DNA of 64,000 bases from Micromonospora sp. HM5-17. GTDB lineage: Bacteria; Actinomycetota; Actinomycetes; Mycobacteriales; Micromonosporaceae. The translations under genes were made by a program, and so were the position numbers. This document shows positions 1 through 64,000 of this stretch, one piece after another. The stretch spans positions 124,001 through 188,000 of the forward strand of contig NZ_RJWA01000004.1 in the NCBI RefSeq assembly GCF_003762835.1, read 5' to 3'. The first letter of the stretch is position 1, and each line of letters opens with the position of its first letter. The notes below the pieces were generated by a model. It had not been told where the DNA came from. It did no database searches and saw nothing but the letters and a program-made list of their open reading frames with translations.

Positions 1-204
1 CGGGGTTGGGAGGTGGTCCGGCACGAGGGCGAGTTCGAGCCCCCGCCCCCGACCACCGACGACCTCGTGGCGCTCGCCGAGGCGGTCCGCGAGGCGGCCC
101 GCCCGGCGCCGCCCCGGCCACCGGAGAGCGCGGAGACCGACCCGCACGCCGGGCCCCAGACCGGCCGGCGTGGCCACCTTCGGGTCATCCCGCCGAGCTA
201 CTAG
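1..204 (+). CDS. 3' end of an unidentified protein (partial)
   Basis: An open frame enters from the left edge in frame 1 and stops at TAG 202-204, giving 67 residues of a C-terminus. The visible part starts GWEVVRHEGEFEPPPP and is Pro/Ala/Arg-rich with no motif I recognise; it ends in a short basic stretch (RRGHLRVIPPSY). Codon positions show the usual G/C third-base bias, so it looks like real coding sequence. A stem-loop follows at 228-251. Function unknown. Confidence 0.6.
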   Translation, partial: RGWEVVRHEGEFEPPPPTTDDLVALAEAVREAARPAPPRPPESAETDPHAGPQTGRRGHLRVIPPSY

Positions 205-227
205 CGCTCCGGCTGCTCTCGTCGCGC

Positions 228-251
228 CCGGGGCAGTGAGGGCTGCCCCGG
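228..251 (+). terminator. hairpin after the first partial gene
   Basis: Perfect 9-bp inverted repeat CCGGGGCAG / CTGCCCCGG with a 6-nt loop, 24 bp after the stop codon at 204. There is no U-tract, as is common for high-GC actinobacterial terminators. It separates the upstream gene from the polyamine transporter operon. Confidence 0.55.
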
Positions 252-484
252 CGCCTGCTGGGGTACGCCCCATTCGCCCCGATTCGCCGCGGTAGCCTCG
301 TCGCGTCCCACCGCCCGGCCCGGCCGACCGGCGTCCCGGTGGCCGCCGTCACGCCGATACCCGTTCGGGGATCCCCCGGGGTACATGCCACTATCTCCAC
401 CTGATCGGATCTCCCGCGACGCCTCCGGCCAGCGGGCCGACTCGCGTACCCACCCCGTCGGCACGACCTGCGAGGAGCCGCCCC

Positions 485-1675
485 ATGCGTACCCGTCCCC
501 GCCCCCTGCCGCCGCTGCCCCGGCGCACCCTGCTCCGCGGGGTGGCCGGCTCGGCGGCGCTGCTGGCCACCGGCGCCCTCCTCGGCTGCGGGACGAGGGG
601 CGCCCGGCAGACCGCGGCGAGCTGCGTCAGCGAGGACCTCTCCGGCACGGAGAAGAAGCTCGTCTTCTCCAACTGGCCCCAGTATCTCGACGTGGCCGAG
701 GACGACGCGTCGAGACGACCCACCCTGGAGGCGTTCCAGGCCCGCAGCGGCATCCAGGTGACGTACACCGAGGACATCAACGACAACAACGAGTTCTTCG
801 GCAAGATTCGGCCCCAGCTCGCCGCGTGCGAGCCGATCGGCCGGGACATCATCGTGCTCAGCGACTGGATGGCGGCCCGGATGATCGGGCTCGGCTGGGT
901 TCAGCGCCTCGACCCGGCCCGGATCCCGAACGTCGGCCGGAACCTGCTGCCCTCGCTGCGCGACCGGGGGTACGACCGGGACAACGTCTTCGCCATTCCG
1001 TGGCAGTGCGGCCTGGCGGGGCTCGCGTACAACGGGAAGGTGGCCAAGGAGGTCCGCACCGTCGACGAACTGCTCACCCGTCCCGACCTGAAGGGTCGGG
1101 TGACCGTGCTCAGCGAGATGCGCGACACGATCGGGCTGATCCTGGCGGCGAACGGGCACGACCCGTCGAACTTCACCGCGGCGCAGTTCGACGAGGCGCT
1201 GGCCACGCTCAAGCGGGCCGTCGACAGTGGACAGATCCGGCGCTTCACCGGCAACGACTACGCCCCGGAGCTGGCCAGGGGCGACATCGCCGCCTGCTTC
1301 GCCTGGTCGGGCGACGTCATCCAGCTCGCCGCCGAGGACGAGCGGATCCGGTTCGTGGCGCCGGAGTCGGGGGCGATGCTCTACTCCGACGACATGCTGG
1401 TGCCGAACCGGGCGACCCACCGGGCGCACGCCGAGGCGCTCATGGACTACTACTACGAGCCGGCGGTCGCCGCCCAGCTCGCGGCGTACGTCAACTACAT
1501 CTGCCCCGTGCAGGGCGCCCAGGCCGAGATGGAGAAGATCGCCCCGGAGCTGGCGAACAACCCGTTGATCTTCCCGGACGAGGCGCTACAGGCCCGGTCG
1601 AAGATGTTCATGACGCTCAGCGAGGCGCAGGAACGCGAGTACGAGTCGAAGTTCCAGCAGGTCATGGGGGGTTAG
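485..1675 (+). CDS. potD: polyamine-type ABC transporter substrate-binding lipoprotein
   Basis: Solute-binding protein of a spermidine/putrescine-type importer, 396 aa. The N-terminus carries a twin-arginine motif (RRTLLR from residue 13) followed by a hydrophobic stretch and a lipobox LLGC with Cys35, so it is probably Tat-exported and lipid-anchored. The mature part (FSNWPQYLD, then EDINDNNEFFGKI) is typical of the PotD/PotF periplasmic-binding fold. It is first in a four-gene operon; the ATPase start is 2 bp after its TAG. The family assignment is firm, but the exact ligand (spermidine, putrescine or another) cannot be read from the sequence. Confidence 0.88.
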   Translation: MRTRPRPLPPLPRRTLLRGVAGSAALLATGALLGCGTRGARQTAASCVSEDLSGTEKKLVFSNWPQYLDVAEDDASRRPTLEAFQARSGIQVTYTEDINDNNEFFGKIRPQLAACEPIGRDIIVLSDWMAARMIGLGWVQRLDPARIPNVGRNLLPSLRDRGYDRDNVFAIPWQCGLAGLAYNGKVAKEVRTVDELLTRPDLKGRVTVLSEMRDTIGLILAANGHDPSNFTAAQFDEALATLKRAVDSGQIRRFTGNDYAPELARGDIAACFAWSGDVIQLAAEDERIRFVAPESGAMLYSDDMLVPNRATHRAHAEALMDYYYEPAVAAQLAAYVNYICPVQGAQAEMEKIAPELANNPLIFPDEALQARSKMFMTLSEAQEREYESKFQQVMGG

Positions 1676-1677
1676 CG

Positions 1678-2844
1678 GTGGAGAGTGCGCAGCCGGGGGC
1701 GCGCCTGCGCCTGATCGAGCTGACCAAGCGGTTCGGCGGCGTCACCGCCGTGGACCAGCTCGACCTGACCGTGGCGGCGGGGACGTACTTCGCCCTGCTC
1801 GGGCCGTCGGGCTGCGGCAAGACCACCACGCTGCGGATGGTGGCCGGACTGGAGGAACCCACCCGGGGCCGGATCCTCCTCGACGAGGAGGAGATCACCG
1901 AGCTGCGGCCGTACCGGCGGCCGGTGAACACCGTCTTCCAGAGCTACGCGCTCTTCCCCCACCTGGACGTCTTCGAGAACGTCGCGTTCGGGCTGCGCCG
2001 GCGCGGCGTACCGGACGTGACCGAGCAGGTCCGGGCGATGCTGTCGCTGGTCCAGCTCGACGGCTACGACCGGCGCCGTCCCGCCCAGCTCTCCGGCGGG
2101 CAGCAGCAACGGGTGGCGCTGGCCCGGGCCCTGGTCAACCGTCCCCGGGTGCTGCTGCTCGACGAGCCGCTCGGCGCGCTGGACCTGACCCTGCGCCGCC
2201 GGATGCAGCTCGAACTGAAGCGGATCCAGACCGAGGTCGGGATCACCTTCGTCCACGTCACGCACGACCAGGAGGAGGCGATGACCCTGGCCGACACGGT
2301 CGCGGTGATGAACAACGGCCGGATCGAGCAGCTCGGCACCCCGGCCGAGCTGTACGAGTTTCCGGCCACCGCCTTCGTCGCCACCTTCCTCGGCCGCTCC
2401 AACCTGCTCTCCGGCACCGTTGTCGGGCGCGACGGCGACGACGTGCTGGTCGAGGCGTACGGCCAGCGCTTCTCGGTCCCGGTGATCCGGGCCCGCCGCA
2501 CCGCCGGCGCGGTGCTGCTCGGCATCCGGCCGGAGAAGCTGCGGCTGGTCGGGACGGTCGACGAGGTGCCGGCCGGGCACCAGGCGGTCGCCGGGATCGT
2601 CACCGACGCCGCCTACCTCGGAACCAGCACCCAGTACCTGATCCGGACCGGCTGGGGCGGCGAGTTCTCCGTCTTCGTCGCCGCCGACGGCGAGGCGCGG
2701 CCGGTTCCGGTCGGCGCGACGGTGGTGGCGCACTGGCACCCGCGGTACGCCTTCCTGCTCGACGGCGGGACGCCGGGCGGGACGCCGGCGGTGCCGGTCG
2801 ACCCGGCGGGCGCCGTACCGGCGAACGGCGTCGGGCCGCGATGA
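1678..2844 (+). CDS. potA: polyamine-type ABC transporter ATP-binding protein
   Basis: Cytoplasmic ATPase of the importer, 388 aa from GTG 1678, which is 2 bp after potD and in frame with a long upstream extension that has no PotA-like content. Walker A GPSGCGKT is at residues 42-49, the signature LSGGQQQR near 138, then Walker B LLLDEPLGALD and the switch histidine in VTHDQEEA. A C-terminal TOBE-type domain (IRPEKLRLVG onward) is usual for the PotA/CysA/MalK class. Its TGA overlaps the ATG of the first permease (ATGA at 2841-2844), implying translational coupling. Confidence 0.92.
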   Translation: MESAQPGARLRLIELTKRFGGVTAVDQLDLTVAAGTYFALLGPSGCGKTTTLRMVAGLEEPTRGRILLDEEEITELRPYRRPVNTVFQSYALFPHLDVFENVAFGLRRRGVPDVTEQVRAMLSLVQLDGYDRRRPAQLSGGQQQRVALARALVNRPRVLLLDEPLGALDLTLRRRMQLELKRIQTEVGITFVHVTHDQEEAMTLADTVAVMNNGRIEQLGTPAELYEFPATAFVATFLGRSNLLSGTVVGRDGDDVLVEAYGQRFSVPVIRARRTAGAVLLGIRPEKLRLVGTVDEVPAGHQAVAGIVTDAAYLGTSTQYLIRTGWGGEFSVFVAADGEARPVPVGATVVAHWHPRYAFLLDGGTPGGTPAVPVDPAGAVPANGVGPR

Positions 2845-3692
2845 GCGGCACCTACCGCCGGCTGCTGCCGTACCTGCTGGTCCTGCCCGGTGGGCTGTGG
2901 CTGGTGGTCTTCTTCCTGCTTCCGGCGGTCCAGCTCGTCGCGACCAGCCTCTACGACCCCGCCGGGTCGCTCGCCGACGGGTATGCGATGACCTGGGCAT
3001 TCGGCAATTACCCGGACGCGATCCGGGCGTACTGGGCCCACTTCGGGCGCTCCTTCGGGTACGCCGGGCTCGCCACCGCGCTGGCGCTGTTGCTCGGCTA
3101 CCCCCTGGCGTACGTCATCGCGCTGCGTGCCGGACGCTGGCAGCACCTGCTGCTGGTCTGCGTGGTCGCGCCGATGTTCACCAGCTTCCTGGTCCGGACG
3201 CTGGCCTGGAAGGCCATCCTCGCCGACACCGGACCGGTGGTCGGGCTGCTGCGCGAGGTGCACCTGCTCGCGCCGGACGGCCGGCTGCTCGCCTCGCCGG
3301 TGGCGGTGGTCACCAGCCTCACCTACGGCTACCTGCCGTTCATGGTGCTGCCGATCTACGCCAGCCTCCAGCGGCTGGACCGGCGGCTGCTGGAGGCGGC
3401 CCGCGACCTGAACGCCCGGCCCGCCCAGGTCTTCTGGACCGTCACGCTCCCACTGTCCCGGCCGGGGGTGGTCGCCGGGACGCTGCTCACCGTCATTCCG
3501 GCGAGCGGTGACTACATCAGCGCCGAACTGCTCGGGACGCCGCGCGACTACATGATCGGCAACGTCATCGACGCGGCGTTCCTGGTCCGGCTGGACTATC
3601 CGCAGGGAGCGGCGCTCTCCGTGCTCCTGCTGCTGGTGATCCTGGTGCTGACGATCGGCTATCTGCGCCGGGGCGCCGAGGAGGTGGGCTGA
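2841..3692 (+). CDS. potB: polyamine-type ABC transporter permease 1
   Basis: Integral membrane permease of 283 aa with about six hydrophobic segments, the first at residues 10-32. The EAA loop (LEAARDLNARPAQVFWTVTLPLSRPG), which docks on the ATPase, lies near residues 180-205. It overlaps the ATPase gene by 4 bp and the next permease by 1 bp. Order and length fit PotB/PotH. Confidence 0.9.
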   Translation: MSGTYRRLLPYLLVLPGGLWLVVFFLLPAVQLVATSLYDPAGSLADGYAMTWAFGNYPDAIRAYWAHFGRSFGYAGLATALALLLGYPLAYVIALRAGRWQHLLLVCVVAPMFTSFLVRTLAWKAILADTGPVVGLLREVHLLAPDGRLLASPVAVVTSLTYGYLPFMVLPIYASLQRLDRRLLEAARDLNARPAQVFWTVTLPLSRPGVVAGTLLTVIPASGDYISAELLGTPRDYMIGNVIDAAFLVRLDYPQGAALSVLLLLVILVLTIGYLRRGAEEVG

Positions 3693-4555
3693 TGGCGAGG
3701 CGCCTCTGGCGCCGGGTCGCCGACCACTGGGTGCTGGCGGCCGCCGCGCTCGTCCTCGGCTACCTGCTGCTGCCGGTCGTGGTGGTCGCCGGCCTCTCGG
3801 TCAACCGGCCGTCGAGCCGGTTGTCGTACGACTTTCACGAGGCCACCCTCGACAACTGGCGCGACCCCTGTGCCGCCCCCGGGATGTGCGCCGCGCTGCT
3901 GCGCAGCGTGCAGATCGGGTTCCTCGCCACCGCGATCTCGACCGTGCTCGGCACGCTGCTCGCCTTCGCCCTGGTCCGGTACCGGTTCCGCGGCCGGACC
4001 GCGCTCAACCTCCTGGTCCTGGCCCCGATGGCGACCCCGGAGGTGGTGCTCGGCACCTCGCTGCTCGCCCTGCTGGTCGCCGCCGGGGTGCCGCAGGGAT
4101 TCTGGACCGTGGTGATCGCGCACGTCATGTTCTGCGTCTCGTTCGTGGTGGTGACGGTCCGGGCCCGGCTGTCCGGGATGGACCGGCGGCTGGAGGAGGC
4201 GGCACTCGACCTCTACGCGAGCGAGTGGCAGGCGTTCTGCCGGGTGACCCTGCCGATGGCGCTGCCGGGGATCGTCGCCGCCGCCCTGCTCTCCTTCTCG
4301 CTCTCGTTCGACGACTTCGTCGTCACGAACTTCACCTCGGGCACCACCGTCACGTTTCCGATGTACGTCTGGGGCGCCAACCAGCGCGGCATCCCGCCCC
4401 AGGTCAACGTCGTCGGTACCGCCATGTTCGCCGTCGCGCTGCTGCTCATGGCGGCGGTACGGCTCCGCGGACGCCGTGCCCGGCAGCCGGCCCCGCCGTC
4501 GCGCGGCGACGCCGGGGCCGCGTCGGAGCGGCCGGTGTCGGCCGAGGTCGGGTGA
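3692..4555 (+). CDS. potC: polyamine-type ABC transporter permease 2
   Basis: Second permease, 287 aa, PotC/PotI type. Six hydrophobic segments are visible. The EAA loop is LEEAALDLYASEWQAFCRVTLP near residues 168-190, followed by the SFSLSFDDFVVTNF segment typical of PotC. The last ~30 residues are a soluble Arg/Pro/Ala tail. ATG 3692 shares one base with the TGA of the previous gene. This closes the four-gene importer operon; a convergent oxidoreductase follows after 120 bp. Confidence 0.9.
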   Translation: MARRLWRRVADHWVLAAAALVLGYLLLPVVVVAGLSVNRPSSRLSYDFHEATLDNWRDPCAAPGMCAALLRSVQIGFLATAISTVLGTLLAFALVRYRFRGRTALNLLVLAPMATPEVVLGTSLLALLVAAGVPQGFWTVVIAHVMFCVSFVVVTVRARLSGMDRRLEEAALDLYASEWQAFCRVTLPMALPGIVAAALLSFSLSFDDFVVTNFTSGTTVTFPMYVWGANQRGIPPQVNVVGTAMFAVALLLMAAVRLRGRRARQPAPPSRGDAGAASERPVSAEVG

Positions 4556-4675
4556 GGCGGCGGACCCAGGAGACGGCCGCCCGGGCCCGTACCCGGCCAT
4601 TCCGCGGTCCGCGCCGGGACCCGGCGGTCAACCGCCCGCGGGCCCGGCTGTCGTGTCGGCACCGGCGCGCACCCG

Positions 4676-5563
4676 CTACCGGGTACCCGGTGCGACCATC
4701 GCCGCGAGTGAGGTCCGGGCAAGGTCGGTGCTGCTGGTGTAGTCGGTCCTCCGGCTGACGTCGGCCCAGGCGGTGGTCTCCTCGGCACGGGCCCGCGCCG
4801 CCTGCTCGGCGAGCTGGACCGCGTCGGACCCGAGCAGCAGCCGCAGCGGCGGCGCCGGCACGTCGACGAGGTCGACCATGAGCTTCGCGGCCCGGGCCGG
4901 ATCCCCGGCCTGCTTGCCGTCCATCTCGCGCCGGAAGGCGTGCATCCGGCCGACCGTCTGCCGGTAGTCCTCGCCGACCTCGGCCATCCGCATCGAGGCG
5001 CCGCCCCAGTCGGTACGGAAGGCGCCGGGCTCGACGATGGTGACCCGGATGCCGAACGGCTTGACCTCGTTGGCCAGCACTTCCGAGAAGCCCTCCACCG
5101 CGAACTTGGCCGACTGGTACGCGGCCAGCCCCGGGGTGCCGCCGACCCGCCCCCCGACCGAGGAGATCTGGAGGAAGTACCCGGAGCGCTGGCTCCGCAG
5201 CCGTGGCAGCGCCGCCTTTGTCACGTTCACGACACCGAAGAAGTTCGTCTCCACCTGCGCCCGGAAGTCGTCGTCCGGGGTCTCCTCGATCGGCGCGCTG
5301 TTGGCGTACCCGGCGTTGTTGACGACGACGTCGAGCCGGCCGAAGGTCTCGACCGCCGCCTCGACCGCCCTCCGCGCGGCCACCGGATCGGTGACGTCGA
5401 GCGGGAACGGCCGTACCCGGTCGCCGTGCTGCTGGACCAGCTCGGCCAGCCGGTCGGGATTCCGGGCGGTGGCGAGGAGGTTGTCGCCCCGGGCGAGGAT
5501 CTCCCGACACAGCTCCCAGCCCAGACCCCGCGAGCCACCGGTGACGAGCCATGTCCTGGCCAT
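4676..5563 (-). CDS. short-chain dehydrogenase/reductase
   Basis: Classical SDR of 295 aa, slightly longer than the 250-aa core. The N-terminal cofactor motif TGGSRGLG (residues 8-15) and NNAG (82-85) define the Rossmann fold, and the catalytic set is Ser135, Tyr149 and Lys153 (ISS...AYQSAK). The ATARNP stretch after the second strand, with a basic residue, suggests NADP(H) preference (inference). The long C-terminus resembles actinobacterial SDRs annotated only as oxidoreductases; the substrate is unknown. It is convergent with the polyamine operon and monocistronic, with 345 bp to the divergent efflux operon. Confidence 0.85.
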   Translation of the reverse strand: MARTWLVTGGSRGLGWELCREILARGDNLLATARNPDRLAELVQQHGDRVRPFPLDVTDPVAARRAVEAAVETFGRLDVVVNNAGYANSAPIEETPDDDFRAQVETNFFGVVNVTKAALPRLRSQRSGYFLQISSVGGRVGGTPGLAAYQSAKFAVEGFSEVLANEVKPFGIRVTIVEPGAFRTDWGGASMRMAEVGEDYRQTVGRMHAFRREMDGKQAGDPARAAKLMVDLVDVPAPPLRLLLGSDAVQLAEQAARARAEETTAWADVSRRTDYTSSTDLARTSLAAMVAPGTR

Positions 5564-5908
5564 GCTGCTTCCCCTTCCGAATCACCCGGCTCGACTCTGC
5601 TACGCCGGGGGCCGCCGACCCGCCGGAACCGAGCCGTTCACCCGGGTGGGCTACGTCCGGACGCGGCGTGCCGGGCCGACCGCCGGTGGGGCTGCGGCCG
5701 GGCCGGAGGCGGCGCCAGCCTCGATCCACGGGGCGGCGATCCGGTCGGCGGCACCGACGGAGCCCCGGTCGGGTCGCCCGGCCACGCCGGAGCACCCCGC
5801 CCTGACCTGCCCCCGGCCGGGCCGACCGCCGGTCTCGGCGCGGTGTATCAGCGGCGTTAACACGCGTGTTCACGGTCGTGCAACGCCTCGGTTGCCACGC
5901 TGTGCGAC
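5564..5908. other. divergent intergenic region (345 bp)
   Basis: Non-coding gap between the SDR gene (minus) and the lipoprotein/efflux operon (plus). Apart from the conserved 40-bp element at 5845-5884, I see no gene, RNA or further repeat. Open frames crossing it are compositional shadows. Confidence 0.6.
5845..5884 (+). promoter_or_regulatory. 40-bp conserved element, copy A (candidate response-regulator box)
   Basis: Reads GTATCAGCG-N2-GTTAAC-N6-GTTCAC-N5-TGCAAC and ends 24 bp before the lipoprotein start codon. The same element with identical spacing occurs at 13359-13398 upstream of the response regulator gene (31 of 40 bases identical). The GTTAAC/GTTCAC pair, 12 bp start to start, is the kind of direct repeat bound by OmpR/PhoB-type regulators. 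That the 12682-13335 regulator binds here is inference. Confidence 0.6.
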
Positions 5909-6397
5909 ATGAAGAGAACGATGCGTCTGGTGGCGGCGGCCGCGTTCGTCGTGGCCCTCGCCGCCTGTCAGGACAGCGGCTCGGAGAGCCCGGGTGGCAC
6001 CCCGGCCGCCGAGAGCAGCACGATTCCCAGCGACATGGCCGTGAAATTCGCGCAGTGCATGCGCGAGAACGGCGTCGACGTGGCCGACCCCCGGCCGGGG
6101 CAGCCGCTGATCATCAAGGGCGACCAGGGCGACACCGCCAAGATCCAGGCCGCCCAGGAGGCCTGCAAGGAGTTCGCGCCGCCGCAGGAGGGGGGTGGCC
6201 CGCAGTCGGCCGACGACCTCGACCGGCAGGCCAAGCTCGCCGCGTGCCTGCGTCAGCGCGGCGTGGACGTCGCCGATCCGCAGCCGGGCCAGCCGCTGCG
6301 GGTCGAGGGCCGCCGCGAGAACGAGGCGGAGACCCAGCGCGCCATGCAGGAGTGCCAGCGCGAGGTCGGTGCCCCGCCGCCGTCGAGGATCGGGTGA
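5909..6397 (+). CDS. secreted lipoprotein with duplicated two-cysteine motif
   Basis: 162 aa, exported by a Sec lipoprotein signal (hydrophobic VAAAAFVVALAAC, lipidated Cys20). The mature protein is two copies of a ~45-residue unit: an initial Cys (AQCMRENGVDVADP / AACLRQRGVDVADP), the block PGQPL, and a terminal Cys (QEACKEF / MQECQRE). Each repeat probably forms its own disulfide or small ligand pocket (inference). It is the first gene of an operon with an adaptor and a MacB-like ABC pair; its TGA overlaps the next GTG. Such small lipoproteins accompany MacB-like systems in actinobacteria, but I know of no assigned biochemical role. Confidence 0.8.
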   Translation: MKRTMRLVAAAAFVVALAACQDSGSESPGGTPAAESSTIPSDMAVKFAQCMRENGVDVADPRPGQPLIIKGDQGDTAKIQAAQEACKEFAPPQEGGGPQSADDLDRQAKLAACLRQRGVDVADPQPGQPLRVEGRRENEAETQRAMQECQREVGAPPPSRIG

Positions 6398-7476
6398 TCA
6401 GGGTGCGCATCAGGGTCGTGGCGGGCGCGGCCTGCGTCCTTGCCGTCGGTGCCGGAATCGGCGCCGTGGCGTTGTCCCGGGGCTCCGGCGAGGCCGCCAC
6501 CGCGGCGGAGGCCCCGGGCGCCACGGCCGAGGTCGTCCGTACCGACCTGGTCAGCCGTACGGACGTCGACGGCACGCTGAGCTACGCCGACTCGTACACC
6601 GTCACCACGTCCCGCGGCGGTCGGATCACCTGGCTGCCGGACGTCGGCGATGTGATCAAGCGCGGCAAGCGGGTGTACGAGGTGGACGGCAAGCCGGTCC
6701 CGCTGTTCCACGGCGACACTCCACTGTGGCGGAAGCTCTACTACGGGGTCTCGGACGGCAAGGACGTCCGGGTGCTGGAGCGCAACCTCAAGGCGCTCGG
6801 CTACGGCGACGACCTCACGGTGGACACCACGTTCACCTGGGCCACGGCCGAGGCGGTCGAGGAGTGGCAGGAGGATCTCGGGCTGGACGAGACCGGCCGG
6901 GTCTCCCCGGAGGACGTCGTCGTCGAACCGGGCGACCTGCGGGTCTCGGCGCTGCGGACGGCGCTCGGTGGCACCGCCCGGGGCGAGGTGCTCACCGCCA
7001 CCGGCACGACCCGGCAGGTCACCGTGAACCTGCCGGTCACCCAGCAGGAACTGGCGAAGGTCGGCGACCAGGTCCGGGTGCGGTTGCCGGGTGGCACGAC
7101 CACGACCGGGAAGATCACCGAGCTGGGCACCACCGCCAGCGCCGGCTCGGAGAACGGCGGCCAGGCCCAGACCGGTGAGGGGACCGAGACGGCGACCATC
7201 CCGGTGTACATCACGCTGACCGATCCGTCCGCCGCGGGGCGCCTGGACGGAGCCCCGGTGACGGTCGGCTTCACCAGCGCCACCCGCAAGAACGTCCTGG
7301 CGGTGCCGGTCACGGCGCTGCTGGCCGAGGCGGACGGCAGCTACGCGGTCGAGGTCGTCGACGGCGAGCGGACCCGGCGGGTGCCGGTCGAGGTCGGCAG
7401 CTTTGCGGACAGCCTGGTGGAGGTCTCCGGGCCCGGCCTGGAGGCCGGGATGCGGGTGGAGGTGCCCGGGTCGTGA
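6394..7476 (+). CDS. efflux membrane adaptor with peptidoglycan-binding-like domain
   Basis: 360 aa from GTG 6394, chosen because GAGG lies 5 nt upstream and GTGA overlaps the previous stop. One N-terminal membrane anchor ([20 protein letters not shown]), then a split biotinyl-lipoyl-like/barrel adaptor interrupted by a putative peptidoglycan-binding segment ([28 protein letters not shown]). The C-terminal half ([11 protein letters not shown]...[21 protein letters not shown]) matches HlyD/MacA-type adaptors. It probably links the MacB-like permease to the cell wall. Overlap with the ATPase gene (GTGA) indicates co-translation. Confidence 0.8.
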
Positions 7477-8183
7477 CCGAGACGCCCGTTGCGGCCTTGG
7501 AGGCCGTCACCAAGACCTATCCCGGCGGTGTACAGGCGCTGCGTACGGTGTCTCTCACGGTGATGCCCGGGGAACTGGTCGCCATCTGCGGACCGTCCGG
7601 TTCGGGCAAGTCCACCCTGCTCCACCTGATGGGGGCCCTGGACCGGCCCACCAGCGGTCGGGTGCTGATCCAGGGGCACGACGTCGCCACGCTGCCGGAC
7701 CGGCGGCTGGCGGCGGTGCGGGCCCGGTGGATCGGCTTCGTGTTCCAGCAGTTCTTCCTCACCGCGCACATGTCCGCCCTGGACAACGTGGCGAACGGAC
7801 TGCTCTACCACGGCATACCCGCCCGGCAACGGCGGGAGCGGGCCCGTGCCGCCCTGGAGCAGGTGGGCCTGGGCCACCGCGTCCACCACCGTCCGGCGGA
7901 GATGTCGGGCGGCGAGCGGCAGCGGGTCGCGGTGGCCCGGGCGGTGGTCGCCCGACCCGCGCTGCTGTTGGCGGACGAGCCGACCGGAAACCTCGACTCG
8001 GAGTCCGGGGAGGCGGTGGTGCGGTTGCTCACCGAACTCAACCAGGCCGGTACCACCATCGTGGTGATCACCCACAACGTGGAGCTGGCCGAGGCGCTGC
8101 CGCGCCGGGTCGACATCCTCGACGGGCGGATCCGGGCCGACTCCCGGGAGACCGGTTCCCGAGAGGCGGTGGCGGCCGCATGA
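7473..8183 (+). CDS. MacB/LolD-type ABC transporter ATP-binding protein
   Basis: 236 aa, the usual length for a stand-alone LolD/MacB ATPase. Walker [10 protein letters not shown], signature MSGGERQR, Walker [13 protein letters not shown] (the TGNLD form is characteristic of the LolD/MacB/FtsE branch) and switch His in VITHN. GTG 7473 overlaps the adaptor's TGA, and the TGA at 8181-8183 overlaps the permease ATG. It powers the permease at 8180 in export or mechanotransmission; the substrate is unknown. Confidence 0.9.
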
Positions 8184-9376
8184 CCCCGCTTCCGCCACCG
8201 ACCCGCCTCCACGGCCGGGACATGGCCGCGGTCGGCCTGACCGGGCTCCGGGGCCGGCCGATGCGGGCGGCGCTGTCCGCGCTCGGCATCGCCATCGGCA
8301 TCGCCGCCATGGTGGCGGTGCTCGGAATCAGCACCGCCAGCCGGGCCGGGCTGATGAACGAGATCAGTCAGCTCGGCACGAACCTGCTCACCGTAACGCC
8401 CGGGCAGTCGCTCTTCGGCGAAGACGCCAAGCTGCCGACCGAGGCCCCCGGGATGATCTCCCGGATCCCCGGGGTGACCTCGGTCTCGGCGGTCGGGCAG
8501 ATCTCGGGGGCGAGCGTACGCCGGACCGACAGGATCGACGTCAGTCAGACCAACGGCATCGCCGTCCAGGCGACCCAGCTCGACCTGCTGGAGAACCTTG
8601 GCGGCACGATGCGCTCCGGCACCTGGCTCAACGCGGGCACCAGCCTATACCCGGCCGTGGTGCTGGGGGCGGTGGCCGCCCACCGCCTCGGCATCGACGG
8701 GCCGGGGGAGTACGTCTACATCGCGGGCCGCTGGTTCACGGTGCTGGGCGTGATCAACCCGCTGGTGCTCGCCCCGGAGATCGACCGGTCCGCGTTGGTC
8801 GGCTGGGAGGCCGCCGAGGAACTGCTCGGCTTCGACGGACATCCGACGACGATCTACGAACGGTCGACCGACGAGTCGGTCGCCGACGTACGGGCGGTGC
8901 TGGCGGCCACGGCGAACCCGGAGAACCCCGAGCAGGTCACGATCAGCCGGCCCTCCGACGCCCTGACCGCGCAGTTGGCCGCCGCCTCGGCGTTCAACTC
9001 GCTGTTCCTCGGCCTCGGTGCGGTGGCCCTGTTGGTGGGGGGTGTCGGGATCGCCAACATCATGGTGATCTCGGTGCTGGAGCGCCGGCAGGAGATCGGG
9101 TTGCGGCGGGCGCTCGGCGCGACCCGGGGGCACATCCGGCTCCAGTTCCTGACCGAGTCGGTGCTGTTGTCGATGATCGGCGGGGTGACCGGGGTCGTGC
9201 TGGGTCTGGCGGTCACGCTCGGGTACGCGTTCTACCGGGACTGGCCGTCCGTCCTGCCCACCCAGGCACTGGTCGGTGGCGTTCTCGCCGCCGTCGTGGT
9301 CGGCGCGGTCGCCGGGCTGTACCCGGCACGTCGGGCCGCGCGTCTGGCCCCGACCCAGGCGCTCTCCACCGGCTGA
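8180..9376 (+). CDS. MacB-type ABC transporter permease
   Basis: 398 aa. One N-terminal membrane helix ([21 protein letters not shown]) precedes a ~220-residue extracytoplasmic MacB_PCD-like domain ([23 protein letters not shown] style start). Three C-terminal helices form the FtsX domain ([29 protein letters not shown]). This 1+3 topology is that of MacB-type mechanotransmission permeases. It is last in the 5909-9376 operon and is followed directly by two hairpins. Confidence 0.88.
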
Positions 9377-9378
9377 AG

Positions 9379-9407
9379 GTCCGGGCCGCCGGCCCGGCGG
9401 CCCGGAC
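9379..9407 (+). terminator. terminator hairpin 1 after the efflux operon
   Basis: Perfect 13-bp stem GTCCGGGCCGCCG / CGGCGGCCCGGAC with a 3-nt loop, starting 2 bp after the permease stop. No U-tract. Confidence 0.75.
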
Positions 9408-9420
9408 CCCCGACCACCGT

Positions 9421-9454
9421 CGGGGCCGGAACCGTACCCGCGGTTCCGGCCCCG
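9421..9454 (+). terminator. terminator hairpin 2 after the efflux operon
   Basis: Perfect 14-bp stem CGGGGCCGGAACCG / CGGTTCCGGCCCCG with a 6-nt loop, followed by the T-rich GTTTGGTTTG. With the hairpin at 9379 it forms a double terminator insulating the biosynthetic gene at 9826. Confidence 0.8.
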
Positions 9455-9825
9455 GTTTGGTTTGCCAGGTGCCGGCGGTGGTACGCGGCGCCGCGCCGCG
9501 CCGATCCGAGGGCGCGGGGACCGGTACCGGGCCCGGGTCGAACTCCGCCGGAACCGACGGAGAGCCCGGTCCGTCGGCCGGGTGGAGCCGCCGGCCCGGA
9601 CCGACTGGGACCGGGGACATCGCCGGGTCGTGGCGGTGCCCTGGCGCCGCACTGACGCTTCCCTGGGGACGCTTGTCGCGGCTCGCGGCGGCATGTGAAC
9701 CTGAGGTCCCGGGCAGCCGGCGTCGGACCGCCCCGCCGCGGCACAGGCTGATCGTCCCGTCATCCCAGTCCCGGGTTCCACCCGTTCCGGACCGTTTCGA
9801 AACGCCGCCAGGAGTGGCCATCGCC

Positions 9826-11196
9826 ATGCAGCAGAGCAGCCTCGACGTGACGACGACGAATGCCTCGGCGCCCCGGGACGCGACGTGGCGGGCGGCCGGC
9901 GCGGACCTGCGTACGGCCGAACTGCACGCCAGCGTCGCCGACCCGGTGCTCGACACGATGAACTTCCTGAACGAGATCACCCTCCGCTACCCGGATGCCA
10001 TCTCCTTCGCCCCCGGGCGTCCGTACGACGGCTCCTTCGACGTGGAGGCGATAATCGGGCACCTCCGTCGGTATCTGCGGCACCTGGCGGCGCAGGGCCA
10101 CTCGCCACGGCAGCTCCGCGACGCGCTCTACCAGTACGGCCCCACGGCGGGTCAGATCCGTGAGCTCATCGCCGCGTCGCTGGCCACGGACGAGGGAATC
10201 GACGTTCCGCCGGAGTCCATCGTGGTCACCGTCGGCAGCCAGGAGGCGATGCTGCTGGTGCTGCGGGCGCTGATCTCCCAGCCGGAGGACGTCCTGGTCG
10301 TGGTCAGCCCCTGCTACGTCGGGATCACCGGCGCGGCCAGGTTGCTGGACGTCCCGGTGGTCGCCGTGCCGGAGCGCGCGGAGGGGCTGCGCTGTACCGA
10401 CGTCGAGGCGGCGGTCCGGGCCGAGCGGGCCCGGGGTCGGCGTCCCCGGGCGTGCTACGTCGTCCCGGACCACTCCAACCCGTCCGGCAGCACGCTCTCC
10501 CAGCGGGATCGGGCGGACCTGCTCGCCCTGGCCCGGCGGGAGGACCTGCTCATCATCGAGGACAGCCCGTACCGGCTGGTCAGTCCCGGTACGCCGTTGC
10601 CGACGCTGAAGTCCCTGGACCGCGAGCGCCGGGTGATCCACCTCGGCTCGTACTCCAAGACCCTCTTCCCCGGCGTCCGCCTCGGGTACGTGGTGGCGGA
10701 CCAGCGGGTCGTCGACGAGACGGGCCGGGTGAGTCTGCTCGCCGACGCATTGGCCAAGATCAAGAGCATGGTGACGGTGAACACCTCGTCACTCAGCCAG
10801 GCGGTGGTCGCCGGCGCGCTGCTCGCCGCCGACGGGCGCGTCTCCGCGCTCAACGTCGAGGCGGCGGAGCGGTACGGCCAGGCGATGCGGGCCACCCTGC
10901 GGGAGCTGGAGCGGTGCTTCCCCGCGTCGCGCCGGGCGGAGTTGGGCGTGCGGTGGAACCGGCCGGACGGCGGCTTCTTTCTCACCATGCAGGTCGGGTT
11001 CCCGGCCGACAACGCCGCGCTGACCCGCTCCGCCGAGCGGTTCGGCGTCATCTGGACGCCGATGAGCTACTTCCATCCGGACGGCGGCGGCGGGCGCAGC
11101 CTGCGGCTCTCGATCAGTTACCTGACGTTGCCCGACATCACCGAGGGCGTGGCCAGGTTGGCCCGCTTCGTCGAGTCCGAGACCAGGCGGAGGTAG
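9826..11196 (+). CDS. hpgT: PLP-dependent aminotransferase, HpgT/Pgat-like
   Basis: 456 aa fold-type I aminotransferase of the MocR-associated/AAT class. ATG 9826 has AGGAG 11 nt upstream; an in-frame GTG at 9814 is the alternative. The PLP lysine is Lys278 in GSYSKTLFPGVRLGY, with the upstream YVVPDHSNPSGSTLS and IIEDSPYRL cofactor segments. Family knowledge: HpgT/Pgat enzymes convert 3,5-dihydroxyphenylglyoxylate (and the 4-hydroxy analogue) to the phenylglycine. No Hpg genes (HmaS, Hmo) are visible, and dpgA-D lie 4 kb away, so the likely product here is (S)-Dpg. It is followed after 2 bp by the MbtH gene. Confidence 0.82.
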   Translation: MQQSSLDVTTTNASAPRDATWRAAGADLRTAELHASVADPVLDTMNFLNEITLRYPDAISFAPGRPYDGSFDVEAIIGHLRRYLRHLAAQGHSPRQLRDALYQYGPTAGQIRELIAASLATDEGIDVPPESIVVTVGSQEAMLLVLRALISQPEDVLVVVSPCYVGITGAARLLDVPVVAVPERAEGLRCTDVEAAVRAERARGRRPRACYVVPDHSNPSGSTLSQRDRADLLALARREDLLIIEDSPYRLVSPGTPLPTLKSLDRERRVIHLGSYSKTLFPGVRLGYVVADQRVVDETGRVSLLADALAKIKSMVTVNTSSLSQAVVAGALLAADGRVSALNVEAAERYGQAMRATLRELERCFPASRRAELGVRWNRPDGGFFLTMQVGFPADNAALTRSAERFGVIWTPMSYFHPDGGGGRSLRLSISYLTLPDITEGVARLARFVESETRRR

Positions 11197-11198
11197 CA

Positions 11199-11429
11199 AT
11201 GCGGTCCGTGGTGTTTGACGTCGAGTCGGCCGAGGCCCGGTTCACCGTGGTGGTGAACCGGGAGGAGCAGTACGCGCTCTGGCCCGCCGACCTGCCCGTC
11301 CCCGGCGGCTGGTCGGAGGCCGGGTTCCGCGGGACCCTCCCGGAGTGTGAGGCGTACCTGGAGGAGACCTGGACGGACCTGCGGCCGAAGAGCCTGCGGG
11401 GCTGGCTCGCGGAGGTCGGCCGGGACTGA
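11199..11429 (+). CDS. MbtH-like protein
   Basis: 76 aa. All family hallmarks are present: NREEQYALWP, the PGGW segment, a single Cys in the LPECEAYLEETW stretch, and WTDLRPKSLR. MbtH-like proteins bind and activate NRPS adenylation domains; the only partner in this window is the A domain of the 23828-27280 module. ATG 11199 lies 2 bp after the aminotransferase stop with AGGCGGAGG just upstream, so the two are co-transcribed. The coupling of Dpg supply and NRPS activation in one bicistron suggests that the module needs it. Confidence 0.92.
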   Translation: MRSVVFDVESAEARFTVVVNREEQYALWPADLPVPGGWSEAGFRGTLPECEAYLEETWTDLRPKSLRGWLAEVGRD

Positions 11430-11448
11430 GCGCCCGGATGTTCCCGTC

Positions 11449-11481
11449 CGGCGGCCCGGGCACCCGGCGCTCGGGCCGCCG
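11449..11481. terminator. bidirectional hairpin between mbtH and the histidine kinase gene
   Basis: 10-bp perfect stem CGGCGGCCCG / CGGGCCGCCG with a 13-nt loop, in the 56-bp gap between convergent genes. Confidence 0.5.
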
Positions 11482-11485
11482 CGGG

Positions 11486-12721
11486 TCAGCCGGTCGAGCC
11501 GGCCGCGACCGCGTCCGCCTGTCGGGGGAGCGCCGCCGCGGTGTCGGGCCGGGGAAACCGCACGCTCACCTCGAGCCCGCCGCCCGGGTTCGGCCGGGCG
11601 GTGACGGTCGCGCTGTGGGCGCGGGCGATCGACGCGACGATGGAGAGCCCCAGGCCGGCACCGTCCACCGAGCCCGTCCGGTCGGTGTGCAACCGGCGGA
11701 ATGGTTCGAACAGCTCGTTGACCCGCTCCTCCGGCACCTCGGGGCCGGTGTTGCGGACGGTCAGGGTGTACCCGGCGAGCGAAACCTCGACGACGCCGCC
11801 CGGCCGGTTGTAGCGGATTGCGTTGTGCAGCAGGTTCGCGAAGAGCCGGTTCAGCAGGACCGGGTCGCCGGAGACGACGGTCGGCTCGGTCGTCAGGTGG
11901 ACGGTGACGCCGTCCGCCGGTACGTCGTTCCGGGCCTGCTGGATCAGCACGTCCAGGGCAACCGGCTCGGGCGCGTCCAGACCCCGGTCGCCCTGGGCGA
12001 GCGTGAGCAGGCCGTCGATCAGCCGCTCGGTCCGCCGGTTCACGGTCAACAGTTCCCGGCGTACCTCCGCCAACCGCTCCGGCGGCGGGTCGTCCAGCCC
12101 GATCTCGATCGCCGCGCGCTGGATGGCCAGCGGGGTACGCAGCTCGTGCGAGGCGTTGGCGATGAACTGCCGCTGGCTGCGGACCGACCGCTCCAGCCGG
12201 TCCAGCATCGCGTCGAAGGTGTCGGCGAGTTCCTTCAGCTCGTCGTCGGGGCCGGCGAGTGCGATCCGTTCGTGGAGGTTGGACAGGGAGAGCCGACGGG
12301 CGGTGGTGGTGATCCGGTGCAGCGGGCGCAGCAGCCGCCCGGCGAGCCACCAGCCGGCGGCGACGGAGACGGCGGTGAGCACGACCACGACGATCGCCGT
12401 CACCGTCCACTGGAACTGGAGAATGTCGTCGCGGAGGTTGTCGGTGACCTCGATGATCTCGGGCGTGTGCCGGATCGGCACCGGGGTTGGGGGGTTCTGG
12501 GGGACCGTGCCGGGCGGGGAGAGCACCTCCGGCGGCAACTGGTTGCTGTTTCTGATCAGCGTGACCCTCCGCTCCAGCATGTCGCGGAGCAACAGGTTCA
12601 CCACCACGAGCAGGGTCGTGGAGGTGGCGAGGAAGAGGGCGCTGTAGAGGGCGGTCAGGCGTACGCGTACGGTGCGGCGCGCTATAGCCGGTATCCGGCC
12701 CCAGGCACGGTCTCGATGCAC
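11486..12721 (-). CDS. two-component sensor histidine kinase
   Basis: 411 aa membrane kinase. Two membrane helices (about residues 22-44 and 104-127) flank a ~60-residue extracytoplasmic sensor. A HAMP linker (128-183) leads to the HisKA box with phospho-acceptor His192 (ASHELRTPLA) and a HATPase domain with the N box NLLHNAIRYN and G box GAGLGLS. ATG 12721 overlaps the response regulator gene by 40 bp; no later in-frame start precedes the first helix. Together with the regulator it resembles envelope-stress systems that control MacB-like pumps; the signal is unknown. Confidence 0.9.
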   Translation of the reverse strand: MHRDRAWGRIPAIARRTVRVRLTALYSALFLATSTTLLVVVNLLLRDMLERRVTLIRNSNQLPPEVLSPPGTVPQNPPTPVPIRHTPEIIEVTDNLRDDILQFQWTVTAIVVVVLTAVSVAAGWWLAGRLLRPLHRITTTARRLSLSNLHERIALAGPDDELKELADTFDAMLDRLERSVRSQRQFIANASHELRTPLAIQRAAIEIGLDDPPPERLAEVRRELLTVNRRTERLIDGLLTLAQGDRGLDAPEPVALDVLIQQARNDVPADGVTVHLTTEPTVVSGDPVLLNRLFANLLHNAIRYNRPGGVVEVSLAGYTLTVRNTGPEVPEERVNELFEPFRRLHTDRTGSVDGAGLGLSIVASIARAHSATVTARPNPGGGLEVSVRFPRPDTAAALPRQADAVAAGSTG

Positions 12722-13335
12722 GGAGGGTCTCCCAGCTTGCTGCGGAGTCTGCTGATGATCACGCGGACCACGCTGCTGAACGGGTCGACGTGCTCGTCCC
12801 AGGCGCTTTCGAGGAGTTCCTCCGCGCTCACCACCCGGCCCTCGGCACGCATCAACGTCTCCAGCACGGCGAACTCCTTCATCGACAGCGGCAGATAGCG
12901 GCCGTCGCGGAAGGCCTGCACCCGGTGGCTGTTCAGCACGATCCCCTTACGCTGCAGGACCGGGGGCAGCGGCGCCTGGCTGCGCCGGCCCAGGGCCTGC
13001 ACCCGGGCCACCAGTTCGCTGTAGTCGAACGGCTTGGGGAGGTAGTCGTCGGCGCCGAGCGTGAGCCCGGCGACGCGGTCCTGCACGGACGCCGCCGCGG
13101 TCAGCATCAGGATGCGGGTCCGGGCCCCGGCCTCGGCCAGCTCGCGGCAGAGCACGTCACCGTGCACCTCGGGCAGGTCGCGGTCCAGGACGAGTACGTC
13201 GTAGTCGTTCACCGCCAGCCGCTCCGAGGCGGCCGCCCCGTCGTACACCACGTCCACCGCCATGGCGTGCTTCCGGAGTCCCTCCGCCACCAGCTTGGCC
13301 AGCATCTGTTCGTCTTCGGCCACCAGAACGCGCAT
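12682..13335 (-). CDS. OmpR/PhoB-family response regulator
   Basis: 217 aa: receiver domain with acidic pocket (AEDE), phospho-acceptor Asp51 in VLVLDRDLPEVHG and the conserved Lys near 101 in LPKPF, then a C-terminal winged helix (RVVSAEELLESAWDEHVDPFSSVVRVIISRLRSKLG). Upstream of ATG 13335 the only good ribosome-binding site is AGGAGG, 12 nt away; an in-frame TGA excludes an earlier start. The 40-bp element at 13359-13398 sits 23 bp upstream and also precedes the efflux operon at 5909, suggesting autoregulation and control of that pump. Confidence 0.93.
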   Translation of the reverse strand: MRVLVAEDEQMLAKLVAEGLRKHAMAVDVVYDGAAASERLAVNDYDVLVLDRDLPEVHGDVLCRELAEAGARTRILMLTAAASVQDRVAGLTLGADDYLPKPFDYSELVARVQALGRRSQAPLPPVLQRKGIVLNSHRVQAFRDGRYLPLSMKEFAVLETLMRAEGRVVSAEELLESAWDEHVDPFSSVVRVIISRLRSKLGDPPCIETVPGAGYRL

Positions 13336-13358
13336 GCCCCATTGTCACCTCCTGGGTG

Positions 13359-13398
13359 GTATCAGCGCTGTTAACGCGGGCGTTCACCCTGCTGCAAC
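13359..13398 (+). promoter_or_regulatory. 40-bp conserved element, copy B
   Basis: GTATCAGCG-N2-GTTAAC-N6-GTTCAC-N5-TGCAAC, same spacing as at 5845-5884, in the upstream region of the response regulator gene. Read on the regulator's strand it includes GTGAAC and TGATAC separated by 17 nt, which could serve as a weak -35/-10 pair, so operator and promoter may coincide. The role is inferred from position and conservation. Confidence 0.6.
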
Positions 13399-13486
13399 AC
13401 CCGGCGCGGGAGGATCGCCCCGTGCGGAGCGGACCAGGTGACTGTGGGATCGCCCGGCAGGTGGCGTCGGTGGTGGGCCAGGGCGT

Positions 13487-13524
13487 CCGGGTCGCCCGGG
13501 AGGGACACCTCCCAGGCGACCCGG
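13487..13524 (-). terminator. terminator of the SARP transcript
   Basis: Long stem: CCGGGTCGCC pairs with GGCGACCCGG, and the inner GGGAGG pairs with CCTCCC around a GACA loop; one C/A mismatch joins the two helices. It lies 48 bp past the SARP stop codon and before the response regulator promoter. Confidence 0.65.
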
Positions 13525-13571
13525 CGTCCGGGCGACGGCCCGGGAGCGGGCACCCACCCCGGCGCGCACGC

Positions 13572-14396
13572 TCATCCGGCCGACGAGGGCAGCGTGAGGC
13601 TCGCCGGCGCGACCTGTTCGAGGATCGCCCGGTGCAGGTTCTGCAGCTCTCGTCCGGGCTCGATGCCCAGGTCCTCGCGCAGCCGGCGCCGGATCTGGGC
13701 GTACGCGTGCAGCGCCTCCGCCTGTCGCGCGCAGCGGTAGAGCGCGACCATGAGTTGGGCCCGGAGGGTTTCGTGGAACTGATGCATCGAGACCAGTTTC
13801 TTCAGCTCGGGCACGATCGTCCGATGGTTGCCCAGTTCGAGTTCGGCCGCGAAGAGGTCCTCGTACGCGGTGACCCGCTCGTCCTCGAGGAACCGGGCCT
13901 CCTGCTGGAGCAGCTTCCCGGGGATGCCGGCGAGCGCGTTGCCCCGCCACAGCGAGAGCGCGCTGCGGAGATCCCGGGCCGAACCGGCCAGGTCGCCGTG
14001 CTGGGCCTTCTCGCGGGCCTCGGCGACCCGGTCGCGGAAGGACCAGACGTCGGTCTCGTCGGGGTCGACCTGTAACCGGTAGCCGGCCGCGCTGGTGGTG
14101 AGTTCCACGCCGGTCATGGGCTGCAGCAACTGGCGGAGCCGGTAGATGTACGACTGGAGGGTGGTCTGCGCCGCGACGGGTGGTTGACCGTCCCAGACGA
14201 AGCGGGTGAGCCGCTCGACGGGTACCTCGTTGTTGGCGTCGAGCAGCAGGGTCACGAGGACGGCCCGCTGTTTGGGCGCTGTGATGGATATCCGAGTGTT
14301 GTTCGCGTTTACCTCGAGGCTGCCGAGAATGGCGAAGCGCAAGGTTGATCCCCCGTTTCTACGTGATCCGATGTTCACCCGGACAACGCTCTTCAT
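13572..14396 (-). CDS. SARP-family transcriptional activator
   Basis: 274 aa small SARP: N-terminal winged helix (FAILGSLEVNANNTRISITAPKQRAVL...), then a bacterial transcriptional activation domain (DVWSFRDRVAEAREKAQ to RRLREDLGIEPGRELQNLHRAIL). No ATPase domain, as in ActII-ORF4/RedD. ATG 14396 has AGGGGG 9 nt upstream; TTG 14342, with GGGGGAT 6 nt upstream, would give a more canonical N-terminus (257 aa). Leu108 is encoded by TTA (14073-14075), the rare codon linked to bldA tRNA control. It is divergent from dpgA and is probably the pathway activator. Confidence 0.9.
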   Translation of the reverse strand: MKSVVRVNIGSRRNGGSTLRFAILGSLEVNANNTRISITAPKQRAVLVTLLLDANNEVPVERLTRFVWDGQPPVAAQTTLQSYIYRLRQLLQPMTGVELTTSAAGYRLQVDPDETDVWSFRDRVAEAREKAQHGDLAGSARDLRSALSLWRGNALAGIPGKLLQQEARFLEDERVTAYEDLFAAELELGNHRTIVPELKKLVSMHQFHETLRAQLMVALYRCARQAEALHAYAQIRRRLREDLGIEPGRELQNLHRAILEQVAPASLTLPSSAG

Positions 14397-14739
14397 GCGA
14401 CGTATCCCCCTGTACGTCAGGTGATGTGTGACAGCCGGCCGTGGCCGGGCGGGGCGGGCGTCACATTGCGCGGAATGGCGGTGGGACGCGTGTCTCGCGG
14501 TGACGCGGCGACGGTGCCGGGCCGACCTGTCGACAAGTGTTGCTGGCGTGGCTAATGACTGGGCGCTGGAGCGACGCTGGCGTGGCGCATGGGTCTTCCC
14601 AGGTCATGGGTGATCGGGTCTGCGAATACCTGAAAGAATATCATCCGCGCCAATGCATGCCTCGTTCGTGTTGGCTGAGTCGGATGGGCTTTTCGGACGG
14701 TGACGGCTGAGCTGTGAGGGCCGTTTTGCCCCCGGTTGG

Positions 14740-14753
14740 GTTGTTGTAACAAC
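14740..14753. promoter_or_regulatory. palindromic operator candidate
   Basis: Perfect 6-bp inverted repeat GTTGTT / AACAAC around GT, in the SARP-dpgA spacer about 345 bp upstream of the SARP ATG. Candidate site for a dimeric regulator; no partner is identified. Confidence 0.35.
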
Positions 14754-15256
14754 GGTCGCTCGGGGCGATAGCCGGATATCGGACTCCGTTTCTGTCGGAA
14801 CACTTCCAGATCGAGTTCGGCGGCCGGCCTGATCACGTCGGCGGAGCGGGCCCCGCACGGGTCCGTCGGCCGGCCGCCCCCCGCGATGGCGGCCGGTGGG
14901 CGCGGCGGTGACCCGCCCCACGGCGTTCCGGCGGTGTCGCCGGCGGGTGCGGCTGGCGCACCGGTGGACGGAATCCGGCGCTGTACCGTACGCCGGGTGC
15001 GGGTGGCGAGGCCGTGATCTGGTGCGGCGCCCGCGTACCCGGCGGCCGCCGGCGACGCCGGTACCCGGCCGTTCGGAGTGGACGCGGGGCCGGGGCGGAC
15101 CGCCGTCGCCGACGGCACGACGGCCCGCCCGTCCCGCCGCACACGGATACGGCTCCAGTGATATTCCGACGGGGCTCCAGTGCGATACCGCGCCGTTTCC
15201 AGATGTGTCGTATTCGCGCATACCCGTTATGGTGCCGCACCCTGTCGGGAATCATT

Positions 15257-15287
15257 CTTGACGCGTCTTGACGGCTTCCGTTACGTT
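15257..15287 (+). promoter_or_regulatory. candidate dpg promoter with SARP-type heptamer repeats
   Basis: Two exact CTTGACG heptamers at 15257-15263 and 15267-15273 (10 bp apart) are followed, after exactly 8 nt, by TACGTT (15282-15287), a plausible -10. The first TTGACG also forms a -35 with an 18-nt spacer. Tandem heptamers ending 8 bp before the -10 are the textbook arrangement of SARP targets, although the usual period is 11 bp. Transcription would leave a ~300-nt leader before dpgA. Confidence 0.5.
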
Positions 15288-15598
15288 CCATGGCCGGAAC
15301 TCGGACGTGGTCGGGGAGATCGCATTTTGTCGGGTCGGCAACCGGTGCCGGCCGATCGGTCGACGGGGCAGAAGATATGCCCACGACAGTTTTTGGTGGC
15401 TCGTGCCGTCTGGGACCGGATCTTTGTTTCCGAGCGTGAGTGCTGGTGGGAAAGATTCGCTCCGATCCTGGGTGGGTTCGGCCAGTTCCGGTTCTGGTCT
15501 CCCTGTGACGTCGTACCAGTGGGAAGGTGAGTTGAATTGAGTGAGAAGGACACCGGGCGGCTGCTCGTCAAGGCACGCATGTGGGGGTGGACGTACCG

Positions 15599-16741
15599 AT
15601 GACGATCGAGGTCGACGTCCCCCGGTCGGAATTGCTGGAGACGGCTCTGCCGGTCGACCCGGGGCTACCCGCCATTTCCCGAATCGTCGGCGTCGGCACG
15701 GCGGTGTCGGAACGGTCCTATTCGCAGCGCGAGGTGCTCGACCGGTTCCGGGTCGCCGACCCGAAGGTCCGGTCGATCTTCCTCAACAGCGCGATCGAGC
15801 GACGGTACCTGACGCTGCCCGGGGTGGACGAGAACGGCGCCCCCCAGCCGGAGAGCCAGGGCGACCTGCTCGACAAGCACAAGCGGCTGGCCGTGGAGAT
15901 GGGAGCCCGGGCGCTGCTGGCCTGTCTGGACAACGCCGGCCGCCGGCTGTCGGAGATCCGGTACCTGTGCTGCGTGACCTCGACGGGCTTCCTCACCCCG
16001 GGGGTGAGCGCCCTGCTCATCCGCGAGCTGGGCATCGACCGGCACTGCGCGCGGGTCGACATCGTCGGGATGGGCTGCAACGCCGGCCTGAACGGGATGA
16101 ACGCGGTCGCGGGCTGGACCGCTGCCCACCCCGGCGAACTCGCCGTGATGGTCTGCACCGAAGCCTGCTCCGCCGCCTACGTCTTCGACTCCACGATGCG
16201 CACGGCGGTGGTCAACAGCCTCTTCGGCGACGGCGCCGCGGCGGTGGCGCTGGAGAACCGGGCGCTTGACGACCCGGTCGGACGGTCGGGCGGCGCCGCC
16301 GGGCCGCGGGTGCTCAAGTTTGCCAGCTGCATCATCACCGACGCCCTGGAGGCGATGCGGTACGACTGGGACCGGGCCCAGGGAAAGTTCAGCTTCTTCC
16401 TCGACCCGAACATCCCGTACGTCGTCGGCGCGCACGCCGGGATCGTGGCCGAGCGGCTGCTCGCCGGGACCGGGCTCCGGCTGAGCGACATCAGCCACTG
16501 GCTGATGCACTCCGGCGGCAAGAAGGTCATCGACGCGGTGATGGTGAACCTCGGGCTGACCCGGTACGACGTCCGGCACACCATCGACGTGCTGCGCGAC
16601 TACGGGAACCTCTCCAGCGGCGCGTTCCTGTTCTCGTACGAGCGGCTGATGCGTGAGGGCGTGACCCGACCGGGCGAGTACGGCGTGCTCATGACCATGG
16701 GCCCCGGCTCGACCATCGAGATGGCGCTGGTCCAGTGGTGA
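15599..16741 (+). CDS. dpgA: 3,5-dihydroxyphenylacetyl-CoA synthase, type III PKS
   Basis: 380 aa from ATG 15599 (GGGGGTGG 8 nt upstream; GTG 15581 is an alternative). A chalcone-synthase-fold enzyme with catalytic Cys160 in VGMGCNAGLNG, His304 in HWLMHSGGKK and Asn337 in DYGNLSSG. The DpgA-specific surroundings, not the plant CHS ones, are present. Family knowledge: DpgA condenses four malonyl-CoA to the precursor of 3,5-dihydroxyphenylacetyl-CoA, helped by DpgB and DpgD. It is first of the operon dpgA-B-C-D. Confidence 0.93.
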   Translation: MTIEVDVPRSELLETALPVDPGLPAISRIVGVGTAVSERSYSQREVLDRFRVADPKVRSIFLNSAIERRYLTLPGVDENGAPQPESQGDLLDKHKRLAVEMGARALLACLDNAGRRLSEIRYLCCVTSTGFLTPGVSALLIRELGIDRHCARVDIVGMGCNAGLNGMNAVAGWTAAHPGELAVMVCTEACSAAYVFDSTMRTAVVNSLFGDGAAAVALENRALDDPVGRSGGAAGPRVLKFASCIITDALEAMRYDWDRAQGKFSFFLDPNIPYVVGAHAGIVAERLLAGTGLRLSDISHWLMHSGGKKVIDAVMVNLGLTRYDVRHTIDVLRDYGNLSSGAFLFSYERLMREGVTRPGEYGVLMTMGPGSTIEMALVQW

Positions 16742-16761
16742 CGGCAGGGAGGCGGGACGAC

Positions 16762-18913
<2,152 letters not shown>

Positions 18914-18914
<1 letters not shown>

Positions 18915-19807
18915 TGAGCCCACGGGTCGGTGCCGGTCCGGCTGCCCCGGCCGGCGTCACCCCGGACGGGCGGGCCGGGTCCACCCCGGCCGCCCGGGCC
19001 GGTACCGACCCGGACCGGCCCCGGGTCCGGTACGAGAAGCGGGACGGCGTCGCGTGGGTCACCCTGGACCGACCGGAGGTGCTGAACGCGCTGGACGGCC
19101 GGACCCACGAGGAGCTGGCCGCGGTCTGGACGGACGTGGAGGCCGACCCGGAGGTGCGGGTGGCCGTGTTGACCGGTGCGGGCGATCGGGCCTTCTCGGT
19201 GGGGCAGGACCTGCGGGAACGGGTCCGGCTCACGGAGCAGGGCGCCGGCCCGTTCACCATCGGTAGCCGGGACCAGCCCGGCTGGCCCCGGCTCACCGAG
19301 CGCTTCGACCTGTCCAAACCGGTGATCGCCCGGGTCAACGGGTACGCCCTCGGCGGGGGCTTCGAACTCGTCCTCGCCTGCGATCTCGCCATCGCGGCCC
19401 GGAACGCCGTCTTCGCATTGCCGGAGGCGCGCCTGGGTCTGATCCCGGGTGCGGGTGGGGTGTTTCGGCTCGCCCGCCAGTTGCCGCTCAAGACCGCGAT
19501 GGGATATCTGCTGACCGGACGTCGCCTCAGCGCCGAGCAGGCACTGCGATTCGGCCTGGTGAACGAGGTGGTCGAGCCCGAGGACCTGGACGGGTGCGTC
19601 GCTCGGTGGGTCGATGACGTGATCCGGAGTGCGCCGCTTTCCGTGGCGGCAATCAAGGAATGTGTCCACCGTTCGCTCGACATGTCACTGGAACAGGCAT
19701 TCGCGACCCGGTACGTCTGGGAGGAGCGGCGGATGCGCAGCCAGGACGCCGTGGAGGGGCCCCGGGCCTTCCTGGAGAAGCGTCCACCGGTCTGGTCCGG
19801 ACGGTGA
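18914..19807 (+). CDS. dpgD: enoyl-CoA hydratase DpgD
   Basis: 297 aa canonical crotonase with a ~35-residue Ala/Gly/Pro-rich N-terminal extension. The oxyanion-hole motifs FSVGQDLRE and [22 protein letters not shown] and the catalytic-loop [12 protein letters not shown] are intact, so it should be an active hydratase/dehydratase. In Dpg pathways DpgD assists DpgA/DpgB in releasing 3,5-dihydroxyphenylacetyl-CoA. ATG 18914 overlaps the dpgC stop by 1 bp; last gene of the operon. Confidence 0.88.
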
Positions 19808-20264
19808 TACGCCGGGCCGCCCGGTGCCCCCGGGACGTCCATTTCGGCTCCAGCGTACGTCCAGCCCGGATCCGTATCGGGTCCACCAATTCTGCTTCAT
19901 TTCTACAAGCAAACACCTGCGTCATGTAAATGCCCGTCACGGGCTGCGGAATTGTCTGTCAAAAATGCGAGAGGCCTCTTGCGTCGCCGCGGTCGGCCAC
20001 CCTAGCATCAGATTTCGTAACCGGCGGTCGACGACGGTCGATCAAATGTGGAATTCCTGTGTGTCGCGCCCGTCGCGCCGGTGATTGACGCGCCTCGACA
20101 CGTCATCCGGAATCGTCCGGCTCGCCATCGCGGCGGTCGGTCGGGTGGCGGCCCGGGAGCCGGGTGGCGGGCGGCGAGGGTGCCGCGGCGTCCCCGGCGG
20201 GGCACCGGGGCCGAGGCCGGGCGAGTTCCGAGAGCAGCTCCAGGACCGAAAGGGTGGTGTGCCG
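19808..20264. other. intergenic region (457 bp) upstream of the exporter-TE-NRPS operon
   Basis: AT-enriched between about 19870 and 20080, then GC-rich. It contains two short palindromes (GCCCGT-C-ACGGGC at 19932-19944; AGAGGCCTCT at 19971-19980) and a heptamer pair at 20084-20100 resembling the one before dpgA. No gene is supported here; an in-frame extension of the exporter to 20085 lacks a ribosome-binding site and conserved content. Confidence 0.55.
20084..20100 (+). promoter_or_regulatory. second candidate SARP heptamer pair
   Basis: ATTGACG at 20084-20090 and CTCGACA at 20094-20100, the same 10-bp period as the CTTGACG pair before dpgA (13 of 17 bases identical across the two sites). 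No good -10 follows at 8 nt, so support is weaker. Confidence 0.3.
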
Positions 20265-22586
20265 ATGGGTGAGCCTGTGGGGCCGCGCCCGACGCGGGGT
20301 CCGGTTCCGGCCGGGAGGCCGGGTCCGGTGAAGGTCCCGGTCGGCGGGCCGATCAGGATCCCGGTGCCGGCGGGTGGCGCCCCGCCGGGAGACGTCCCGG
20401 TGGACGGTCCCGGACCGGTGCCGGTGGACGGTGCCGGTCCGACCGGCGGGCCGGTCGCGGCGCCGGTGGCGGATGCCCGGCCGGTGGGCGGACCGGTGCT
20501 GGTGGACGGTGCCGGCCCGGCCGAGGGACCCGTACCCGCGGGTGGCCCGGCGCCCGGCGCGGGACCCGGCCCGGCCGGGCCGCCGATGCGGGTGATGGGG
20601 CCGATGCGGCGGATCGGCGGAGGGCCGGGTGCGGCCTTCGGCGAGGGCCCGGAGATGGCGCAGGGCCCGGTCACCGAGGGACAGACCCGGTACGGCTTCC
20701 GCGACACCATACGGCTGGCCGCGTCCGCGCTCCGACTCGTCTGGGCGGCCGGCCGCCGCGAGCTGATCACCATACTGGCGATGGACGTCCTGCAGGCGGT
20801 CGCGGTCTTCTTCGTGATCATTCAGCTGCAGCGGGTCATCACCGATCTGATCATCCGGAACGAGGGGGGTAGCGCCTCCCAACTCTTCCTCAACATCGGT
20901 CTCTTCGTCGGCGCGAACATCCTGGTGGTGATCGCGCAGGCGGTGATCTCCAACCGGAGACCACTGCTCAGCGAACGGACCGCGATGTACGTCTGCGGCC
21001 AGGTCATCCGGGTCGCCAGCGCCGCCGAACTGGGCGACTTCGACGACTCCCGGTTCCACGACCGGCTCCAGCGGGCGGCGGCGAGCGCCGCCACCCGCCC
21101 CTCGATGCTGGTGCAGAGCCTGGTCATGATCGTCCAGGAGCTGATCGCGGCGGTCTCGATCTGGCTGGCCCTGGTCCTCATCGCACCGTGGATCGCGGTG
21201 GCCCTGCTGGTGGTGGTCGTCCCGGTGTGGATCAGCGGTGTGCGGGGCGGCGAGCACTTCTTCGGGTTCATCACCCGGATCACTCACACCGACCGCGGGC
21301 GCAACTACCTCTTCGGCCTGCTCACCAGCCGGGAGGCGGCCAAGGAGATCCGGGCGTTCAACATCGCCGGCTTCCTGGCCGAGCGCTGGCGGGCCTCGAT
21401 GGGCAAGCGGATCGACCTGCTGGCCGAGACGATGCGCAAGCGGATGCGGGCCTCGCTGCTCGGCTCGGTGGGGAGCAACGTGGTGATGGCGCTCGCGGCG
21501 GCGGCGCTGATCGCGATGAACCACTGGGGAATGCTGACGCTGGCCGAGACGGCGACCGTGGCCGGTGTCCTGATGATGTTCAGCCAGCGGCTGCTCCGGT
21601 CGGTCGCCATGGCCAACGACTTCTTCGAGTCGGCTCCGCTGGTCCGCGACCTCAACGAGTTCCTCGCGCTCGAACCGAGCCTGATCCGGACCAGGTCCGG
21701 CCTTCCCTTCGGGGGCGAGTTCGCGGAGATCGAGCTGGATAACGTCTCGTTCACCTACTTCGGCGCCGAACGCGAGGCGCTCCGCGACGTGTCACTGCGC
21801 ATCCGTGCCGGCGAGGTGGTGGCCCTGGTCGGGGAGAACGGCTCCGGGAAGACCACCCTGGCCAAGCTCCTCGGCGGGCTGTACGTACCGCAGCAGGGCG
21901 CGATCCGGATCGACGGGACCGACCTGCGGGAGATCGACACCGACAGCTGGCGGTCCGCGGTCGCGGTGCTCTTCCAGGACTTCATCCGGTACGCGCTGCC
22001 GGCGGGCGAGAACATCCACGTCGGCCGGACCACCCGGGAGCCGGTGCTGGAGGAGATCCGGGCGGCGGCCCGGGCAGCCGGTGCCGACGACTTCCTCTCG
22101 GCGCTGCCGGACGGCTACCGGACGATCCTGTCGCCGCAGTTCAACCGCGGCCAGGACCTGTCGCTGGGACAGTGGCAGCGGGTGGCGCTCGCCCGGGCGT
22201 TCTACCGGGACGCGCCACTGGTCATCCTCGACGAGCCGACCGCGTCGCTGGACGCCCGGGCGGAACGCGCCCTCTTCGACAGCGTGCGGGACCTGTACGC
22301 GAACCGTACCGTGCTGCTGGTCTCCCACCGGTTCGCCACGGTGCGCTCCGCCGACCGCATCATCGTGCTGCGCGACGGTCGGGTCATCGAGCAGGGCACC
22401 CACGACGAGCTGATGGCGGCGAACGGCCTCTACGCGGAGCTGTTCACCATCCAGGCCAGCGGCTTCGTCGACGCCGCGGAGGAGGACGACGATCCGGAGG
22501 CCTCGGGTGACCGGGAGTCCGGAGCCGTCGGCGAGCCGGGTGGGGCGCCCCGGATCGGGGCCGCGCCGGTTCAGGGGGGACGGTGA
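20265..22586 (+). CDS. ABC exporter (fused membrane and ATPase domains) with Pro/Gly/Val-rich N-terminus
   Basis: 773 aa from ATG 20265 (AAAGGGTGG upstream). Residues 1-140 are low-complexity, with repeated VDG[PA]GP and GGPV units, unlike normal ABC exporters. The membrane domain (about 150-470) has roughly six helices, followed by an ATPase with Walker A GENGSGKTT, Walker B LVILDEPTASLD and switch SHRFAT. The signature is LSLGQW instead of LSGGQ. Such half-size exporters occur in glycopeptide-type clusters. GTGA overlap with the thioesterase gene. It probably exports the Dpg-containing product. Confidence 0.88.
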   Translation: MGEPVGPRPTRGPVPAGRPGPVKVPVGGPIRIPVPAGGAPPGDVPVDGPGPVPVDGAGPTGGPVAAPVADARPVGGPVLVDGAGPAEGPVPAGGPAPGAGPGPAGPPMRVMGPMRRIGGGPGAAFGEGPEMAQGPVTEGQTRYGFRDTIRLAASALRLVWAAGRRELITILAMDVLQAVAVFFVIIQLQRVITDLIIRNEGGSASQLFLNIGLFVGANILVVIAQAVISNRRPLLSERTAMYVCGQVIRVASAAELGDFDDSRFHDRLQRAAASAATRPSMLVQSLVMIVQELIAAVSIWLALVLIAPWIAVALLVVVVPVWISGVRGGEHFFGFITRITHTDRGRNYLFGLLTSREAAKEIRAFNIAGFLAERWRASMGKRIDLLAETMRKRMRASLLGSVGSNVVMALAAAALIAMNHWGMLTLAETATVAGVLMMFSQRLLRSVAMANDFFESAPLVRDLNEFLALEPSLIRTRSGLPFGGEFAEIELDNVSFTYFGAEREALRDVSLRIRAGEVVALVGENGSGKTTLAKLLGGLYVPQQGAIRIDGTDLREIDTDSWRSAVAVLFQDFIRYALPAGENIHVGRTTREPVLEEIRAAARAAGADDFLSALPDGYRTILSPQFNRGQDLSLGQWQRVALARAFYRDAPLVILDEPTASLDARAERALFDSVRDLYANRTVLLVSHRFATVRSADRIIVLRDGRVIEQGTHDELMAANGLYAELFTIQASGFVDAAEEDDDPEASGDRESGAVGEPGGAPRIGAAPVQGGR

Positions 22587-23674
22587 CCAGCCAGCCGGCC
22601 GGGCGGGGGGTGCCGCCGGAATCCGCGTCGATCCCGGTGGGCCGCTCCTCCGCCGGCCGGCTGGCGATCCGGGGCCGGCCGGGGCCGGCCGGGAGGGGAC
22701 ATCGCTGGGGCCCGCCGGCCCCCGCGGGTCGGCCGGTCCACGCCGGCCCGCCGCTTTCCGCCGGTACGTCTCCCACAGGCCCGCGGCTCCCCGCCGTCCC
22801 GCCGTCTCCCGCCGGCCCGCCGGCCCCGGATCCGGTCGACGACGGGGTGCTGATCCCGATCCGTCGGGGGGAGCGCTTCCCGGCGGTCTTCGGGGTGCAC
22901 TCCTCCACCGGCGGGGTGGCCGAGTTCGTCACCCTGGCCCAGCAACTCGACGACGGGCAGCAGTTCTTCGGGCTCCAGTCCCGGGGGCTGCTCGGCGGAC
23001 CGCGGCCGGTCCCGACCGTGCCGGAGATGGCCCGGGACTACCTCGGGCAGGTACGGCGGGTGCAGCCGGTCGGGCCGTACCTCTTCGCGGCCTGGTCGAT
23101 GGGGGGCTACGTCGCGGTCGAGATGGCGCGGCAGGCGGCCGAGCGGGGCGACCGGGTCGGCGGCGTCTTCCTGATCGCGCCGCCGCACGACGACCGGTAC
23201 GGCCCGTGGCGGCGCTGGACGGGATGGCGGGCAGCCCGGAAGGTCCTGCGGAACCTGGACGACCGGATCGGGGCGGAGCCGGCCGAGGCGCCTCCGGGGC
23301 GGGAACTCCTGCCGTTGTGGGACCTGGACGAGGAGTCGTTGCCGGACCCGCTCGACGACGGCGTGGGCCTGCTCAGCGCGGAGGACCGGCAGCGGTTGCG
23401 GGTTGAGCGGACGAACCTGGTCAACGTCTGGGCCGGAATCCGCTACCGCGCGCGGCTGCGCCGGAGACTGCGCCCGTACGACCTGCGGGTCGTGCTCTTC
23501 GTGCCGCGCGACGACCCGGCGCGGGAGCGGCGCGACGCGGTCGCGCAGTGGCGAGGCGCGCTCCGGACCGAGCCCGAGGTGGTGTCCGTGCCGGGCGGAC
23601 ACGGCGACGTCCTGGTCGGGCCCGGGGCCCGGCTGATCGGGGCCCGGCTCCGCGCCGAGGTGGCCCGATGGTGA
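22583..23674 (+). CDS. stand-alone NRPS/PKS thioesterase
   Basis: 363 aa alpha/beta hydrolase. The first ~80 residues are Pro/Gly/Ala-rich; the catalytic part begins near IPIRRGERFPAVFGVHSSTGG. Nucleophile Ser172 in AAWSMGGY, a candidate Asp in VPRDDPARE and His343 in GGHGDVL complete the triad. The FFGLQSRGL stretch is more like a C-terminal releasing TE (EntF type) than an editing type II TE, suggesting a detached release domain for the adjacent NRPS, which has none (inference). GTG 22583 overlaps the exporter stop. Confidence 0.83.
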   Translation: MTSQPAGRGVPPESASIPVGRSSAGRLAIRGRPGPAGRGHRWGPPAPAGRPVHAGPPLSAGTSPTGPRLPAVPPSPAGPPAPDPVDDGVLIPIRRGERFPAVFGVHSSTGGVAEFVTLAQQLDDGQQFFGLQSRGLLGGPRPVPTVPEMARDYLGQVRRVQPVGPYLFAAWSMGGYVAVEMARQAAERGDRVGGVFLIAPPHDDRYGPWRRWTGWRAARKVLRNLDDRIGAEPAEAPPGRELLPLWDLDEESLPDPLDDGVGLLSAEDRQRLRVERTNLVNVWAGIRYRARLRRRLRPYDLRVVLFVPRDDPARERRDAVAQWRGALRTEPEVVSVPGGHGDVLVGPGARLIGARLRAEVARW

Positions 23675-23827
23675 CGGGTCCGGCCCACGACGTCGCGCTC
23701 GTGGTGACGAGGGCGACGGTGAACCACGGCGCCGCGCCCGGATCGGCGGCGGCGAGGTCCGCGGACCCCCGACCGGGCCGGCCGCGGCGGCAATTGCCCG
23801 AAGCAAGTGACTGGCGAGGGTGGGTGT

Positions 23828-26800
23828 GTGCAGGTGACGGTCTCTCCTTCTGAACTTCTTGGCGACCTCGAGGGCCGGGGTGTTCGCCTCTACCTGGCCG
23901 AGGACCAGCTCCGGGCGCTCGCCCCGAGGAACGTCCTCACCGAGGAGTTGCGGCAGCGGATCCGGGACAGCCGGGAGGCGCTGATCGAGCTGCTGCGGCG
24001 GCGGGCCAGCCAGGCTGACCTCATGACGGCCCCGCCGATCCGGGTGGCGGGCCGGGACGGGGTGCTGCCGCTGTCGTTCGCGCAGCAGCGCCTCTGGTTC
24101 CTGGCCCAGCTCGACCCGGACTCGGTGGAGTACAACATGCCGATGCCGGTGTGGTGGGAGGGCGACCTCGACCGGTCCGCCCTCGCCCGGGCCCTGGAGA
24201 CCCTGCTGGAGCGGCACGAGGTGCTGCGAACCCGGCTGGTCGAGGGGCCCGACGGGGTGGCCTGCCAGGTCATCGACCCGCCGCCCCGGGTGGAGCTGCC
24301 GGTGGTGGACGTCTCCGCCGAGCCCGACCCGACCGCCGCCGCGCAGGCCCTGATCGCCCAGGACGGCGCGGTGCCGTTCGACCTCGCCACCGGGCCACTG
24401 ATCCGGGCCCGGCTGATCCGGGTCAACGACCGCGAACACGTCCTCGCGCTCTGCGTGCACCACGTGGTCTTCGACGAGTGGTCGTCCGGGATCTTCCGGC
24501 GCGAACTGGGAGAACTGTACGACGCGTACCGGACCGGACGCCCGCCGAGGCTGCCGGAGCTGCCGGTGCAGTACGCCGACTTCGCGGTCTGGCAGCGGGA
24601 GTGGCTGACCGGCGAGGTGCTGGAACGGCAGTTGGAGTACTGGCGCAAGACCCTGGCCGGTGCCCCGGTTCTGGAACTGCCGACCGACCGTCCCCGACCG
24701 CCGGTGCGGTCGTCGGCGGGTGCCTCGGTGGAGTTCGAGGTGCCGGAGCGGGTGGTCGAGGGGCTGCGGGCGGTGACGCGGACCGCGGGCGCGTCGATGT
24801 TCATGACGCTGTTCAGCGCCTTCGCCGTGCTGCTCAGCCGCTACAGCGGCCAGGACGACGTGGTGATCGGCACCCCGATCGCGAACCGGAACCGGGCGGA
24901 GATCGAGGGGCTGATCGGGTTCTTCGTGAACACCCTGGTGCTGCGGACCGACCTCTCCGGCGACCCGACCTTCGCCGAGCTGCTTGGCCGGGTCCGGGAG
25001 GTGGCGCTGAGCGCGTACGCCCACCAGGACGTGCCGTTCGAGTCCGTCGTGGACGCGCTCGGGGTCAAGCGGGACCGGTCCCGGACCCCGTTGTTCCAGG
25101 TGATGTTCAGCTACGCCCAGGGCGGCGGGGCCCGGGCCGACGCGGAGGGCCCGGTAGGTCCGGTCGCGCCGGCCCGGCCCACCCCGGCCGAGGGCGGGGA
25201 CGGGCACGCCCCGAAGCCGGTCAAGTTCGACCTGGCGTTGGCCTTCGGGGAGACCGGTGGCGGCGGACTCGCCGGCGGCCTCCAGTACGCCACCAGCCTC
25301 TTCGACGCCGACCGGATCGACCGGCTGGTGCGGCACCTGCTGGTGCTGCTGGAGGCGATCGCCGCCAATCCGCACCGGCGGCTCTCCCAACTGCCGCTGC
25401 TGACCGCCGAGGAGCTGGCGGAGCTGGACCGGTGGAACAGCGCCACGGCCGAGGTCCCGGCGGTCGGCGGCGTACACGAGCTGGTCGCCGCCCAGGCGGC
25501 GGCCCGGCCGGACGCGGTGGCGTTGCGCTCCGCGGGGGTGTGGCTGAGCTACGCGGAACTGGAGGCCCGGGCCAACCGACTGGCCCGCTACCTGCGGCAG
25601 GTCGGCGCGGCCCGGGAGGATCTGGTCGGGCTCTGCCTGCCGCGCGGCATCGACATGGTGGTGGCGGTGCTGGCGGTCTGGAAGGCGGGCGGCGCGTACG
25701 TGCCGATGGACCCGCAGTATCCGGCGGACCGGCTCGGCTACATGCTGACGGACAGCGGCGCCCGGTTCCTGGTGGCGACCGCGGAGACGGTGCGCACCCT
25801 GCCGGCCGGCGCGGTGCCGGCGGAGGTCCGGGTTCTGGTGCTGGACGACGCGGAGGTCCGGAGCGCGCTGGCGGAGCTGCCGGCCGACCCGGTCGGGCTG
25901 ACGGTCTCGCCGGACCAGGCCGCGTACGTCATCTACACCTCCGGCTCGACCGGTCGACCCAAGGGAGTGCAGGTCAGCCACCGGGGAGTGGTGAACCTGG
26001 CGGTCGCGATGCAGCCGGTGCTCGGGGTGACCGCGGGGACGGTGGCACTCCAGTTCGCCTCGTTCAGCTTCGACGCGGCGGTGCTGGACATGGCGGTGGT
26101 GCTCGCCAACGGCGGCACCCTGGCGATCGCCACCGCGGCCGAGCAGGCCGAGCCGGGCGCGCTCGCCGCGATGATCGCCGACAACGGGGTGCAGACGGCC
26201 AGCGTGGTGCCGTCGCTGCTGGCCGTGCTCGATCCGGACCAGGTGCCCGGGGTACGCAACTGGGTGGTCGGCGCGGAGCGGTTGTCCGCCGGGCTGGCCC
26301 GTACCTGGGCCTCCCGGGCCCGGTTGTGCAACACGTACGGGCCGACCGAGGCCACCGTCATCACCACGGCGGTGCCGCTGACCGTACCTGACGGGGATCC
26401 GGAGCAGGACCCGCTCCCGCCGATCGGCGCGCCGATCGCGAACACCACGGTCCGGGTGCTGGACCGTTCCCTGCGCCCGGTGCCGGTCGGGGTGACCGGG
26501 GAGATCTACATCGGTGGTCCGGGCGTCGCCCGGGGCTACCACCGCCGGCCGGCGTTGACCGCGCGGCACTTCGTGCCCGACCCGGTCGCCGCCGACGGGT
26601 CCCGGCTGTACCGCTCCGGCGACCTGGGCCGGTGGCGCGCGGACGGGCAGCTGGAGTTCCTCGGCCGGGCCGACAACCAGGTCAAGGTCCGGGGATTCCG
26701 GATCGAGCCGGGGGAGATCGAGCACGTCCTGCGGACACATCCCGGAATCGCCGCGGCCGTGGTAATCGCGGACGGCGAGGGGGAGGACCGTCGGCTGGTC

Positions 26801-27280
26801 GGCTACCTCGTTCCGGCCGGCACCGATGGGCCGCCGCCCATCGCGGAGCTGCGCGACTTCCTCCGGGAACGGCTGCCGGAGTTCATGGTGCCGGCGGTCT
26901 TCGTCCCCCTGGACGCGCTGCCGCTCGGGCCGAACGGCAAGCTGGACCGCGCCGCGCTGCCGGTTCCGGACGGGGCACGGCTCGGCCCGGTCGGCGTCTA
27001 CGAGGCGCCCCGGAACGCCACCGAGGAGCTGCTCGCCGGGATCTGGGCCGAACTGCTCAAGGTGGAGCGGGTCGGGGTGCACGACAACTTCTTCGACCTC
27101 GGCGGCCACTCGCTGCTGGCCACCCAGGTGATGTCCCGGGTACGGGCCATCTTCGACGTGGAGATCCCCCTCGCCACGCTCTTCGACCACCCCACCATCG
27201 CCGGGCTGGCGAAGGTGATCAACCAGCCCGTGCTGGAGGCGAGCGGTGGCCAGGAGGGGCTCGAGGAGTTCCAGCTGTGA
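23828..27280 (+). CDS. single-module NRPS (docking-C-A-T)
   Basis: 1150 aa from GTG 23828 (GAGGG 7 nt upstream; 23807 and 23834 are alternatives). Domains: TubC-type N-terminal docking (about 4-56), condensation (70-490; active site HHVVFDEWS at 211), adenylation (540-1040; TSGSTGRPKG at 704, YGPTE, A10 NGKLDR) and thiolation (Ser1095 in LGGHSLLAT). No TE, E or second module. Specificity residues aligned by eye to PheA read D-A-L-S-V-G-T-V-I-K; Dpg as substrate is a contextual guess. The docking domain implies an upstream partner not in this window. Confidence 0.92.
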   Translation: MQVTVSPSELLGDLEGRGVRLYLAEDQLRALAPRNVLTEELRQRIRDSREALIELLRRRASQADLMTAPPIRVAGRDGVLPLSFAQQRLWFLAQLDPDSVEYNMPMPVWWEGDLDRSALARALETLLERHEVLRTRLVEGPDGVACQVIDPPPRVELPVVDVSAEPDPTAAAQALIAQDGAVPFDLATGPLIRARLIRVNDREHVLALCVHHVVFDEWSSGIFRRELGELYDAYRTGRPPRLPELPVQYADFAVWQREWLTGEVLERQLEYWRKTLAGAPVLELPTDRPRPPVRSSAGASVEFEVPERVVEGLRAVTRTAGASMFMTLFSAFAVLLSRYSGQDDVVIGTPIANRNRAEIEGLIGFFVNTLVLRTDLSGDPTFAELLGRVREVALSAYAHQDVPFESVVDALGVKRDRSRTPLFQVMFSYAQGGGARADAEGPVGPVAPARPTPAEGGDGHAPKPVKFDLALAFGETGGGGLAGGLQYATSLFDADRIDRLVRHLLVLLEAIAANPHRRLSQLPLLTAEELAELDRWNSATAEVPAVGGVHELVAAQAAARPDAVALRSAGVWLSYAELEARANRLARYLRQVGAAREDLVGLCLPRGIDMVVAVLAVWKAGGAYVPMDPQYPADRLGYMLTDSGARFLVATAETVRTLPAGAVPAEVRVLVLDDAEVRSALAELPADPVGLTVSPDQAAYVIYTSGSTGRPKGVQVSHRGVVNLAVAMQPVLGVTAGTVALQFASFSFDAAVLDMAVVLANGGTLAIATAAEQAEPGALAAMIADNGVQTASVVPSLLAVLDPDQVPGVRNWVVGAERLSAGLARTWASRARLCNTYGPTEATVITTAVPLTVPDGDPEQDPLPPIGAPIANTTVRVLDRSLRPVPVGVTGEIYIGGPGVARGYHRRPALTARHFVPDPVAADGSRLYRSGDLGRWRADGQLEFLGRADNQVKVRGFRIEPGEIEHVLRTHPGIAAAVVIADGEGEDRRLVGYLVPAGTDGPPPIAELRDFLRERLPEFMVPAVFVPLDALPLGPNGKLDRAALPVPDGARLGPVGVYEAPRNATEELLAGIWAELLKVERVGVHDNFFDLGGHSLLATQVMSRVRAIFDVEIPLATLFDHPTIAGLAKVINQPVLEASGGQEGLEEFQL

Positions 27281-27317
27281 CCGCCGGTGGTCGGTGACCG
27301 CCGGCACCCGGGCGGAC

Positions 27318-27352
27318 GCCGTGGCGACGTGCCGCCGGTACGTCGCCACGGC
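27318..27352 (+). terminator. terminator after the NRPS gene
   Basis: Perfect 13-bp stem GCCGTGGCGACGT / ACGTCGCCACGGC with a 9-nt loop, 37 bp after the NRPS stop and before the GNAT start. It probably ends the exporter-TE-NRPS transcript. Confidence 0.65.
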
Positions 27353-27382
27353 CGACCCGGGCCGACACCGATGGGAGCGGCG

Positions 27383-27919
27383 GTGACGACGACGGCATTT
27401 CCGCCGATTCGGATCGAGACCCAGCGGTTGGTCGTCGCCGAGTTCGAGGCGGCGGACGCGGGGAACGTCGCGGTCGTGATCGCGGCGGGGGAGTGGGACG
27501 CGTTGCCGCCCGGGGCGCCTCGCGACGCCGGCGCGGTGTGGCGATGGCTGCGGACCGACCTGGGTGTCTTCCGGGAGGCCGGACAGGGCGTGCACCTGGC
27601 GATCCGGCAGCGGGACAGCGGTACCCACGTCGGCGCGATGAGCCTGTTCCGCCTGGACCGCCGGCAGGGGACAGCCGAGGTCGGGTACGGCCTCCGGCCC
27701 GCCATGCGCGGCCGGGGGTACGCCGTCGAGGCGCTCTCCGCGCTGACCGCGTGGGCGCTCTCGACCGGCGGGTTGCGCCGGGTCGACGCGGTCACCGCGC
27801 CGGAGAACGCCGCCTCGCAACGGGTGGCCGAGCGGGCCGGCTACCTCCGGGTGGGCGTCACCCGCGATCCGCTGACGGGCCGGGAGATGCTGGTCTACCG
27901 GCGTACGCGAGCCGACTGA
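27383..27919 (+). CDS. GNAT-family acetyltransferase (RimJ-like)
   Basis: 178 aa from GTG 27383 (GGGAG 5 nt upstream; ATG 27371 possible). GNAT fold with acetyl-CoA-binding motif A RGRGYAVEAL and the AENAASQRVAERAGY C-terminal element typical of RimJ/RimL-type N-acetyltransferases. A terminator separates it from the NRPS gene, so membership in the cluster is uncertain: it may acetylate the product or a protein N-terminus. Confidence 0.8.
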   Translation: MTTTAFPPIRIETQRLVVAEFEAADAGNVAVVIAAGEWDALPPGAPRDAGAVWRWLRTDLGVFREAGQGVHLAIRQRDSGTHVGAMSLFRLDRRQGTAEVGYGLRPAMRGRGYAVEALSALTAWALSTGGLRRVDAVTAPENAASQRVAERAGYLRVGVTRDPLTGREMLVYRRTRAD

Positions 27920-28013
27920 CCGTACGCACCCGCGAGCTGTCGGGCTCGTCGATCAGCCCACGTCGCCACCGCGGTCCGAATCCCCGGCGACGAACATCAC
28001 CCGCTCCGAGAGG

Positions 28014-28069
28014 TGTGAGGAAGGGCCCCTTCTTATCGTTTTTTGTATATAAAGGGGCCCTTCCTCACA
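28014..28069. repeat. interspersed palindromic element (GGAAGGGGCCCTT type), copy 1
   Basis: Perfect 18-bp inverted repeat (TGTGAGGAAGGGCCCCTT and its complement) around a 20-nt AT-rich loop containing TTTTTT. A related, decayed copy lies at 47589-47636. Elements of this kind, with a GGAAGGGGCCC core, recur in Micromonosporaceae genomes (recalled knowledge). Here it also could terminate the GNAT transcript. Confidence 0.75.
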
Positions 28070-28178
28070 GCCGTGGGTCACGTCTGACCGGGGGCAGGGC
28101 CCAGGGCTTCGGCGCGTATTCGGCACGGACGCCCGTCAGCGCCCGGTGACGGCCGGACACCGCCGAACAGAAGAAGAT

Positions 28179-28211
28179 CGCCCCTGACCGTGTCTTGCCT
28201 GGTCAGGGGCG
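28179..28211 (-). terminator. tRNA-Arg terminator
   Basis: Perfect 11-bp stem CGCCCCTGACC / GGTCAGGGGCG with an 11-nt loop; on the minus strand it is followed by ATCTTCTTCTGTT, a T-rich tail. A good intrinsic terminator 22 bp past the tRNA. Confidence 0.8.
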
Positions 28212-28233
28212 ACTCTGTGCTGGTCGTCCAGGG

Positions 28234-28305
28234 TGCCCCCGGCAGGATTCGAACCTGCGCACCCGCCTCCGGAGGGCGGTGCTCTATCCCCTGAGCTACG
28301 GGGGC
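28234..28305 (-). tRNA. tRNA-Arg (anticodon CCG)
   Basis: 72 nt without encoded CCA. Acceptor stem GCCCCCG / CGGGGGC, D arm GCTC...GAGC, anticodon stem CCGCC/GGCGG with loop CTCCGGA (anticodon CCG, reads CGG), T arm GCAGG-TTCGAAT-CCTGC and discriminator A. All stems pair fully. Confidence 0.95.
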
Positions 28306-28503
28306 TCAGCGACCCAGGAAGAGTAGCAAACGAGGCCGCCCGGCGCCGAATCGGTATCCGTCGTGCCGTTCGGGTCGTCCGGCGTACCCGTGCCATCGCC
28401 GGTCGACCCGGGGCATCCGGTGGCCGTCGCCCGGAGCCGCGGTCGCCGGCCGGAGGCCCGGGCCGGTGCGTCGGGCCTTGCCGCACCGGCCCGGGCACAC
28501 CGG

Positions 28504-29190
28504 CTACCGGCCGCAGCTGGGCAGCGCGTGCAGCACGATGCGGGCGGGCAGTCGGCGGGGCCACTCGGAGCGGGTCCAGGAGCCGTCCACCACGACGTGG
28601 ATGTTCCGGCCGTCCGCGCCGCTGAGCCGGAGCAGGAAGTCCCGGGGCAGGGGCGGGTTGACGTTCGGGGTGGCGATGAGGAACCGCACCCGGCCGCGTC
28701 CCGAGACCGCGGAGAGGACGTCGGCGGCCGGCACCACGCCGTGCAGCCGGGTTCGCCCGATCCACCAGACGTCGGCCCGGTGCTCCAGGGCGGTGCGGAC
28801 GATCGCCGGATACTCCCGCTCCACCCAGGTCGCCACGGCGTCGACGCAGAGCCCGCAGGCCCGGTCGGTGGGTCGGCGCGGCCCGAGGCCCCAGGCGCGC
28901 AGGTAGCCGCCCATCTCGGTGGCGTCGACGGCGAGGCCGTACCGGCGTTGGGCGAGGGCGGCGACGCTCTGCCGGGTCCAGAGTTCCTCGTCGATCCCGA
29001 AGTCATCGGGATAGCTGCCGCGGAGCGCCTCGATCAGGTCCAGTTCCTGGTCGCGGCTGAGGATGGCACCGCCCACCTCACCCGCCCTTTGGCCGCGGCG
29101 GACGGCTGCCACCGCGCCGTCGCCGCCGATGGTGTGTCGACGGCACCAACTGGTGACCGACCGACGTCCGTCCCGGAGAGCAACCGTCAT
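28504..29190 (-). CDS. IS630-like transposase relative lacking catalytic residues
   Basis: 228 aa. An N-terminal helix-turn-helix (DGRRSVTSWCRRHTIGG) and a winged-helix segment (ELWTRQSVAALAQRRYGLAVDATEMGGYLRAWGLGP) match the DNA-binding half of IS630 transposases. At the first catalytic position the family's LDET is WIGRT, so the Asp is lost; VVVDGSWTRS keeps the second Asp, but the protein ends before the third acidic residue. The frame is intact with normal codon bias, and no terminal inverted repeats are visible, which suggests a domesticated DNA-binding protein, not a fresh pseudogene (inference). Confidence 0.65.
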   Translation of the reverse strand: MTVALRDGRRSVTSWCRRHTIGGDGAVAAVRRGQRAGEVGGAILSRDQELDLIEALRGSYPDDFGIDEELWTRQSVAALAQRRYGLAVDATEMGGYLRAWGLGPRRPTDRACGLCVDAVATWVEREYPAIVRTALEHRADVWWIGRTRLHGVVPAADVLSAVSGRGRVRFLIATPNVNPPLPRDFLLRLSGADGRNIHVVVDGSWTRSEWPRRLPARIVLHALPSCGR

Positions 29191-29321
29191 GTCCTGGACA
29201 ACGAGCGCAGATCGGGCATAGTCACGTTATGTACGGAGAAAACCTCCAAAATGGGCAAGTGCTCCAAGATGCAACTTAAGGTGCGTACCGCCGAACGGCA
29301 CATACCGCGCGGGACACAGAA

Positions 29322-29349
29322 CGGCGGCCACCCGCGAGGGTGGCCGCCG
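29322..29349 (-). terminator. terminator of the DUF3105-DUF305 operon
   Basis: Perfect 12-bp stem CGGCGGCCACCC / GGGTGGCCGCCG with a GCGA loop; on the minus strand TTCTGTGTCCC follows. It lies 18 bp past the DUF305 stop. Confidence 0.75.
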
Positions 29350-29367
29350 CCCGTGACGGTTGGCGTC

Positions 29368-30111
29368 CTACTGGGCGCCGAGCCTGATGAGCAGCGAGTT
29401 GATCAGCTCGATCTCCTTCTTCTGCCCGTTGACCATCGACTGTGCCAGCGCCGTCACCTGCTCGTCGTCGGTCAGCTCGATGACTCCCTGCGCCATGTGG
29501 ATCCCGCCGAGGTGGTGGTCGCGCATCAGCCGCAGGAACAGGATGTCGAAGTCCCGTCCCGTGGCGGCGCGGAGCTGGGCCCGTTCGGCGTCGGTGGCCA
29601 TCCCGGGCATCAGTCCGTCCTTCACCGCTCCGGCACCGTCGGGCATCCAGGCCATCCTCGGCTGGCTGCTGGTCGGGCTCAGTCCCCAGGTCTTCAACCA
29701 GGTCTGCATGGTGCCGATCTGGGCCTGCTGGGTGAGGGCGATGTCCGCGGCCAGGGTCCGGACGTCGGGGTCGCTCGTCTTCTCGTGCGCGAGGATCGAC
29801 ATCTCGACCGCCTGGGCATGGTGGGTCGACATGTCCCGGGCGAAACCGGCCTCCGGCGAGTCGTTCCCGGGTCGGAACAGCCCCGGGGCGAGTAGCCCGG
29901 CGGCGAGCCCGAGCAGCAACCCGAGCACGACCCCGAGAGCCAGCAGACCGGTCCCGGGACCGCGCCGACCCGGCCCGTCCGCGTCCACGCCGTCGGTCGG
30001 GCCACCCGTGGTCGGCCCGGCGGCCGCCAGGTCGGCCGGCGCCGCCTCCTCCGGCACCGTGGCGGTCCGCGCCTCCGCGTCGCCGGTCACGGTCTCAGAC
30101 CTGCTGGTCAT
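29368..30111 (-). CDS. DUF305 membrane-anchored protein
   Basis: 247 aa. A ~50-residue disordered Ala/Pro/Asp N-terminus, one membrane helix (LLALGVVLGLLLGLAAGLLAPGLF), then an extracytoplasmic DUF305 domain with paired motifs DMSTHHAQAVEMS and MRDHHLGGIHMAQG. The His/Met-rich pairs resemble a four-helix ferritin-like fold and hint at metal (copper) binding, a common but unproven suggestion for this family. It starts 5 bp after the DUF3105 stop, so the two form an operon. Confidence 0.88.
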   Translation of the reverse strand: MTSRSETVTGDAEARTATVPEEAAPADLAAAGPTTGGPTDGVDADGPGRRGPGTGLLALGVVLGLLLGLAAGLLAPGLFRPGNDSPEAGFARDMSTHHAQAVEMSILAHEKTSDPDVRTLAADIALTQQAQIGTMQTWLKTWGLSPTSSQPRMAWMPDGAGAVKDGLMPGMATDAERAQLRAATGRDFDILFLRLMRDHHLGGIHMAQGVIELTDDEQVTALAQSMVNGQKKEIELINSLLIRLGAQ

Positions 30112-30116
30112 GGTGT

Positions 30117-30986
30117 TCAGCTGCCCTGCGGCATCGTCTGGTCGCCCGGAACGTTGTCGCGCGGCGTGGTGCCGGTCGCGGTGATGCCGCCGGAGCAGGT
30201 GGCACCCGGTTCCACGCTGGCGTTGACCCGCAGCGCCTCGATGAACTCGTCGATCCGGCTGTCGTCGGCGTTGTCGACCTTGAGCTGGTAGCCCCAGGCC
30301 TGCAGCGAGATCGGCCGGTCGAGGTTCTCGAACGGGCTCATCAGCATGTACTCGTTGCCGCGGACCTTCTCGGCCAGCTTCTCCACCTGGTCGGCCGGAA
30401 GGTCCGGCCGGTAGGTGATCCAGACCGCGCCGTGCTCCAGGCTGTGCACCGCGTGCTCGTTGGCGATCGGCGCGTCGTAGACGTCACCCATGCAGTTCTG
30501 CCAGGCGTTGTTGTGGGTGCTGCCGACCGGGGGATTGACCTTGTACGTCTGCGGGCCCGGCTCGTGCGACTCCTTGCCCGGCAGCGGGTCGACCGCCGAC
30601 GGGTCAGTCTCTCGGTAGTTGACGATCCCGTCGATCGCCGCCGCCTTGTCCTCCCAACTCCTGCCGTTCTGGATCACCGCGTACGCGCCGTACCCGATGA
30701 TGCCGGCGGCGAGGATCCCGACCGCGACGAAGATGGCGATGTTGCCCCAGGACCGACCGTGGCTGACCTTGACCGGCGTGACCGGCCGACGCTGCTGCGG
30801 CTTCTTCCCGCCGGTACGGCCCGCCGGGACCCGCGCCCCGGACGCGGTCTTCGCCGCCGGTTTCGTGCCGGTCGCCTTGCCCCCGGTCGCCTTGTCCGCG
30901 GCGGGCTTGTCGCCGGCCGGCGCCTTCTTACCGGTACTGACCACGGACGGACGGCGCTGTTCGCCGCCCGAGGTGCTGATGCTCAT
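30117..30986 (-). CDS. DUF3105 membrane-anchored protein
   Basis: 289 aa. A long Lys/Ala-rich cytoplasmic N-terminus (residues 1-80), one helix (IAIFVAVGILAAGIIGYGAYAVI), then the extracytoplasmic DUF3105 domain with the signature HEPGPQTYKVNPPVGSTHN, the NCMGDVYD segment and EHAVHSLEHGAVWITY. The His-rich conserved stretches suggest metal or heme contact, but the function is unknown. DUF305 follows. Divergent from argS with a 95-bp spacer. Confidence 0.88.
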   Translation of the reverse strand: MSISTSGGEQRRPSVVSTGKKAPAGDKPAADKATGGKATGTKPAAKTASGARVPAGRTGGKKPQQRRPVTPVKVSHGRSWGNIAIFVAVGILAAGIIGYGAYAVIQNGRSWEDKAAAIDGIVNYRETDPSAVDPLPGKESHEPGPQTYKVNPPVGSTHNNAWQNCMGDVYDAPIANEHAVHSLEHGAVWITYRPDLPADQVEKLAEKVRGNEYMLMSPFENLDRPISLQAWGYQLKVDNADDSRIDEFIEALRVNASVEPGATCSGGITATGTTPRDNVPGDQTMPQGS

Positions 30987-31081
30987 GGTCCCTCGTCAGG
31001 TCGGTCGGTCAGGGGATGGCGGCCGGCACACCTGCGGGGTCGCCACCGAGTGACTGAGTCTACCCCCGGTAGCATGTTTCG

Positions 31082-32743
31082 GTGACTCCCGCCAACCTCG
31101 CCGAGGCCGTTCTCGCCGCCGTCCGCGCCGTCTTCACCGAGCGCGGGCTCGACCACTCCGTCCTGCCGGAGTCGGTGACGCTGGAGCGACCACGCAATCC
31201 CGGGCACGGCGACTACGCCTCGACCATCGCCCTGCAGCTGGCCAAGCGGGTCGGCATGCCGCCCCGGGACCTCGCCGCCGCGGTCGCCGGGGAGCTGACC
31301 CGGACCCCGGGTGTCAAATCGGTCGACATCGCCGGCCCCGGCTTCCTCAACATCCGGCTCGACCCGGCCGCCGCCGGGCAGCTCGCCCGCGAGGTGGTAC
31401 GGGCCGGCCAGGCGTACGGGCGCAGCGACCGGCTCGCCGGGACGCGGGTGAACCTGGAGTTCGTCTCGGCCAACCCGACCGGCCCGATCCACCTCGGGCA
31501 CACCCGGTGGGCGGCGGTCGGTGACGCGCTGCGCCGGATCCTCGCCGCCGCCGGCGCCGAGGTGACCAGCGAGCACTACATCAACGACGCCGGCGCTCAG
31601 GTCGACCGGTTCGCCCGCTCGCTGTACGCGGCGGCGAAGGGCGAGCCCACCCCCGAGGACGGGTACGCGGGCGAGTACGTCGCCGAGATCGCCGCCCGGA
31701 TCGTCGCCGAGCGCCCCGACGTGCTCGACCAGCCCGCCGACGACGCGGTCGCGATCTTCCGGGACCGTGGCTACCAGCTGATGCTGGCCGAGATGCGGGC
31801 CAGCCTGGAGCGGTTCGGCGTGCACTTCGACGTCTGGTTCTCCGAGCGGACCCTGCACACCAGCGGGGCGATCGACCACGCCCTGGCCCGGCTGCGCGAG
31901 CAGGGTCACGTCTACGAGGCCGACGGCGCGGTCTGGCTGCGCACCACCGCGTTCGACGACGACAAGGACCGGGTGCTGATCCGCAGCAACGGCGAGCTGA
32001 CGTACTTCGCCGCCGACTCGGCGTACTACATCAACAAGCGGGAGCGCGGCTTCGACAAGTGCGTCTACCTGCTCGGTGCCGACCACCACGGCTACGTCAA
32101 CCGGCTGCGGGCGATCGCCGCCTGCGCCGGCGACGACCCCGACTACCACATCGAGATCCTGATCGGCCAGCTCGTCAACCTGGTCCGCAACGGTGTCCCG
32201 GTGCGACTGGCGAAGCGGACCGGCACCATCATCACCCTGGACGAACTGGTCGACGCGGTCGGCGTGGACGCGGCCCGCTACTCGCTGGCCCGCTCCTCGA
32301 CCGACTCGCCGCTGACCCTCGACATCGAGGTGATCACCCGGAACTCCAACGACAACCCGGTCTACTACGTCCAGTACGCGCACGCCCGGATCGCCTCGCT
32401 GCTGCGCCACGCCGCCGAGCTCGGCATGAGCCGGGGTGACGACTTCGACCCCGGGCTGCTCAGCCACGAGCGGGAGAACGACCTGCTCAAGACGCTCGGC
32501 GAGTTCCCGGAGGTGGTCGCCACCGCCGCCGAGCTGCGCGAGCCGCACCGGATCGCCCGCTACCTGGAGGAGCTGGCCGGGACGTACCACCGGTTCTACG
32601 ACGCCTGCCAGGTGCTGCCCCGCGCCGACCGGCCGGTGCCGGAGCAGCTGACCCGGGCCCGGCTCTGGTTGGTCGAGGCGTCCCGGATCGTGCTGGCCAA
32701 CGGCCTGTCGCTGCTCGGCGTCTCCGCCCCCGAGAGGATGTGA
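31082..32743 (+). CDS. argS: arginyl-tRNA synthetase
   Basis: 553 aa class I synthetase that charges tRNA-Arg. N-terminal Add1 domain, Rossmann core with the HIGH-type motif [11 protein letters not shown] near residue 134, a KMSK-equivalent [11 protein letters not shown] segment, and the C-terminal DALR anticodon-binding domain ([22 protein letters not shown]). GTG 31082; the lysA GTG begins 3 bp after its stop. A tRNA-Arg gene lies 2.8 kb upstream, probably by coincidence. Confidence 0.96.
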
Positions 32744-32746
32744 GCC

Positions 32747-34132
32747 GTGCGCGCGCACGAGGCGGGGGCGCTGCACGGCGACCTCGGGTTCCGAGGACCG
32801 ACGTGGCTGCGTACCCCGGAGGACGTCAACGCGCTGGTGCCGCAGCTGTGGCCGCGGACGGTGGCGCGGGGCGCCGATGGTGCGCTGCGGGTCGCGGGCC
32901 TGGACGTCCGTGAGCTGGCCGCGGAGTACGGCACGCCGGTGTACGTCCTCGACGAGGACGACCTGCGGAGCCGGTGCCGGGAGTTCCGGGCGGCCTTCCC
33001 GGACGAGGAGATCTTCTACGCCGGGAAGGCGTTCATCTGCCGCGCGGTCGTCCGGATGATCGCCGAGGAGGGTCTTTCCCTCGACGTCTGCTCCGGTGGG
33101 GAGCTGGCGGTGGCGTTGGCCGCCGGGATGCCCCCGGAGCGGATCGGCTTCCACGGCAACAACAAGTCGGTGTCGGAGCTGCGTCGGGCCCTGGACGCGG
33201 GGGTGGGACGGATCATCGTCGACTCGTTCCAGGAGATCGACCGGCTGACCGCGCTGGCCCGGGAGCGCGGCGTCCGGCCCCGGGTGCTGGTCCGGGTCAC
33301 GGTCGGGGTCGAGGCGCACACCCACGAGTTCATCGCCACGGCGCACGAGGACCAGAAGTTCGGCTTCTCGCTGGCCGGCGGGGCGGCGGCGGCCGCCGCC
33401 TTCCGGATCCTCGACGAGGACGTCCTGGAGCTGCGCGGGCTGCACTCGCACATCGGGTCCCAGATCTTCGACACCAGCGGGTTCGAGGTCGCGGCCAAGC
33501 GGGTGCTCGGGCTACAGGCGCAGATCCGGGACGCGCGCGGGGTCGAGCTGCCCGAGCTGGATCTCGGCGGTGGCTTCGGCATCGCGTACACCACGCAGGA
33601 CGACCCGTCGACCCCGCACGAGCTGGCGAAGCGGCTGCACAAGATCGTCGAGGGGGAGTGCGAGGCGCAGCGGCTGGCCCTGCCGCGGCTCTCGATCGAA
33701 CCGGGGCGGGCGATCGTCGGCCCGGCCGTCTTCACCCTCTACGAGGTCGGCACGGTCAAGGACGTGGACGGGATCCGGACGTACGTCAGCGTGGACGGTG
33801 GGATGAGCGACAACATCCGGACCGCGCTGTACGACGCGTCGTACTCGGCGACCGTCGCCTCCCGCGCGTCGGCGGCCGAACCGATACTCGCCCGGGTGGT
33901 GGGAAAGCATTGCGAGGCCGGGGATGTGGTGGTGAAGGATGAATTCCTGCCCGCCGACGTGCAGCCCGGAGATCTTCTCGCCGTGCCCGGAACGGGAGCC
34001 TACTGTCGGAGCATGGCCAGCAACTACAACCATGTGCCCCGGCCACCCGTCGTCGCGGTCCGCGAGGGCCGGGCACGGCTGATCGTCCGGCGGGAGACCG
34101 AAGACGATCTGCTGGCATTGGATGTGGGATGA
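32747..34132 (+). CDS. lysA: diaminopimelate decarboxylase
   Basis: 461 aa fold-type III PLP enzyme converting meso-diaminopimelate to L-lysine. PLP lysine is Lys94 in IFYAGKAF; HGNNKS, LGGGFGIAYT (phosphate-binding glycines) and the C-terminal ASNYNHVPRPPVVAV are present. It is part of the argS-lysA-hom group; its stop overlaps hom (ATGA). Confidence 0.95.
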   Translation: MRAHEAGALHGDLGFRGPTWLRTPEDVNALVPQLWPRTVARGADGALRVAGLDVRELAAEYGTPVYVLDEDDLRSRCREFRAAFPDEEIFYAGKAFICRAVVRMIAEEGLSLDVCSGGELAVALAAGMPPERIGFHGNNKSVSELRRALDAGVGRIIVDSFQEIDRLTALARERGVRPRVLVRVTVGVEAHTHEFIATAHEDQKFGFSLAGGAAAAAAFRILDEDVLELRGLHSHIGSQIFDTSGFEVAAKRVLGLQAQIRDARGVELPELDLGGGFGIAYTTQDDPSTPHELAKRLHKIVEGECEAQRLALPRLSIEPGRAIVGPAVFTLYEVGTVKDVDGIRTYVSVDGGMSDNIRTALYDASYSATVASRASAAEPILARVVGKHCEAGDVVVKDEFLPADVQPGDLLAVPGTGAYCRSMASNYNHVPRPPVVAVREGRARLIVRRETEDDLLALDVG

Positions 34133-35478
34133 CGAAGCCTGTCCGTCTGGCCCTGCTGGGCTGCGGGACCGTCGGCACCGAGGTGGTACGCCTGCTGCAC
34201 GAGCAGGCCGCGGACCTGACCGCCCGGGTCGGGGCCCCGCTGGAGCTGGCCGGCATCGCCGTACGCCGACCCGGCCGGGACCGGGGACCGCTGCCGGTCG
34301 ATCCGAGCCTGTTCACCACCGACGCCCTCGGCCTGGTGAAGCGGGACGACGTCGACCTGGTGATCGAGGTGGTCGGCGGGATCGAGCCGGCCCGGAGCTG
34401 GCTGGTCGAGGCGATGCGGGCCGGCAAGAGCGTGGTGACCGCCAACAAGGCGCTGCTCGCCGAGGACGGCGGCACGCTGCACGACGCCGCCGCCGAGGGC
34501 GGAGCCGACCTCTACTACGAGGCGGCGGTGGCCGGTGCCATCCCGCTGCTCCGCCCGCTGCGCGAGTCGCTGCACGGCGACACGATCACCCGGGTCACCG
34601 GGATCGTCAACGGCACCACCAACTTCATCCTCTCGGCGATGGACGCCACCGGGGCCGGCTTCGCCGAGGCGCTGGAGGAGGCGACCGAACTCGGCTACGC
34701 CGAGGCCGACCCGACCGCCGACGTCGAGGGCTTCGACGCCGCCGCGAAGGCCGCGATCCTCGCCTCGCTCGCCTTCCACACCCGGGTCACCGCCGCGGAC
34801 GTGCACCGGGAGGGGATCACCGAGATCACCGCCGCCGACATGGCCAGCGCCAAGGCGATGGGCTGCACCATCAAGCTGCTCTGCATCGCCTCCCGAGGCC
34901 CGGACTCCACCGGCACCGACTCGATCAGCGTCCGGGTGCACCCGGCGATGATCCCGGTCAGCCACCCGCTGGCCAGCGTCGGTGATGCCTTCAACGCGGT
35001 CTTCGTCGAGGCGAAGGCCGCCGGCCAGCTCATGTTCTACGGCCGCGGCGCGGGAGGGGCACCGACCGCGAGCGCGGTGCTCGGCGACGTGGTGGCGGCG
35101 GCCCGTAACCACCTGGCCGGGGTGCGGGCGCCGAGCGAGTCGGCGTACGCGGCGCTGCCGATCCGACCGATGGGGGAGGCGATCACCCGCTACCACATCA
35201 GCCTCGACGTCGCCGACCGGCCGGGCGTGCTCGCCGCGGTCGCCGGGGTCTTCGCCCGGCACGGCGTCTCGATCGCGACCGTGCGGCAGGCGTCCGTACC
35301 GCCGGGGCCGGGGGGCGCCGCCGCCGGCCCGGCCGGGCGCAGCGGCGACGCGGACCTGGTCATCGTCACCCACGCCGCGCCGGACGCGGCGCTCGCCGCC
35401 ACCGTCGCCGAGCTGCGCCGGCTGGAGATCGTCCGCTCGATCACCAGTGTGCTGCGGGTCGAGGGCGAGGGGAGCTAG
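34129..35478 (+). CDS. hom: homoserine dehydrogenase
   Basis: 449 aa. N-terminal NAD(P)-binding LLGCGTVGTEVV, the catalytic/dimer core with GIVNGTTNFILSAM and the C-terminal ACT domain (YHISLDVADRPGVLAAVAGVF), which confers threonine feedback in this family. Reduces aspartate semialdehyde to homoserine. ATG 34129 overlaps the lysA stop. Confidence 0.95.
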   Translation: MTKPVRLALLGCGTVGTEVVRLLHEQAADLTARVGAPLELAGIAVRRPGRDRGPLPVDPSLFTTDALGLVKRDDVDLVIEVVGGIEPARSWLVEAMRAGKSVVTANKALLAEDGGTLHDAAAEGGADLYYEAAVAGAIPLLRPLRESLHGDTITRVTGIVNGTTNFILSAMDATGAGFAEALEEATELGYAEADPTADVEGFDAAAKAAILASLAFHTRVTAADVHREGITEITAADMASAKAMGCTIKLLCIASRGPDSTGTDSISVRVHPAMIPVSHPLASVGDAFNAVFVEAKAAGQLMFYGRGAGGAPTASAVLGDVVAAARNHLAGVRAPSESAYAALPIRPMGEAITRYHISLDVADRPGVLAAVAGVFARHGVSIATVRQASVPPGPGGAAAGPAGRSGDADLVIVTHAAPDAALAATVAELRRLEIVRSITSVLRVEGEGS

Positions 35479-35491
35479 ACACGGCGTCGAC

Positions 35492-35528
35492 CACGCCGGG
35501 GCCCCTCCGGAAGGGGCTTTCCGGCGTG
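35492..35528 (+). terminator. hairpin downstream of hom
   Basis: Outer 8-bp stem CACGCCGG / CCGGCGTG encloses an inner 6-bp stem GCCCCT / AGGGGC. It starts 13 bp past the hom stop. Terminator, or attenuator ahead of thrC. Confidence 0.6.
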
Positions 35529-35600
35529 TCGGCAACGCCACGATCGACGAGCCTCGTGGGACGGGTGTCTCGCCAGGTGGTTACTGGGTGGTGCGATGGG

Positions 35601-35649
35601 CGCCGCTCGGCCACGGTGAGTCACCGTGGATAGGGGCCGCCGAGCGGCG
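35601..35649 (+). promoter_or_regulatory. nested hairpin in the thrC leader
   Basis: An outer 10-bp stem CGCCGCTCGG / CCGAGCGGCG encloses a 19-bp palindrome CCACGGTGA-G-TCACCGTGG at 35611-35629. It lies 40 bp before the thrC ATG and just upstream of its ribosome-binding site (GGAGG at 35671). It could act as an RNA leader structure or a DNA operator. Confidence 0.5.
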
Positions 35650-35688
35650 GTGGCCCCGGAGTCGACACGCGGAGGCGAGGCGAGCGTT

Positions 35689-36738
35689 ATGTGGCGGGGT
35701 CTGATCGAGGCGTACCGGGAGCGGCTGCCGGTCAGCGATGCCACGCCGGTGATCACCCTGTACGAGGGGAACACCCCGCTGATCCCGGCACCGGTCCTGT
35801 CCAGCCGGACCGGCTGTGACGTCTACCTCAAGGTCGAGGGGGCCAACCCGACCGGCTCGTTCAAGGACCGCGGGATGACCGTGGCGGTCTCCAGGGCGGT
35901 CGAGGCCGGGAACAAGGCGATCATCTGTGCCTCCACCGGCAACACCAGCGCATCCGCGGCGGCGTACGCGGCCCGGGCCGGGCTCACCTGCGCCGTCCTG
36001 GTGCCGCAGGGCAAGATCGCGCTCGGCAAGCTGGCCCAGGCGCTGGTGCACGGCGCCCGGCTGTTGCAGGTCAGCGGCAACTTCGACGATTGTCTGGCGC
36101 TCGCCGCCAAGCTCGCCATCGACTACCCGGTGGCGCTGGTCAACTCGGTCAACGTCGACCGCCTGCACGGCCAGAAGACGGCCGCGTTCGAGATCGTCGA
36201 GGCGCTCGGCGACGCCCCCGACATCCACTGCCTGCCGGTCGGCAACGCCGGCAACATCACCGCCTACTGGATGGGCTACCAGGAGGAGGCCGAGGCCGGC
36301 AACGCCACCCGTCGGCCGAGGATGTACGGCTTCCAGGCATCCGGGGCGGCCCCGATCGTCACCGGTCAGGCGGTACGCGAGCCCTCCACGATCGCCACGG
36401 CGATCCGGATCGGCAACCCGGCAAGCTGGACCAAGGCGGTTGACGCGCGGGACGCCTCCAGCGGCCTGATCGCCGCGGTGACCGACCGGGAGATCCTCGC
36501 CGCCTACCGGCTGCTCGCCCGGGAGGTCGGGGTCTTCGTCGAACTGGCCAGCGCGGCCAGCGTCGCCGGGCTGTTGCAGCAGGCCGCGGCCGGCACGGTG
36601 CCGAGCGGGTCCACGGTGGTCTGCACGGTGACCGGGCACGGGCTCAAGGACCCGGAGTGGGCCATCTCGACGGCGCCCTCGCCGATCACCATCCAGAACG
36701 ACGTACTGACGGCGGCCCGGGCGCTCGACCTGGCCTGA
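35689..36738 (+). CDS. thrC: threonine synthase
   Basis: 349 aa PLP enzyme converting O-phosphohomoserine to threonine. PLP lysine is Lys59 in [11 protein letters not shown]; the phosphate-binding GNAGNI loop and the TGHGLKDP C-terminal segment are typical. ATG 35689 was chosen (GGAGGCGAGG upstream). The 210-bp spacer from hom contains two structured elements, so thrC may be separately controlled. Confidence 0.95.
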
Positions 36739-36767
36739 GCAGCTCGTGCTGGCCTGAACGGCTCGTG
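36730..36767 (+). repeat. 19-bp tandem repeat across the thrC stop codon
   Basis: CTGGCCTGAGCAGCTCGTG (36730-36748) is followed directly by CTGGCCTGAACGGCTCGTG (36749-36767), 17 of 19 identical. The first copy contains the thrC TGA. Probably a small duplication. Confidence 0.7.
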
Positions 36768-37117
36768 GCGGGTGGGGTTGCTCCGGCTGGCGTCCCCGGC
36801 GGGTTGGTCGCGTCGGCGGGCGTCCGGTCGACGCGGCCCGGATGTGAGGGTCGGTCGTGTTCCGGTGTCGTCGCGGATCCGGCGTGGGTTGGGTCAGCGC
36901 GGCGCGGGCCGGCGAGCGGCGGGAGCTGGGAGGATGCCCCCTGAGAGGAGACTGAGGCCGGGTTGCCTGGTCAGGGGGTCCGCCCGGACGATGGCGCGGA
37001 GCGCCCCCACAGCGCACCCAAGATCCGCGTCAGGCACACTGCTCCTGCCGCGCAGACTCGGACCCGCGTGAGCGTCAGTCACCTCGCGTTACTCGATGCA
37101 CAGGAGTGAGCCGCCGC
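36739..37117. other. intergenic region between thrC and the RND transporter (379 bp)
   Basis: GC-rich, no gene. Contains the second copy of the 19-bp repeat and a loose inverted repeat CCCCCTGA / TCAGGGGG (36937-36944, 36971-36978; 26-nt loop) that may end the thrC transcript. Confidence 0.5.
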
Positions 37118-40100
37118 ATGTCGTTGCTCGCCAGACTCAGTCTCGCCAACCGAGGGTTGGTCGCCCTCGTGGCGATCGTGATCACGGCGTTCGGGCTGTT
37201 TGCCGTGCCCTCGCTGAAGCAGCAGCTCCTGCCGTCGCTGGAGTTCCCGGCGGCGTTCGTCGTCGCGCCGTACCCGGGTGCCGGGCCGGAGGTCGTCGAG
37301 GCGCAGGTGGCCGAGCCGATCGAGAACAGCATCCAGGGCATCGCCGGGCTGACCAAGGTCACCTCGACCTCGCGGGAGGGCAGCGCCACCCTGCAGGTGG
37401 AGTTCGAGTTCGGCACCGACCTCGAGGACGCGGTGAACAAGCTGCAAACCTCGATCAACCGGATCGAGACGCAGCTCCCGGAGGGGGTCGAGCCGCAGGT
37501 GTTCGCCGGCAGCACCGAGGACATCCCGGCGGTGGTGCTGGCGGCGTCCGGCGGCGGTGACGAGCGGACCCTCACGGAACGGCTCTCCACGATCGTCGTA
37601 CCCGAGCTGAAGGCGATCGAGGGGGTCCGCGCGGTCGAGCTGACCGGGGCCCGCGACCTGCAGGTGGTGATCATTCCGGACCCGGCCAAGCTCGCCGCCG
37701 CCAAGGTCGACCCCACCGCCATCGGCACGGCGTTGCAGGCCAACGGCGTGACCATCCCGGCGGGCGGCATCACCGAGGGCGACCGGACCCGCCCGGTCCA
37801 GGTCGGCGGCCGGATCACCTCGGTCGAGGACCTCGCGAACATCTACCTGGCGCCGGCCCGGTCCGGCGCCAGGCCGGTCCGGCTCGGCGACGTCGCCACC
37901 GTCCAGGAGCAGCCCGCCCCGCCCACGTCGTTCACCCGCACCGACGGCGCGGACAGCCTGGGCATCTCGATCACCGCCACCCCGGACGGGAACGCGGTTC
38001 GCATCTCACACGAGATCCGGGACCGGCTCGACGACCTCGCCGCCGCCTCGGGAGCCACCCTCACCGTCGTCTTCGACCAGGCGCCGTTCGTGGAGAAGTC
38101 GATCGAGAGCCTCACCACCGAGGGCCTGCTCGGTCTGGTGATGGCGGTGCTGGTGATCCTGGTCTTCCTCCTCTCCGTCCGGTCCACCCTGGTCACCGCG
38201 GTCTCGATCCCGCTCTCCGTGCTGGTGGCGCTCCTGGCGCTCTGGATCGGCGACTACTCGCTGAACCTGCTCACCCTCGGCGCGCTGACCATCGCGGTCG
38301 GCCGGGTCGTGGACGACTCGATCGTCGTCCTGGAGAACATCAAGCGGCATCTCGGGTACGGCGAGGACAAGCGTGAGGCCATCCTGACCGGCGTCCGGGA
38401 GGTGGCGGGCGCGGTCACCGCCTCCACCCTCACCACCGTCGCCGTCTTCACCCCGATCGTGCTGGTCGGGGGCTTCGTCGGGCAGCTCTTCGCGCCGTTC
38501 GCGATCACCGTGACCGTGGCGCTGCTCGCCTCTCTGCTGGTGTCGCTGACGATCATCCCGGTGCTGGCGTACTGGTTCCTCCGCCCGGCGAACGGCGGCG
38601 CGGACGCGGAGAAGATCCGCCAGGCGGCGGAGGAGAAGGAACTGCGGAGCCCGTTGCAGCGTGGGTACCTGCCGGTGATCCGGTTCGCCACCCAGCGGCG
38701 CTGGCTCACCGTCGGCCTCGGGCTGGTGGTGCTCCTCGGCACGTTCGGGCTCGCCACCCGGCTGGAGACCAACTTCCTCGACGACTCGGGCCAGGACACC
38801 CTCAGCATCCGCCAGGAGCTGCCGGTCGGGACGAGCCTCGCCGCCACCGACGCGGCGGCCCGGCAGGTCGAGGGGGTGCTGGCCCGGACCGACGGGATCG
38901 AGACGTACCAGGTGACGGTCGGCGGGAACGGCGACCCGTTTAGCGGCGGGGGCGCCGCCAACACCGCCACCTTCTCCGTCGCGCTGACCGAGGACGCCGA
39001 CGCCGACCACGTCGAGCAGGCGCTGCGGGCGGAGTTCGACAAGCTCAGCGGCGTCGGGGACCTTCGCTTCGGCGGCTCCGGCCACCCGGGGAGCGGGTCC
39101 ACCAACGAGATCCAGGTGATCGTCCAGGCGCCGGACGCCGAGGTCCTGAAGCGGGCGAGCGAGCAGGTCCGACAGCTGATGACGGAGATCTCCGGGATCA
39201 CCGACGTGCAGAGCAGCCTGGCGGAGAGCGCGCCGCGGATCGACGTCACCGTCGACCGGGCGGCCGCCGCCCGCGCCGGCCTGACCGAGGCCGCCGTCGG
39301 CCAGCTCGTCGCCCAGCAGTTCCGGGGTGCGGCGCTCGGCCAGGTCACCCTCGGCGGCGAACCGCGGGATGTGGTGCTCCGGACCGGGATGCCACCGGCC
39401 GGCGTCGAGGCGTTGCGGGCACTGCCGGTCGGGCCGGGTGGCGCGGTGCGGCTCGACGACATCGCCGACGTCACGGAGGTGCAGGGGCCGCTGGCGGTGA
39501 CCCGGATCGACGGCGAACGGAGCGTCACGGTCAGCGGTACGGCGACCGGGACGAACCTGGGGGCGATCACCGCCGACCTGAAGCGACGCCTCGACGCGCT
39601 CGACGTACCGGGGGCGACCTTCACCATCGGTGGGGTCAGCGCGGAGCAGCAGGAGGCGTTCGCCGACCTGGGCCTGGCGGTCCTCGCCGCGATCGCGATC
39701 GTCTTTGTGATCATGGTTGCCACCTTCGGCAGCCTGATCCAGCCGCTGATCCTGCTGGTCTCCGTGCCGTTCGCCGCCACCGGCGCGATCGGCCTGCTGC
39801 TGGCCACCGGTACGCCGCTCGGCGTACCGGCGCTGATCGGGATCCTGATGCTGGTCGGCATCGTGGTGACCAACGCGATCGTGCTGATGGACCTCATCAA
39901 CCAGTACCGGGCCCGGGGAATGGGGGTGGTCGAGGCGGTGGTCGAGGGTGGCCGGCGCCGGCTCCGGCCGATCCTGATGACCGCCGTCGCCACCATCTGC
40001 GCCCTCCTCCCGATGGCGTTCGGGTTGACCGGTGAGGGCGGGTTCATCTCGCAGCCGCTGGCCATCGTGGTGATCGGCGGCCTGGTCAGCTCGACGCTGC

Positions 40101-40396
40101 TGACCCTGGTGCTGGTGCCGACGCTCTACACGATGGTCGAGAACACCAAGGAGCGGATCCGGCGGCGGCGGAGCCGGTCGGCTGCCCCGGACGCCGGGTC
40201 GGGGTCGTCGGCTCCGGCCGGAGCCGACGGGACGGGGCCGGTCGACGCCGGACTTCAACCGGCCGGGGTCGCCCCGGCACCGGCCGCCGGACGGCCGGCA
40301 CCCTCCGGTGCGCTGATCGACGGGACGGACCAGTTCGAGGTGCTGCGGCTGCCGAAGACGCGCCGCTCGCCGCTGCCGCCGAAGCCGGAGAGCTGA
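37118..40396 (+). CDS. RND-family efflux transporter (AcrB/HAE1-like)
   Basis: 1092 aa from ATG 37118 (AGGAG 11 nt upstream; GTG 37106 is alternative). Two homologous halves, each with a helix, a large extracytoplasmic loop and a cluster of membrane helices (LGLVMAVLVILVFLLSVRSTLVTAVSIPLSVLVALL, then ...GILMLVGIVVTNAIVLMDLINQY). Porter-domain motifs (VEAQVAEPIENSIQGIAGLTKVTSTSREG) are AcrB-like, not MmpL-like. The C-terminus is Pro/Ala-rich. No adaptor or outer channel is adjacent, as expected for a Gram-positive. Substrate unknown. Confidence 0.92.
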   Translation: MSLLARLSLANRGLVALVAIVITAFGLFAVPSLKQQLLPSLEFPAAFVVAPYPGAGPEVVEAQVAEPIENSIQGIAGLTKVTSTSREGSATLQVEFEFGTDLEDAVNKLQTSINRIETQLPEGVEPQVFAGSTEDIPAVVLAASGGGDERTLTERLSTIVVPELKAIEGVRAVELTGARDLQVVIIPDPAKLAAAKVDPTAIGTALQANGVTIPAGGITEGDRTRPVQVGGRITSVEDLANIYLAPARSGARPVRLGDVATVQEQPAPPTSFTRTDGADSLGISITATPDGNAVRISHEIRDRLDDLAAASGATLTVVFDQAPFVEKSIESLTTEGLLGLVMAVLVILVFLLSVRSTLVTAVSIPLSVLVALLALWIGDYSLNLLTLGALTIAVGRVVDDSIVVLENIKRHLGYGEDKREAILTGVREVAGAVTASTLTTVAVFTPIVLVGGFVGQLFAPFAITVTVALLASLLVSLTIIPVLAYWFLRPANGGADAEKIRQAAEEKELRSPLQRGYLPVIRFATQRRWLTVGLGLVVLLGTFGLATRLETNFLDDSGQDTLSIRQELPVGTSLAATDAAARQVEGVLARTDGIETYQVTVGGNGDPFSGGGAANTATFSVALTEDADADHVEQALRAEFDKLSGVGDLRFGGSGHPGSGSTNEIQVIVQAPDAEVLKRASEQVRQLMTEISGITDVQSSLAESAPRIDVTVDRAAAARAGLTEAAVGQLVAQQFRGAALGQVTLGGEPRDVVLRTGMPPAGVEALRALPVGPGGAVRLDDIADVTEVQGPLAVTRIDGERSVTVSGTATGTNLGAITADLKRRLDALDVPGATFTIGGVSAEQQEAFADLGLAVLAAIAIVFVIMVATFGSLIQPLILLVSVPFAATGAIGLLLATGTPLGVPALIGILMLVGIVVTNAIVLMDLINQYRARGMGVVEAVVEGGRRRLRPILMTAVATICALLPMAFGLTGEGGFISQPLAIVVIGGLVSSTLLTLVLVPTLYTMVENTKERIRRRRSRSAAPDAGSGSSAPAGADGTGPVDAGLQPAGVAPAPAAGRPAPSGALIDGTDQFEVLRLPKTRRSPLPPKPES

Positions 40397-40404
40397 CCGA
40401 GGGC

Positions 40405-40439
40405 GTGCCGGGTCGGGTGGGGGCCACCCGACCCGGCAC
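40405..40439 (+). terminator. terminator of the RND transporter gene
   Basis: Perfect 16-bp stem GTGCCGGGTCGGGTGG / CCACCCGACCCGGCAC with a GGG loop, 8 bp after the stop. Confidence 0.8.
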
Positions 40440-40537
40440 CGCCGCGGCGGGCGAGACCCGGACGGTACGGCGTCGCCGTCGGCCGGGTCCGGCGGTGGCG
40501 AGCGGGCGCTCCGGGCCGGGCAGGTAAGGTACGGAAC

Positions 40538-41791
40538 GTGTCGTCACCCCTTTCGGTCCTTGCCGGTAACCGGGACTTCCGCCGTCTCTTCGCCGCCGAA
40601 CTGGTGGTCTTCGGTGCCGACTGGTTCGTCATGGTGCCGCTGCTGGTGCTGTTGCCCGAGCTGACCGGCAGCGGGGTCTGGGGCGCCCTGGTGCTCGCCG
40701 CCGACACCGGTATCCTCGCCCTTCTACTGCCGTACACCGGCACCGTCGCGGACCGGGTGGACCGCAAGAAGATCATGGTCGGGGCGAACCTGACCGCACT
40801 GCTCGCGGTCCTGCTCCTGCTCGGCGTCCGGAGCTCCACCACCGCCTGGCTGGCGCTGCTGGCGATCGGGGCGATCGCGGTCGCCAAGGCGTTCTACTCG
40901 CCGGCGGCCCAGGCAGCCCTGCCGAACGTGGTCGATCCGGCCGACCTCGCCGGAGCCAACGCGGTCGCGGGCTCGGCGTGGGGGACGATGACGGTCGTCG
41001 GGGCCTCGCTCGGCGGCGTGCTGACCGCCGCGCTCTCCCCGTACGCCTGCTTCTGGTTGGCGGCGGCGGGCCTGGCCGGGGCCGCGGGCCTCACCTGGCT
41101 GATCCGCCGGCCGATGCAGGTGCCGCGGGACGAGAGCGTTCCGGCGCCGCGCCCCTGGACGGCGATCCGGGAGGCGCTGCGGTACATCGGCGCCCGGCCC
41201 CGGGTGCTGGCGCTGGTGACCGTCAAGAGCGCGGTCGGCCTCGGCAACGGCGTGCTCACCGTCTTTCCGCTGTTGGCCGGGCTGGCCGGGGTCGGGGCGG
41301 TCGGCACCGGCCTGCTCTTCGCGTCGCGCGGCGCCGGGGCACTGGTCGGACCGCTGGTGATGCGCCGGGTGCTGACGAACCGGTCGTGGCTGTTGACCGG
41401 GCTCGCGCTCTCCATGTCGACGTACGGACTGGCCTACGTCGGGGTGTCGGTCGCCGGCTGGTTCCCGCTGATGCTGCTCCTCGTCTTCGTCGCCCATTTC
41501 GGGGGCGGCAGCAACTGGGTGCTGTCGAACTTCGCTCTCCAGGGCGAGGTGCCGGACCAGCTGCGGGGCCGGGTCTTCGCCACGGACATGATGCTGGCGA
41601 CGCTGGCCATCGCGGTCAGCCAGCTCGCGGTCGCGGCGGTGGTGGACCACGTCGACGAGCGGGTGGTGCTGGCCGGGTGCGGCCTGGTCACCGTGGTGTA
41701 CGCGGTGGGCTGGTGGGCGGCGACCCGACGGCTGGACATGTCCGACGAGCGGGGAACCGGTCCAGCGGTCGAGGCAACGTCGGGGGTGTGA
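40538..41791 (+). CDS. MFS transporter
   Basis: 417 aa with about 12 hydrophobic segments. The loop 2-3 motif A appears as YTGTVADRVDRKKIMV (residues 66-81). Resembles the MFS group of drug/macrolide exporters (MdfA/MefA-like). GTG 40538. Substrate unknown; no linked regulator. Confidence 0.88.
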   Translation: MSSPLSVLAGNRDFRRLFAAELVVFGADWFVMVPLLVLLPELTGSGVWGALVLAADTGILALLLPYTGTVADRVDRKKIMVGANLTALLAVLLLLGVRSSTTAWLALLAIGAIAVAKAFYSPAAQAALPNVVDPADLAGANAVAGSAWGTMTVVGASLGGVLTAALSPYACFWLAAAGLAGAAGLTWLIRRPMQVPRDESVPAPRPWTAIREALRYIGARPRVLALVTVKSAVGLGNGVLTVFPLLAGLAGVGAVGTGLLFASRGAGALVGPLVMRRVLTNRSWLLTGLALSMSTYGLAYVGVSVAGWFPLMLLLVFVAHFGGGSNWVLSNFALQGEVPDQLRGRVFATDMMLATLAIAVSQLAVAAVVDHVDERVVLAGCGLVTVVYAVGWWAATRRLDMSDERGTGPAVEATSGV

Positions 41792-41941
41792 GGTCCGCGG
41801 TACCCGCCCGAGGGGTCGGGGCCGGTGGACCATCGGGCGTCGGATCGCGGGGTGTCTCGGCCTGGTCACCGCTCCGCCGACCCGGTGGATCGTCCCGTGG
41901 GTCCGGGCCGCGCGGTTGACGGTTGCGGAGACGGGTGACGG

Positions 41942-42652
41942 TTGACCGGTCCCGGAACGGGTACGGCGTACCGCATCGACACGATGGCCCGAACCGGACC
42001 GGCCCGCCGCATCGCCAGTTGGCGTGGCGGGCGACTGCTGCATCCGCGCGGGATCTCGTTCACCGGCCAGGCCGACCTCTGGGGGCGGCTGGCCGTACGG
42101 CTGCTGGGCGGGCCTGGCCGTTGTCCGGTGACGGTCCGGCTCTCCCGGGGGACCCCGACCCCGGACGGCTGGCCCGACCTGCTGGGGCTCGCCGTCCGGC
42201 TGCACGGCCCCGCCGGCCCGTTCGACCTGCTCCTCTCCACCACCGCCGAGCGACCGCTGCTGCGGCACCTCCCGGTACCGCGTCGGGACTTCGCCGGACC
42301 GTACGGCAGCCTGGTCGGCTACCGGGTGGACGGCCGACGGGTGTACGTCCTGGCGCGCGCGCCGCATCCGCTCGGCCGGAGCCTGGCCGAGCTGGCCGCC
42401 GTCGCGGCCCGGGGCGAGGTCCGGCTGGAGCTGTTGGCGGCCGGGGTGACCGGCGGCTGGTCGACGTTCGGCCGGATCACCGTCGGCGAGCGGCTGTCCG
42501 CCGAGGTGGATGCGGCGCTGGCCTTCGACCCGGACGGGGCCCACCGCTGCGCGCTGCGCCCGCGGGGCCTGATCCAGCGGCTGCGGACCGTCGCCTACCC
42601 GCTGTCCCAACGGACGCGGGGCGCCGCACGGGATCAGGCAGACCTGCCCTAG
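41942..42652 (+). CDS. small catalase-like superfamily protein
   Basis: 236 aa. Start uncertain: TTG 41942 or ATG 41984 (222 aa). The segment VTVRLSRGTPTPDGWPDLLGLAVRL...FDLLLSTT resembles the catalase core motif (R-x-S-R-G...D-x-x-G-x-A-x-R), but the heme-ligand Tyr region and most of the catalase barrel are absent. Proteins like this are often listed as hypothetical or as phosphodiesterases. Enzymatic activity is not predictable. Confidence 0.6.
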   Translation: MTGPGTGTAYRIDTMARTGPARRIASWRGGRLLHPRGISFTGQADLWGRLAVRLLGGPGRCPVTVRLSRGTPTPDGWPDLLGLAVRLHGPAGPFDLLLSTTAERPLLRHLPVPRRDFAGPYGSLVGYRVDGRRVYVLARAPHPLGRSLAELAAVAARGEVRLELLAAGVTGGWSTFGRITVGERLSAEVDAALAFDPDGAHRCALRPRGLIQRLRTVAYPLSQRTRGAARDQADLP

Positions 42653-42690
42653 CCGCCCCTGTGGCTGTCGTTCTGGTGGCCGTCGTCCCT

Positions 42691-42789
42691 GTCCCGTCCG
42701 CCGCGGTTCGTGGTCCGTCCGCCGCAGTTCGTGGTCCCCGTGCTCGTGTCCCGACCGCCGTGCTTCGTGGTCCGTCCGCCGTGGGTTCG
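42691..42789. repeat. degenerate 21-bp tandem repeats
   Basis: About four units of GTCCGTCCGCCGCAGTTCGTG at 42691-42712, 42713-42733, 42734-42769 (expanded by ~15 bp) and 42770-42789. Lies in the spacer upstream of the SPFH gene. Open frames through it are repeat artefacts. Confidence 0.7.
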
Positions 42790-42884
42790 GCCCGTTGCCC
42801 GGCTGCGGCACGGGGCCCGCGCGCGGAACCGGGTGGTGTCGCCGGGGCAGCGCCACAACCTGCTTGCGGCGATTGGCTATCGTA

Positions 42885-42894
42885 GTGATATCAC
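42885..42894. promoter_or_regulatory. GTGATATCAC palindrome upstream of the SPFH-RHH operon
   Basis: Perfect 10-bp palindrome 20 bp before ATG 42915 and just ahead of the ribosome-binding site AAGGAG. It stands out as an AT-rich patch in GC-rich DNA. Possible operator for the ribbon-helix-helix protein at 43794 (inference). Confidence 0.5.
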
Positions 42895-42914
42895 ATCGCT
42901 AGTAAGGAGATGTC

Positions 42915-43781
42915 ATGGAGCGATCCGCCTTCCGGATCTCGGGCTTTCTCGCGATCGGGGGGCTGCTGGCCCTGACCGCCCTCGCGCTCGCGGTCACCGT
43001 GCCGGTCCTGCGGGCCTCCGGCCCCCACCCCTGGATGCTCGCCGTCGTCATCGGCTACGGCCTGGTCGTGTCGTGCGCGGCCACCGGGTTCACCGTGGTC
43101 AACCCGAACGAGGCCCAGGTGGTGCAGTTCTTCGGCCGCTACGTCGGCAGCATCCGACAGCCCGGCCTGCACTGGACCGTGCCGCTGACCGAGCGGAAGC
43201 GGGTCACCCTCCGGGTGCGCAACTTCGAGACCGACCGGCTCAAGGTCTCCGACGCCGACGGAAACCCGGTGGAGATCGCCGCGGTCGTCGTGTGGCAGGT
43301 CGTCGACACGGCCAAGGCCGTCTTCGCCGTCGAGGACCACGTCGAGTACGTCGCGGTGCAGGCCGAGGCCGCGGTCCGGCACCTGGCCACCAGCTACCCG
43401 TACGACGCGCACGACTCCGGCCGGGCCAGCCTCCGGGACAGCGCGGTGGTCAGCGAGGAGTTGACCGGGGAGCTACGCGAACGGGTAGAACTGGCCGGGG
43501 TGGAGGTGCTGGAGTCGCGGACCACCCACCTGGCGTACGCGCCGGAGATCGCCCAGGCCATGCTGGCCCGGCAACAGGCGAACGCCGTCGTCGCGGCCCG
43601 ATCCAAGATCGTGGAGGGTGCGGTGGGAATGGTCTCCAGCGCCCTGGATCGGCTGCGGGAGGAGCACGTCGTGGAGCTGGACGAGGAACGGACGGCCCAG
43701 ATGGTGGCGAATTTGCTGGTCGTGCTCTGCGGCGACCGGTCGGCCCAGCCGGTGGTGAACGCCGGGTCGCTCTACGCCTAG
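42915..43781 (+). CDS. SPFH/band-7 domain membrane protein
   Basis: 288 aa. Two N-terminal helices (residues 7-31 and 40-60), then the SPFH domain ([32 protein letters not shown] ... [23 protein letters not shown]) and a coiled-coil/oligomerisation tail. Stomatin/flotillin-like scaffold of membrane microdomains. ATG 42915 with AAGGAG upstream. Cotranscribed with a ribbon-helix-helix protein 12 bp downstream, a pairing seen in actinobacteria. Confidence 0.9.
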
Positions 43782-43793
43782 ACCGTCCGTTCG

Positions 43794-44219
43794 ATGGCCG
43801 AGCGCAAGAGACTTCTGCTGCGGCTGGATCCCCGGGTCTACGACGCGATCGCGAAGTGGGCCGCGGACGATCTTCGCAGCGTCAACGCCCAGATCGAGTT
43901 CGCCCTGCGCCTCGCGCTCCGGACGGCCGGCCGTACGCTGCGGCCGGCCACCGGCGCGCCCTCCGCCGGGGCCGCGGGGGCGGCGGGAGATTCCGCGCCG
44001 GATGCGCTGTCGGAAGCCGCCCCGCCGGCTGCCGCCTCGGGGACCTCCGCGCCGGATGCCGCCTTCGGAACCTCCCCGCCGGCGCCGGCGCCAGGCCTGG
44101 TGGACCGGCCGGAGACGCCGTCGTCGGACGGGACGGAGTCGGACGGCGTCGTGGCCCCCGGACCGTCGGACGACGCGGACCGTCCCGGCCGGGCCCGGAA
44201 TCTCCCCGAGCCCGGGTAG
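43794..44219 (+). CDS. Arc-type ribbon-helix-helix protein
   Basis: 141 aa. Residues 1-45 (RKRLLLRLDPRVYDAIAKWAADDLRSVNAQIEFALRLAL) form an Arc/MetJ-like ribbon-helix-helix; the remaining ~95 residues are Ala/Pro-rich and disordered. Likely a DNA-binding regulator of the operon. It could also be viewed as an antitoxin-type protein, but no toxin gene is present. Confidence 0.82.
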   Translation: MAERKRLLLRLDPRVYDAIAKWAADDLRSVNAQIEFALRLALRTAGRTLRPATGAPSAGAAGAAGDSAPDALSEAAPPAAASGTSAPDAAFGTSPPAPAPGLVDRPETPSSDGTESDGVVAPGPSDDADRPGRARNLPEPG

Positions 44220-44246
44220 CGCTGCGGCGACCGCGCTCCGGCGTCG

Positions 44247-44277
44247 GACCGGGGCTGGCGTACCCTCAACCCCGGTC
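44247..44277 (+). terminator. weak hairpin before thrB
   Basis: 8-bp stem GACCGGGG / CCCCGGTC with a 15-nt loop, 27 bp past the ribbon-helix-helix gene. Confidence 0.4.
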
Positions 44278-44343
44278 GCCGGCCCGCGTCCAGGACGCGG
44301 ACAGCCGCTCGGGCGAACCCCGGCCGTTGCCTAGCATGAACCG

Positions 44344-45291
44344 ATGCCTCCGTCCTTCGTTTCCGAGCCGGTCCGGGTGCGCGTGCCCGCGACCAGCGCC
44401 AACCTCGGCCCCGGCTTCGACGCCCTCGGCCTCGCCCTGACCCTGTACGACGACGTCGCCGCCTGGGTCGCCCCGACCGGCTGCCGGGTCGAGATCAGCG
44501 GGGAGGGCGCGGGGGAGCTGCCGACCGGGGACGACCACCTTGTCGTACGCGCGATGCGGGCCGCCTTCGACGCCCTGGGCGGTCAGCCGCCCGGCCTCGT
44601 GGTCGAGGCCGTCAACCGGATCCCGCAGGCCCGGGGACTGGGCTCCTCCTCGGCGGCGATCGTCGCCGGGGTGACCCTGGCCCGGGCCCTGGTGGTCGAC
44701 GGTGCCGCGCGGCTCGACGACGCGGCGGTGCTGCGGCTGGCGGCGGAACTGGAGGGGCACCCCGACAACGTCGCGCCCTGCCTGCTCGGCGGCGCCACCA
44801 TCGCCTGGTCGGATCCGGACGGCGGGGCCCGGGCGGTACGGCTGCCGGTCGCGCCGGAGGTCCGGCCGACGGTCCTGATCCCCGAGGAGCGCGGGCTGAC
44901 CGCGGTGGCCCGGGCCGCCCTGCCGGCGACGGTGCCGCACGCCGACGCGACCCGCAACGCCGGGCGGGCGGCGCTGCTGGTGCACGCGTTGACGACGGAT
45001 CCGGCGCTGCTTCTCCCGGCCACCGAGGACCGGCTGCACCAGCCGTATCGGGCGACCGGGATGCCGGCGACGGCGGCTGTGGTCAACGAGCTTCGTGCGG
45101 CCGATGTGGCCGCTGTGGTCAGTGGGGCGGGACCCACCGTCCTCGCCCTCACCCCGGTGCCGGACGGACTCCTGCCAGGAATAGGCTGGACCGCACAAAG
45201 GTTGGCGATAGACGTAGCCGGGGCCCGGGTCGACCGGGGTAGACTGGGACACGCCGAGCGGGACCCTGTTGCCGCAGGTCGGAAGAGTTGA
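44344..45291 (+). CDS. thrB: homoserine kinase
   Basis: 315 aa GHMP kinase phosphorylating homoserine for threonine synthase. N-terminal VPATSANLGPGFDALGLAL and the GHMP ATP loop RGLGSSSAAIVAG are exact family motifs; the C-terminal VVSGAGPTVLAL closes the fold. ATG 44344. It is separated from hom-thrC by four unrelated transcription units and sits directly upstream of rho. Confidence 0.95.
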   Translation: MPPSFVSEPVRVRVPATSANLGPGFDALGLALTLYDDVAAWVAPTGCRVEISGEGAGELPTGDDHLVVRAMRAAFDALGGQPPGLVVEAVNRIPQARGLGSSSAAIVAGVTLARALVVDGAARLDDAAVLRLAAELEGHPDNVAPCLLGGATIAWSDPDGGARAVRLPVAPEVRPTVLIPEERGLTAVARAALPATVPHADATRNAGRAALLVHALTTDPALLLPATEDRLHQPYRATGMPATAAVVNELRAADVAAVVSGAGPTVLALTPVPDGLLPGIGWTAQRLAIDVAGARVDRGRLGHAERDPVAAGRKS

Positions 45292-45299
45292 TTACGCTC

Positions 45300-45395
45300 T
45301 AGACCTAGCACAGCCGCGAAGCAATGCGACTCCTGCGGGTCGGTGCACCCCCGAAGCTTTCGGCGGTTAGCCCGTCTCACCCCTGCCTAGGTCTA
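45300..45395 (+). promoter_or_regulatory. candidate structured rho leader
   Basis: A 9-bp stem TAGACCTAG (45300-45308) / CTAGGTCTA (45387-45395) closes a 78-nt region containing a small hairpin CCGAA-GCT-TTCGG. It lies in the 295-bp thrB-rho spacer. A possible promoter TTGCCG-N18-TACGCT ends just before it. Rho autoregulation by leader attenuation is known in E. coli; here it is inference. Confidence 0.45.
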
Positions 45396-45586
45396 CGCCG
45401 TACCGCAGTTTCCACAGGTCGCCGCAGGCGGCGAGACCTGCTCACCGCTGTTGGTGGGTCGGAAATCCACCGGCTGCTGTGTTACAGACTCCCGCGACGC
45501 GTCGAGCGAGGCGGGTGCACCGAGGCCGCCCGGCCATGTGTTTTCGGGCCACGGGTAGCCCCGGCCTTATCGAGGGAAGGACTCCA

Positions 45587-47497
45587 TTGAGCGACACCAC
45601 CGACGTGACGTCGGACGTTCCCAACGTCGCTGGCGAAGCCACCACTGGTTCCACCCGCCGTCGGCGGACCGGGACCGGGCTGTCGGCAATGCTGCTGCCA
45701 GAGTTGCAGAGCCTGGCCGCGTCGCTCGGCATCTCCGGTACGGCCCGGATGCGCAAGGGCGAGCTGATCGCCGCGATCTCGGAACGCCAGGGCGGTACCA
45801 CCGGTGCCACCACCGGTGGAGCGCCGCGGCCCCGGGCCGAGGTGTCGGCCGCGGCCGCGCCGGCTCGGGAAGAGGTACGCGCCGAGGTGCGCGAGAACGG
45901 CGAGCGCCCGGACGGTGAGCGGCGCGCCGCGACCGAGCAGGTGCCGGTGGCCGCTGCCGCCGAGGGGGGACGTACGCGGGCATCCCGCCGGTCGCGTGCG
46001 GCCGCCGCCGCTGCCGCCGCCACCGAGACGGAGAGCGAGCCGACCCCGACCGAGCGGACCGAGCGGCAAGAGCGCACCGACGGCGCTGAGCGGACCGATG
46101 GCGCGGAGCGCGCCGAGCGGACCGAACGGGGTGAGCGCGGCGAGTCGCGCAACGGCCGGGACCGCAACGGCAGCGACCGGGGCGAGCGCGGCGACGCGCG
46201 GGGCGAGCGCGGCCAGCGCTCGGCGGAACGGGACAACGACGGCGAGGAGGAGAGCGAGAGCGGCGGACGCCGTAGCCGGCGCAGCCGTTTCCGGGACCGG
46301 CGGCGGGGCCGCGGGGACCGTGCGGAGAACGGTGAGGGCGGCCGGGAGCCACAGGTCAACGAGGACGACGTGCTCGTCCCGGTGGCCGGCATCCTCGACG
46401 TACTGGACAACTACGCCTTCGTCCGGACCACCGGCTACCTCGCCGGGCCGAACGATGTCTACGTCTCGATGTCCCAGGTCAAGAAGTACGGCCTGCGCCG
46501 CGGCGACGCGGTCACCGGCGCGGTCCGCGCGGCCCGGGAGGGCGAGCAGCGGCGGGACAAGTACAACCCGCTGGTCCGGCTCGACACCGTCAACGGGATG
46601 GACCCGGAGGAGGCGAAGCGGCGCCCCGAGTTCTACAAGCTCACCCCGCTGTACCCGCAGGAGCGGCTGCGGTTGGAGACCGAGCCGCACATCCTGACCA
46701 CGCGGGTCATCGACCTGGTCACGCCGATCGGCAAGGGCCAGCGGGCGCTCATCATGTCGCCGCCGAAGGCCGGCAAGACGATGGTGCTGCAGGCGATCGC
46801 GAACGCGATCACCCGCAACAACCCCGAGTGCCACCTGATGGTCGTCCTGGTGGACGAGCGGCCCGAAGAGGTCACCGACATGCAGCGCTCGGTCAAGGGC
46901 GAGGTCGTCGCGGCCACCTTCGACCGTCCGCCGCAGGACCACACCACCGTGGCGGAGCTCGCCATCGAGCGGGCCAAGCGCCTGGTTGAGCTCGGCCACG
47001 ACGTGGTTGTGCTGCTCGACTCGGTGACCCGGCTCGGCCGGTCGTACAACCTGGCCGCACCGGCCAGCGGCCGGATCATGTCCGGCGGTATCGACTCGAC
47101 CGCGCTCTACCCGCCGAAGCGGTTCCTGGGCGCGGCGCGGAACATCGAGAACGGTGGCTCGCTGACCATCATCGCCACCGCGCTGGTCGAGACCGGTTCG
47201 GTGATGGACACGGTCATCTTCGAGGAGTTCAAGGGGACCGGTAACGCCGAGCTGAAGCTGGATCGGAAGATCGCCGAGAAGCGGGTCTTCCCCGCGATCG
47301 ACATCCACACCTCGGGTACCCGCAAGGAGGAGATCCTGCTGGCACCGGAGGAGCTGGCCATCACGCACAAGCTGCGGAAGGTGCTGCACTCGCTCGACTC
47401 GCAGGCCGCACTGGACCTGTTGCTGGACCGGCTCAAGCAGTCCCGGACCAACATCGAGTTCCTGATGCAGATCGCGAAGTCGACTCCGGGCGAGTAG
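45587..47497 (+). CDS. rho: transcription termination factor Rho
   Basis: 636 aa, versus about 420 in E. coli. TTG 45587 has GAGGGAAGG upstream. N-terminal Rho_N helix bundle (residues 25-70), then a ~190-residue low-complexity insert rich in Arg/Gly/Glu/Asp (RGERGE-type runs), the RNA-binding cold-shock fold ([20 protein letters not shown]), and the RecA-type ATPase with PPKAGKT and [15 protein letters not shown]. The insert is typical of high-GC actinobacteria and helps RNA binding. A strong terminator follows. Confidence 0.96.
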
Positions 47498-47534
47498 TCC
47501 GTCCGGGGCGTCAAGCCCACCGAGGTCACACCCG

Positions 47535-47568
47535 CGCGGGGCCCGGCCACATCCGGCCGGGCCCCGCG
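47535..47568 (+). terminator. terminator of rho
   Basis: Perfect 14-bp stem CGCGGGGCCCGGCC / GGCCGGGCCCCGCG with an ACATCC loop, followed by TCCTGTCTG; 38 bp after the stop. Confidence 0.85.
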
Positions 47569-47588
47569 TCCTGTCTGCCCCGAGTGTT

Positions 47589-47636
47589 AGGAAGGGGCCC
47601 TTCTACGACAAAAAGCGTTAAGCGGGGGCCCTTCCT
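47589..47636. repeat. interspersed palindromic element, copy 2 (decayed)
   Basis: AGGAAGGGGCCC on the left and GGGGGCCCTTCCT on the right flank a ~22-nt AT-rich loop containing CAAAAAGCG; one arm carries a mismatch. Similar in layout to the copy at 28014-28069. Confidence 0.65.
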
Positions 47637-47719
47637 TGCACCCCGGGCGGGTGGAGTTTTCCTTCGAGTAACCCGCTGGGTATTGAAACTTCTGTGCGGC
47701 GTCCGGTTGACTACCGGGC

Positions 47720-50700
47720 ATGTTGCTCCGCCGTCGATCCGGCGCCCTCGCCGGGCTGCTGCTTCTGACGCCGTCCCTCGTCGCGGTCGGCCCATCACCG
47801 GCCGGAGCCGCGCCGGCCGTCCCGGCCCCGGTCGCCACCTCCGCCACCGCCCCCGAGGAGAGCCCACCGGCCTCCTCGGACCGTGCCGTCTCGGCCTCGC
47901 CGGTCACCGCCGCGGCCACCGACGGGATCGAGACCGACACCCGAACCCGGCCCGTCGCCCCCGGGGTCGAGCTGACGTCGTACGACCGCTTCGACGCCAA
48001 CGGGTGGATCCGGGCCGACGCGCTCACCGCCGACCTGACCGGCGGGGTCACCGTCGACTACGTCAACTCGGGGGCGGTGGCCCGGGCCGAACCGCTACGC
48101 GCGGCGGTGGACCGGGCCGGCGCGGTGGCGGCGGTCAACGGGGACTTCTTCGACATCAACAACTCGGGCGCCGCCCAGGGGATCGGCATCCAGAGCGGCG
48201 TGCTGGTGCAGTCTCCGGTCGCCGGCCACCACGAGGCGGTCGGGGTGACCGCCGACGGCATCGGCCGGGTCCTCCAGGTCTACTTCGACGGCACCGCCAC
48301 CCTGCCGACCGGTCCGGTCACCCTCACCCAGTTCAACAACATGGTCGCCCCGGACGGGATCGGTATCTTCACCCCGCTCTGGGGGTCGTACCCGCGTAGC
48401 CGGGCCGTGGCGGGAGCCAGCCGGGTCACCGAGGTCGCGCTGGTCGGCGGCCGGGTCTCCACGGTGAGTGACACGGCCGGCAGCGGGCCTATCCCGGCCG
48501 GCACCACGATCCTGCTCGGTCGCGACGCCGGAGCGGACGCCCTCGCCGCCCTCCGCCCCGGCGACCCGGTCGACATCCGGTACGCGCCGAGGACGTCGGA
48601 CGGCAGCACGCTGCGCGCCGCCATCGGCGGCAACCGGGTGCTGGTACGCGACGGCGTCCCGCAGGACATCGGGGACGTCAACCCCGAGCCCCGGACCGCG
48701 GTCGGGTTCTCCGCCGACGGCCGGAAGATGTTCCTGGTCACAGTGGACGGACGGCAGGCCGACAGCCGGGGCGTGACGCTGACCGAACTCGGCCGGATGA
48801 TGGCCGAACTCGGTGCCCACAACGCGCTCAACCTGGACGGTGGCGGGTCGTCCACCCTGCTGGCGCGCGAACCCGGTCAGCCGGTGGTCCAGGTGGAGAA
48901 CAGCCCCTCCGACGGTTCCGAGCGGCCGGTGCCGAACGGGCTGGCGCTGTTCGCTCCCCAGGGCAGCGGCCGGCTGCGGGCGTTCTGGGTGGAGACCGTG
49001 CTGGACCGGATGACCGCACCCGGGCTCGGCCCGATCCCCGGCGGGCGTCCGGAGCGGGTCTTCCCGGGGCTGACCCGCCGGCTCAGCGCGGCGGGCTACG
49101 ACGAGACGTACGGCCCCGCGCCGGGCACGCCGACCTGGCGTAGCAGCCCGGCCAGCGGCGGCACGGTGGACCGCGACGGCGTGTTCCGGGCCCGCCGGCC
49201 CGGTAAGGTCACCGTCACCGCCGCCCGGGGCCGGGCCCGGGGCGAGCTGGAGCTGACGGTGCTCGGCCCGCTGGCCCGGATCGACACGACCGCCGAGCGG
49301 CTCGGCCTCGCCGGCGTCGACGCCACCGGCACCTTCGGGGTGGTCGGGTACGACGCCGACGGCAACACCGCCCCGATCGAACCCGCCGACCTGCGGCTGG
49401 AGTACGACCACGAGCTGTTCGAGATCACCCCGACCAGCACCGGCCACCTCTCGGTGCGGTCGAAGGTCGGCAGCGGGGCCGGGATGGTCACCGTCCGGGT
49501 CGGCGACAGCAGCACGGTGGTGCCGGTGACGGTGGGGCTCACCGACGTGCCGGTGGCGATGTTCGACGACGCCGCGAACTGGCGGTTCAGTGCCGCCCGG
49601 GCCACCGGCTCGGTCGCGCCGGCCCCCGGCCACACCGGCACCGGGCTGAGGCTGGCGTACGACTTCGGCCAGTCGACCGGCACCCGGGCCGCGTACGCCG
49701 ACCCGCCGGCCTGGATCGAGGTGCCCGGGCAGCCGCAGGCGTTCGGGATGTGGATATACGCCAACGGCAACGGAGAGTGGCCGAGCCTGCACCTGCATGA
49801 CGCGCTGGACCAGCAGCACGTGCTGCGCGGCCCGTACCTGGACTGGACGGGCTGGCGGTACGTCGAGATGCCGGTGCCGGCCGGGGTGGTCTACCCGGTA
49901 CGGGTCCGCCGGTTCTACGTGGCCGAGACCGACGCGGCGGCGCAGTACACCGGGGAGATCGTCATCGACGACATCGTGGCCCGGGTCCCCCCGGAGATCA
50001 CCCCGCCGGCGGAGGAGACCCGCACCGACCGGGTGGTGGTGACCGACGGCACCGTCGACCGCGCGCCGTGGCGGTTCGCGGTCCTCTCCGACGCCCAGTT
50101 CGTCGCCGCCGACCCGGAGAGCGACCTGGTCGCCCAGGCCCGCCGTACGCTGCGGGAGATCCGGGCCGCCCGGCCGGACTTCCTGGTCATCAACGGGGAC
50201 TTCGTGGACACCGCGTACCCGGCCGACTTCGCGTTGGCGAAACGGATCCTCGACGAGGAGCTCCGCGGTGAGGTGCCGTACTACTACGTGCCCGGCAACC
50301 ACGAGATCATGGGCGCCCCGATCACCAACTTCCAGGCGGTCTTCGGCGCGACGACCCGGGTCTTCGACCACACCCCGGCCCGCGGCGGCCGAGCCACCCG
50401 GTTCATCACCCTGGACACCTCCGCCGGCAGCCTGCGGGCCAGCAACTTCGCCCAGGTGCGGGCGCTGCGGGCCGCGTTGGACGGCGCCGCCGCCGATCCG
50501 CGGATCGGCTCCGTGGTGGTGCTGGAGCACCACCCGCTCCGCGACCCCACCCCGGCGAAGGCGAGCCAGCTCGGCGACCGGAAGGAGGCGGCGCTGCTGG
50601 AGCGCTGGCTGGCCGAGTTCCAGGAGGAGACCGGGAAGGGGACGCTCTTCGTCGGCTCGCACGTGGGGACGTTCCACGCCGACCGGGTGGACGGGGTGCC

Positions 50701-51181
50701 GTACGTCGTCAACGGCAACGCCGGAAAGAACCCGTCCACCGCGCCGCACCTCGGCGGATTCACCGGCTGGACGATGTTCGGCGTCGACCCGGTGAGCCCG
50801 GCCGAGGCGGCGCAGGCGCGCCGCGACCCGCTGGTGGCCGGGCCGCGCTGGGTGACCGCCGAGACGCGGGCCCACGTCGACGCGCTGGCGATCACCGCCC
50901 CGGCGAGGGTGCGGGCCGGCGCCAGCGTGTCGGTGACCGCGACCCTCACCCAGCCCGGAGGCCGGCAGGTCCCGGTCGCCGCCCCGGTCAGCGCCGACTG
51001 GGCCGGCTCGGCCACCCTCCACATCGGATCGGCCTCCGGACTGCGTCCCTGGCACGTCGCGTGGTTCGACCCGGCCACCGGCCGGCTCACCGGGCTGCGG
51101 ACCGGCACGGTCCGACTCGCCGTCACGGTGAACGGGGTCCGGGCCGAGCAGACCATCGTGGTCACACCGCGGAAGGGCTGA
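47720..51181 (+). CDS. secreted phosphodiester glycosidase-metallophosphoesterase fusion
   Basis: 1153 aa exported protein (signal peptide LAGLLLLTPSLVAVGPSPAGA). Residues ~60-415 form a NAGPA/DUF2233-type phosphodiester glycosidase domain (AAVNGDFFDINNSG; NALNLDGGGSSTLL). Ig-like and carbohydrate-binding-like regions occupy ~430-770. Residues ~785-1030 are a calcineurin-like metallophosphoesterase with FAVLSDAQF, INGDFVD, PGNHE, LEHHPLRD and GSHVGTFH. A C-terminal ~100-residue beta-rich domain follows. Probably cleaves and dephosphorylates cell-wall or environmental sugar phosphodiesters; the exact substrate is unknown. Confidence 0.85.
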   Translation: MLLRRRSGALAGLLLLTPSLVAVGPSPAGAAPAVPAPVATSATAPEESPPASSDRAVSASPVTAAATDGIETDTRTRPVAPGVELTSYDRFDANGWIRADALTADLTGGVTVDYVNSGAVARAEPLRAAVDRAGAVAAVNGDFFDINNSGAAQGIGIQSGVLVQSPVAGHHEAVGVTADGIGRVLQVYFDGTATLPTGPVTLTQFNNMVAPDGIGIFTPLWGSYPRSRAVAGASRVTEVALVGGRVSTVSDTAGSGPIPAGTTILLGRDAGADALAALRPGDPVDIRYAPRTSDGSTLRAAIGGNRVLVRDGVPQDIGDVNPEPRTAVGFSADGRKMFLVTVDGRQADSRGVTLTELGRMMAELGAHNALNLDGGGSSTLLAREPGQPVVQVENSPSDGSERPVPNGLALFAPQGSGRLRAFWVETVLDRMTAPGLGPIPGGRPERVFPGLTRRLSAAGYDETYGPAPGTPTWRSSPASGGTVDRDGVFRARRPGKVTVTAARGRARGELELTVLGPLARIDTTAERLGLAGVDATGTFGVVGYDADGNTAPIEPADLRLEYDHELFEITPTSTGHLSVRSKVGSGAGMVTVRVGDSSTVVPVTVGLTDVPVAMFDDAANWRFSAARATGSVAPAPGHTGTGLRLAYDFGQSTGTRAAYADPPAWIEVPGQPQAFGMWIYANGNGEWPSLHLHDALDQQHVLRGPYLDWTGWRYVEMPVPAGVVYPVRVRRFYVAETDAAAQYTGEIVIDDIVARVPPEITPPAEETRTDRVVVTDGTVDRAPWRFAVLSDAQFVAADPESDLVAQARRTLREIRAARPDFLVINGDFVDTAYPADFALAKRILDEELRGEVPYYYVPGNHEIMGAPITNFQAVFGATTRVFDHTPARGGRATRFITLDTSAGSLRASNFAQVRALRAALDGAAADPRIGSVVVLEHHPLRDPTPAKASQLGDRKEAALLERWLAEFQEETGKGTLFVGSHVGTFHADRVDGVPYVVNGNAGKNPSTAPHLGGFTGWTMFGVDPVSPAEAAQARRDPLVAGPRWVTAETRAHVDALAITAPARVRAGASVSVTATLTQPGGRQVPVAAPVSADWAGSATLHIGSASGLRPWHVAWFDPATGRLTGLRTGTVRLAVTVNGVRAEQTIVVTPRKG

Positions 51182-51234
51182 GAACGGCCGGCTCCCGGAG
51201 CGGGCCGGACCCCGACCCGACGGGTCACGCCAAC

Positions 51235-51267
51235 CCCGGCGGCGACGCACGCGACGTCGCCGCCGGG
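51235..51267. terminator. bidirectional terminator
   Basis: Perfect 13-bp stem CCCGGCGGCGACG / CGTCGCCGCCGGG with a 7-nt loop, between the convergent phosphoesterase and kinase-phosphatase genes. Confidence 0.75.
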
Positions 51268-51289
51268 CGGCCCGTGGTGACGGTCCGCC

Positions 51290-52189
51290 TCAGAAGTCGC
51301 CGTCGGCGACCTGGAAGACGGTCAGGCCCAGGTCGCGCCACATCCGGACCACCTGCATCCGGTCGTCGAAGACCCCGACCACCCGGTAGCGGTCCCGGAT
51401 CTCCCGGTCGAAGATCTCCCGCTTGACGACCGCGTCCTTCCGCGTGTCGCCGACCGCCCGCATGTGCAGCGCCAGGTACGGGACGCCGACGTGCTCGTCG
51501 AGCCAGCGTTCGGTGACGGCCCGGCAGGAGGCGTCCCGGCCGGAGCAGAAGACGACGCCGTAGCCGGCCGCGTGCATGGCCCGGACCGCCGCGATCACCG
51601 CCGTGTTCGGCCGGTCCTCGCCGACCCGGCTCATGTCGTACGGGCTCCGCCCGGCCATCAGCGCGACCGTGCCGTCGATGTCGACCAGCACGATCTCCGG
51701 GGCGTTCCCGGCCGGCGGCGTGTAGACCCGGGCCGGGGCGCCCGGCTCGGCGGTCGGCACCGGCAACGGCAGCTTCCGACCGGCCAGGTAGCGCTCGTAC
51801 AGCCGCCGGATCGCCTCCTCACCGACCCGGTCCTGCTCCGGGCGCTCGGCGTCGCGGCGGATGCACTCCTCCACCGGTACGTCGGTGAAGTCGTGCACCT
51901 CGAAGCTGGCCCCGAACCGGGCGGCGAGCTCCGCCCAGTCCCGCAGGGTGCGGGAGCGCAGGTTGGTGTCGTCGACGCAGACGTCGATCCCGGCCTTCAG
52001 CAGCGCCTCCACCTGTGCGCGCTGGGCGACGGTCACCTGCCCCTCGGCCCACTGGGTGAACAGCCGCTCGCCGTGCAGCATCCGGCGCAGGTCGTCCCGG
52101 TTCACCCGCACGACACCGGGCTGGAGCTTCCGGGCGAAGGTGGTCTTGCCGGAGGCGGGCAGACCTCGCGTGGCGATCAGTCGGGGCAT
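51290..52189 (-). CDS. polynucleotide 5'-kinase/3'-phosphatase (T4 Pnkp-like)
   Basis: 299 aa from ATG 52189 (AGGAG 5 nt upstream). N-terminal kinase with P-loop GLPASGKT (residues 9-16) and NRDDLR; C-terminal HAD phosphatase with DIDGT at 170-174 and the FCSGRD and VFDDR acidic loops. This kinase-first order matches T4 Pnkp, which heals broken RNA ends by removing the 2',3'-cyclic or 3'-phosphate and phosphorylating the 5' end. It starts 2 bp after the RNA ligase gene, so healing and sealing enzymes are co-expressed. Confidence 0.88.
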   Translation of the reverse strand: MPRLIATRGLPASGKTTFARKLQPGVVRVNRDDLRRMLHGERLFTQWAEGQVTVAQRAQVEALLKAGIDVCVDDTNLRSRTLRDWAELAARFGASFEVHDFTDVPVEECIRRDAERPEQDRVGEEAIRRLYERYLAGRKLPLPVPTAEPGAPARVYTPPAGNAPEIVLVDIDGTVALMAGRSPYDMSRVGEDRPNTAVIAAVRAMHAAGYGVVFCSGRDASCRAVTERWLDEHVGVPYLALHMRAVGDTRKDAVVKREIFDREIRDRYRVVGVFDDRMQVVRMWRDLGLTVFQVADGDF

Positions 52190-52191
52190 CG

Positions 52192-53316
52192 TCACTCCTG
52201 GTCGTGTGGAGTCCAGTCCGCGGCGGGCCGGACCTGCCGCCAGAGCCGAGAACGGTAGTCGCGGCCGTCGAGACGCAGGAAGAGCAGGCCGCGGTCCGGG
52301 TGCCGGGCGGCTCGCGCGGCGAAGTCGCGCCGGGTCCATCCGGCGGGCAACTCGGCCATGATCTCACCGTACGCCTGCTCGATCTGCGCGGCTCGGGCCT
52401 CGACGGACGCGGTCAGCTCGGCCACGACGTCGCGTACCCAGGTGTGGAACTCGTCGGGCAGCGGCGCGACCAGCTCGGCGAGGTCCCCGCCGGTGACCAG
52501 CCGTTCCCAGACGGCCCGGGCGTTGAGTCCGAAGACCATCCGGTGCAGCCGCAGGTACTCCGGGTACTTGACCTTGACCCGGGTGTCGGTGTCCGGCCAG
52601 TGCACGACCAGCCCCTCCCGGTGGGGGCGGGGCGGGGCGGCCAGTGCCTCGGCGAGTGTCCGGTAGGGCAGGCGTTCGACGACCGGCCCCGGCCAGTCCG
52701 GCACCGCCTCCGGGCCGTGGCTGCGCCCGGTCGTGATCTCGACGGTGCCGAGCAGGACCAGGTCGTCGAGGCCGCCGTAGTCCAGCACGATCCGGTTGCC
52801 GGGGTAGACGATCTCGACCAGCACGGTGTGCCCGGGCGGCGGGACGAAGCCGGGGTAGCGGGTGCGCAGCACCCGGGTGGCGTGCCGGGCCTGCGCCGAG
52901 GTGAACGAGCCGCGGGTGGCGACCGCGAAGCCGTCCTCGGTCGGGTAGAGGACACCGAGCGAGCCGTCGACCTTGTCGGTTATCTGCGCTGGCGCGTCGA
53001 GTCGGAGTTCCGGGGCGCCCGGCTGGTCGTGGTGGAAGAACTTCCGGTACGGCCGGGCCACGACCGTCCCGTCCCGGTCGTCCACGATCAGCCCGCGGCA
53101 GGCGACCGTCACCGGCGTCCAGTTGCCGGCGTAGACGCACGCCTCCGTGTAGTTGTAGATCGACAACGGCAGATCGGGGTGTCGCTGGACCCGGACGTGC
53201 CGCTCGGCGACCGCCGCGGCCAGCGCCGCCGGGTCGAGGAGGTCCGCGAGGCGCGGGGCACCGGCGGGCGCGGTCGGGCCGGAGCGCGGCGCGACCGGGG
53301 CGGCGGGGCGGGTCAC
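52192..53316 (-). CDS. T4 Rnl1-like RNA ligase
   Basis: 374 aa from GTG 53316 (GGGAGG 8 nt upstream). Nucleotidyltransferase motif I is DKVDGS with candidate AMP-acceptor Lys115; motif III/IIIa FRGLIVDD-like (CRGLIVDD), IV EGLVVHW and V RVKVKYPEYLRLHR follow. The C-terminal ~100 residues form an Rnl1-type helical tail. ATP-dependent sealing of RNA 3'-OH/5'-phosphate ends is the family activity. The downstream partner is the end-healing kinase-phosphatase; together they resemble the T4 tRNA repair pair. Confidence 0.85.
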   Translation of the reverse strand: MTRPAAPVAPRSGPTAPAGAPRLADLLDPAALAAAVAERHVRVQRHPDLPLSIYNYTEACVYAGNWTPVTVACRGLIVDDRDGTVVARPYRKFFHHDQPGAPELRLDAPAQITDKVDGSLGVLYPTEDGFAVATRGSFTSAQARHATRVLRTRYPGFVPPPGHTVLVEIVYPGNRIVLDYGGLDDLVLLGTVEITTGRSHGPEAVPDWPGPVVERLPYRTLAEALAAPPRPHREGLVVHWPDTDTRVKVKYPEYLRLHRMVFGLNARAVWERLVTGGDLAELVAPLPDEFHTWVRDVVAELTASVEARAAQIEQAYGEIMAELPAGWTRRDFAARAARHPDRGLLFLRLDGRDYRSRLWRQVRPAADWTPHDQE

Positions 53317-53545
53317 GGGTGTGCCTCCCGGCTGAGGGGGAATGCGAAGGGGGAGGAGTGACGTTAACCGTCACGGATCACCTGTGCAGCCCGATTTCGG
53401 GCCGGTGCCCGCGCCATGGCAGACTGGTGAGTCGGCCACCGGTTCCGGTTCACGCCCGAGTCCGTTCCTCGCCAGGCGAGCGCCTGCCGCCGGGGCGGAT
53501 GTCGAGGGGCGACCCGGCGACCATCGACGAAAGGACCGAGGCGAG

Positions 53546-53770
53546 ATGAAGCCGAACATCCACCCCGAGTACGTCACCACCGAGGTCACCTGCTCGTGTG
53601 GGAACAGTTTCACGACCCGCAGCACCGCCAAGGGCGGCGTGATCCACGTCGAGACCTGCAACGCCTGCCACCCGTTCTACACGGGTAAGCAGCGCGTGTT
53701 GGACACCGCCGGCCGGGTCGCGAAGTTCCAGCAGAAGTACGCCAAGGTTCAGGCGAAGAAGGCCAAGTAG
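53546..53770 (+). CDS. rpmE: 50S ribosomal protein bL31
   Basis: 74 aa, zinc-binding (C+) form: CSCG near residue 16 and CNAC near 37 supply four cysteines. [10 protein letters not shown] and [21 protein letters not shown] are signature segments. ATG 53546. A long hairpin follows at 53779. Confidence 0.96.
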
Positions 53771-53778
53771 CTGCGTCG

Positions 53779-53818
53779 ACGGCGCCCGCTCCCGGTTACG
53801 GCCGGGGGCGGGCGCCGT
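53779..53818 (+). terminator. terminator of rpmE
   Basis: 11-bp stem ACGGCGCCCGC / GCGGGCGCCGT continued by an inner CCCGG / CCGGG stem; 8 bp after the stop. Transcription may partly continue into prfA. Confidence 0.7.
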
Positions 53819-53893
53819 GTGCGTGCGCCCGGATATCCCGGGCGCCGCGCGCCGGGTACGGGCATTCGTTTGAGCGGAGGAGGGGACACCAGC

Positions 53894-54991
53894 ATGACGG
53901 TCGGGGGCGGTGATCGGCTTGCCGGTCTCCTCGACGAGTACGCGGAGCTGGAACGGCGACTCGCCGACCCGGCGATCCACGCCGACCCGGCGACGGCCCG
54001 ACGGGTGGGTCGGCGTTTCGCCGAGCTGACCCCGCTGCACAAGGCCGCCGGTGAGCTGGAGCAGGCCCGGGCCGACCTGGCCGCCGCCCGGGAACTGTCC
54101 GCCGAGGACCCGGCGTTCGCGGCCGAGGCGGAGGCGATCGCGGCGACGATCCCGGCGCTCGAGGCCCGCCTCGCCGAGCTGCTGATGCCGCGCGACCCGC
54201 ACGACGCCAAGGACGTGATCCTGGAGATCAAGGCCGGGGAGGGCGGCGAGGAGTCCGCGCTCTTCGCCGGCGACCTGCTCCGGATGTACCTGCGGTACGC
54301 CGAGCGGCGGGGCTGGAGAACCGAGGTGATCGACTCCCAGGAGTCGGACCTCGGCGGCGTCAAGGACGTCTCACTGGCGATCAAGAGCCGGGGTACGCCG
54401 GAGGGCGGAAACGGGGTCTGGTCCCGGCTGAAGTGGGAGGGCGGCGTCCACAGGGTGCAGCGGGTGCCGGTCACCGAGTCCCAGGGGCGGATCCACACCA
54501 GCGCGGCCGGCGTCCTGGTGCTGCCCGAGGCCGAGGAGATCGACGTCACGATCGACCCGGACGACGTTCGGATCGACGTCTTTCGTTCGTCCGGGCCGGG
54601 CGGCCAGTCGGTGAACACCACCGACTCCGCGGTGCGGATCACCCACCTGCCGACCGGGATCGTGGTCTCCTGCCAGAACGAGAAGAGCCAGCTGCAGAAC
54701 CGGGAGCAGGCGTTGCGGATCCTGCGGGCCCGGCTGCTCGCCCTCGCACAGGAGCAGGCCGACGCGGCCGCCTCGGACGCCCGGCGCTCCCAGGTCCGTA
54801 CGGTCGACCGGTCGGAGCGGATCCGCACGTACAACTTCCCGCAGAACCGGATCACCGACCACCGGATCGGCTACACGGCGTACAACCTGGATCTGGTGCT
54901 GGCCGGGGAGCTGGACGGGGTGCTCGACGCCCTGGGCGAGGCGGACCGGGCCGCGCGGCTGGCCGGCGAGACCGAGCTGTCCCGCCGCTGA
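53894..54991 (+). CDS. prfA: peptide chain release factor 1
   Basis: 365 aa. GGQ motif at residues 236-238 within [20 protein letters not shown], which triggers peptidyl-tRNA hydrolysis; the N-terminal helical domain and codon-recognition domain are intact. Reads UAA/UAG. ATG 53894 with AGGAGGGG upstream. Its usual partner prmC lies 1.8 kb downstream behind a reversed gene. Confidence 0.96.
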
Positions 54992-55174
54992 CGCCGCGCC
55001 CGGGTGGGCCCCGGAGGCGAGGCGGCGCACGGGGCGGTGTGCCGCCGGCCCGACGGGCGGGGTCCGTGGCCGGGCGGTGGAGAAGGCGGTGACCGCGTGC
55101 CCACCCGGCACGTCCGGGTCGGCGAGACCCTGCCCGCCGCCGGCCGACCGTCAGGCCCGCCGCCGGGCCGACCG

Positions 55175-56734
55175 TCAGCAGACGGCCCGGGCCTCGGCCT
55201 TGGCCCGGAGCAGTTCCCGGTCGGCGAGTTCGAACGCCGCGCCCAACGGGTCGCGCGCCCCGGCGCCGGTGCTCGGTACCTCGGCGAAGCCGACACTGAC
55301 CCCCACCGGGGTTCCGGGGACCAGCGACTCCCAGTCCTCGGCCCGGACCGCCGTGCTGATCCGTCGGCCGACCTCGCCGGCCTCGGCCATCCCGGCCCCG
55401 GGGAGCACCACCACGAACTCGTCGCCGCCGTAGCGGGCCACGAAGTCGCCCCGGCGCATCACCCGGTTGATCACCCCGGCGACGCGTTGCAGCACCAGAT
55501 CACCGGAGTGGCGGCCGTGGGCGCTGTTCACCGCCTTGAAGCCGTCCAGGTCGCAGACCCCGATGACGGCCCGCTCGCCCCGGCCGACCACGCCCGCCAC
55601 GTACCGTTCGAGACGACGCCGGTTCGGCAGGCCGGTGAGCGGGTCGGTCAACGCCTCGCCCTCGTACCGGGTGGCGGCCCGGCACGTCTCCTCGTGCTCG
55701 ATCCGGGCGGCGATGCCGTCGAGGTAGACGTCCCGGAGCCGGTCGGTGCGGCGGGTGGCGAGCCGGAAGGCGTACCGGTCGGCCCGGTGCGCGGCGGCGT
55801 GGTCGCCGGCCCGGGCGTGGGCCAGGCTGCAGAGCCGGGCGTGCTCGGCCGAGCCGAGCGTCTCGGCGGCGACGTTGATCGTCTCCAGTCGGGCCAGCGC
55901 CTCGGTGGAGCGGCCGGCGGCGATGGCCAGACACGCCTCGCCGAGTTGTCGCATGTCCCGGGCCCGTACGCTGTCGCCGCCGTTGGCGAGCAGCCACGCC
56001 GGGTCGAGTTCCGGCCGGGACGGCGGCTCGACCGGCACGCCGAGGGCGGCCCGCCGGACGATGGCGTAGCCGTAGGCCGCCCGACTGCTCGGGCGCAGCC
56101 GGGCGGCGGTGCCGGCCTGGACGAACCGTTCCAGGTCGGTGAGGAGGTCACGGAGCACCCGCAGGCACCCGTCGCTGTCCCCGTGGTGGTCGAGCGCGAC
56201 CGCGTTGCGCAGCCGGATCGCCGGGGCGGCGAAGGTCTCCTCCGCGATGCCGGCGGCGACGCCCAGGGCGCGGGCCCGGTCGAGGGCGCTGAGGGCGTAG
56301 CCGTGAAAGCTGAGGTACGAGTACGTCATCGCCAGGTCGTGCCAGCCCCAGGCGGTGTCGCGGTCCGGTTCGTCCACCGCGCCCAGCGCCCGGGCCCCCT
56401 GCACGAGGTGGGTGACACAGCGGTCGAGCGCGCCCTGGTCGTGCGCGGCGAGCGCGGCGAGGGCGTGCAGGTGCCCGTGCAGGTACGGCTCGGGCAGGTC
56501 CCGCGCCGCGTCGAAGGCCTGCTCGACCGCGCGGGTGTACTCGGCGGTACGGCCCAGGTTGAGCAGCGCGCAGAGGCGCTGGAGCAGGGCGTCGGCGCGG
56601 GCGTACGGGTCCGTGGTGTTCTCGAACACGCGCTCGGCGACCAGGCATGCCTCGGCGGAACGGCTGTTCTCCATGAGCGCGCGGGCCCGCCGCAACGCCT
56701 CAACCTGGTCGCCGACCCGGTCGAGCCAACCCAC
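55175..56734 (-). CDS. diguanylate cyclase with N-terminal TPR-like region
   Basis: 519 aa, cytoplasmic. Residues 1-330 are helical repeats (TPR-like), possibly a protein-interaction or sensor module. The C-terminal GGDEF domain (about 355-510) has intact ARYGGDEF and a product-inhibition I-site RRGD exactly five residues upstream, so it should be active and feedback-controlled by c-di-GMP. No EAL domain. It is monocistronic, inverted between prfA and prmC, and divergent from prmC (88-bp spacer). Confidence 0.9.
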   Translation of the reverse strand: MGWLDRVGDQVEALRRARALMENSRSAEACLVAERVFENTTDPYARADALLQRLCALLNLGRTAEYTRAVEQAFDAARDLPEPYLHGHLHALAALAAHDQGALDRCVTHLVQGARALGAVDEPDRDTAWGWHDLAMTYSYLSFHGYALSALDRARALGVAAGIAEETFAAPAIRLRNAVALDHHGDSDGCLRVLRDLLTDLERFVQAGTAARLRPSSRAAYGYAIVRRAALGVPVEPPSRPELDPAWLLANGGDSVRARDMRQLGEACLAIAAGRSTEALARLETINVAAETLGSAEHARLCSLAHARAGDHAAAHRADRYAFRLATRRTDRLRDVYLDGIAARIEHEETCRAATRYEGEALTDPLTGLPNRRRLERYVAGVVGRGERAVIGVCDLDGFKAVNSAHGRHSGDLVLQRVAGVINRVMRRGDFVARYGGDEFVVVLPGAGMAEAGEVGRRISTAVRAEDWESLVPGTPVGVSVGFAEVPSTGAGARDPLGAAFELADRELLRAKAEARAVC

Positions 56735-56822
56735 CCAGAACCTCCAGCGGAAACGCGGACGTTCCCGAGCGGAAACGCGTCCGCGACGAGATGATCCCCG
56801 GCCGACGTCTCATGATTATGTC

Positions 56823-57791
56823 GTGAACCGCATTCCCGGGCATCCTCCGGAATCTCCCCGACCGTCGGCCGCCGTCGCCGAGGCCGCGTCCGCGCTGGCC
56901 GCGGCCGGGGTCGAGCCGGCCCGCACCGAGGCGGAACTTCTGGTGGCGCACGTCCTCGGCGTGTCGCGCGCGGCGCTGGCGCTCGCCGGGCCGCTGGACC
57001 CGGCCCAGGTGGCCCGGCTCCGGGAGCTGGTGGCCCGGCGACGCCGCCGGGAGCCGTTGCAGCATCTGCTCGGCTCGGCGGCATTCCGCTACCTGGAGTT
57101 GTCGGTCGGGCCCGGGGTCTTCGTACCCCGGCCCGAGACCGAGCTGCTCGCCGGCTGGGGCGTCGCGCAGGCCCGCGCGGTACGACCGGCCACCGGGCCG
57201 GTCTTGGTCGTGGACCTGTGCAGCGGGAGCGGCGCCATCGCGCTCGCCGTCGCCGGGGAGGTGCGCCGGGCGCGGGTGATCGCGGTGGAGCGCTCCGCCG
57301 CGGCGCTGACCTGGCTGCGGCGCAACGCCGCCGCGCGGGCCCGGGCCGGGGACCCGCCGATCGAGGTGGTCGCCGGGGACGTCGCCGACCCGAAGCTGCT
57401 CGCCGAGCTGAGCGGCCGGGTGGACGTCCTGCTCTGCAACCCCCCGTACGTGCCGGAGGGGACCGCGGTGGCGCCCGAGGTCGCCGGCTACGACCCGGCC
57501 GAGGCGGTCTTCGGCGGTCCGGACGGGCTGGCGGTGATCCGGCACGTGGTGACGCGGGCCGTCCGGCTGCTGCGCCCCGGCGGCGTACTCGGGATCGAAC
57601 ACGACGACACCCACGGGGCGGCGGTCCCGGACCTGCTCCGGGCCGACGGGCGGTTCACCGACGTCGCCGACCACCGGGATCTGGCGGGGCGGCCCCGGTT
57701 CACCACCGCCCGCCGGGACGGGGCCGACCCCGGAGCGGATCACACCCGTGGCACGGCCGGCCACCGGGCGTGGCAGACTGGCTCCTCGTGA
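56823..57791 (+). CDS. prmC: release-factor glutamine methyltransferase
   Basis: 322 aa SAM-dependent methyltransferase. VVDLCSGSGAIALA binds SAM, and NPPY (Asn206) is the catalytic motif that places the Gln amide of the GGQ loop of release factors. GTG 56823. Its stop overlaps the next ATG, so prmC, the tsaC-like gene and the phosphatase form one operon. Confidence 0.93.
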   Translation: MNRIPGHPPESPRPSAAVAEAASALAAAGVEPARTEAELLVAHVLGVSRAALALAGPLDPAQVARLRELVARRRRREPLQHLLGSAAFRYLELSVGPGVFVPRPETELLAGWGVAQARAVRPATGPVLVVDLCSGSGAIALAVAGEVRRARVIAVERSAAALTWLRRNAAARARAGDPPIEVVAGDVADPKLLAELSGRVDVLLCNPPYVPEGTAVAPEVAGYDPAEAVFGGPDGLAVIRHVVTRAVRLLRPGGVLGIEHDDTHGAAVPDLLRADGRFTDVADHRDLAGRPRFTTARRDGADPGADHTRGTAGHRAWQTGSS

Positions 57792-58432
57792 TGCTCTACG
57801 ACTGCCGGTCGGTGGCGGACCGGGACCGAGGCATCGCCGCGGCGATCGAGGCGGTCAAGAACGGCGAGCTGGTCGTCATCCCGACCGACACGGTCTACGG
57901 AATCGGCGCGGACGCCTTCACCCCGCACGCGGTCACCGCCCTGTTGAACGCGAAGGGCCGGGACCGGCATCACCCACCGCCGGTGCTGGTCGGCTCCCGG
58001 CGCACCCTCGACGGGCTGGTGTTCATGCTGCCGAGCGCGGCGCGGGACCTCGCGGACGCGTTCTGGCCGGGGGCGCTGACCATCGTGGTCGAGCACTCGC
58101 CCAGCCTCCAGTGGGACATCGGCGAGACCAACGGCTCGGTCGCGGTCCGGATGCCGCTGCACCCGGTCGCGCTGGAGGTGCTTGGCGAGACCGGGCCGAT
58201 GGCGGTCTCGTCGGCGAACAAGACCGGGCAGCCGCCGGCGGTGACCGCCGAGGAGGCGCGCCAGCAGCTCGGCTACGCGGTACGGGCGTACCTGGAGGCC
58301 GGGCCGTGCCCGGACCCGGTGCCGAGCACGATCGTCGACCTCACCGGCGAGGTGCCCCAGGTACTGCGGCGGGGCGCGATCCCGATCGAGAAGCTTCGCG
58401 ACGTGGTGCCGGACATCGAGGACGTGGCCTGA
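57791..58432 (+). CDS. threonylcarbamoyl-AMP synthase (Sua5/YrdC family)
   Basis: 213 aa, single YrdC/TsaC domain (no Sua5 C-terminal domain). VVIPTDTVYGIGADAF, the KGRDRHHPPPVLVG loop and SSANKTGQPP identify the family. Makes threonylcarbamoyl-AMP for the t6A37 tRNA modification. ATG 57791 overlaps prmC by 1 bp; 1-bp overlap with the next gene. Confidence 0.93.
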   Translation: MLYDCRSVADRDRGIAAAIEAVKNGELVVIPTDTVYGIGADAFTPHAVTALLNAKGRDRHHPPPVLVGSRRTLDGLVFMLPSAARDLADAFWPGALTIVVEHSPSLQWDIGETNGSVAVRMPLHPVALEVLGETGPMAVSSANKTGQPPAVTAEEARQQLGYAVRAYLEAGPCPDPVPSTIVDLTGEVPQVLRRGAIPIEKLRDVVPDIEDVA

Positions 58433-59061
58433 TGCCGCCCTTCACCGTGCTGCACGTCTGCATGGGCAACATCTGCCGGTCACCGATGGCCGAGCGACTC
58501 CTCGCGCTCGCCGTCCGGCAGCGGCTGGCCCGGCGGGCCGGGTCGGGGGGCGGGCCGGTGGACCGTGCGCTGGCGGAGCGGTTGGTGTACAGCCACAGCG
58601 CCGGCACCGGGGGCTGGCACGCGGGCGAGGAGATGAACCCGCCGGCCGCCCGGCAGGTTCGGTCCCGGGGCGGCGACGCCGACGACTTCGCCGCCCGCAA
58701 GCTCCGTTCCGAGCACATCGACGCGGCCGACCTGGTGCTGACCGCCACCGCGGACCAGCAGGAGTACGTGGTGGCGCTGCGCCCGGACGCGGCCGGGCGG
58801 ACGTTCGTGCTGGGCGAGTTCGGCCGGCTGCTGGCCGGGGTCGACGTCACCGCGCTGCCTCCGGCCGGGGACACGCCCGAGGGGGTGTACGCCCGTGGCG
58901 TCGCGCTGGTCGAGGCGGTGAACGCCGCCCGGGGCCACGCCGCGCCGCTGCCCAGCGACGACCTCGACGACCCGTGGGGCCGGGGAGAGCAGTGTTTCAG
59001 CCGGGTGGCGGACGAGATCGAGGAGACGGTCCAACCGCTGGCGGCGGTCCTCCTGCCCTGA
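58432..59061 (+). CDS. low-molecular-weight protein tyrosine phosphatase
   Basis: 209 aa, longer than the ~150-160 usual. The P-loop CMGNICRS (Cys10-x5-Arg16) is intact, and the general-acid loop is DDPWG. Additional length comes from an insertion of ~25 residues (RQRLARRAGSGGGPVDRALAER) after the first helix. Last gene of the prmC operon. Could act on tyrosine kinases of envelope synthesis; the substrate is unknown. Confidence 0.88.
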   Translation: MPPFTVLHVCMGNICRSPMAERLLALAVRQRLARRAGSGGGPVDRALAERLVYSHSAGTGGWHAGEEMNPPAARQVRSRGGDADDFAARKLRSEHIDAADLVLTATADQQEYVVALRPDAAGRTFVLGEFGRLLAGVDVTALPPAGDTPEGVYARGVALVEAVNAARGHAAPLPSDDLDDPWGRGEQCFSRVADEIEETVQPLAAVLLP

Positions 59062-59380
59062 GGCACGGGGTCCGGGCCGGCCCGGGTCGGTCCGGCCCAC
59101 CGTCGGTGCGTCGTCTCGCGCCGCGGTGAGCCGATGCCGTGGTGGGTCGATGCCGCGGTGGGTCGAGGGCTGGCGCGTTCCGGCCGCCGTGCCGGGCCGG
59201 GGCGGTACGGGTGGTGAGCGGTCACGGCTTGTGGGTGATTAGCCCGCTTCACCCCGGGTCGTGAAATCTGCTCCGAGTTGCGCCGAAGCGGGTGCGACGT
59301 GGGGAAATGGCCGGCAGGCTGGCGCTCGAACGCGGCCCGGCTCCGGGTCGCCCGTCCGCCGTCCCGCCCGGAGGTACCCC
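59062..59380. other. intergenic region upstream of the PBP gene (319 bp)
   Basis: No gene or riboswitch recognised. A 16-bp unit (CGATGCCGYGGTGGGT) is duplicated in tandem at 59132-59163. The PBP promoter presumably lies in 59220-59300. Confidence 0.5.
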
Positions 59381-61597
59381 ATGCTGCGGCTACGGCTGAA
59401 CCAGCTCTGGACCCTGACCCTGGCCGGGTTGCTCGCCGGAACGCTCCTGGCCGCCGCGTTGCTGCCGGCCTCCGTCCTGGCCGCCGTGGGGCTGCAGTCC
59501 GTCAGCGCCCGGTACGAGGACCTGCCGCAGGACCTGCGGGTACCGCCCACCGCCCAGCGTTCCTACCTCTACGCCAACGACGGCCGCACCCTGATCACCT
59601 CGTTCTACGACGAGAACCGGACCGAGATCCCGTTCGACCAGATCGCCCTGACGCTCCGGCAGGCGGTGGTGGCGGCCGAGGACAGCCGGTTCTACGAGCA
59701 CGGCGGGGTCGACCTGCGCGGCATCGTCCGGGCGTTCGTCGCCAACCAGGTCAGCGGCACGGTACGGCAGGGCGCCTCGACCCTGACCATGCAGTACGTC
59801 CGCAACGTGCTGAAGTCCGACCCGGACCTCACCCCGGAACAGCGGGCCGAGGCGATCGCCCCGAAGGCCGGACGCAAGATCCAGGAGATGCGGTACGCGC
59901 TGGCGCTGGAGCGGCGCCTGAGCAAGGACGAGATTCTGGGCCGCTACCTGAACATCGCCTACTTCGGCGCCGGGGCGTACGGGGTCGCGGCGGCGAGCCA
60001 GCGGTACTTCTCCAAGCCGGCCAGCGCGTTGACCCTGGCCGAGTCTGCCCTGCTCGCCGGGCTGCTCCGCTCGCCGGAGACGGACAGCCCGATCGACGGC
60101 GACTCCCGGGCCGCGCTCGCCCGGCGCGGGTACGTGCTCGGGCAGATGGTCAGGACGGGGATGATCTCGCCCGAGACGGCGGCCCGGACCCAGGCCGAGG
60201 AGCTGCGCCTGAATCCCGGCGCCGAGCCGAACGACTGCGCCGGGATCCCCGACGAACGGTCCGACTGGGGCTTCTTCTGCGACTACTTCCGGCGCTGGTG
60301 GGAGCGGAACCCGGCGTTCGGCGCCACCCCGGACGAGCGGCGGCAGAACCTGCGCCGGGGCGGCTACCGGATCACCACCTCGCTGGACCCGACGATGCAG
60401 GCGGCGGCGCTGGCGCAGACGCTGGAGGTGTACGACTACACCGACCGGTGGGCCGTGCCGATGGCGGTCGTCCAGCCCGGCACCGGCCGGATCCTGGCCC
60501 TCGCGGTGAACCGGCACTACCGGCTCGATCCGAACCCGCCCGGCCAGCGCAACTACCCGAACACCGTCAACCAGTTGATCGCCGGCGGTGGCGACATCGT
60601 CGGCTACCAGGCCGGCTCCACGTTCAAGATCTTCACCATGCTCGCCGCCCTGGAGGCCGGGATGCCGCTGAACTCCGGGTACGACGCCCCGTCCCGGCTG
60701 GTGACCCGGTACCCGGCCAGTGGGCCGGACAGCTGTGGCGGCCGGTGGTGCCCGGTCAACGCCAACCCCGACTGGATGGACGGCTACCACACCATGTGGA
60801 CCGCCTTCGGCCGGTCGGTGAACACCTACTTCGTGGCGCTGGCCGAACGGATCGGCGCCGAGCGGGTGGTCCGGATGGCCGAACGGCTGGGCATCGTCTT
60901 CCGGGCCGCGAGCGACGCCCGGCTGGCGACGTACGGGGCGGCCGACTGGGGTGCCTTCACCCTCGGAGTCTCCGCCACCACCCCGCTCGACCTGGCCAAC
61001 GCCTACGCCACCCTGGCCGCCGACGGGACGTACTGCCAGCCGCTGCCGGTCCACGCCATCGTCGACCCGGCCGGACGGTCCCTGCCGGCCGCGGCGCCGA
61101 GCTGCGGACAGATGATCAGTCCCGAGGTCGCCCGGGCCGCGACCGACGCCGCCCGGTGCCCGGTCGGCAACCAGTCCGCGTACCGCCGGTGCGACGGAGC
61201 CGGTGCGCCCGAGGTGACGCGGATCCTCGGCGACCAGCCGGTGGCGGGCAAGACCGGCAGCGCGGAGGGGTACGCCACCGAGACCTTCGTCGCCTTCACC
61301 CCGCAGCTCGCCGCGGCGGCCATCGCCGTCAACCCGGACGATCCGGGTGATGCCGTCGGGCGGGAGGCACAGCCGAAGGTGGTCGCCGCGGTCGCGCACA
61401 CCCTGGCCGCCGCGTTGCGTGGGCAGCCGCGGCGCGACTTCACCGCTCCGAGCCGGGAGCTCGCTTTCGGGGGGAGCGGCGGGCAGCCGGCTCCGGTGCC
61501 CGACGTGCCGGACCTGCCGGATCCGGAGCCGCCGCCAGCGGGTTCGGGGCCGACCGGCGAGGCGCCCCCGACGTCGCCCGACGCGCCGGGGCGGTGA
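59381..61597 (+). CDS. class A penicillin-binding protein (transglycosylase/transpeptidase)
   Basis: 738 aa from ATG 59381 (GGAGGT 5 nt upstream). Single N-terminal membrane anchor, GT51 transglycosylase (AAEDSRFYEHGGVD; RQGASTLTMQYVRN), then the transpeptidase with SxxK Ser413 (GSTFKIFT), SVN, and KTGS at 624. Pro-rich C-terminus. Bifunctional peptidoglycan synthase of the PonA type. Short, shallow cytoplasmic tail. Confidence 0.95.
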   Translation: MLRLRLNQLWTLTLAGLLAGTLLAAALLPASVLAAVGLQSVSARYEDLPQDLRVPPTAQRSYLYANDGRTLITSFYDENRTEIPFDQIALTLRQAVVAAEDSRFYEHGGVDLRGIVRAFVANQVSGTVRQGASTLTMQYVRNVLKSDPDLTPEQRAEAIAPKAGRKIQEMRYALALERRLSKDEILGRYLNIAYFGAGAYGVAAASQRYFSKPASALTLAESALLAGLLRSPETDSPIDGDSRAALARRGYVLGQMVRTGMISPETAARTQAEELRLNPGAEPNDCAGIPDERSDWGFFCDYFRRWWERNPAFGATPDERRQNLRRGGYRITTSLDPTMQAAALAQTLEVYDYTDRWAVPMAVVQPGTGRILALAVNRHYRLDPNPPGQRNYPNTVNQLIAGGGDIVGYQAGSTFKIFTMLAALEAGMPLNSGYDAPSRLVTRYPASGPDSCGGRWCPVNANPDWMDGYHTMWTAFGRSVNTYFVALAERIGAERVVRMAERLGIVFRAASDARLATYGAADWGAFTLGVSATTPLDLANAYATLAADGTYCQPLPVHAIVDPAGRSLPAAAPSCGQMISPEVARAATDAARCPVGNQSAYRRCDGAGAPEVTRILGDQPVAGKTGSAEGYATETFVAFTPQLAAAAIAVNPDDPGDAVGREAQPKVVAAVAHTLAAALRGQPRRDFTAPSRELAFGGSGGQPAPVPDVPDLPDPEPPPAGSGPTGEAPPTSPDAPGR

Positions 61598-61694
61598 CCG
61601 GGGCGGTGCGGGCGGCCCGCTCCTAGACTCGAACTCCGGTGACGAGGCCGGACGACAGGTGGGCAGGCATGGGTACGCGCAGCGGGAAGCCGGC

Positions 61695-62972
61695 GTGACC
61701 CCGTTCTGGGGGCCGGACTTCGACGAGCTGGCCGAGACGGACCCGGAGATCGCCAGCGTGGTGCTCGGTGAGCTGGACCGGCTCCGGGGCGGCCTGCAGC
61801 TGGTCGCCAGCGAGAACCTCACCTCACCGGCGGTGCTCGCGGCCCTCGGGTCCACCCTGACCAACAAGTACGCCGAGGGCTACCCGGGCCGCCGCTACTA
61901 CGGCGGCTGCGCCCAGGTGGACCGGGCCGAGCAGCTCGGCATCGACCGGGCGAGGGAGCTGTTCGGGGCCGAGCACGCGAACCTCCAGCCGCATTCCGGG
62001 GCGAGTGCCAACCTGGCCGCGTACGCCGCGCTGGTCCAGCCCGGCGACACGGTGCTGGCGATGGAGCTGCCGCACGGCGGGCACCTGACACACGGCAGCC
62101 GGGTCAACTTCTCCGGGAGGTGGTTCGACACGGTCGGCTACCGGGTGCGGCGGGACACCGAACTGATCGACTACGACGAGGTGCGCGACCTGGCCCGGGC
62201 CCACCGGCCCAAGATGATCATCTGTGGCGCCACCGCCTACCCCAGACTGATCGACTTCGCCCGGTTCCGGGAGATCGCCGACGAGGTCGGCGCGTACCTG
62301 ATGGTCGACGCCGCCCACTTCATCGGGTTGGTCGCCGGCCGCGCGATCCCGTCCCCGGTGCCGTACGCCGACGTGGTCTGCGCCACCACCCACAAGGTGC
62401 TGCGCGGTCCGCGCGGCGGCATGATCCTCTGCCGGGGCTCGCTCGCCGAGCGGATCGACAAGGCGGTCTTCCCGTTCACCCAGGGCGGCCCGCTGATGCA
62501 CGCCATCGCGGCGAAGGCGGTGGCGCTGCGCGAGGCGGCGTCGCCGCGGTTCCGGGCGTACGCTTCCCAGGTGGTTCAGAACGCGCAGGCACTGGCCGCG
62601 GCCCTCGCCGCGGAGGGCATGCGCCCGGTCTCCGGCGGCACCGACACCCACCTGGCCCTGCTCGACCTGCGGGCGGTGGGGGTGACCGGCCGGGACGCCG
62701 AGGCGCGCTGCGAGGCCGCCGGCATCACGCTCAACAAGAACGCGATCCCGTACGACCCGGAGAAGCCGATGGTCGCCTCCGGCATCCGGGTCGGCACGCC
62801 CAGCGTCACCACCCAGGGCATGCGGGAGCCGGAGATGCGCCGGATCGGAGGGCTGATCGCCCGCGCGGTCCGCACCGATCCGGGCCGCCCCGGCGGCACC
62901 GAGACGCTCGCCCGGCTCGCCTCCGAGGTCGCGGAGTTGGTGGCCGCCTACCCGGCGTACCCCCGTGGCTGA
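61695..62972 (+). CDS. glyA: serine hydroxymethyltransferase
   Basis: 425 aa PLP enzyme interconverting serine and glycine with tetrahydrofolate. PLP lysine is Lys234 in ATTHKVLRGPRGG; ASENLTSPAV and NKYAEGYPGRRYYGGC are signature blocks. GTG 61695 with GGGAAG upstream. The next gene starts 8 bp inside its 3' end. Placed just upstream of the ATP synthase locus. Confidence 0.95.
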   Translation: MTPFWGPDFDELAETDPEIASVVLGELDRLRGGLQLVASENLTSPAVLAALGSTLTNKYAEGYPGRRYYGGCAQVDRAEQLGIDRARELFGAEHANLQPHSGASANLAAYAALVQPGDTVLAMELPHGGHLTHGSRVNFSGRWFDTVGYRVRRDTELIDYDEVRDLARAHRPKMIICGATAYPRLIDFARFREIADEVGAYLMVDAAHFIGLVAGRAIPSPVPYADVVCATTHKVLRGPRGGMILCRGSLAERIDKAVFPFTQGGPLMHAIAAKAVALREAASPRFRAYASQVVQNAQALAAALAAEGMRPVSGGTDTHLALLDLRAVGVTGRDAEARCEAAGITLNKNAIPYDPEKPMVASGIRVGTPSVTTQGMREPEMRRIGGLIARAVRTDPGRPGGTETLARLASEVAELVAAYPAYPRG

Positions 62973-63534
62973 GTCGGAGAAGCCGGTGGCGGCCGATTCG
63001 ACGCCGGCCCCGGAACCGGTGGCGGAATCGCCGACCACGGATCCGGTCGCGGGGGAGTCGGCCGGGTCGACCCTCGGGGCGGGGCCGGTCCCGGCCGCCG
63101 CCCGGGGCGCCGGCGCGCCGGGGTGGGCGGAACGCCACTGGCGGCTGGCGCACCTGCCGGTGGTGCTCGGGGCGTCGCTGGCGTTGCTCGTCCTCGCCAC
63201 CGCGGTCGGTGCGGTCGTCGCTGGCGGGACCGGAGCGGTCGGCGTCGCCGCCGGGGTCGGTCTTGTTACGCTCAGTTACCTTGCGTCCACACTCGTGCTC
63301 GCCTGGGCCGACTCGGTCCACCCCAACCTGGTGCTCCCGTTCGGGCTGGCGACGTACGTGGCGAAGTTCAGCGTCATCGGCGTGGCGCTGGCCGGCGTCG
63401 CCGGCAGCGGTTGGGCCGGGTTACGGCCGTTTGGCTGGGGTGTTGTGGTCGGAGTGATCGCCTGGATCGGGGCGAACATCTGGTGGGTCAGCACCGTGCA
63501 CCAGGCCCGGATCCGGGGCATGACCGGCGGCTGA
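62965..63534 (+). CDS. membrane protein of the ATP synthase locus (AtpI-like)
   Basis: 189 aa: a ~60-residue Ala/Pro/Glu-rich N-terminus and four hydrophobic segments (VVLGASLALLVLATAVGAVVAG; VGVAAGVGLVTLSYLASTLVLAW; VLPFGLATYVAKFSVIGVALAGVAG; GWGVVVGVIAWIGANIWWV). The position between glyA and atp genes and the topology fit ATP synthase protein I, which aids c-ring assembly; sequence evidence alone is modest. GTG 62965 overlaps glyA by 8 bp. Confidence 0.65.
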   Translation: MAESEKPVAADSTPAPEPVAESPTTDPVAGESAGSTLGAGPVPAAARGAGAPGWAERHWRLAHLPVVLGASLALLVLATAVGAVVAGGTGAVGVAAGVGLVTLSYLASTLVLAWADSVHPNLVLPFGLATYVAKFSVIGVALAGVAGSGWAGLRPFGWGVVVGVIAWIGANIWWVSTVHQARIRGMTGG

Positions 63535-63741
63535 ACCAGCGTCGCGCGACGGGCCGCCGGCCCGCTCGGGTCCCGTGTACGGGACGACACAGCAAACTGT
63601 CAGTGATCGGTCATTTTTTCGGAGGCGGAACCGGAGTAGCGTGCCGGGGAGACGAACGCGCCCACCTTTCTGCCCACACAACCAGGTTGTGCGGGGGGTG
63701 AGGCTCAGCCTCGTACCGGAGACTGATATCGTTCGGCCGTC

Positions 63742-63975
63742 ATGACCGGTGACCAAACCCCCCAGCCCGCAGGCGGCTCGGGTCCACCGCCCGAGGCCGG
63801 CGAGGGGTGGACCGCACTGGCGTACCTCATCGGTGGCCTGGCGGTGTGGGGTTGCATCGGTTGGTTGGTCGACCAGTGGCTCGACACCGGTGGTCTGGCC
63901 ACCGGGATCGGGTTCCTGCTCGGCGGGGCCGGGGGTGTCTACCTGGTCATCCGCCGGCTTGGCACCCCGAGCTAG
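63742..63975 (+). CDS. AtpZ/AtpI-family small membrane protein
   Basis: 77 aa with two membrane segments (WTALAYLIGGLAVWGCIGWLVDQWL; TGIGFLLGGAGGVYLVI), the AtpZ/AtpI hallmark GWLVDQW-like motif included. ATG 63742. Probably a Ca2+/Mg2+ transport or c-ring assembly factor associated with F0F1 ATP synthase. The next gene starts 12 bp downstream. Confidence 0.8.
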   Translation: MTGDQTPQPAGGSGPPPEAGEGWTALAYLIGGLAVWGCIGWLVDQWLDTGGLATGIGFLLGGAGGVYLVIRRLGTPS

Positions 63976-63987
63976 GGAAGGGACGCG

Positions 63988-64000
63988 GTGATCGGACAGT
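63988..64000 (+). CDS. start of the next gene, probably ATP synthase subunit a (partial)
   Basis: GTG 63988 with GGGAAGGGA upstream, four codons visible before the window edge. The atpB assignment rests only on gene order after AtpZ/AtpI-like genes. Confidence 0.4.

Follow-up and report, generated by a model that had tools for sequence, protein, structure and literature searches.

A compact and apparently intact gene cluster in the 64,000-nucleotide stretch of Micromonospora sp. HM5-17 DNA analysed here (the window) may make a small Dpg-derived product, and our leading reading, with a probability of about 0.42, is that it encodes a minimal Dpg-oligomer synthetase. Its sequence supports a complete Dpg cassette, DpgA through DpgD plus an HpgT-type aminotransferase, that would feed one NRPS module. 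The first-pass annotation had placed these genes together with those for an MbtH protein, a SARP regulator, an exporter, a thioesterase (TE) and a single C-A-T NRPS, and profile and homology matches confirm the whole set, with all genes intact. Known occurrences of Dpg are in glycopeptides and a small number of long peptides; a cluster that devotes a full Dpg pathway to a single module would offer a source of Dpg chemistry that is easy to express.

Location and borders of the cluster

The cluster lies within an insert next to a tRNA gene:

5567..28098, lineage-specific insert with an SDR gene on one side and tRNA-Arg on the other; its flanks are conserved in congeners
28232-28305, tRNA-Arg, bordering the insert on the right

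No DNA matching the insert was found at the same site in six congeners (for one of these, G104, on the right side only). The HM5-17 genome, a draft that is 96% complete, measures 6.2 Mb, and those of the six congeners 8.3-9.8 Mb. The left border of the cluster is probably at ~5.87 kb, at a MacAB-type exporter that has relatives at other dpg loci, and the right border may be a GNAT gene that ends at 27.9 kb and that we count as a cluster member because of its position inside the insert. The borders first proposed, 9826-27280, enclose the core genes and are too tight, in that they omit the exporter (5866-9376) on the left and the GNAT gene (27287-27919) on the right. The cluster genes are open, and alignment with homologues shows their near-invariant columns mostly or all kept; third-position G+C is 0.88-0.95 in the genes for the aminotransferase, kinase, response regulator, SARP, DpgA, exporter, TE and NRPS.

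Among the 14 larger insert ORFs scanned there is no Pfam match to P450 or glycosyltransferase families, the P450 haem motif is absent from all six frames between 5.5 and 28.3 kb, and queries for HmaS, a StrR-type regulator, beta-hydroxylase, halogenase, antiporter, DAHP synthase and prephenate dehydrogenase found no match in the 64-kb window at E 1e-10. The initial statement that large NRPSs, P450s, glycosyltransferases and Hpg genes are missing thus holds for the insert or window covered by the Pfam scan, motif scan and queries. In the whole genome the HPPD family has one match over its cut-off, on another contig (C51), and a second, weak match (39.6 bits) is on C34, at a distance of over 70 kb from the window.

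Dpg precursor genes

9826..11196, plus strand, HpgT-type aminotransferase, predicted to make Dpg from dihydroxyphenylglyoxylate (PF00155)
15581..16741, plus strand, DpgA, type III polyketide synthase (NF042429, 642.5 bits, cut-off 425)
16735..17472, plus strand, DpgB, a diverged ECH-fold protein (PF00378)
17469..18914, plus strand, DpgC, dihydroxyphenylacetyl-CoA dioxygenase (NF042432, 709 bits, cut-off 530)
18911..19807, plus strand, DpgD (NF042430, 444 bits, cut-off 400)

The DpgA, DpgC and DpgD cut-offs are those of curated NCBIfam equivalog models; DpgB was assigned by homology at dpg loci, and a relative of it is present in all 41 of the other dpgA loci fetched for comparison. No NCBIfam model naming HpgT matched the aminotransferase, which is 71% identical to its counterpart in two glycopeptide-type NRPS loci, G047 and G235. 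Near-invariant columns are kept at 111 of 113 positions in DpgA, 30 of 30 in DpgB, 85 of 85 in DpgC, 96 of 99 in DpgD and 85 of 86 in the aminotransferase. By the established chemistry of these families, assigned here from sequence, DpgA with DpgB and DpgD would convert malonyl-CoA to 3,5-dihydroxyphenylacetyl-CoA, DpgC would oxidise the latter to the glyoxylate, and the aminotransferase would convert the glyoxylate to Dpg.

Export, regulation and accessory genes

5866..7476, plus strand, MacA-like adaptor with a peptidoglycan-binding domain (PF01471; ORF start over-extended)
7473..8183, plus strand, ABC ATPase of a MacB-type exporter (PF00005)
8180..9376, plus strand, MacB/FtsX permease of the same MacAB-type exporter (PF02687, PF12704)
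11199..11429, plus strand, MbtH-like protein (PF03621, 65.6 bits)
11486..12721, minus strand, sensor histidine kinase (best NCBIfam match VanS-O, 174.6 bits against a cut-off of 720)
12682..13335, minus strand, OmpR-type response regulator (best match VanR-O, 230.4 bits against a cut-off of 505)
13572..14396, minus strand, SARP-type activator (PF03704, 150.7 bits)
20265..22586, plus strand, MsbA-type ABC exporter with a Pro/Gly-rich N-terminal stretch (PF00005; start chosen by eye)
22583..23674, plus strand, stand-alone type I-like thioesterase (PF00975)
27287..27919, plus strand, RimJ/RimL-type GNAT acetyltransferase (PF13302; ORF start over-extended)

All three MacAB-type genes have homologues at dpg loci G044, G203 and G213 (adaptor, 43-44% identity at G044 and G213 and 36% at G203; ATPase, 60-64%; permease, 51-59%), and these are adjacent in G203 and G213 and separated in G044. 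The MsbA-type exporter keeps 53 of 57 near-invariant columns in an alignment with 6 homologues. The VanR/VanS-like pair on the minus strand (11486-13335) had gone unremarked in the first-pass annotation; VanR-O and VanS-O are its best NCBIfam matches, yet the scores are so far under the cut-offs that we do not regard it as a VanRS self-resistance pair.

The earliest possible start of the TE gene overlaps the exporter stop (the true start may lie later), and the NRPS gene starts about 130 bp after the TE gene. The nearest relatives found for the TE, which keeps 31 of 34 near-invariant columns (4 homologues), are C-terminal TE domains of the NRPSs of G044, at 46-48% identity in one comparison and 43-45% in another; this rules out a separate TE gene conserved upstream of the G044 NRPSs. 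The GNAT protein shares 28% identity with a G044 GNAT that carries a docking domain, and it has no match in the 41 other dpgA loci.

The NRPS module and its likely substrate

23807..27280, plus strand, single-module NRPS, docking domain-C-A-T-tail (PF18563, PF00668, PF00501, PF13193, PF00550)

The Pfam scan found neither a TE nor an E domain in this protein, and near-invariant columns are fully kept in its C (20 of 20), A (37 of 37) and T (6 of 6) domains. The A-domain code is DALSVGTVIK, and the domain groups (support 0.993) with those that read DALSVGTVMK in G044 and DALSLGTVMK in G082, the latter having two such modules within one 60-kb stretch that also includes dpgA-D. The code also has G301 and T322 in common with glycopeptide-type Dpg modules, residues that are present in A domains of other kinds as well. 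Given this grouping with A domains from two genomes with dpg clusters, and the shared G301 and T322, Dpg is the likely substrate. The G047 and G235 modules that we take to be Dpg modules read DPYHGGTLCK (last module) and DAFNAGTMCK or DAYNLGTLCK (single-module protein), and those presumed to be for Hpg read GLLCK. An HmaS-like gene (41-42% identity) is also present in both G044 and G082, which leaves Hpg as a conceivable substrate for the code they share. The G044 contigs with DALSVGTVMK (C232 and C235) are not joined to its dpg contig in the assembly.

The 131 readable A domains compared (some rows are repeats) were all taken from dpg loci, from G044 or from the HM5-17 genome. Four NRPS-rich control genomes, one of which (G031) encodes a DpgA-like protein that falls slightly short of the cut-off, gave 102 A-domain matches with a best identity of 53%, and A domains with other codes in G044 gave full-length matches of up to 56% identity, so that identity alone cannot single out Dpg-type A domains. 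Together the codes suggest D-[AN]-L-S-x-G-T-V-x-K as a second code for Dpg, which would help predict other clusters. DALSVGTVIK was found in no paper of the open literature searched, a result that says nothing about the code because the same search also missed the well-known Dpg code.

Docking domain and putative docking tail

The first-pass annotation also did not include the docking domain at the N-terminal end of the NRPS and the putative docking element at its C-terminal end:

23852..23998, plus strand, TubC_N (beta-hairpin) docking domain, NRPS residues 16-64 (PF18563, 42.4 bits, cut-off 26)
27245..27277, plus strand, C-terminal tail GGQEGLEEFQL, docking-motif-like by motif fit

No second TubC_N domain was found in the HM5-17 genome, so neither the TE nor the GNAT protein carries one. 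The tail motif, which the NRPS end GLEEFQL fits and which was defined post hoc on the tails of 13 carrier-ending proteins encoded upstream of TubC_N proteins, several of them from related strains, fits 8 of those same 13 and not the other 5, and is present in 5 of 1239 background ORFs (the NRPS itself left out). As described in extracts of PMC9113145 and PMC6195595, beta-hairpin docking domains pair with the five C-terminal residues of such tails, and rhabdopeptide single-module NRPSs with both elements are thought to be iterative; one of six rhabdopeptide tail/domain pairs in the PMC9113145 extract, the self pair Kj12A, gave no productive interaction. By its two ends the HM5-17 NRPS is a candidate inner subunit or a candidate self-docking, iterating one. 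A single-sequence AlphaFold model of the protein (mean pLDDT 36) is uninformative on docking.

The rhabdopeptide/xenortide (RXP) systems resemble the window in having a single-module protein with an N-terminal beta-hairpin domain; their proteins also have a short C-terminal docking motif, for which the HM5-17 tail is a candidate counterpart, and are used iteratively, according to extracts of PMC6195595 and PMC9872161. In these descriptions they consist of two to four proteins with a terminal C domain, whereas the window combines a lone NRPS protein with a free TE and its own Dpg pathway.

Relationship to other Dpg loci

The dpgA comparison drew 300 genomes from a larger family. The 41 other loci fetched are 16-48 kb each, some are cut by contig ends, and one belongs to the HM5-17 genome itself; 5 of the 46 other over-cut-off dpgA places (G172:C55, G221, G257, the second of G112, and G077) were left out. 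The TE, GNAT and NRPS genes were not found together in these 41 loci or in 10 loci from a GTDB scan. The absence of an NRPS within 20 kb of a locus was not read as absence altogether, because G047 and G235 have NRPS genes further out; in G235 seven A domains were found, and in G047 six up to the end of the stretch fetched.

The closest homologous gene set is that of G044:C180 (SARP 58%, ABC exporter 57%, MbtH 64% and aminotransferase 66% identical), and it includes a multi-module NRPS. The first-pass annotation had named further NRPS genes at this site in relatives as evidence that would go against a small product of no known class, and the outcome is mixed: no matching DNA was found there in the six congeners, and this closest, multi-module set lies elsewhere. 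The closest NRPSs found likewise belong to large synthetases of another genus in the same family (G044 and G082) and not those of glycopeptide loci. The NRPS C domain scores 400-555 bits against many G044 C domains, versus 82-104 bits against those of G047 and G235 and 196-197 bits against the C-like domain after their last module. Because its C and A domains are, among those compared, nearer to G044 synthetases than to glycopeptide modules, the module does not appear to be of glycopeptide descent, and we reject a glycopeptide-cluster remnant as its origin; the precursor genes of the window do resemble those of glycopeptide loci. G044 and G082 share with the window the closest A-domain code and clade, and G044 also the SARP, both exporter types, MbtH, TubC_N domains and TE relatives, but they have many modules and StrR-like, beta-hydroxylase and HmaS-like genes, and in G044 the TE is fused to the last module. 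We note that G044 contig C181 is 608 bases long.

Glycopeptide clusters of the balhimycin, vancomycin and teicoplanin types have DpgA-D and HpgT homologues as the window does, an MbtH protein and an MsbA-type exporter are usual in them, and the glycopeptide-type loci G047 and G235 also hold a single C-A-T Dpg-type protein. Unlike in those clusters, no NRPS of seven modules with a final X-TE, no linked Hpg genes and no StrR regulator were found in the window, and no P450 or glycosyltransferase in the insert. Outside the glycopeptides, the META-B lipopeptide loci of Xanthomonas albilineans, as presented in an extract of PMC3849588, share dpgA-D, hpgT, MbtH and an ABC transporter with the window but belong to another phylum and have long multi-module lipopeptide synthetases and an AraC regulator; their presumed Dpg signature is stated there to be unlike the listed ones. 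No compact one-module Dpg cluster was found in the open literature searched, which was without subscription papers, preprints and supplements. One apparent lead, PMC8698034, was discarded, as the DPG in its extract is a phospholipid.

Proposed biosynthesis and alternatives

To judge from its code and closest relatives, the A domain, with MbtH, would load Dpg onto the T domain. The docking domain of one NRPS copy may then take the C-terminal motif of another copy, and the module would therefore elongate on itself to give a short oligo-Dpg chain. The stand-alone TE would release this chain in linear or cyclic form, the GNAT protein may acetylate it, the MacAB-type and MsbA-type exporters would carry it out, and the SARP and the two-component system may control the cluster. 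The narrower form of this reading, a one-protein iterative synthetase whose self-docking module makes an all-Dpg oligomer (a poly-resorcinol peptide) and whose TE, acting in trans, was split off a terminal module, is tentative and on balance rather unlikely. The cluster would test whether one NRPS protein can iterate on itself through docking.

The best placed of the alternatives, itself unlikely, is that a larger synthetase for a Dpg-containing peptide or lipopeptide has lost its starter and other NRPS genes, leaving the docking-domain module and the TE, so that little or nothing is made. The docking ends and the G044 and G082 relatives are compatible with an NRPS that was once part of a larger assembly line: a docking domain at one end and a putative docking tail at the other are as in an inner subunit, the nearest relatives found for the TE are fused to terminal NRPS modules, the closest gene set is large and multi-modular, and the HM5-17 genome is smaller than those of its six congeners. 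Decay of this kind is opposed by the open genes with most or all of their near-invariant residues, by the third-position G+C of the eight genes named above, and by the spacing of exporter, TE and NRPS genes.

Next comes the doubtful possibility that the C domain condenses Dpg with an acyl or aminoacyl group on a carrier protein encoded elsewhere to give a Dpg amide, with a PKS, a free ACP or a siderophore-like NRPS on contig C50 as candidate donors. A docking domain implies that the donor is bound to a carrier, the genes for such donors can be unlinked, and the C50 NRPS region, which holds the four other C domains found in the genome (five in total), has an apparent aryl-acid A domain that would suit a siderophore. 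However, none of the C50 NRPS ORFs ends in a sequence that matches the docking motif, the NRPS is the only one of the 14 larger insert ORFs scanned with a carrier domain, and by best matches the C domain appears to be of the ordinary aminoacyl-donor type.

Least probable, and in our view quite improbable, is an A domain that activates Phe, Tyr or a different aromatic amino acid, with Dpg used elsewhere or as a free acyl unit: the DALSVGTVIK group is nested within a clade of Phe/Tyr-type A domains and its code has no published entry in the powerless search described above, but the code departs from its Phe/Tyr-type neighbours at G301 and T322, both common to Dpg modules, and the dpg genes occupy the same insert.

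Gene content and genomic site

The window is part of contig C34 in a draft genome (6.17 Mb, 51 contigs, 96% complete). The first-pass annotation had reported a compact orphan Dpg cluster with a single NRPS module; this observation is real, its gene list (dpgA-D, MbtH, SARP, exporter, TE and one-module NRPS) is borne out by domain searches, and its interpretation, supported in part, can be made more specific. The principal features are:

5866-9376, three MacAB-type genes (adaptor, ATPase and permease)
9826-11196, aminotransferase
15581-19807, dpgA-D
20265-22586, exporter
22583-23674, thioesterase (TE)
23807-27280, NRPS
27287-27919, GNAT
28232-28305, tRNA-Arg

DpgA, DpgC and DpgD score above curated equivalog cut-offs in profile searches, domain searches of the window find DpgB, MbtH, SARP, the MsbA-type exporter and the TE, and the NRPS has the domain order TubC_N-C-A-T. 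None of the library models gives the aminotransferase the name HpgT, but the description HpgT-like is upheld by 71% identity to the aminotransferase at two loci with glycopeptide-series codes, in family genomes G047 and G235 (seven A domains read in G235, and six in the stretch of G047 that was fetched). Columns near-invariant among homologues at the fetched loci are kept in DpgA (111/113), DpgB (30/30), DpgC (85/85), DpgD (96/99), the aminotransferase (85/86), the NRPS C (20/20), A (37/37) and T (6/6) domains, the TE (31/34, only four homologues) and the exporter (53/57, six homologues); such conservation argues against decay and is no proof of activity. Tandem repeats, short and GC-rich, with periods of 10 to 42 that are mostly multiples of three, lie at 18837-19033, where DpgC meets DpgD, at 20397-20649 in the N-terminal region of the exporter and at 22669-22828 in that of the TE; they encode Pro/Gly/Ala-rich stretches.

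Both flanks (the window to ~5567 and from ~28100) are present in five of six congeners and the right flank only in the sixth, G104. What lies between the flanks in the congeners is a different stretch of DNA, 7.7 to 31 kb long, and none of the six has DNA matching 5.57-28.1 kb at this site (G104 by its right flank only), so the cluster is an insert specific to this lineage, at a variable position by the tRNA-Arg gene. No integrase family was matched by the 14 larger ORFs of the insert that were scanned. Three congeners (G058, G092 and G104) carry dpgA elsewhere, in different surroundings. The MacAB-type genes probably belong to the cluster, since relatives 36-64% identical sit at dpg loci in G203 and G213, side by side, and in G044, apart. 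At the other end, the GNAT gene follows the NRPS.

A-domain substrate

The A domain has the ten-residue code DALSVGTVIK, with positions assigned by the Stachelhaus scheme. Glycopeptide modules presumed to be specific for Dpg have G301 and T322, and those presumed specific for Hpg G301 and L322. Of the 131 A domains whose code could be read (some of them listed more than once), nine distinct ones have S278/G301/T322: the window's, two in G082, and one each in G044 (C232), L122 (Actinomadura sp. DC4), G003, G042, G297 and G298. All are at dpg loci except that of G044, whose genome has such a locus; this linkage is no test of specificity, because nearly the whole set comes from dpg loci. G301/T322 also occurs in a few other A domains (DTEDIGTVVK on contig C50 of this genome; DILQSGTMYK in G172 and G282). 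In a tree the window domain groups with those of G044:C232 and G082 (support 0.993), nested inside Phe/Tyr-type domains, and a further, partial A domain, on G044:C235, has SVGTVMK as its readable code and shares 69% identity with it over 203 residues. G044 and G082 have an HmaS-like gene, and Hpg is therefore a possible substrate there; no such gene was found in the window. Dpg is the probable substrate of the window's A domain, at roughly 0.7.

Docking ends and relationship to larger synthetases

Against many G044 C domains the C domain of the window reaches 400-555 bits, against those of the other loci compared at most 317 bits. G044:C180 resembles the window in its SARP, exporter, MbtH, aminotransferase and DpgA-D (54-69% identity), and the TE is 46-48% identical to TE domains that in G044 are fused to terminal modules. 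From this kinship the cluster looks like a cut-down cousin of the G044-type synthetases. None of 41 further dpgA loci from the family was found to combine TE, GNAT and NRPS as here, and neither was any of the ten loci from a GTDB scan made with DpgB; that scan goes by exact peptide patterns and may overlook kin.

PF18563 finds at least one TubC_N domain in 41 of 150 family genomes and one in this genome, on this NRPS. A carrier domain is encoded within 1.5 kb upstream at 13 of 30 TubC_N loci, and eight of these 13 carrier proteins end in E/D-x-[hydrophobic or G]-x-[LIFVM]-COOH (five do not fit), as do the window NRPS (QEGLEEFQL) and 5 of 1239 other background ORFs; these counts are descriptive, not a test, because the motif was read off the same tails, some from related strains. 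The ends of the C50 NRPS ORFs differ from it. In the structure published in PMC9113145, the last five tail residues form a strand on a beta-hairpin docking domain, one face charged and the other hydrophobic, and the motif agrees with this structure. In G044 a large NRPS without a TE ends in GEEYETFEF, and 3.7 kb downstream a GNAT with an N-terminal TubC_N is encoded (L204:14871-15605; G044:C111:34871-35605); the carriers of such domains listed in the relevant passages of PMC9113145 are C, E, Cy, TE, MT, reductase and halogenase proteins, GNATs not among them.

With both the only beta-hairpin domain found in its genome and a tail of the kind such domains bind, the NRPS has three possible readings of mechanism and ALTERNATIVES: an iterating self-docker, a chain remnant, or a module that works with an unlinked carrier. 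The intact genes and their operon layout speak for a cluster in use, and the two docking ends and the relatives of the TE for an origin in something larger. These views are compatible, since a synthetase may have been cut down and found a new, smaller product.

Other Dpg loci

A second dpg set in this genome, near G000:C12:505647-506699 (L036/L037), has dpgA-B-C, an aminotransferase and a divergent dpgD, 42-65% identical to the window's genes, with an O-methyltransferase, an MFS exporter and a propeller-amidohydrolase. Neither a C nor an A domain was found within about 20 kb of it. The same arrangement, with a 48-50% identical aminotransferase, occurs in G003 (C1, 2.036 Mb; L060/L061), G157 (C6; L083/L084) and G260 (C1; L107/L108), and as no C or A domain was seen within 20 kb of these three, an NRPS-free type of Dpg cluster may exist. 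G285 (L097/L098) shares the arrangement, yet has an NRPS nearby. At five loci (G057, G172, G226, G269 and G282) DpgA and DpgB lie beside C-domain proteins and several further common genes, with T-C proteins in at least four and no DpgC match within 20 kb in G057, G226 and G269; these are perhaps a distinct conserved cluster type.
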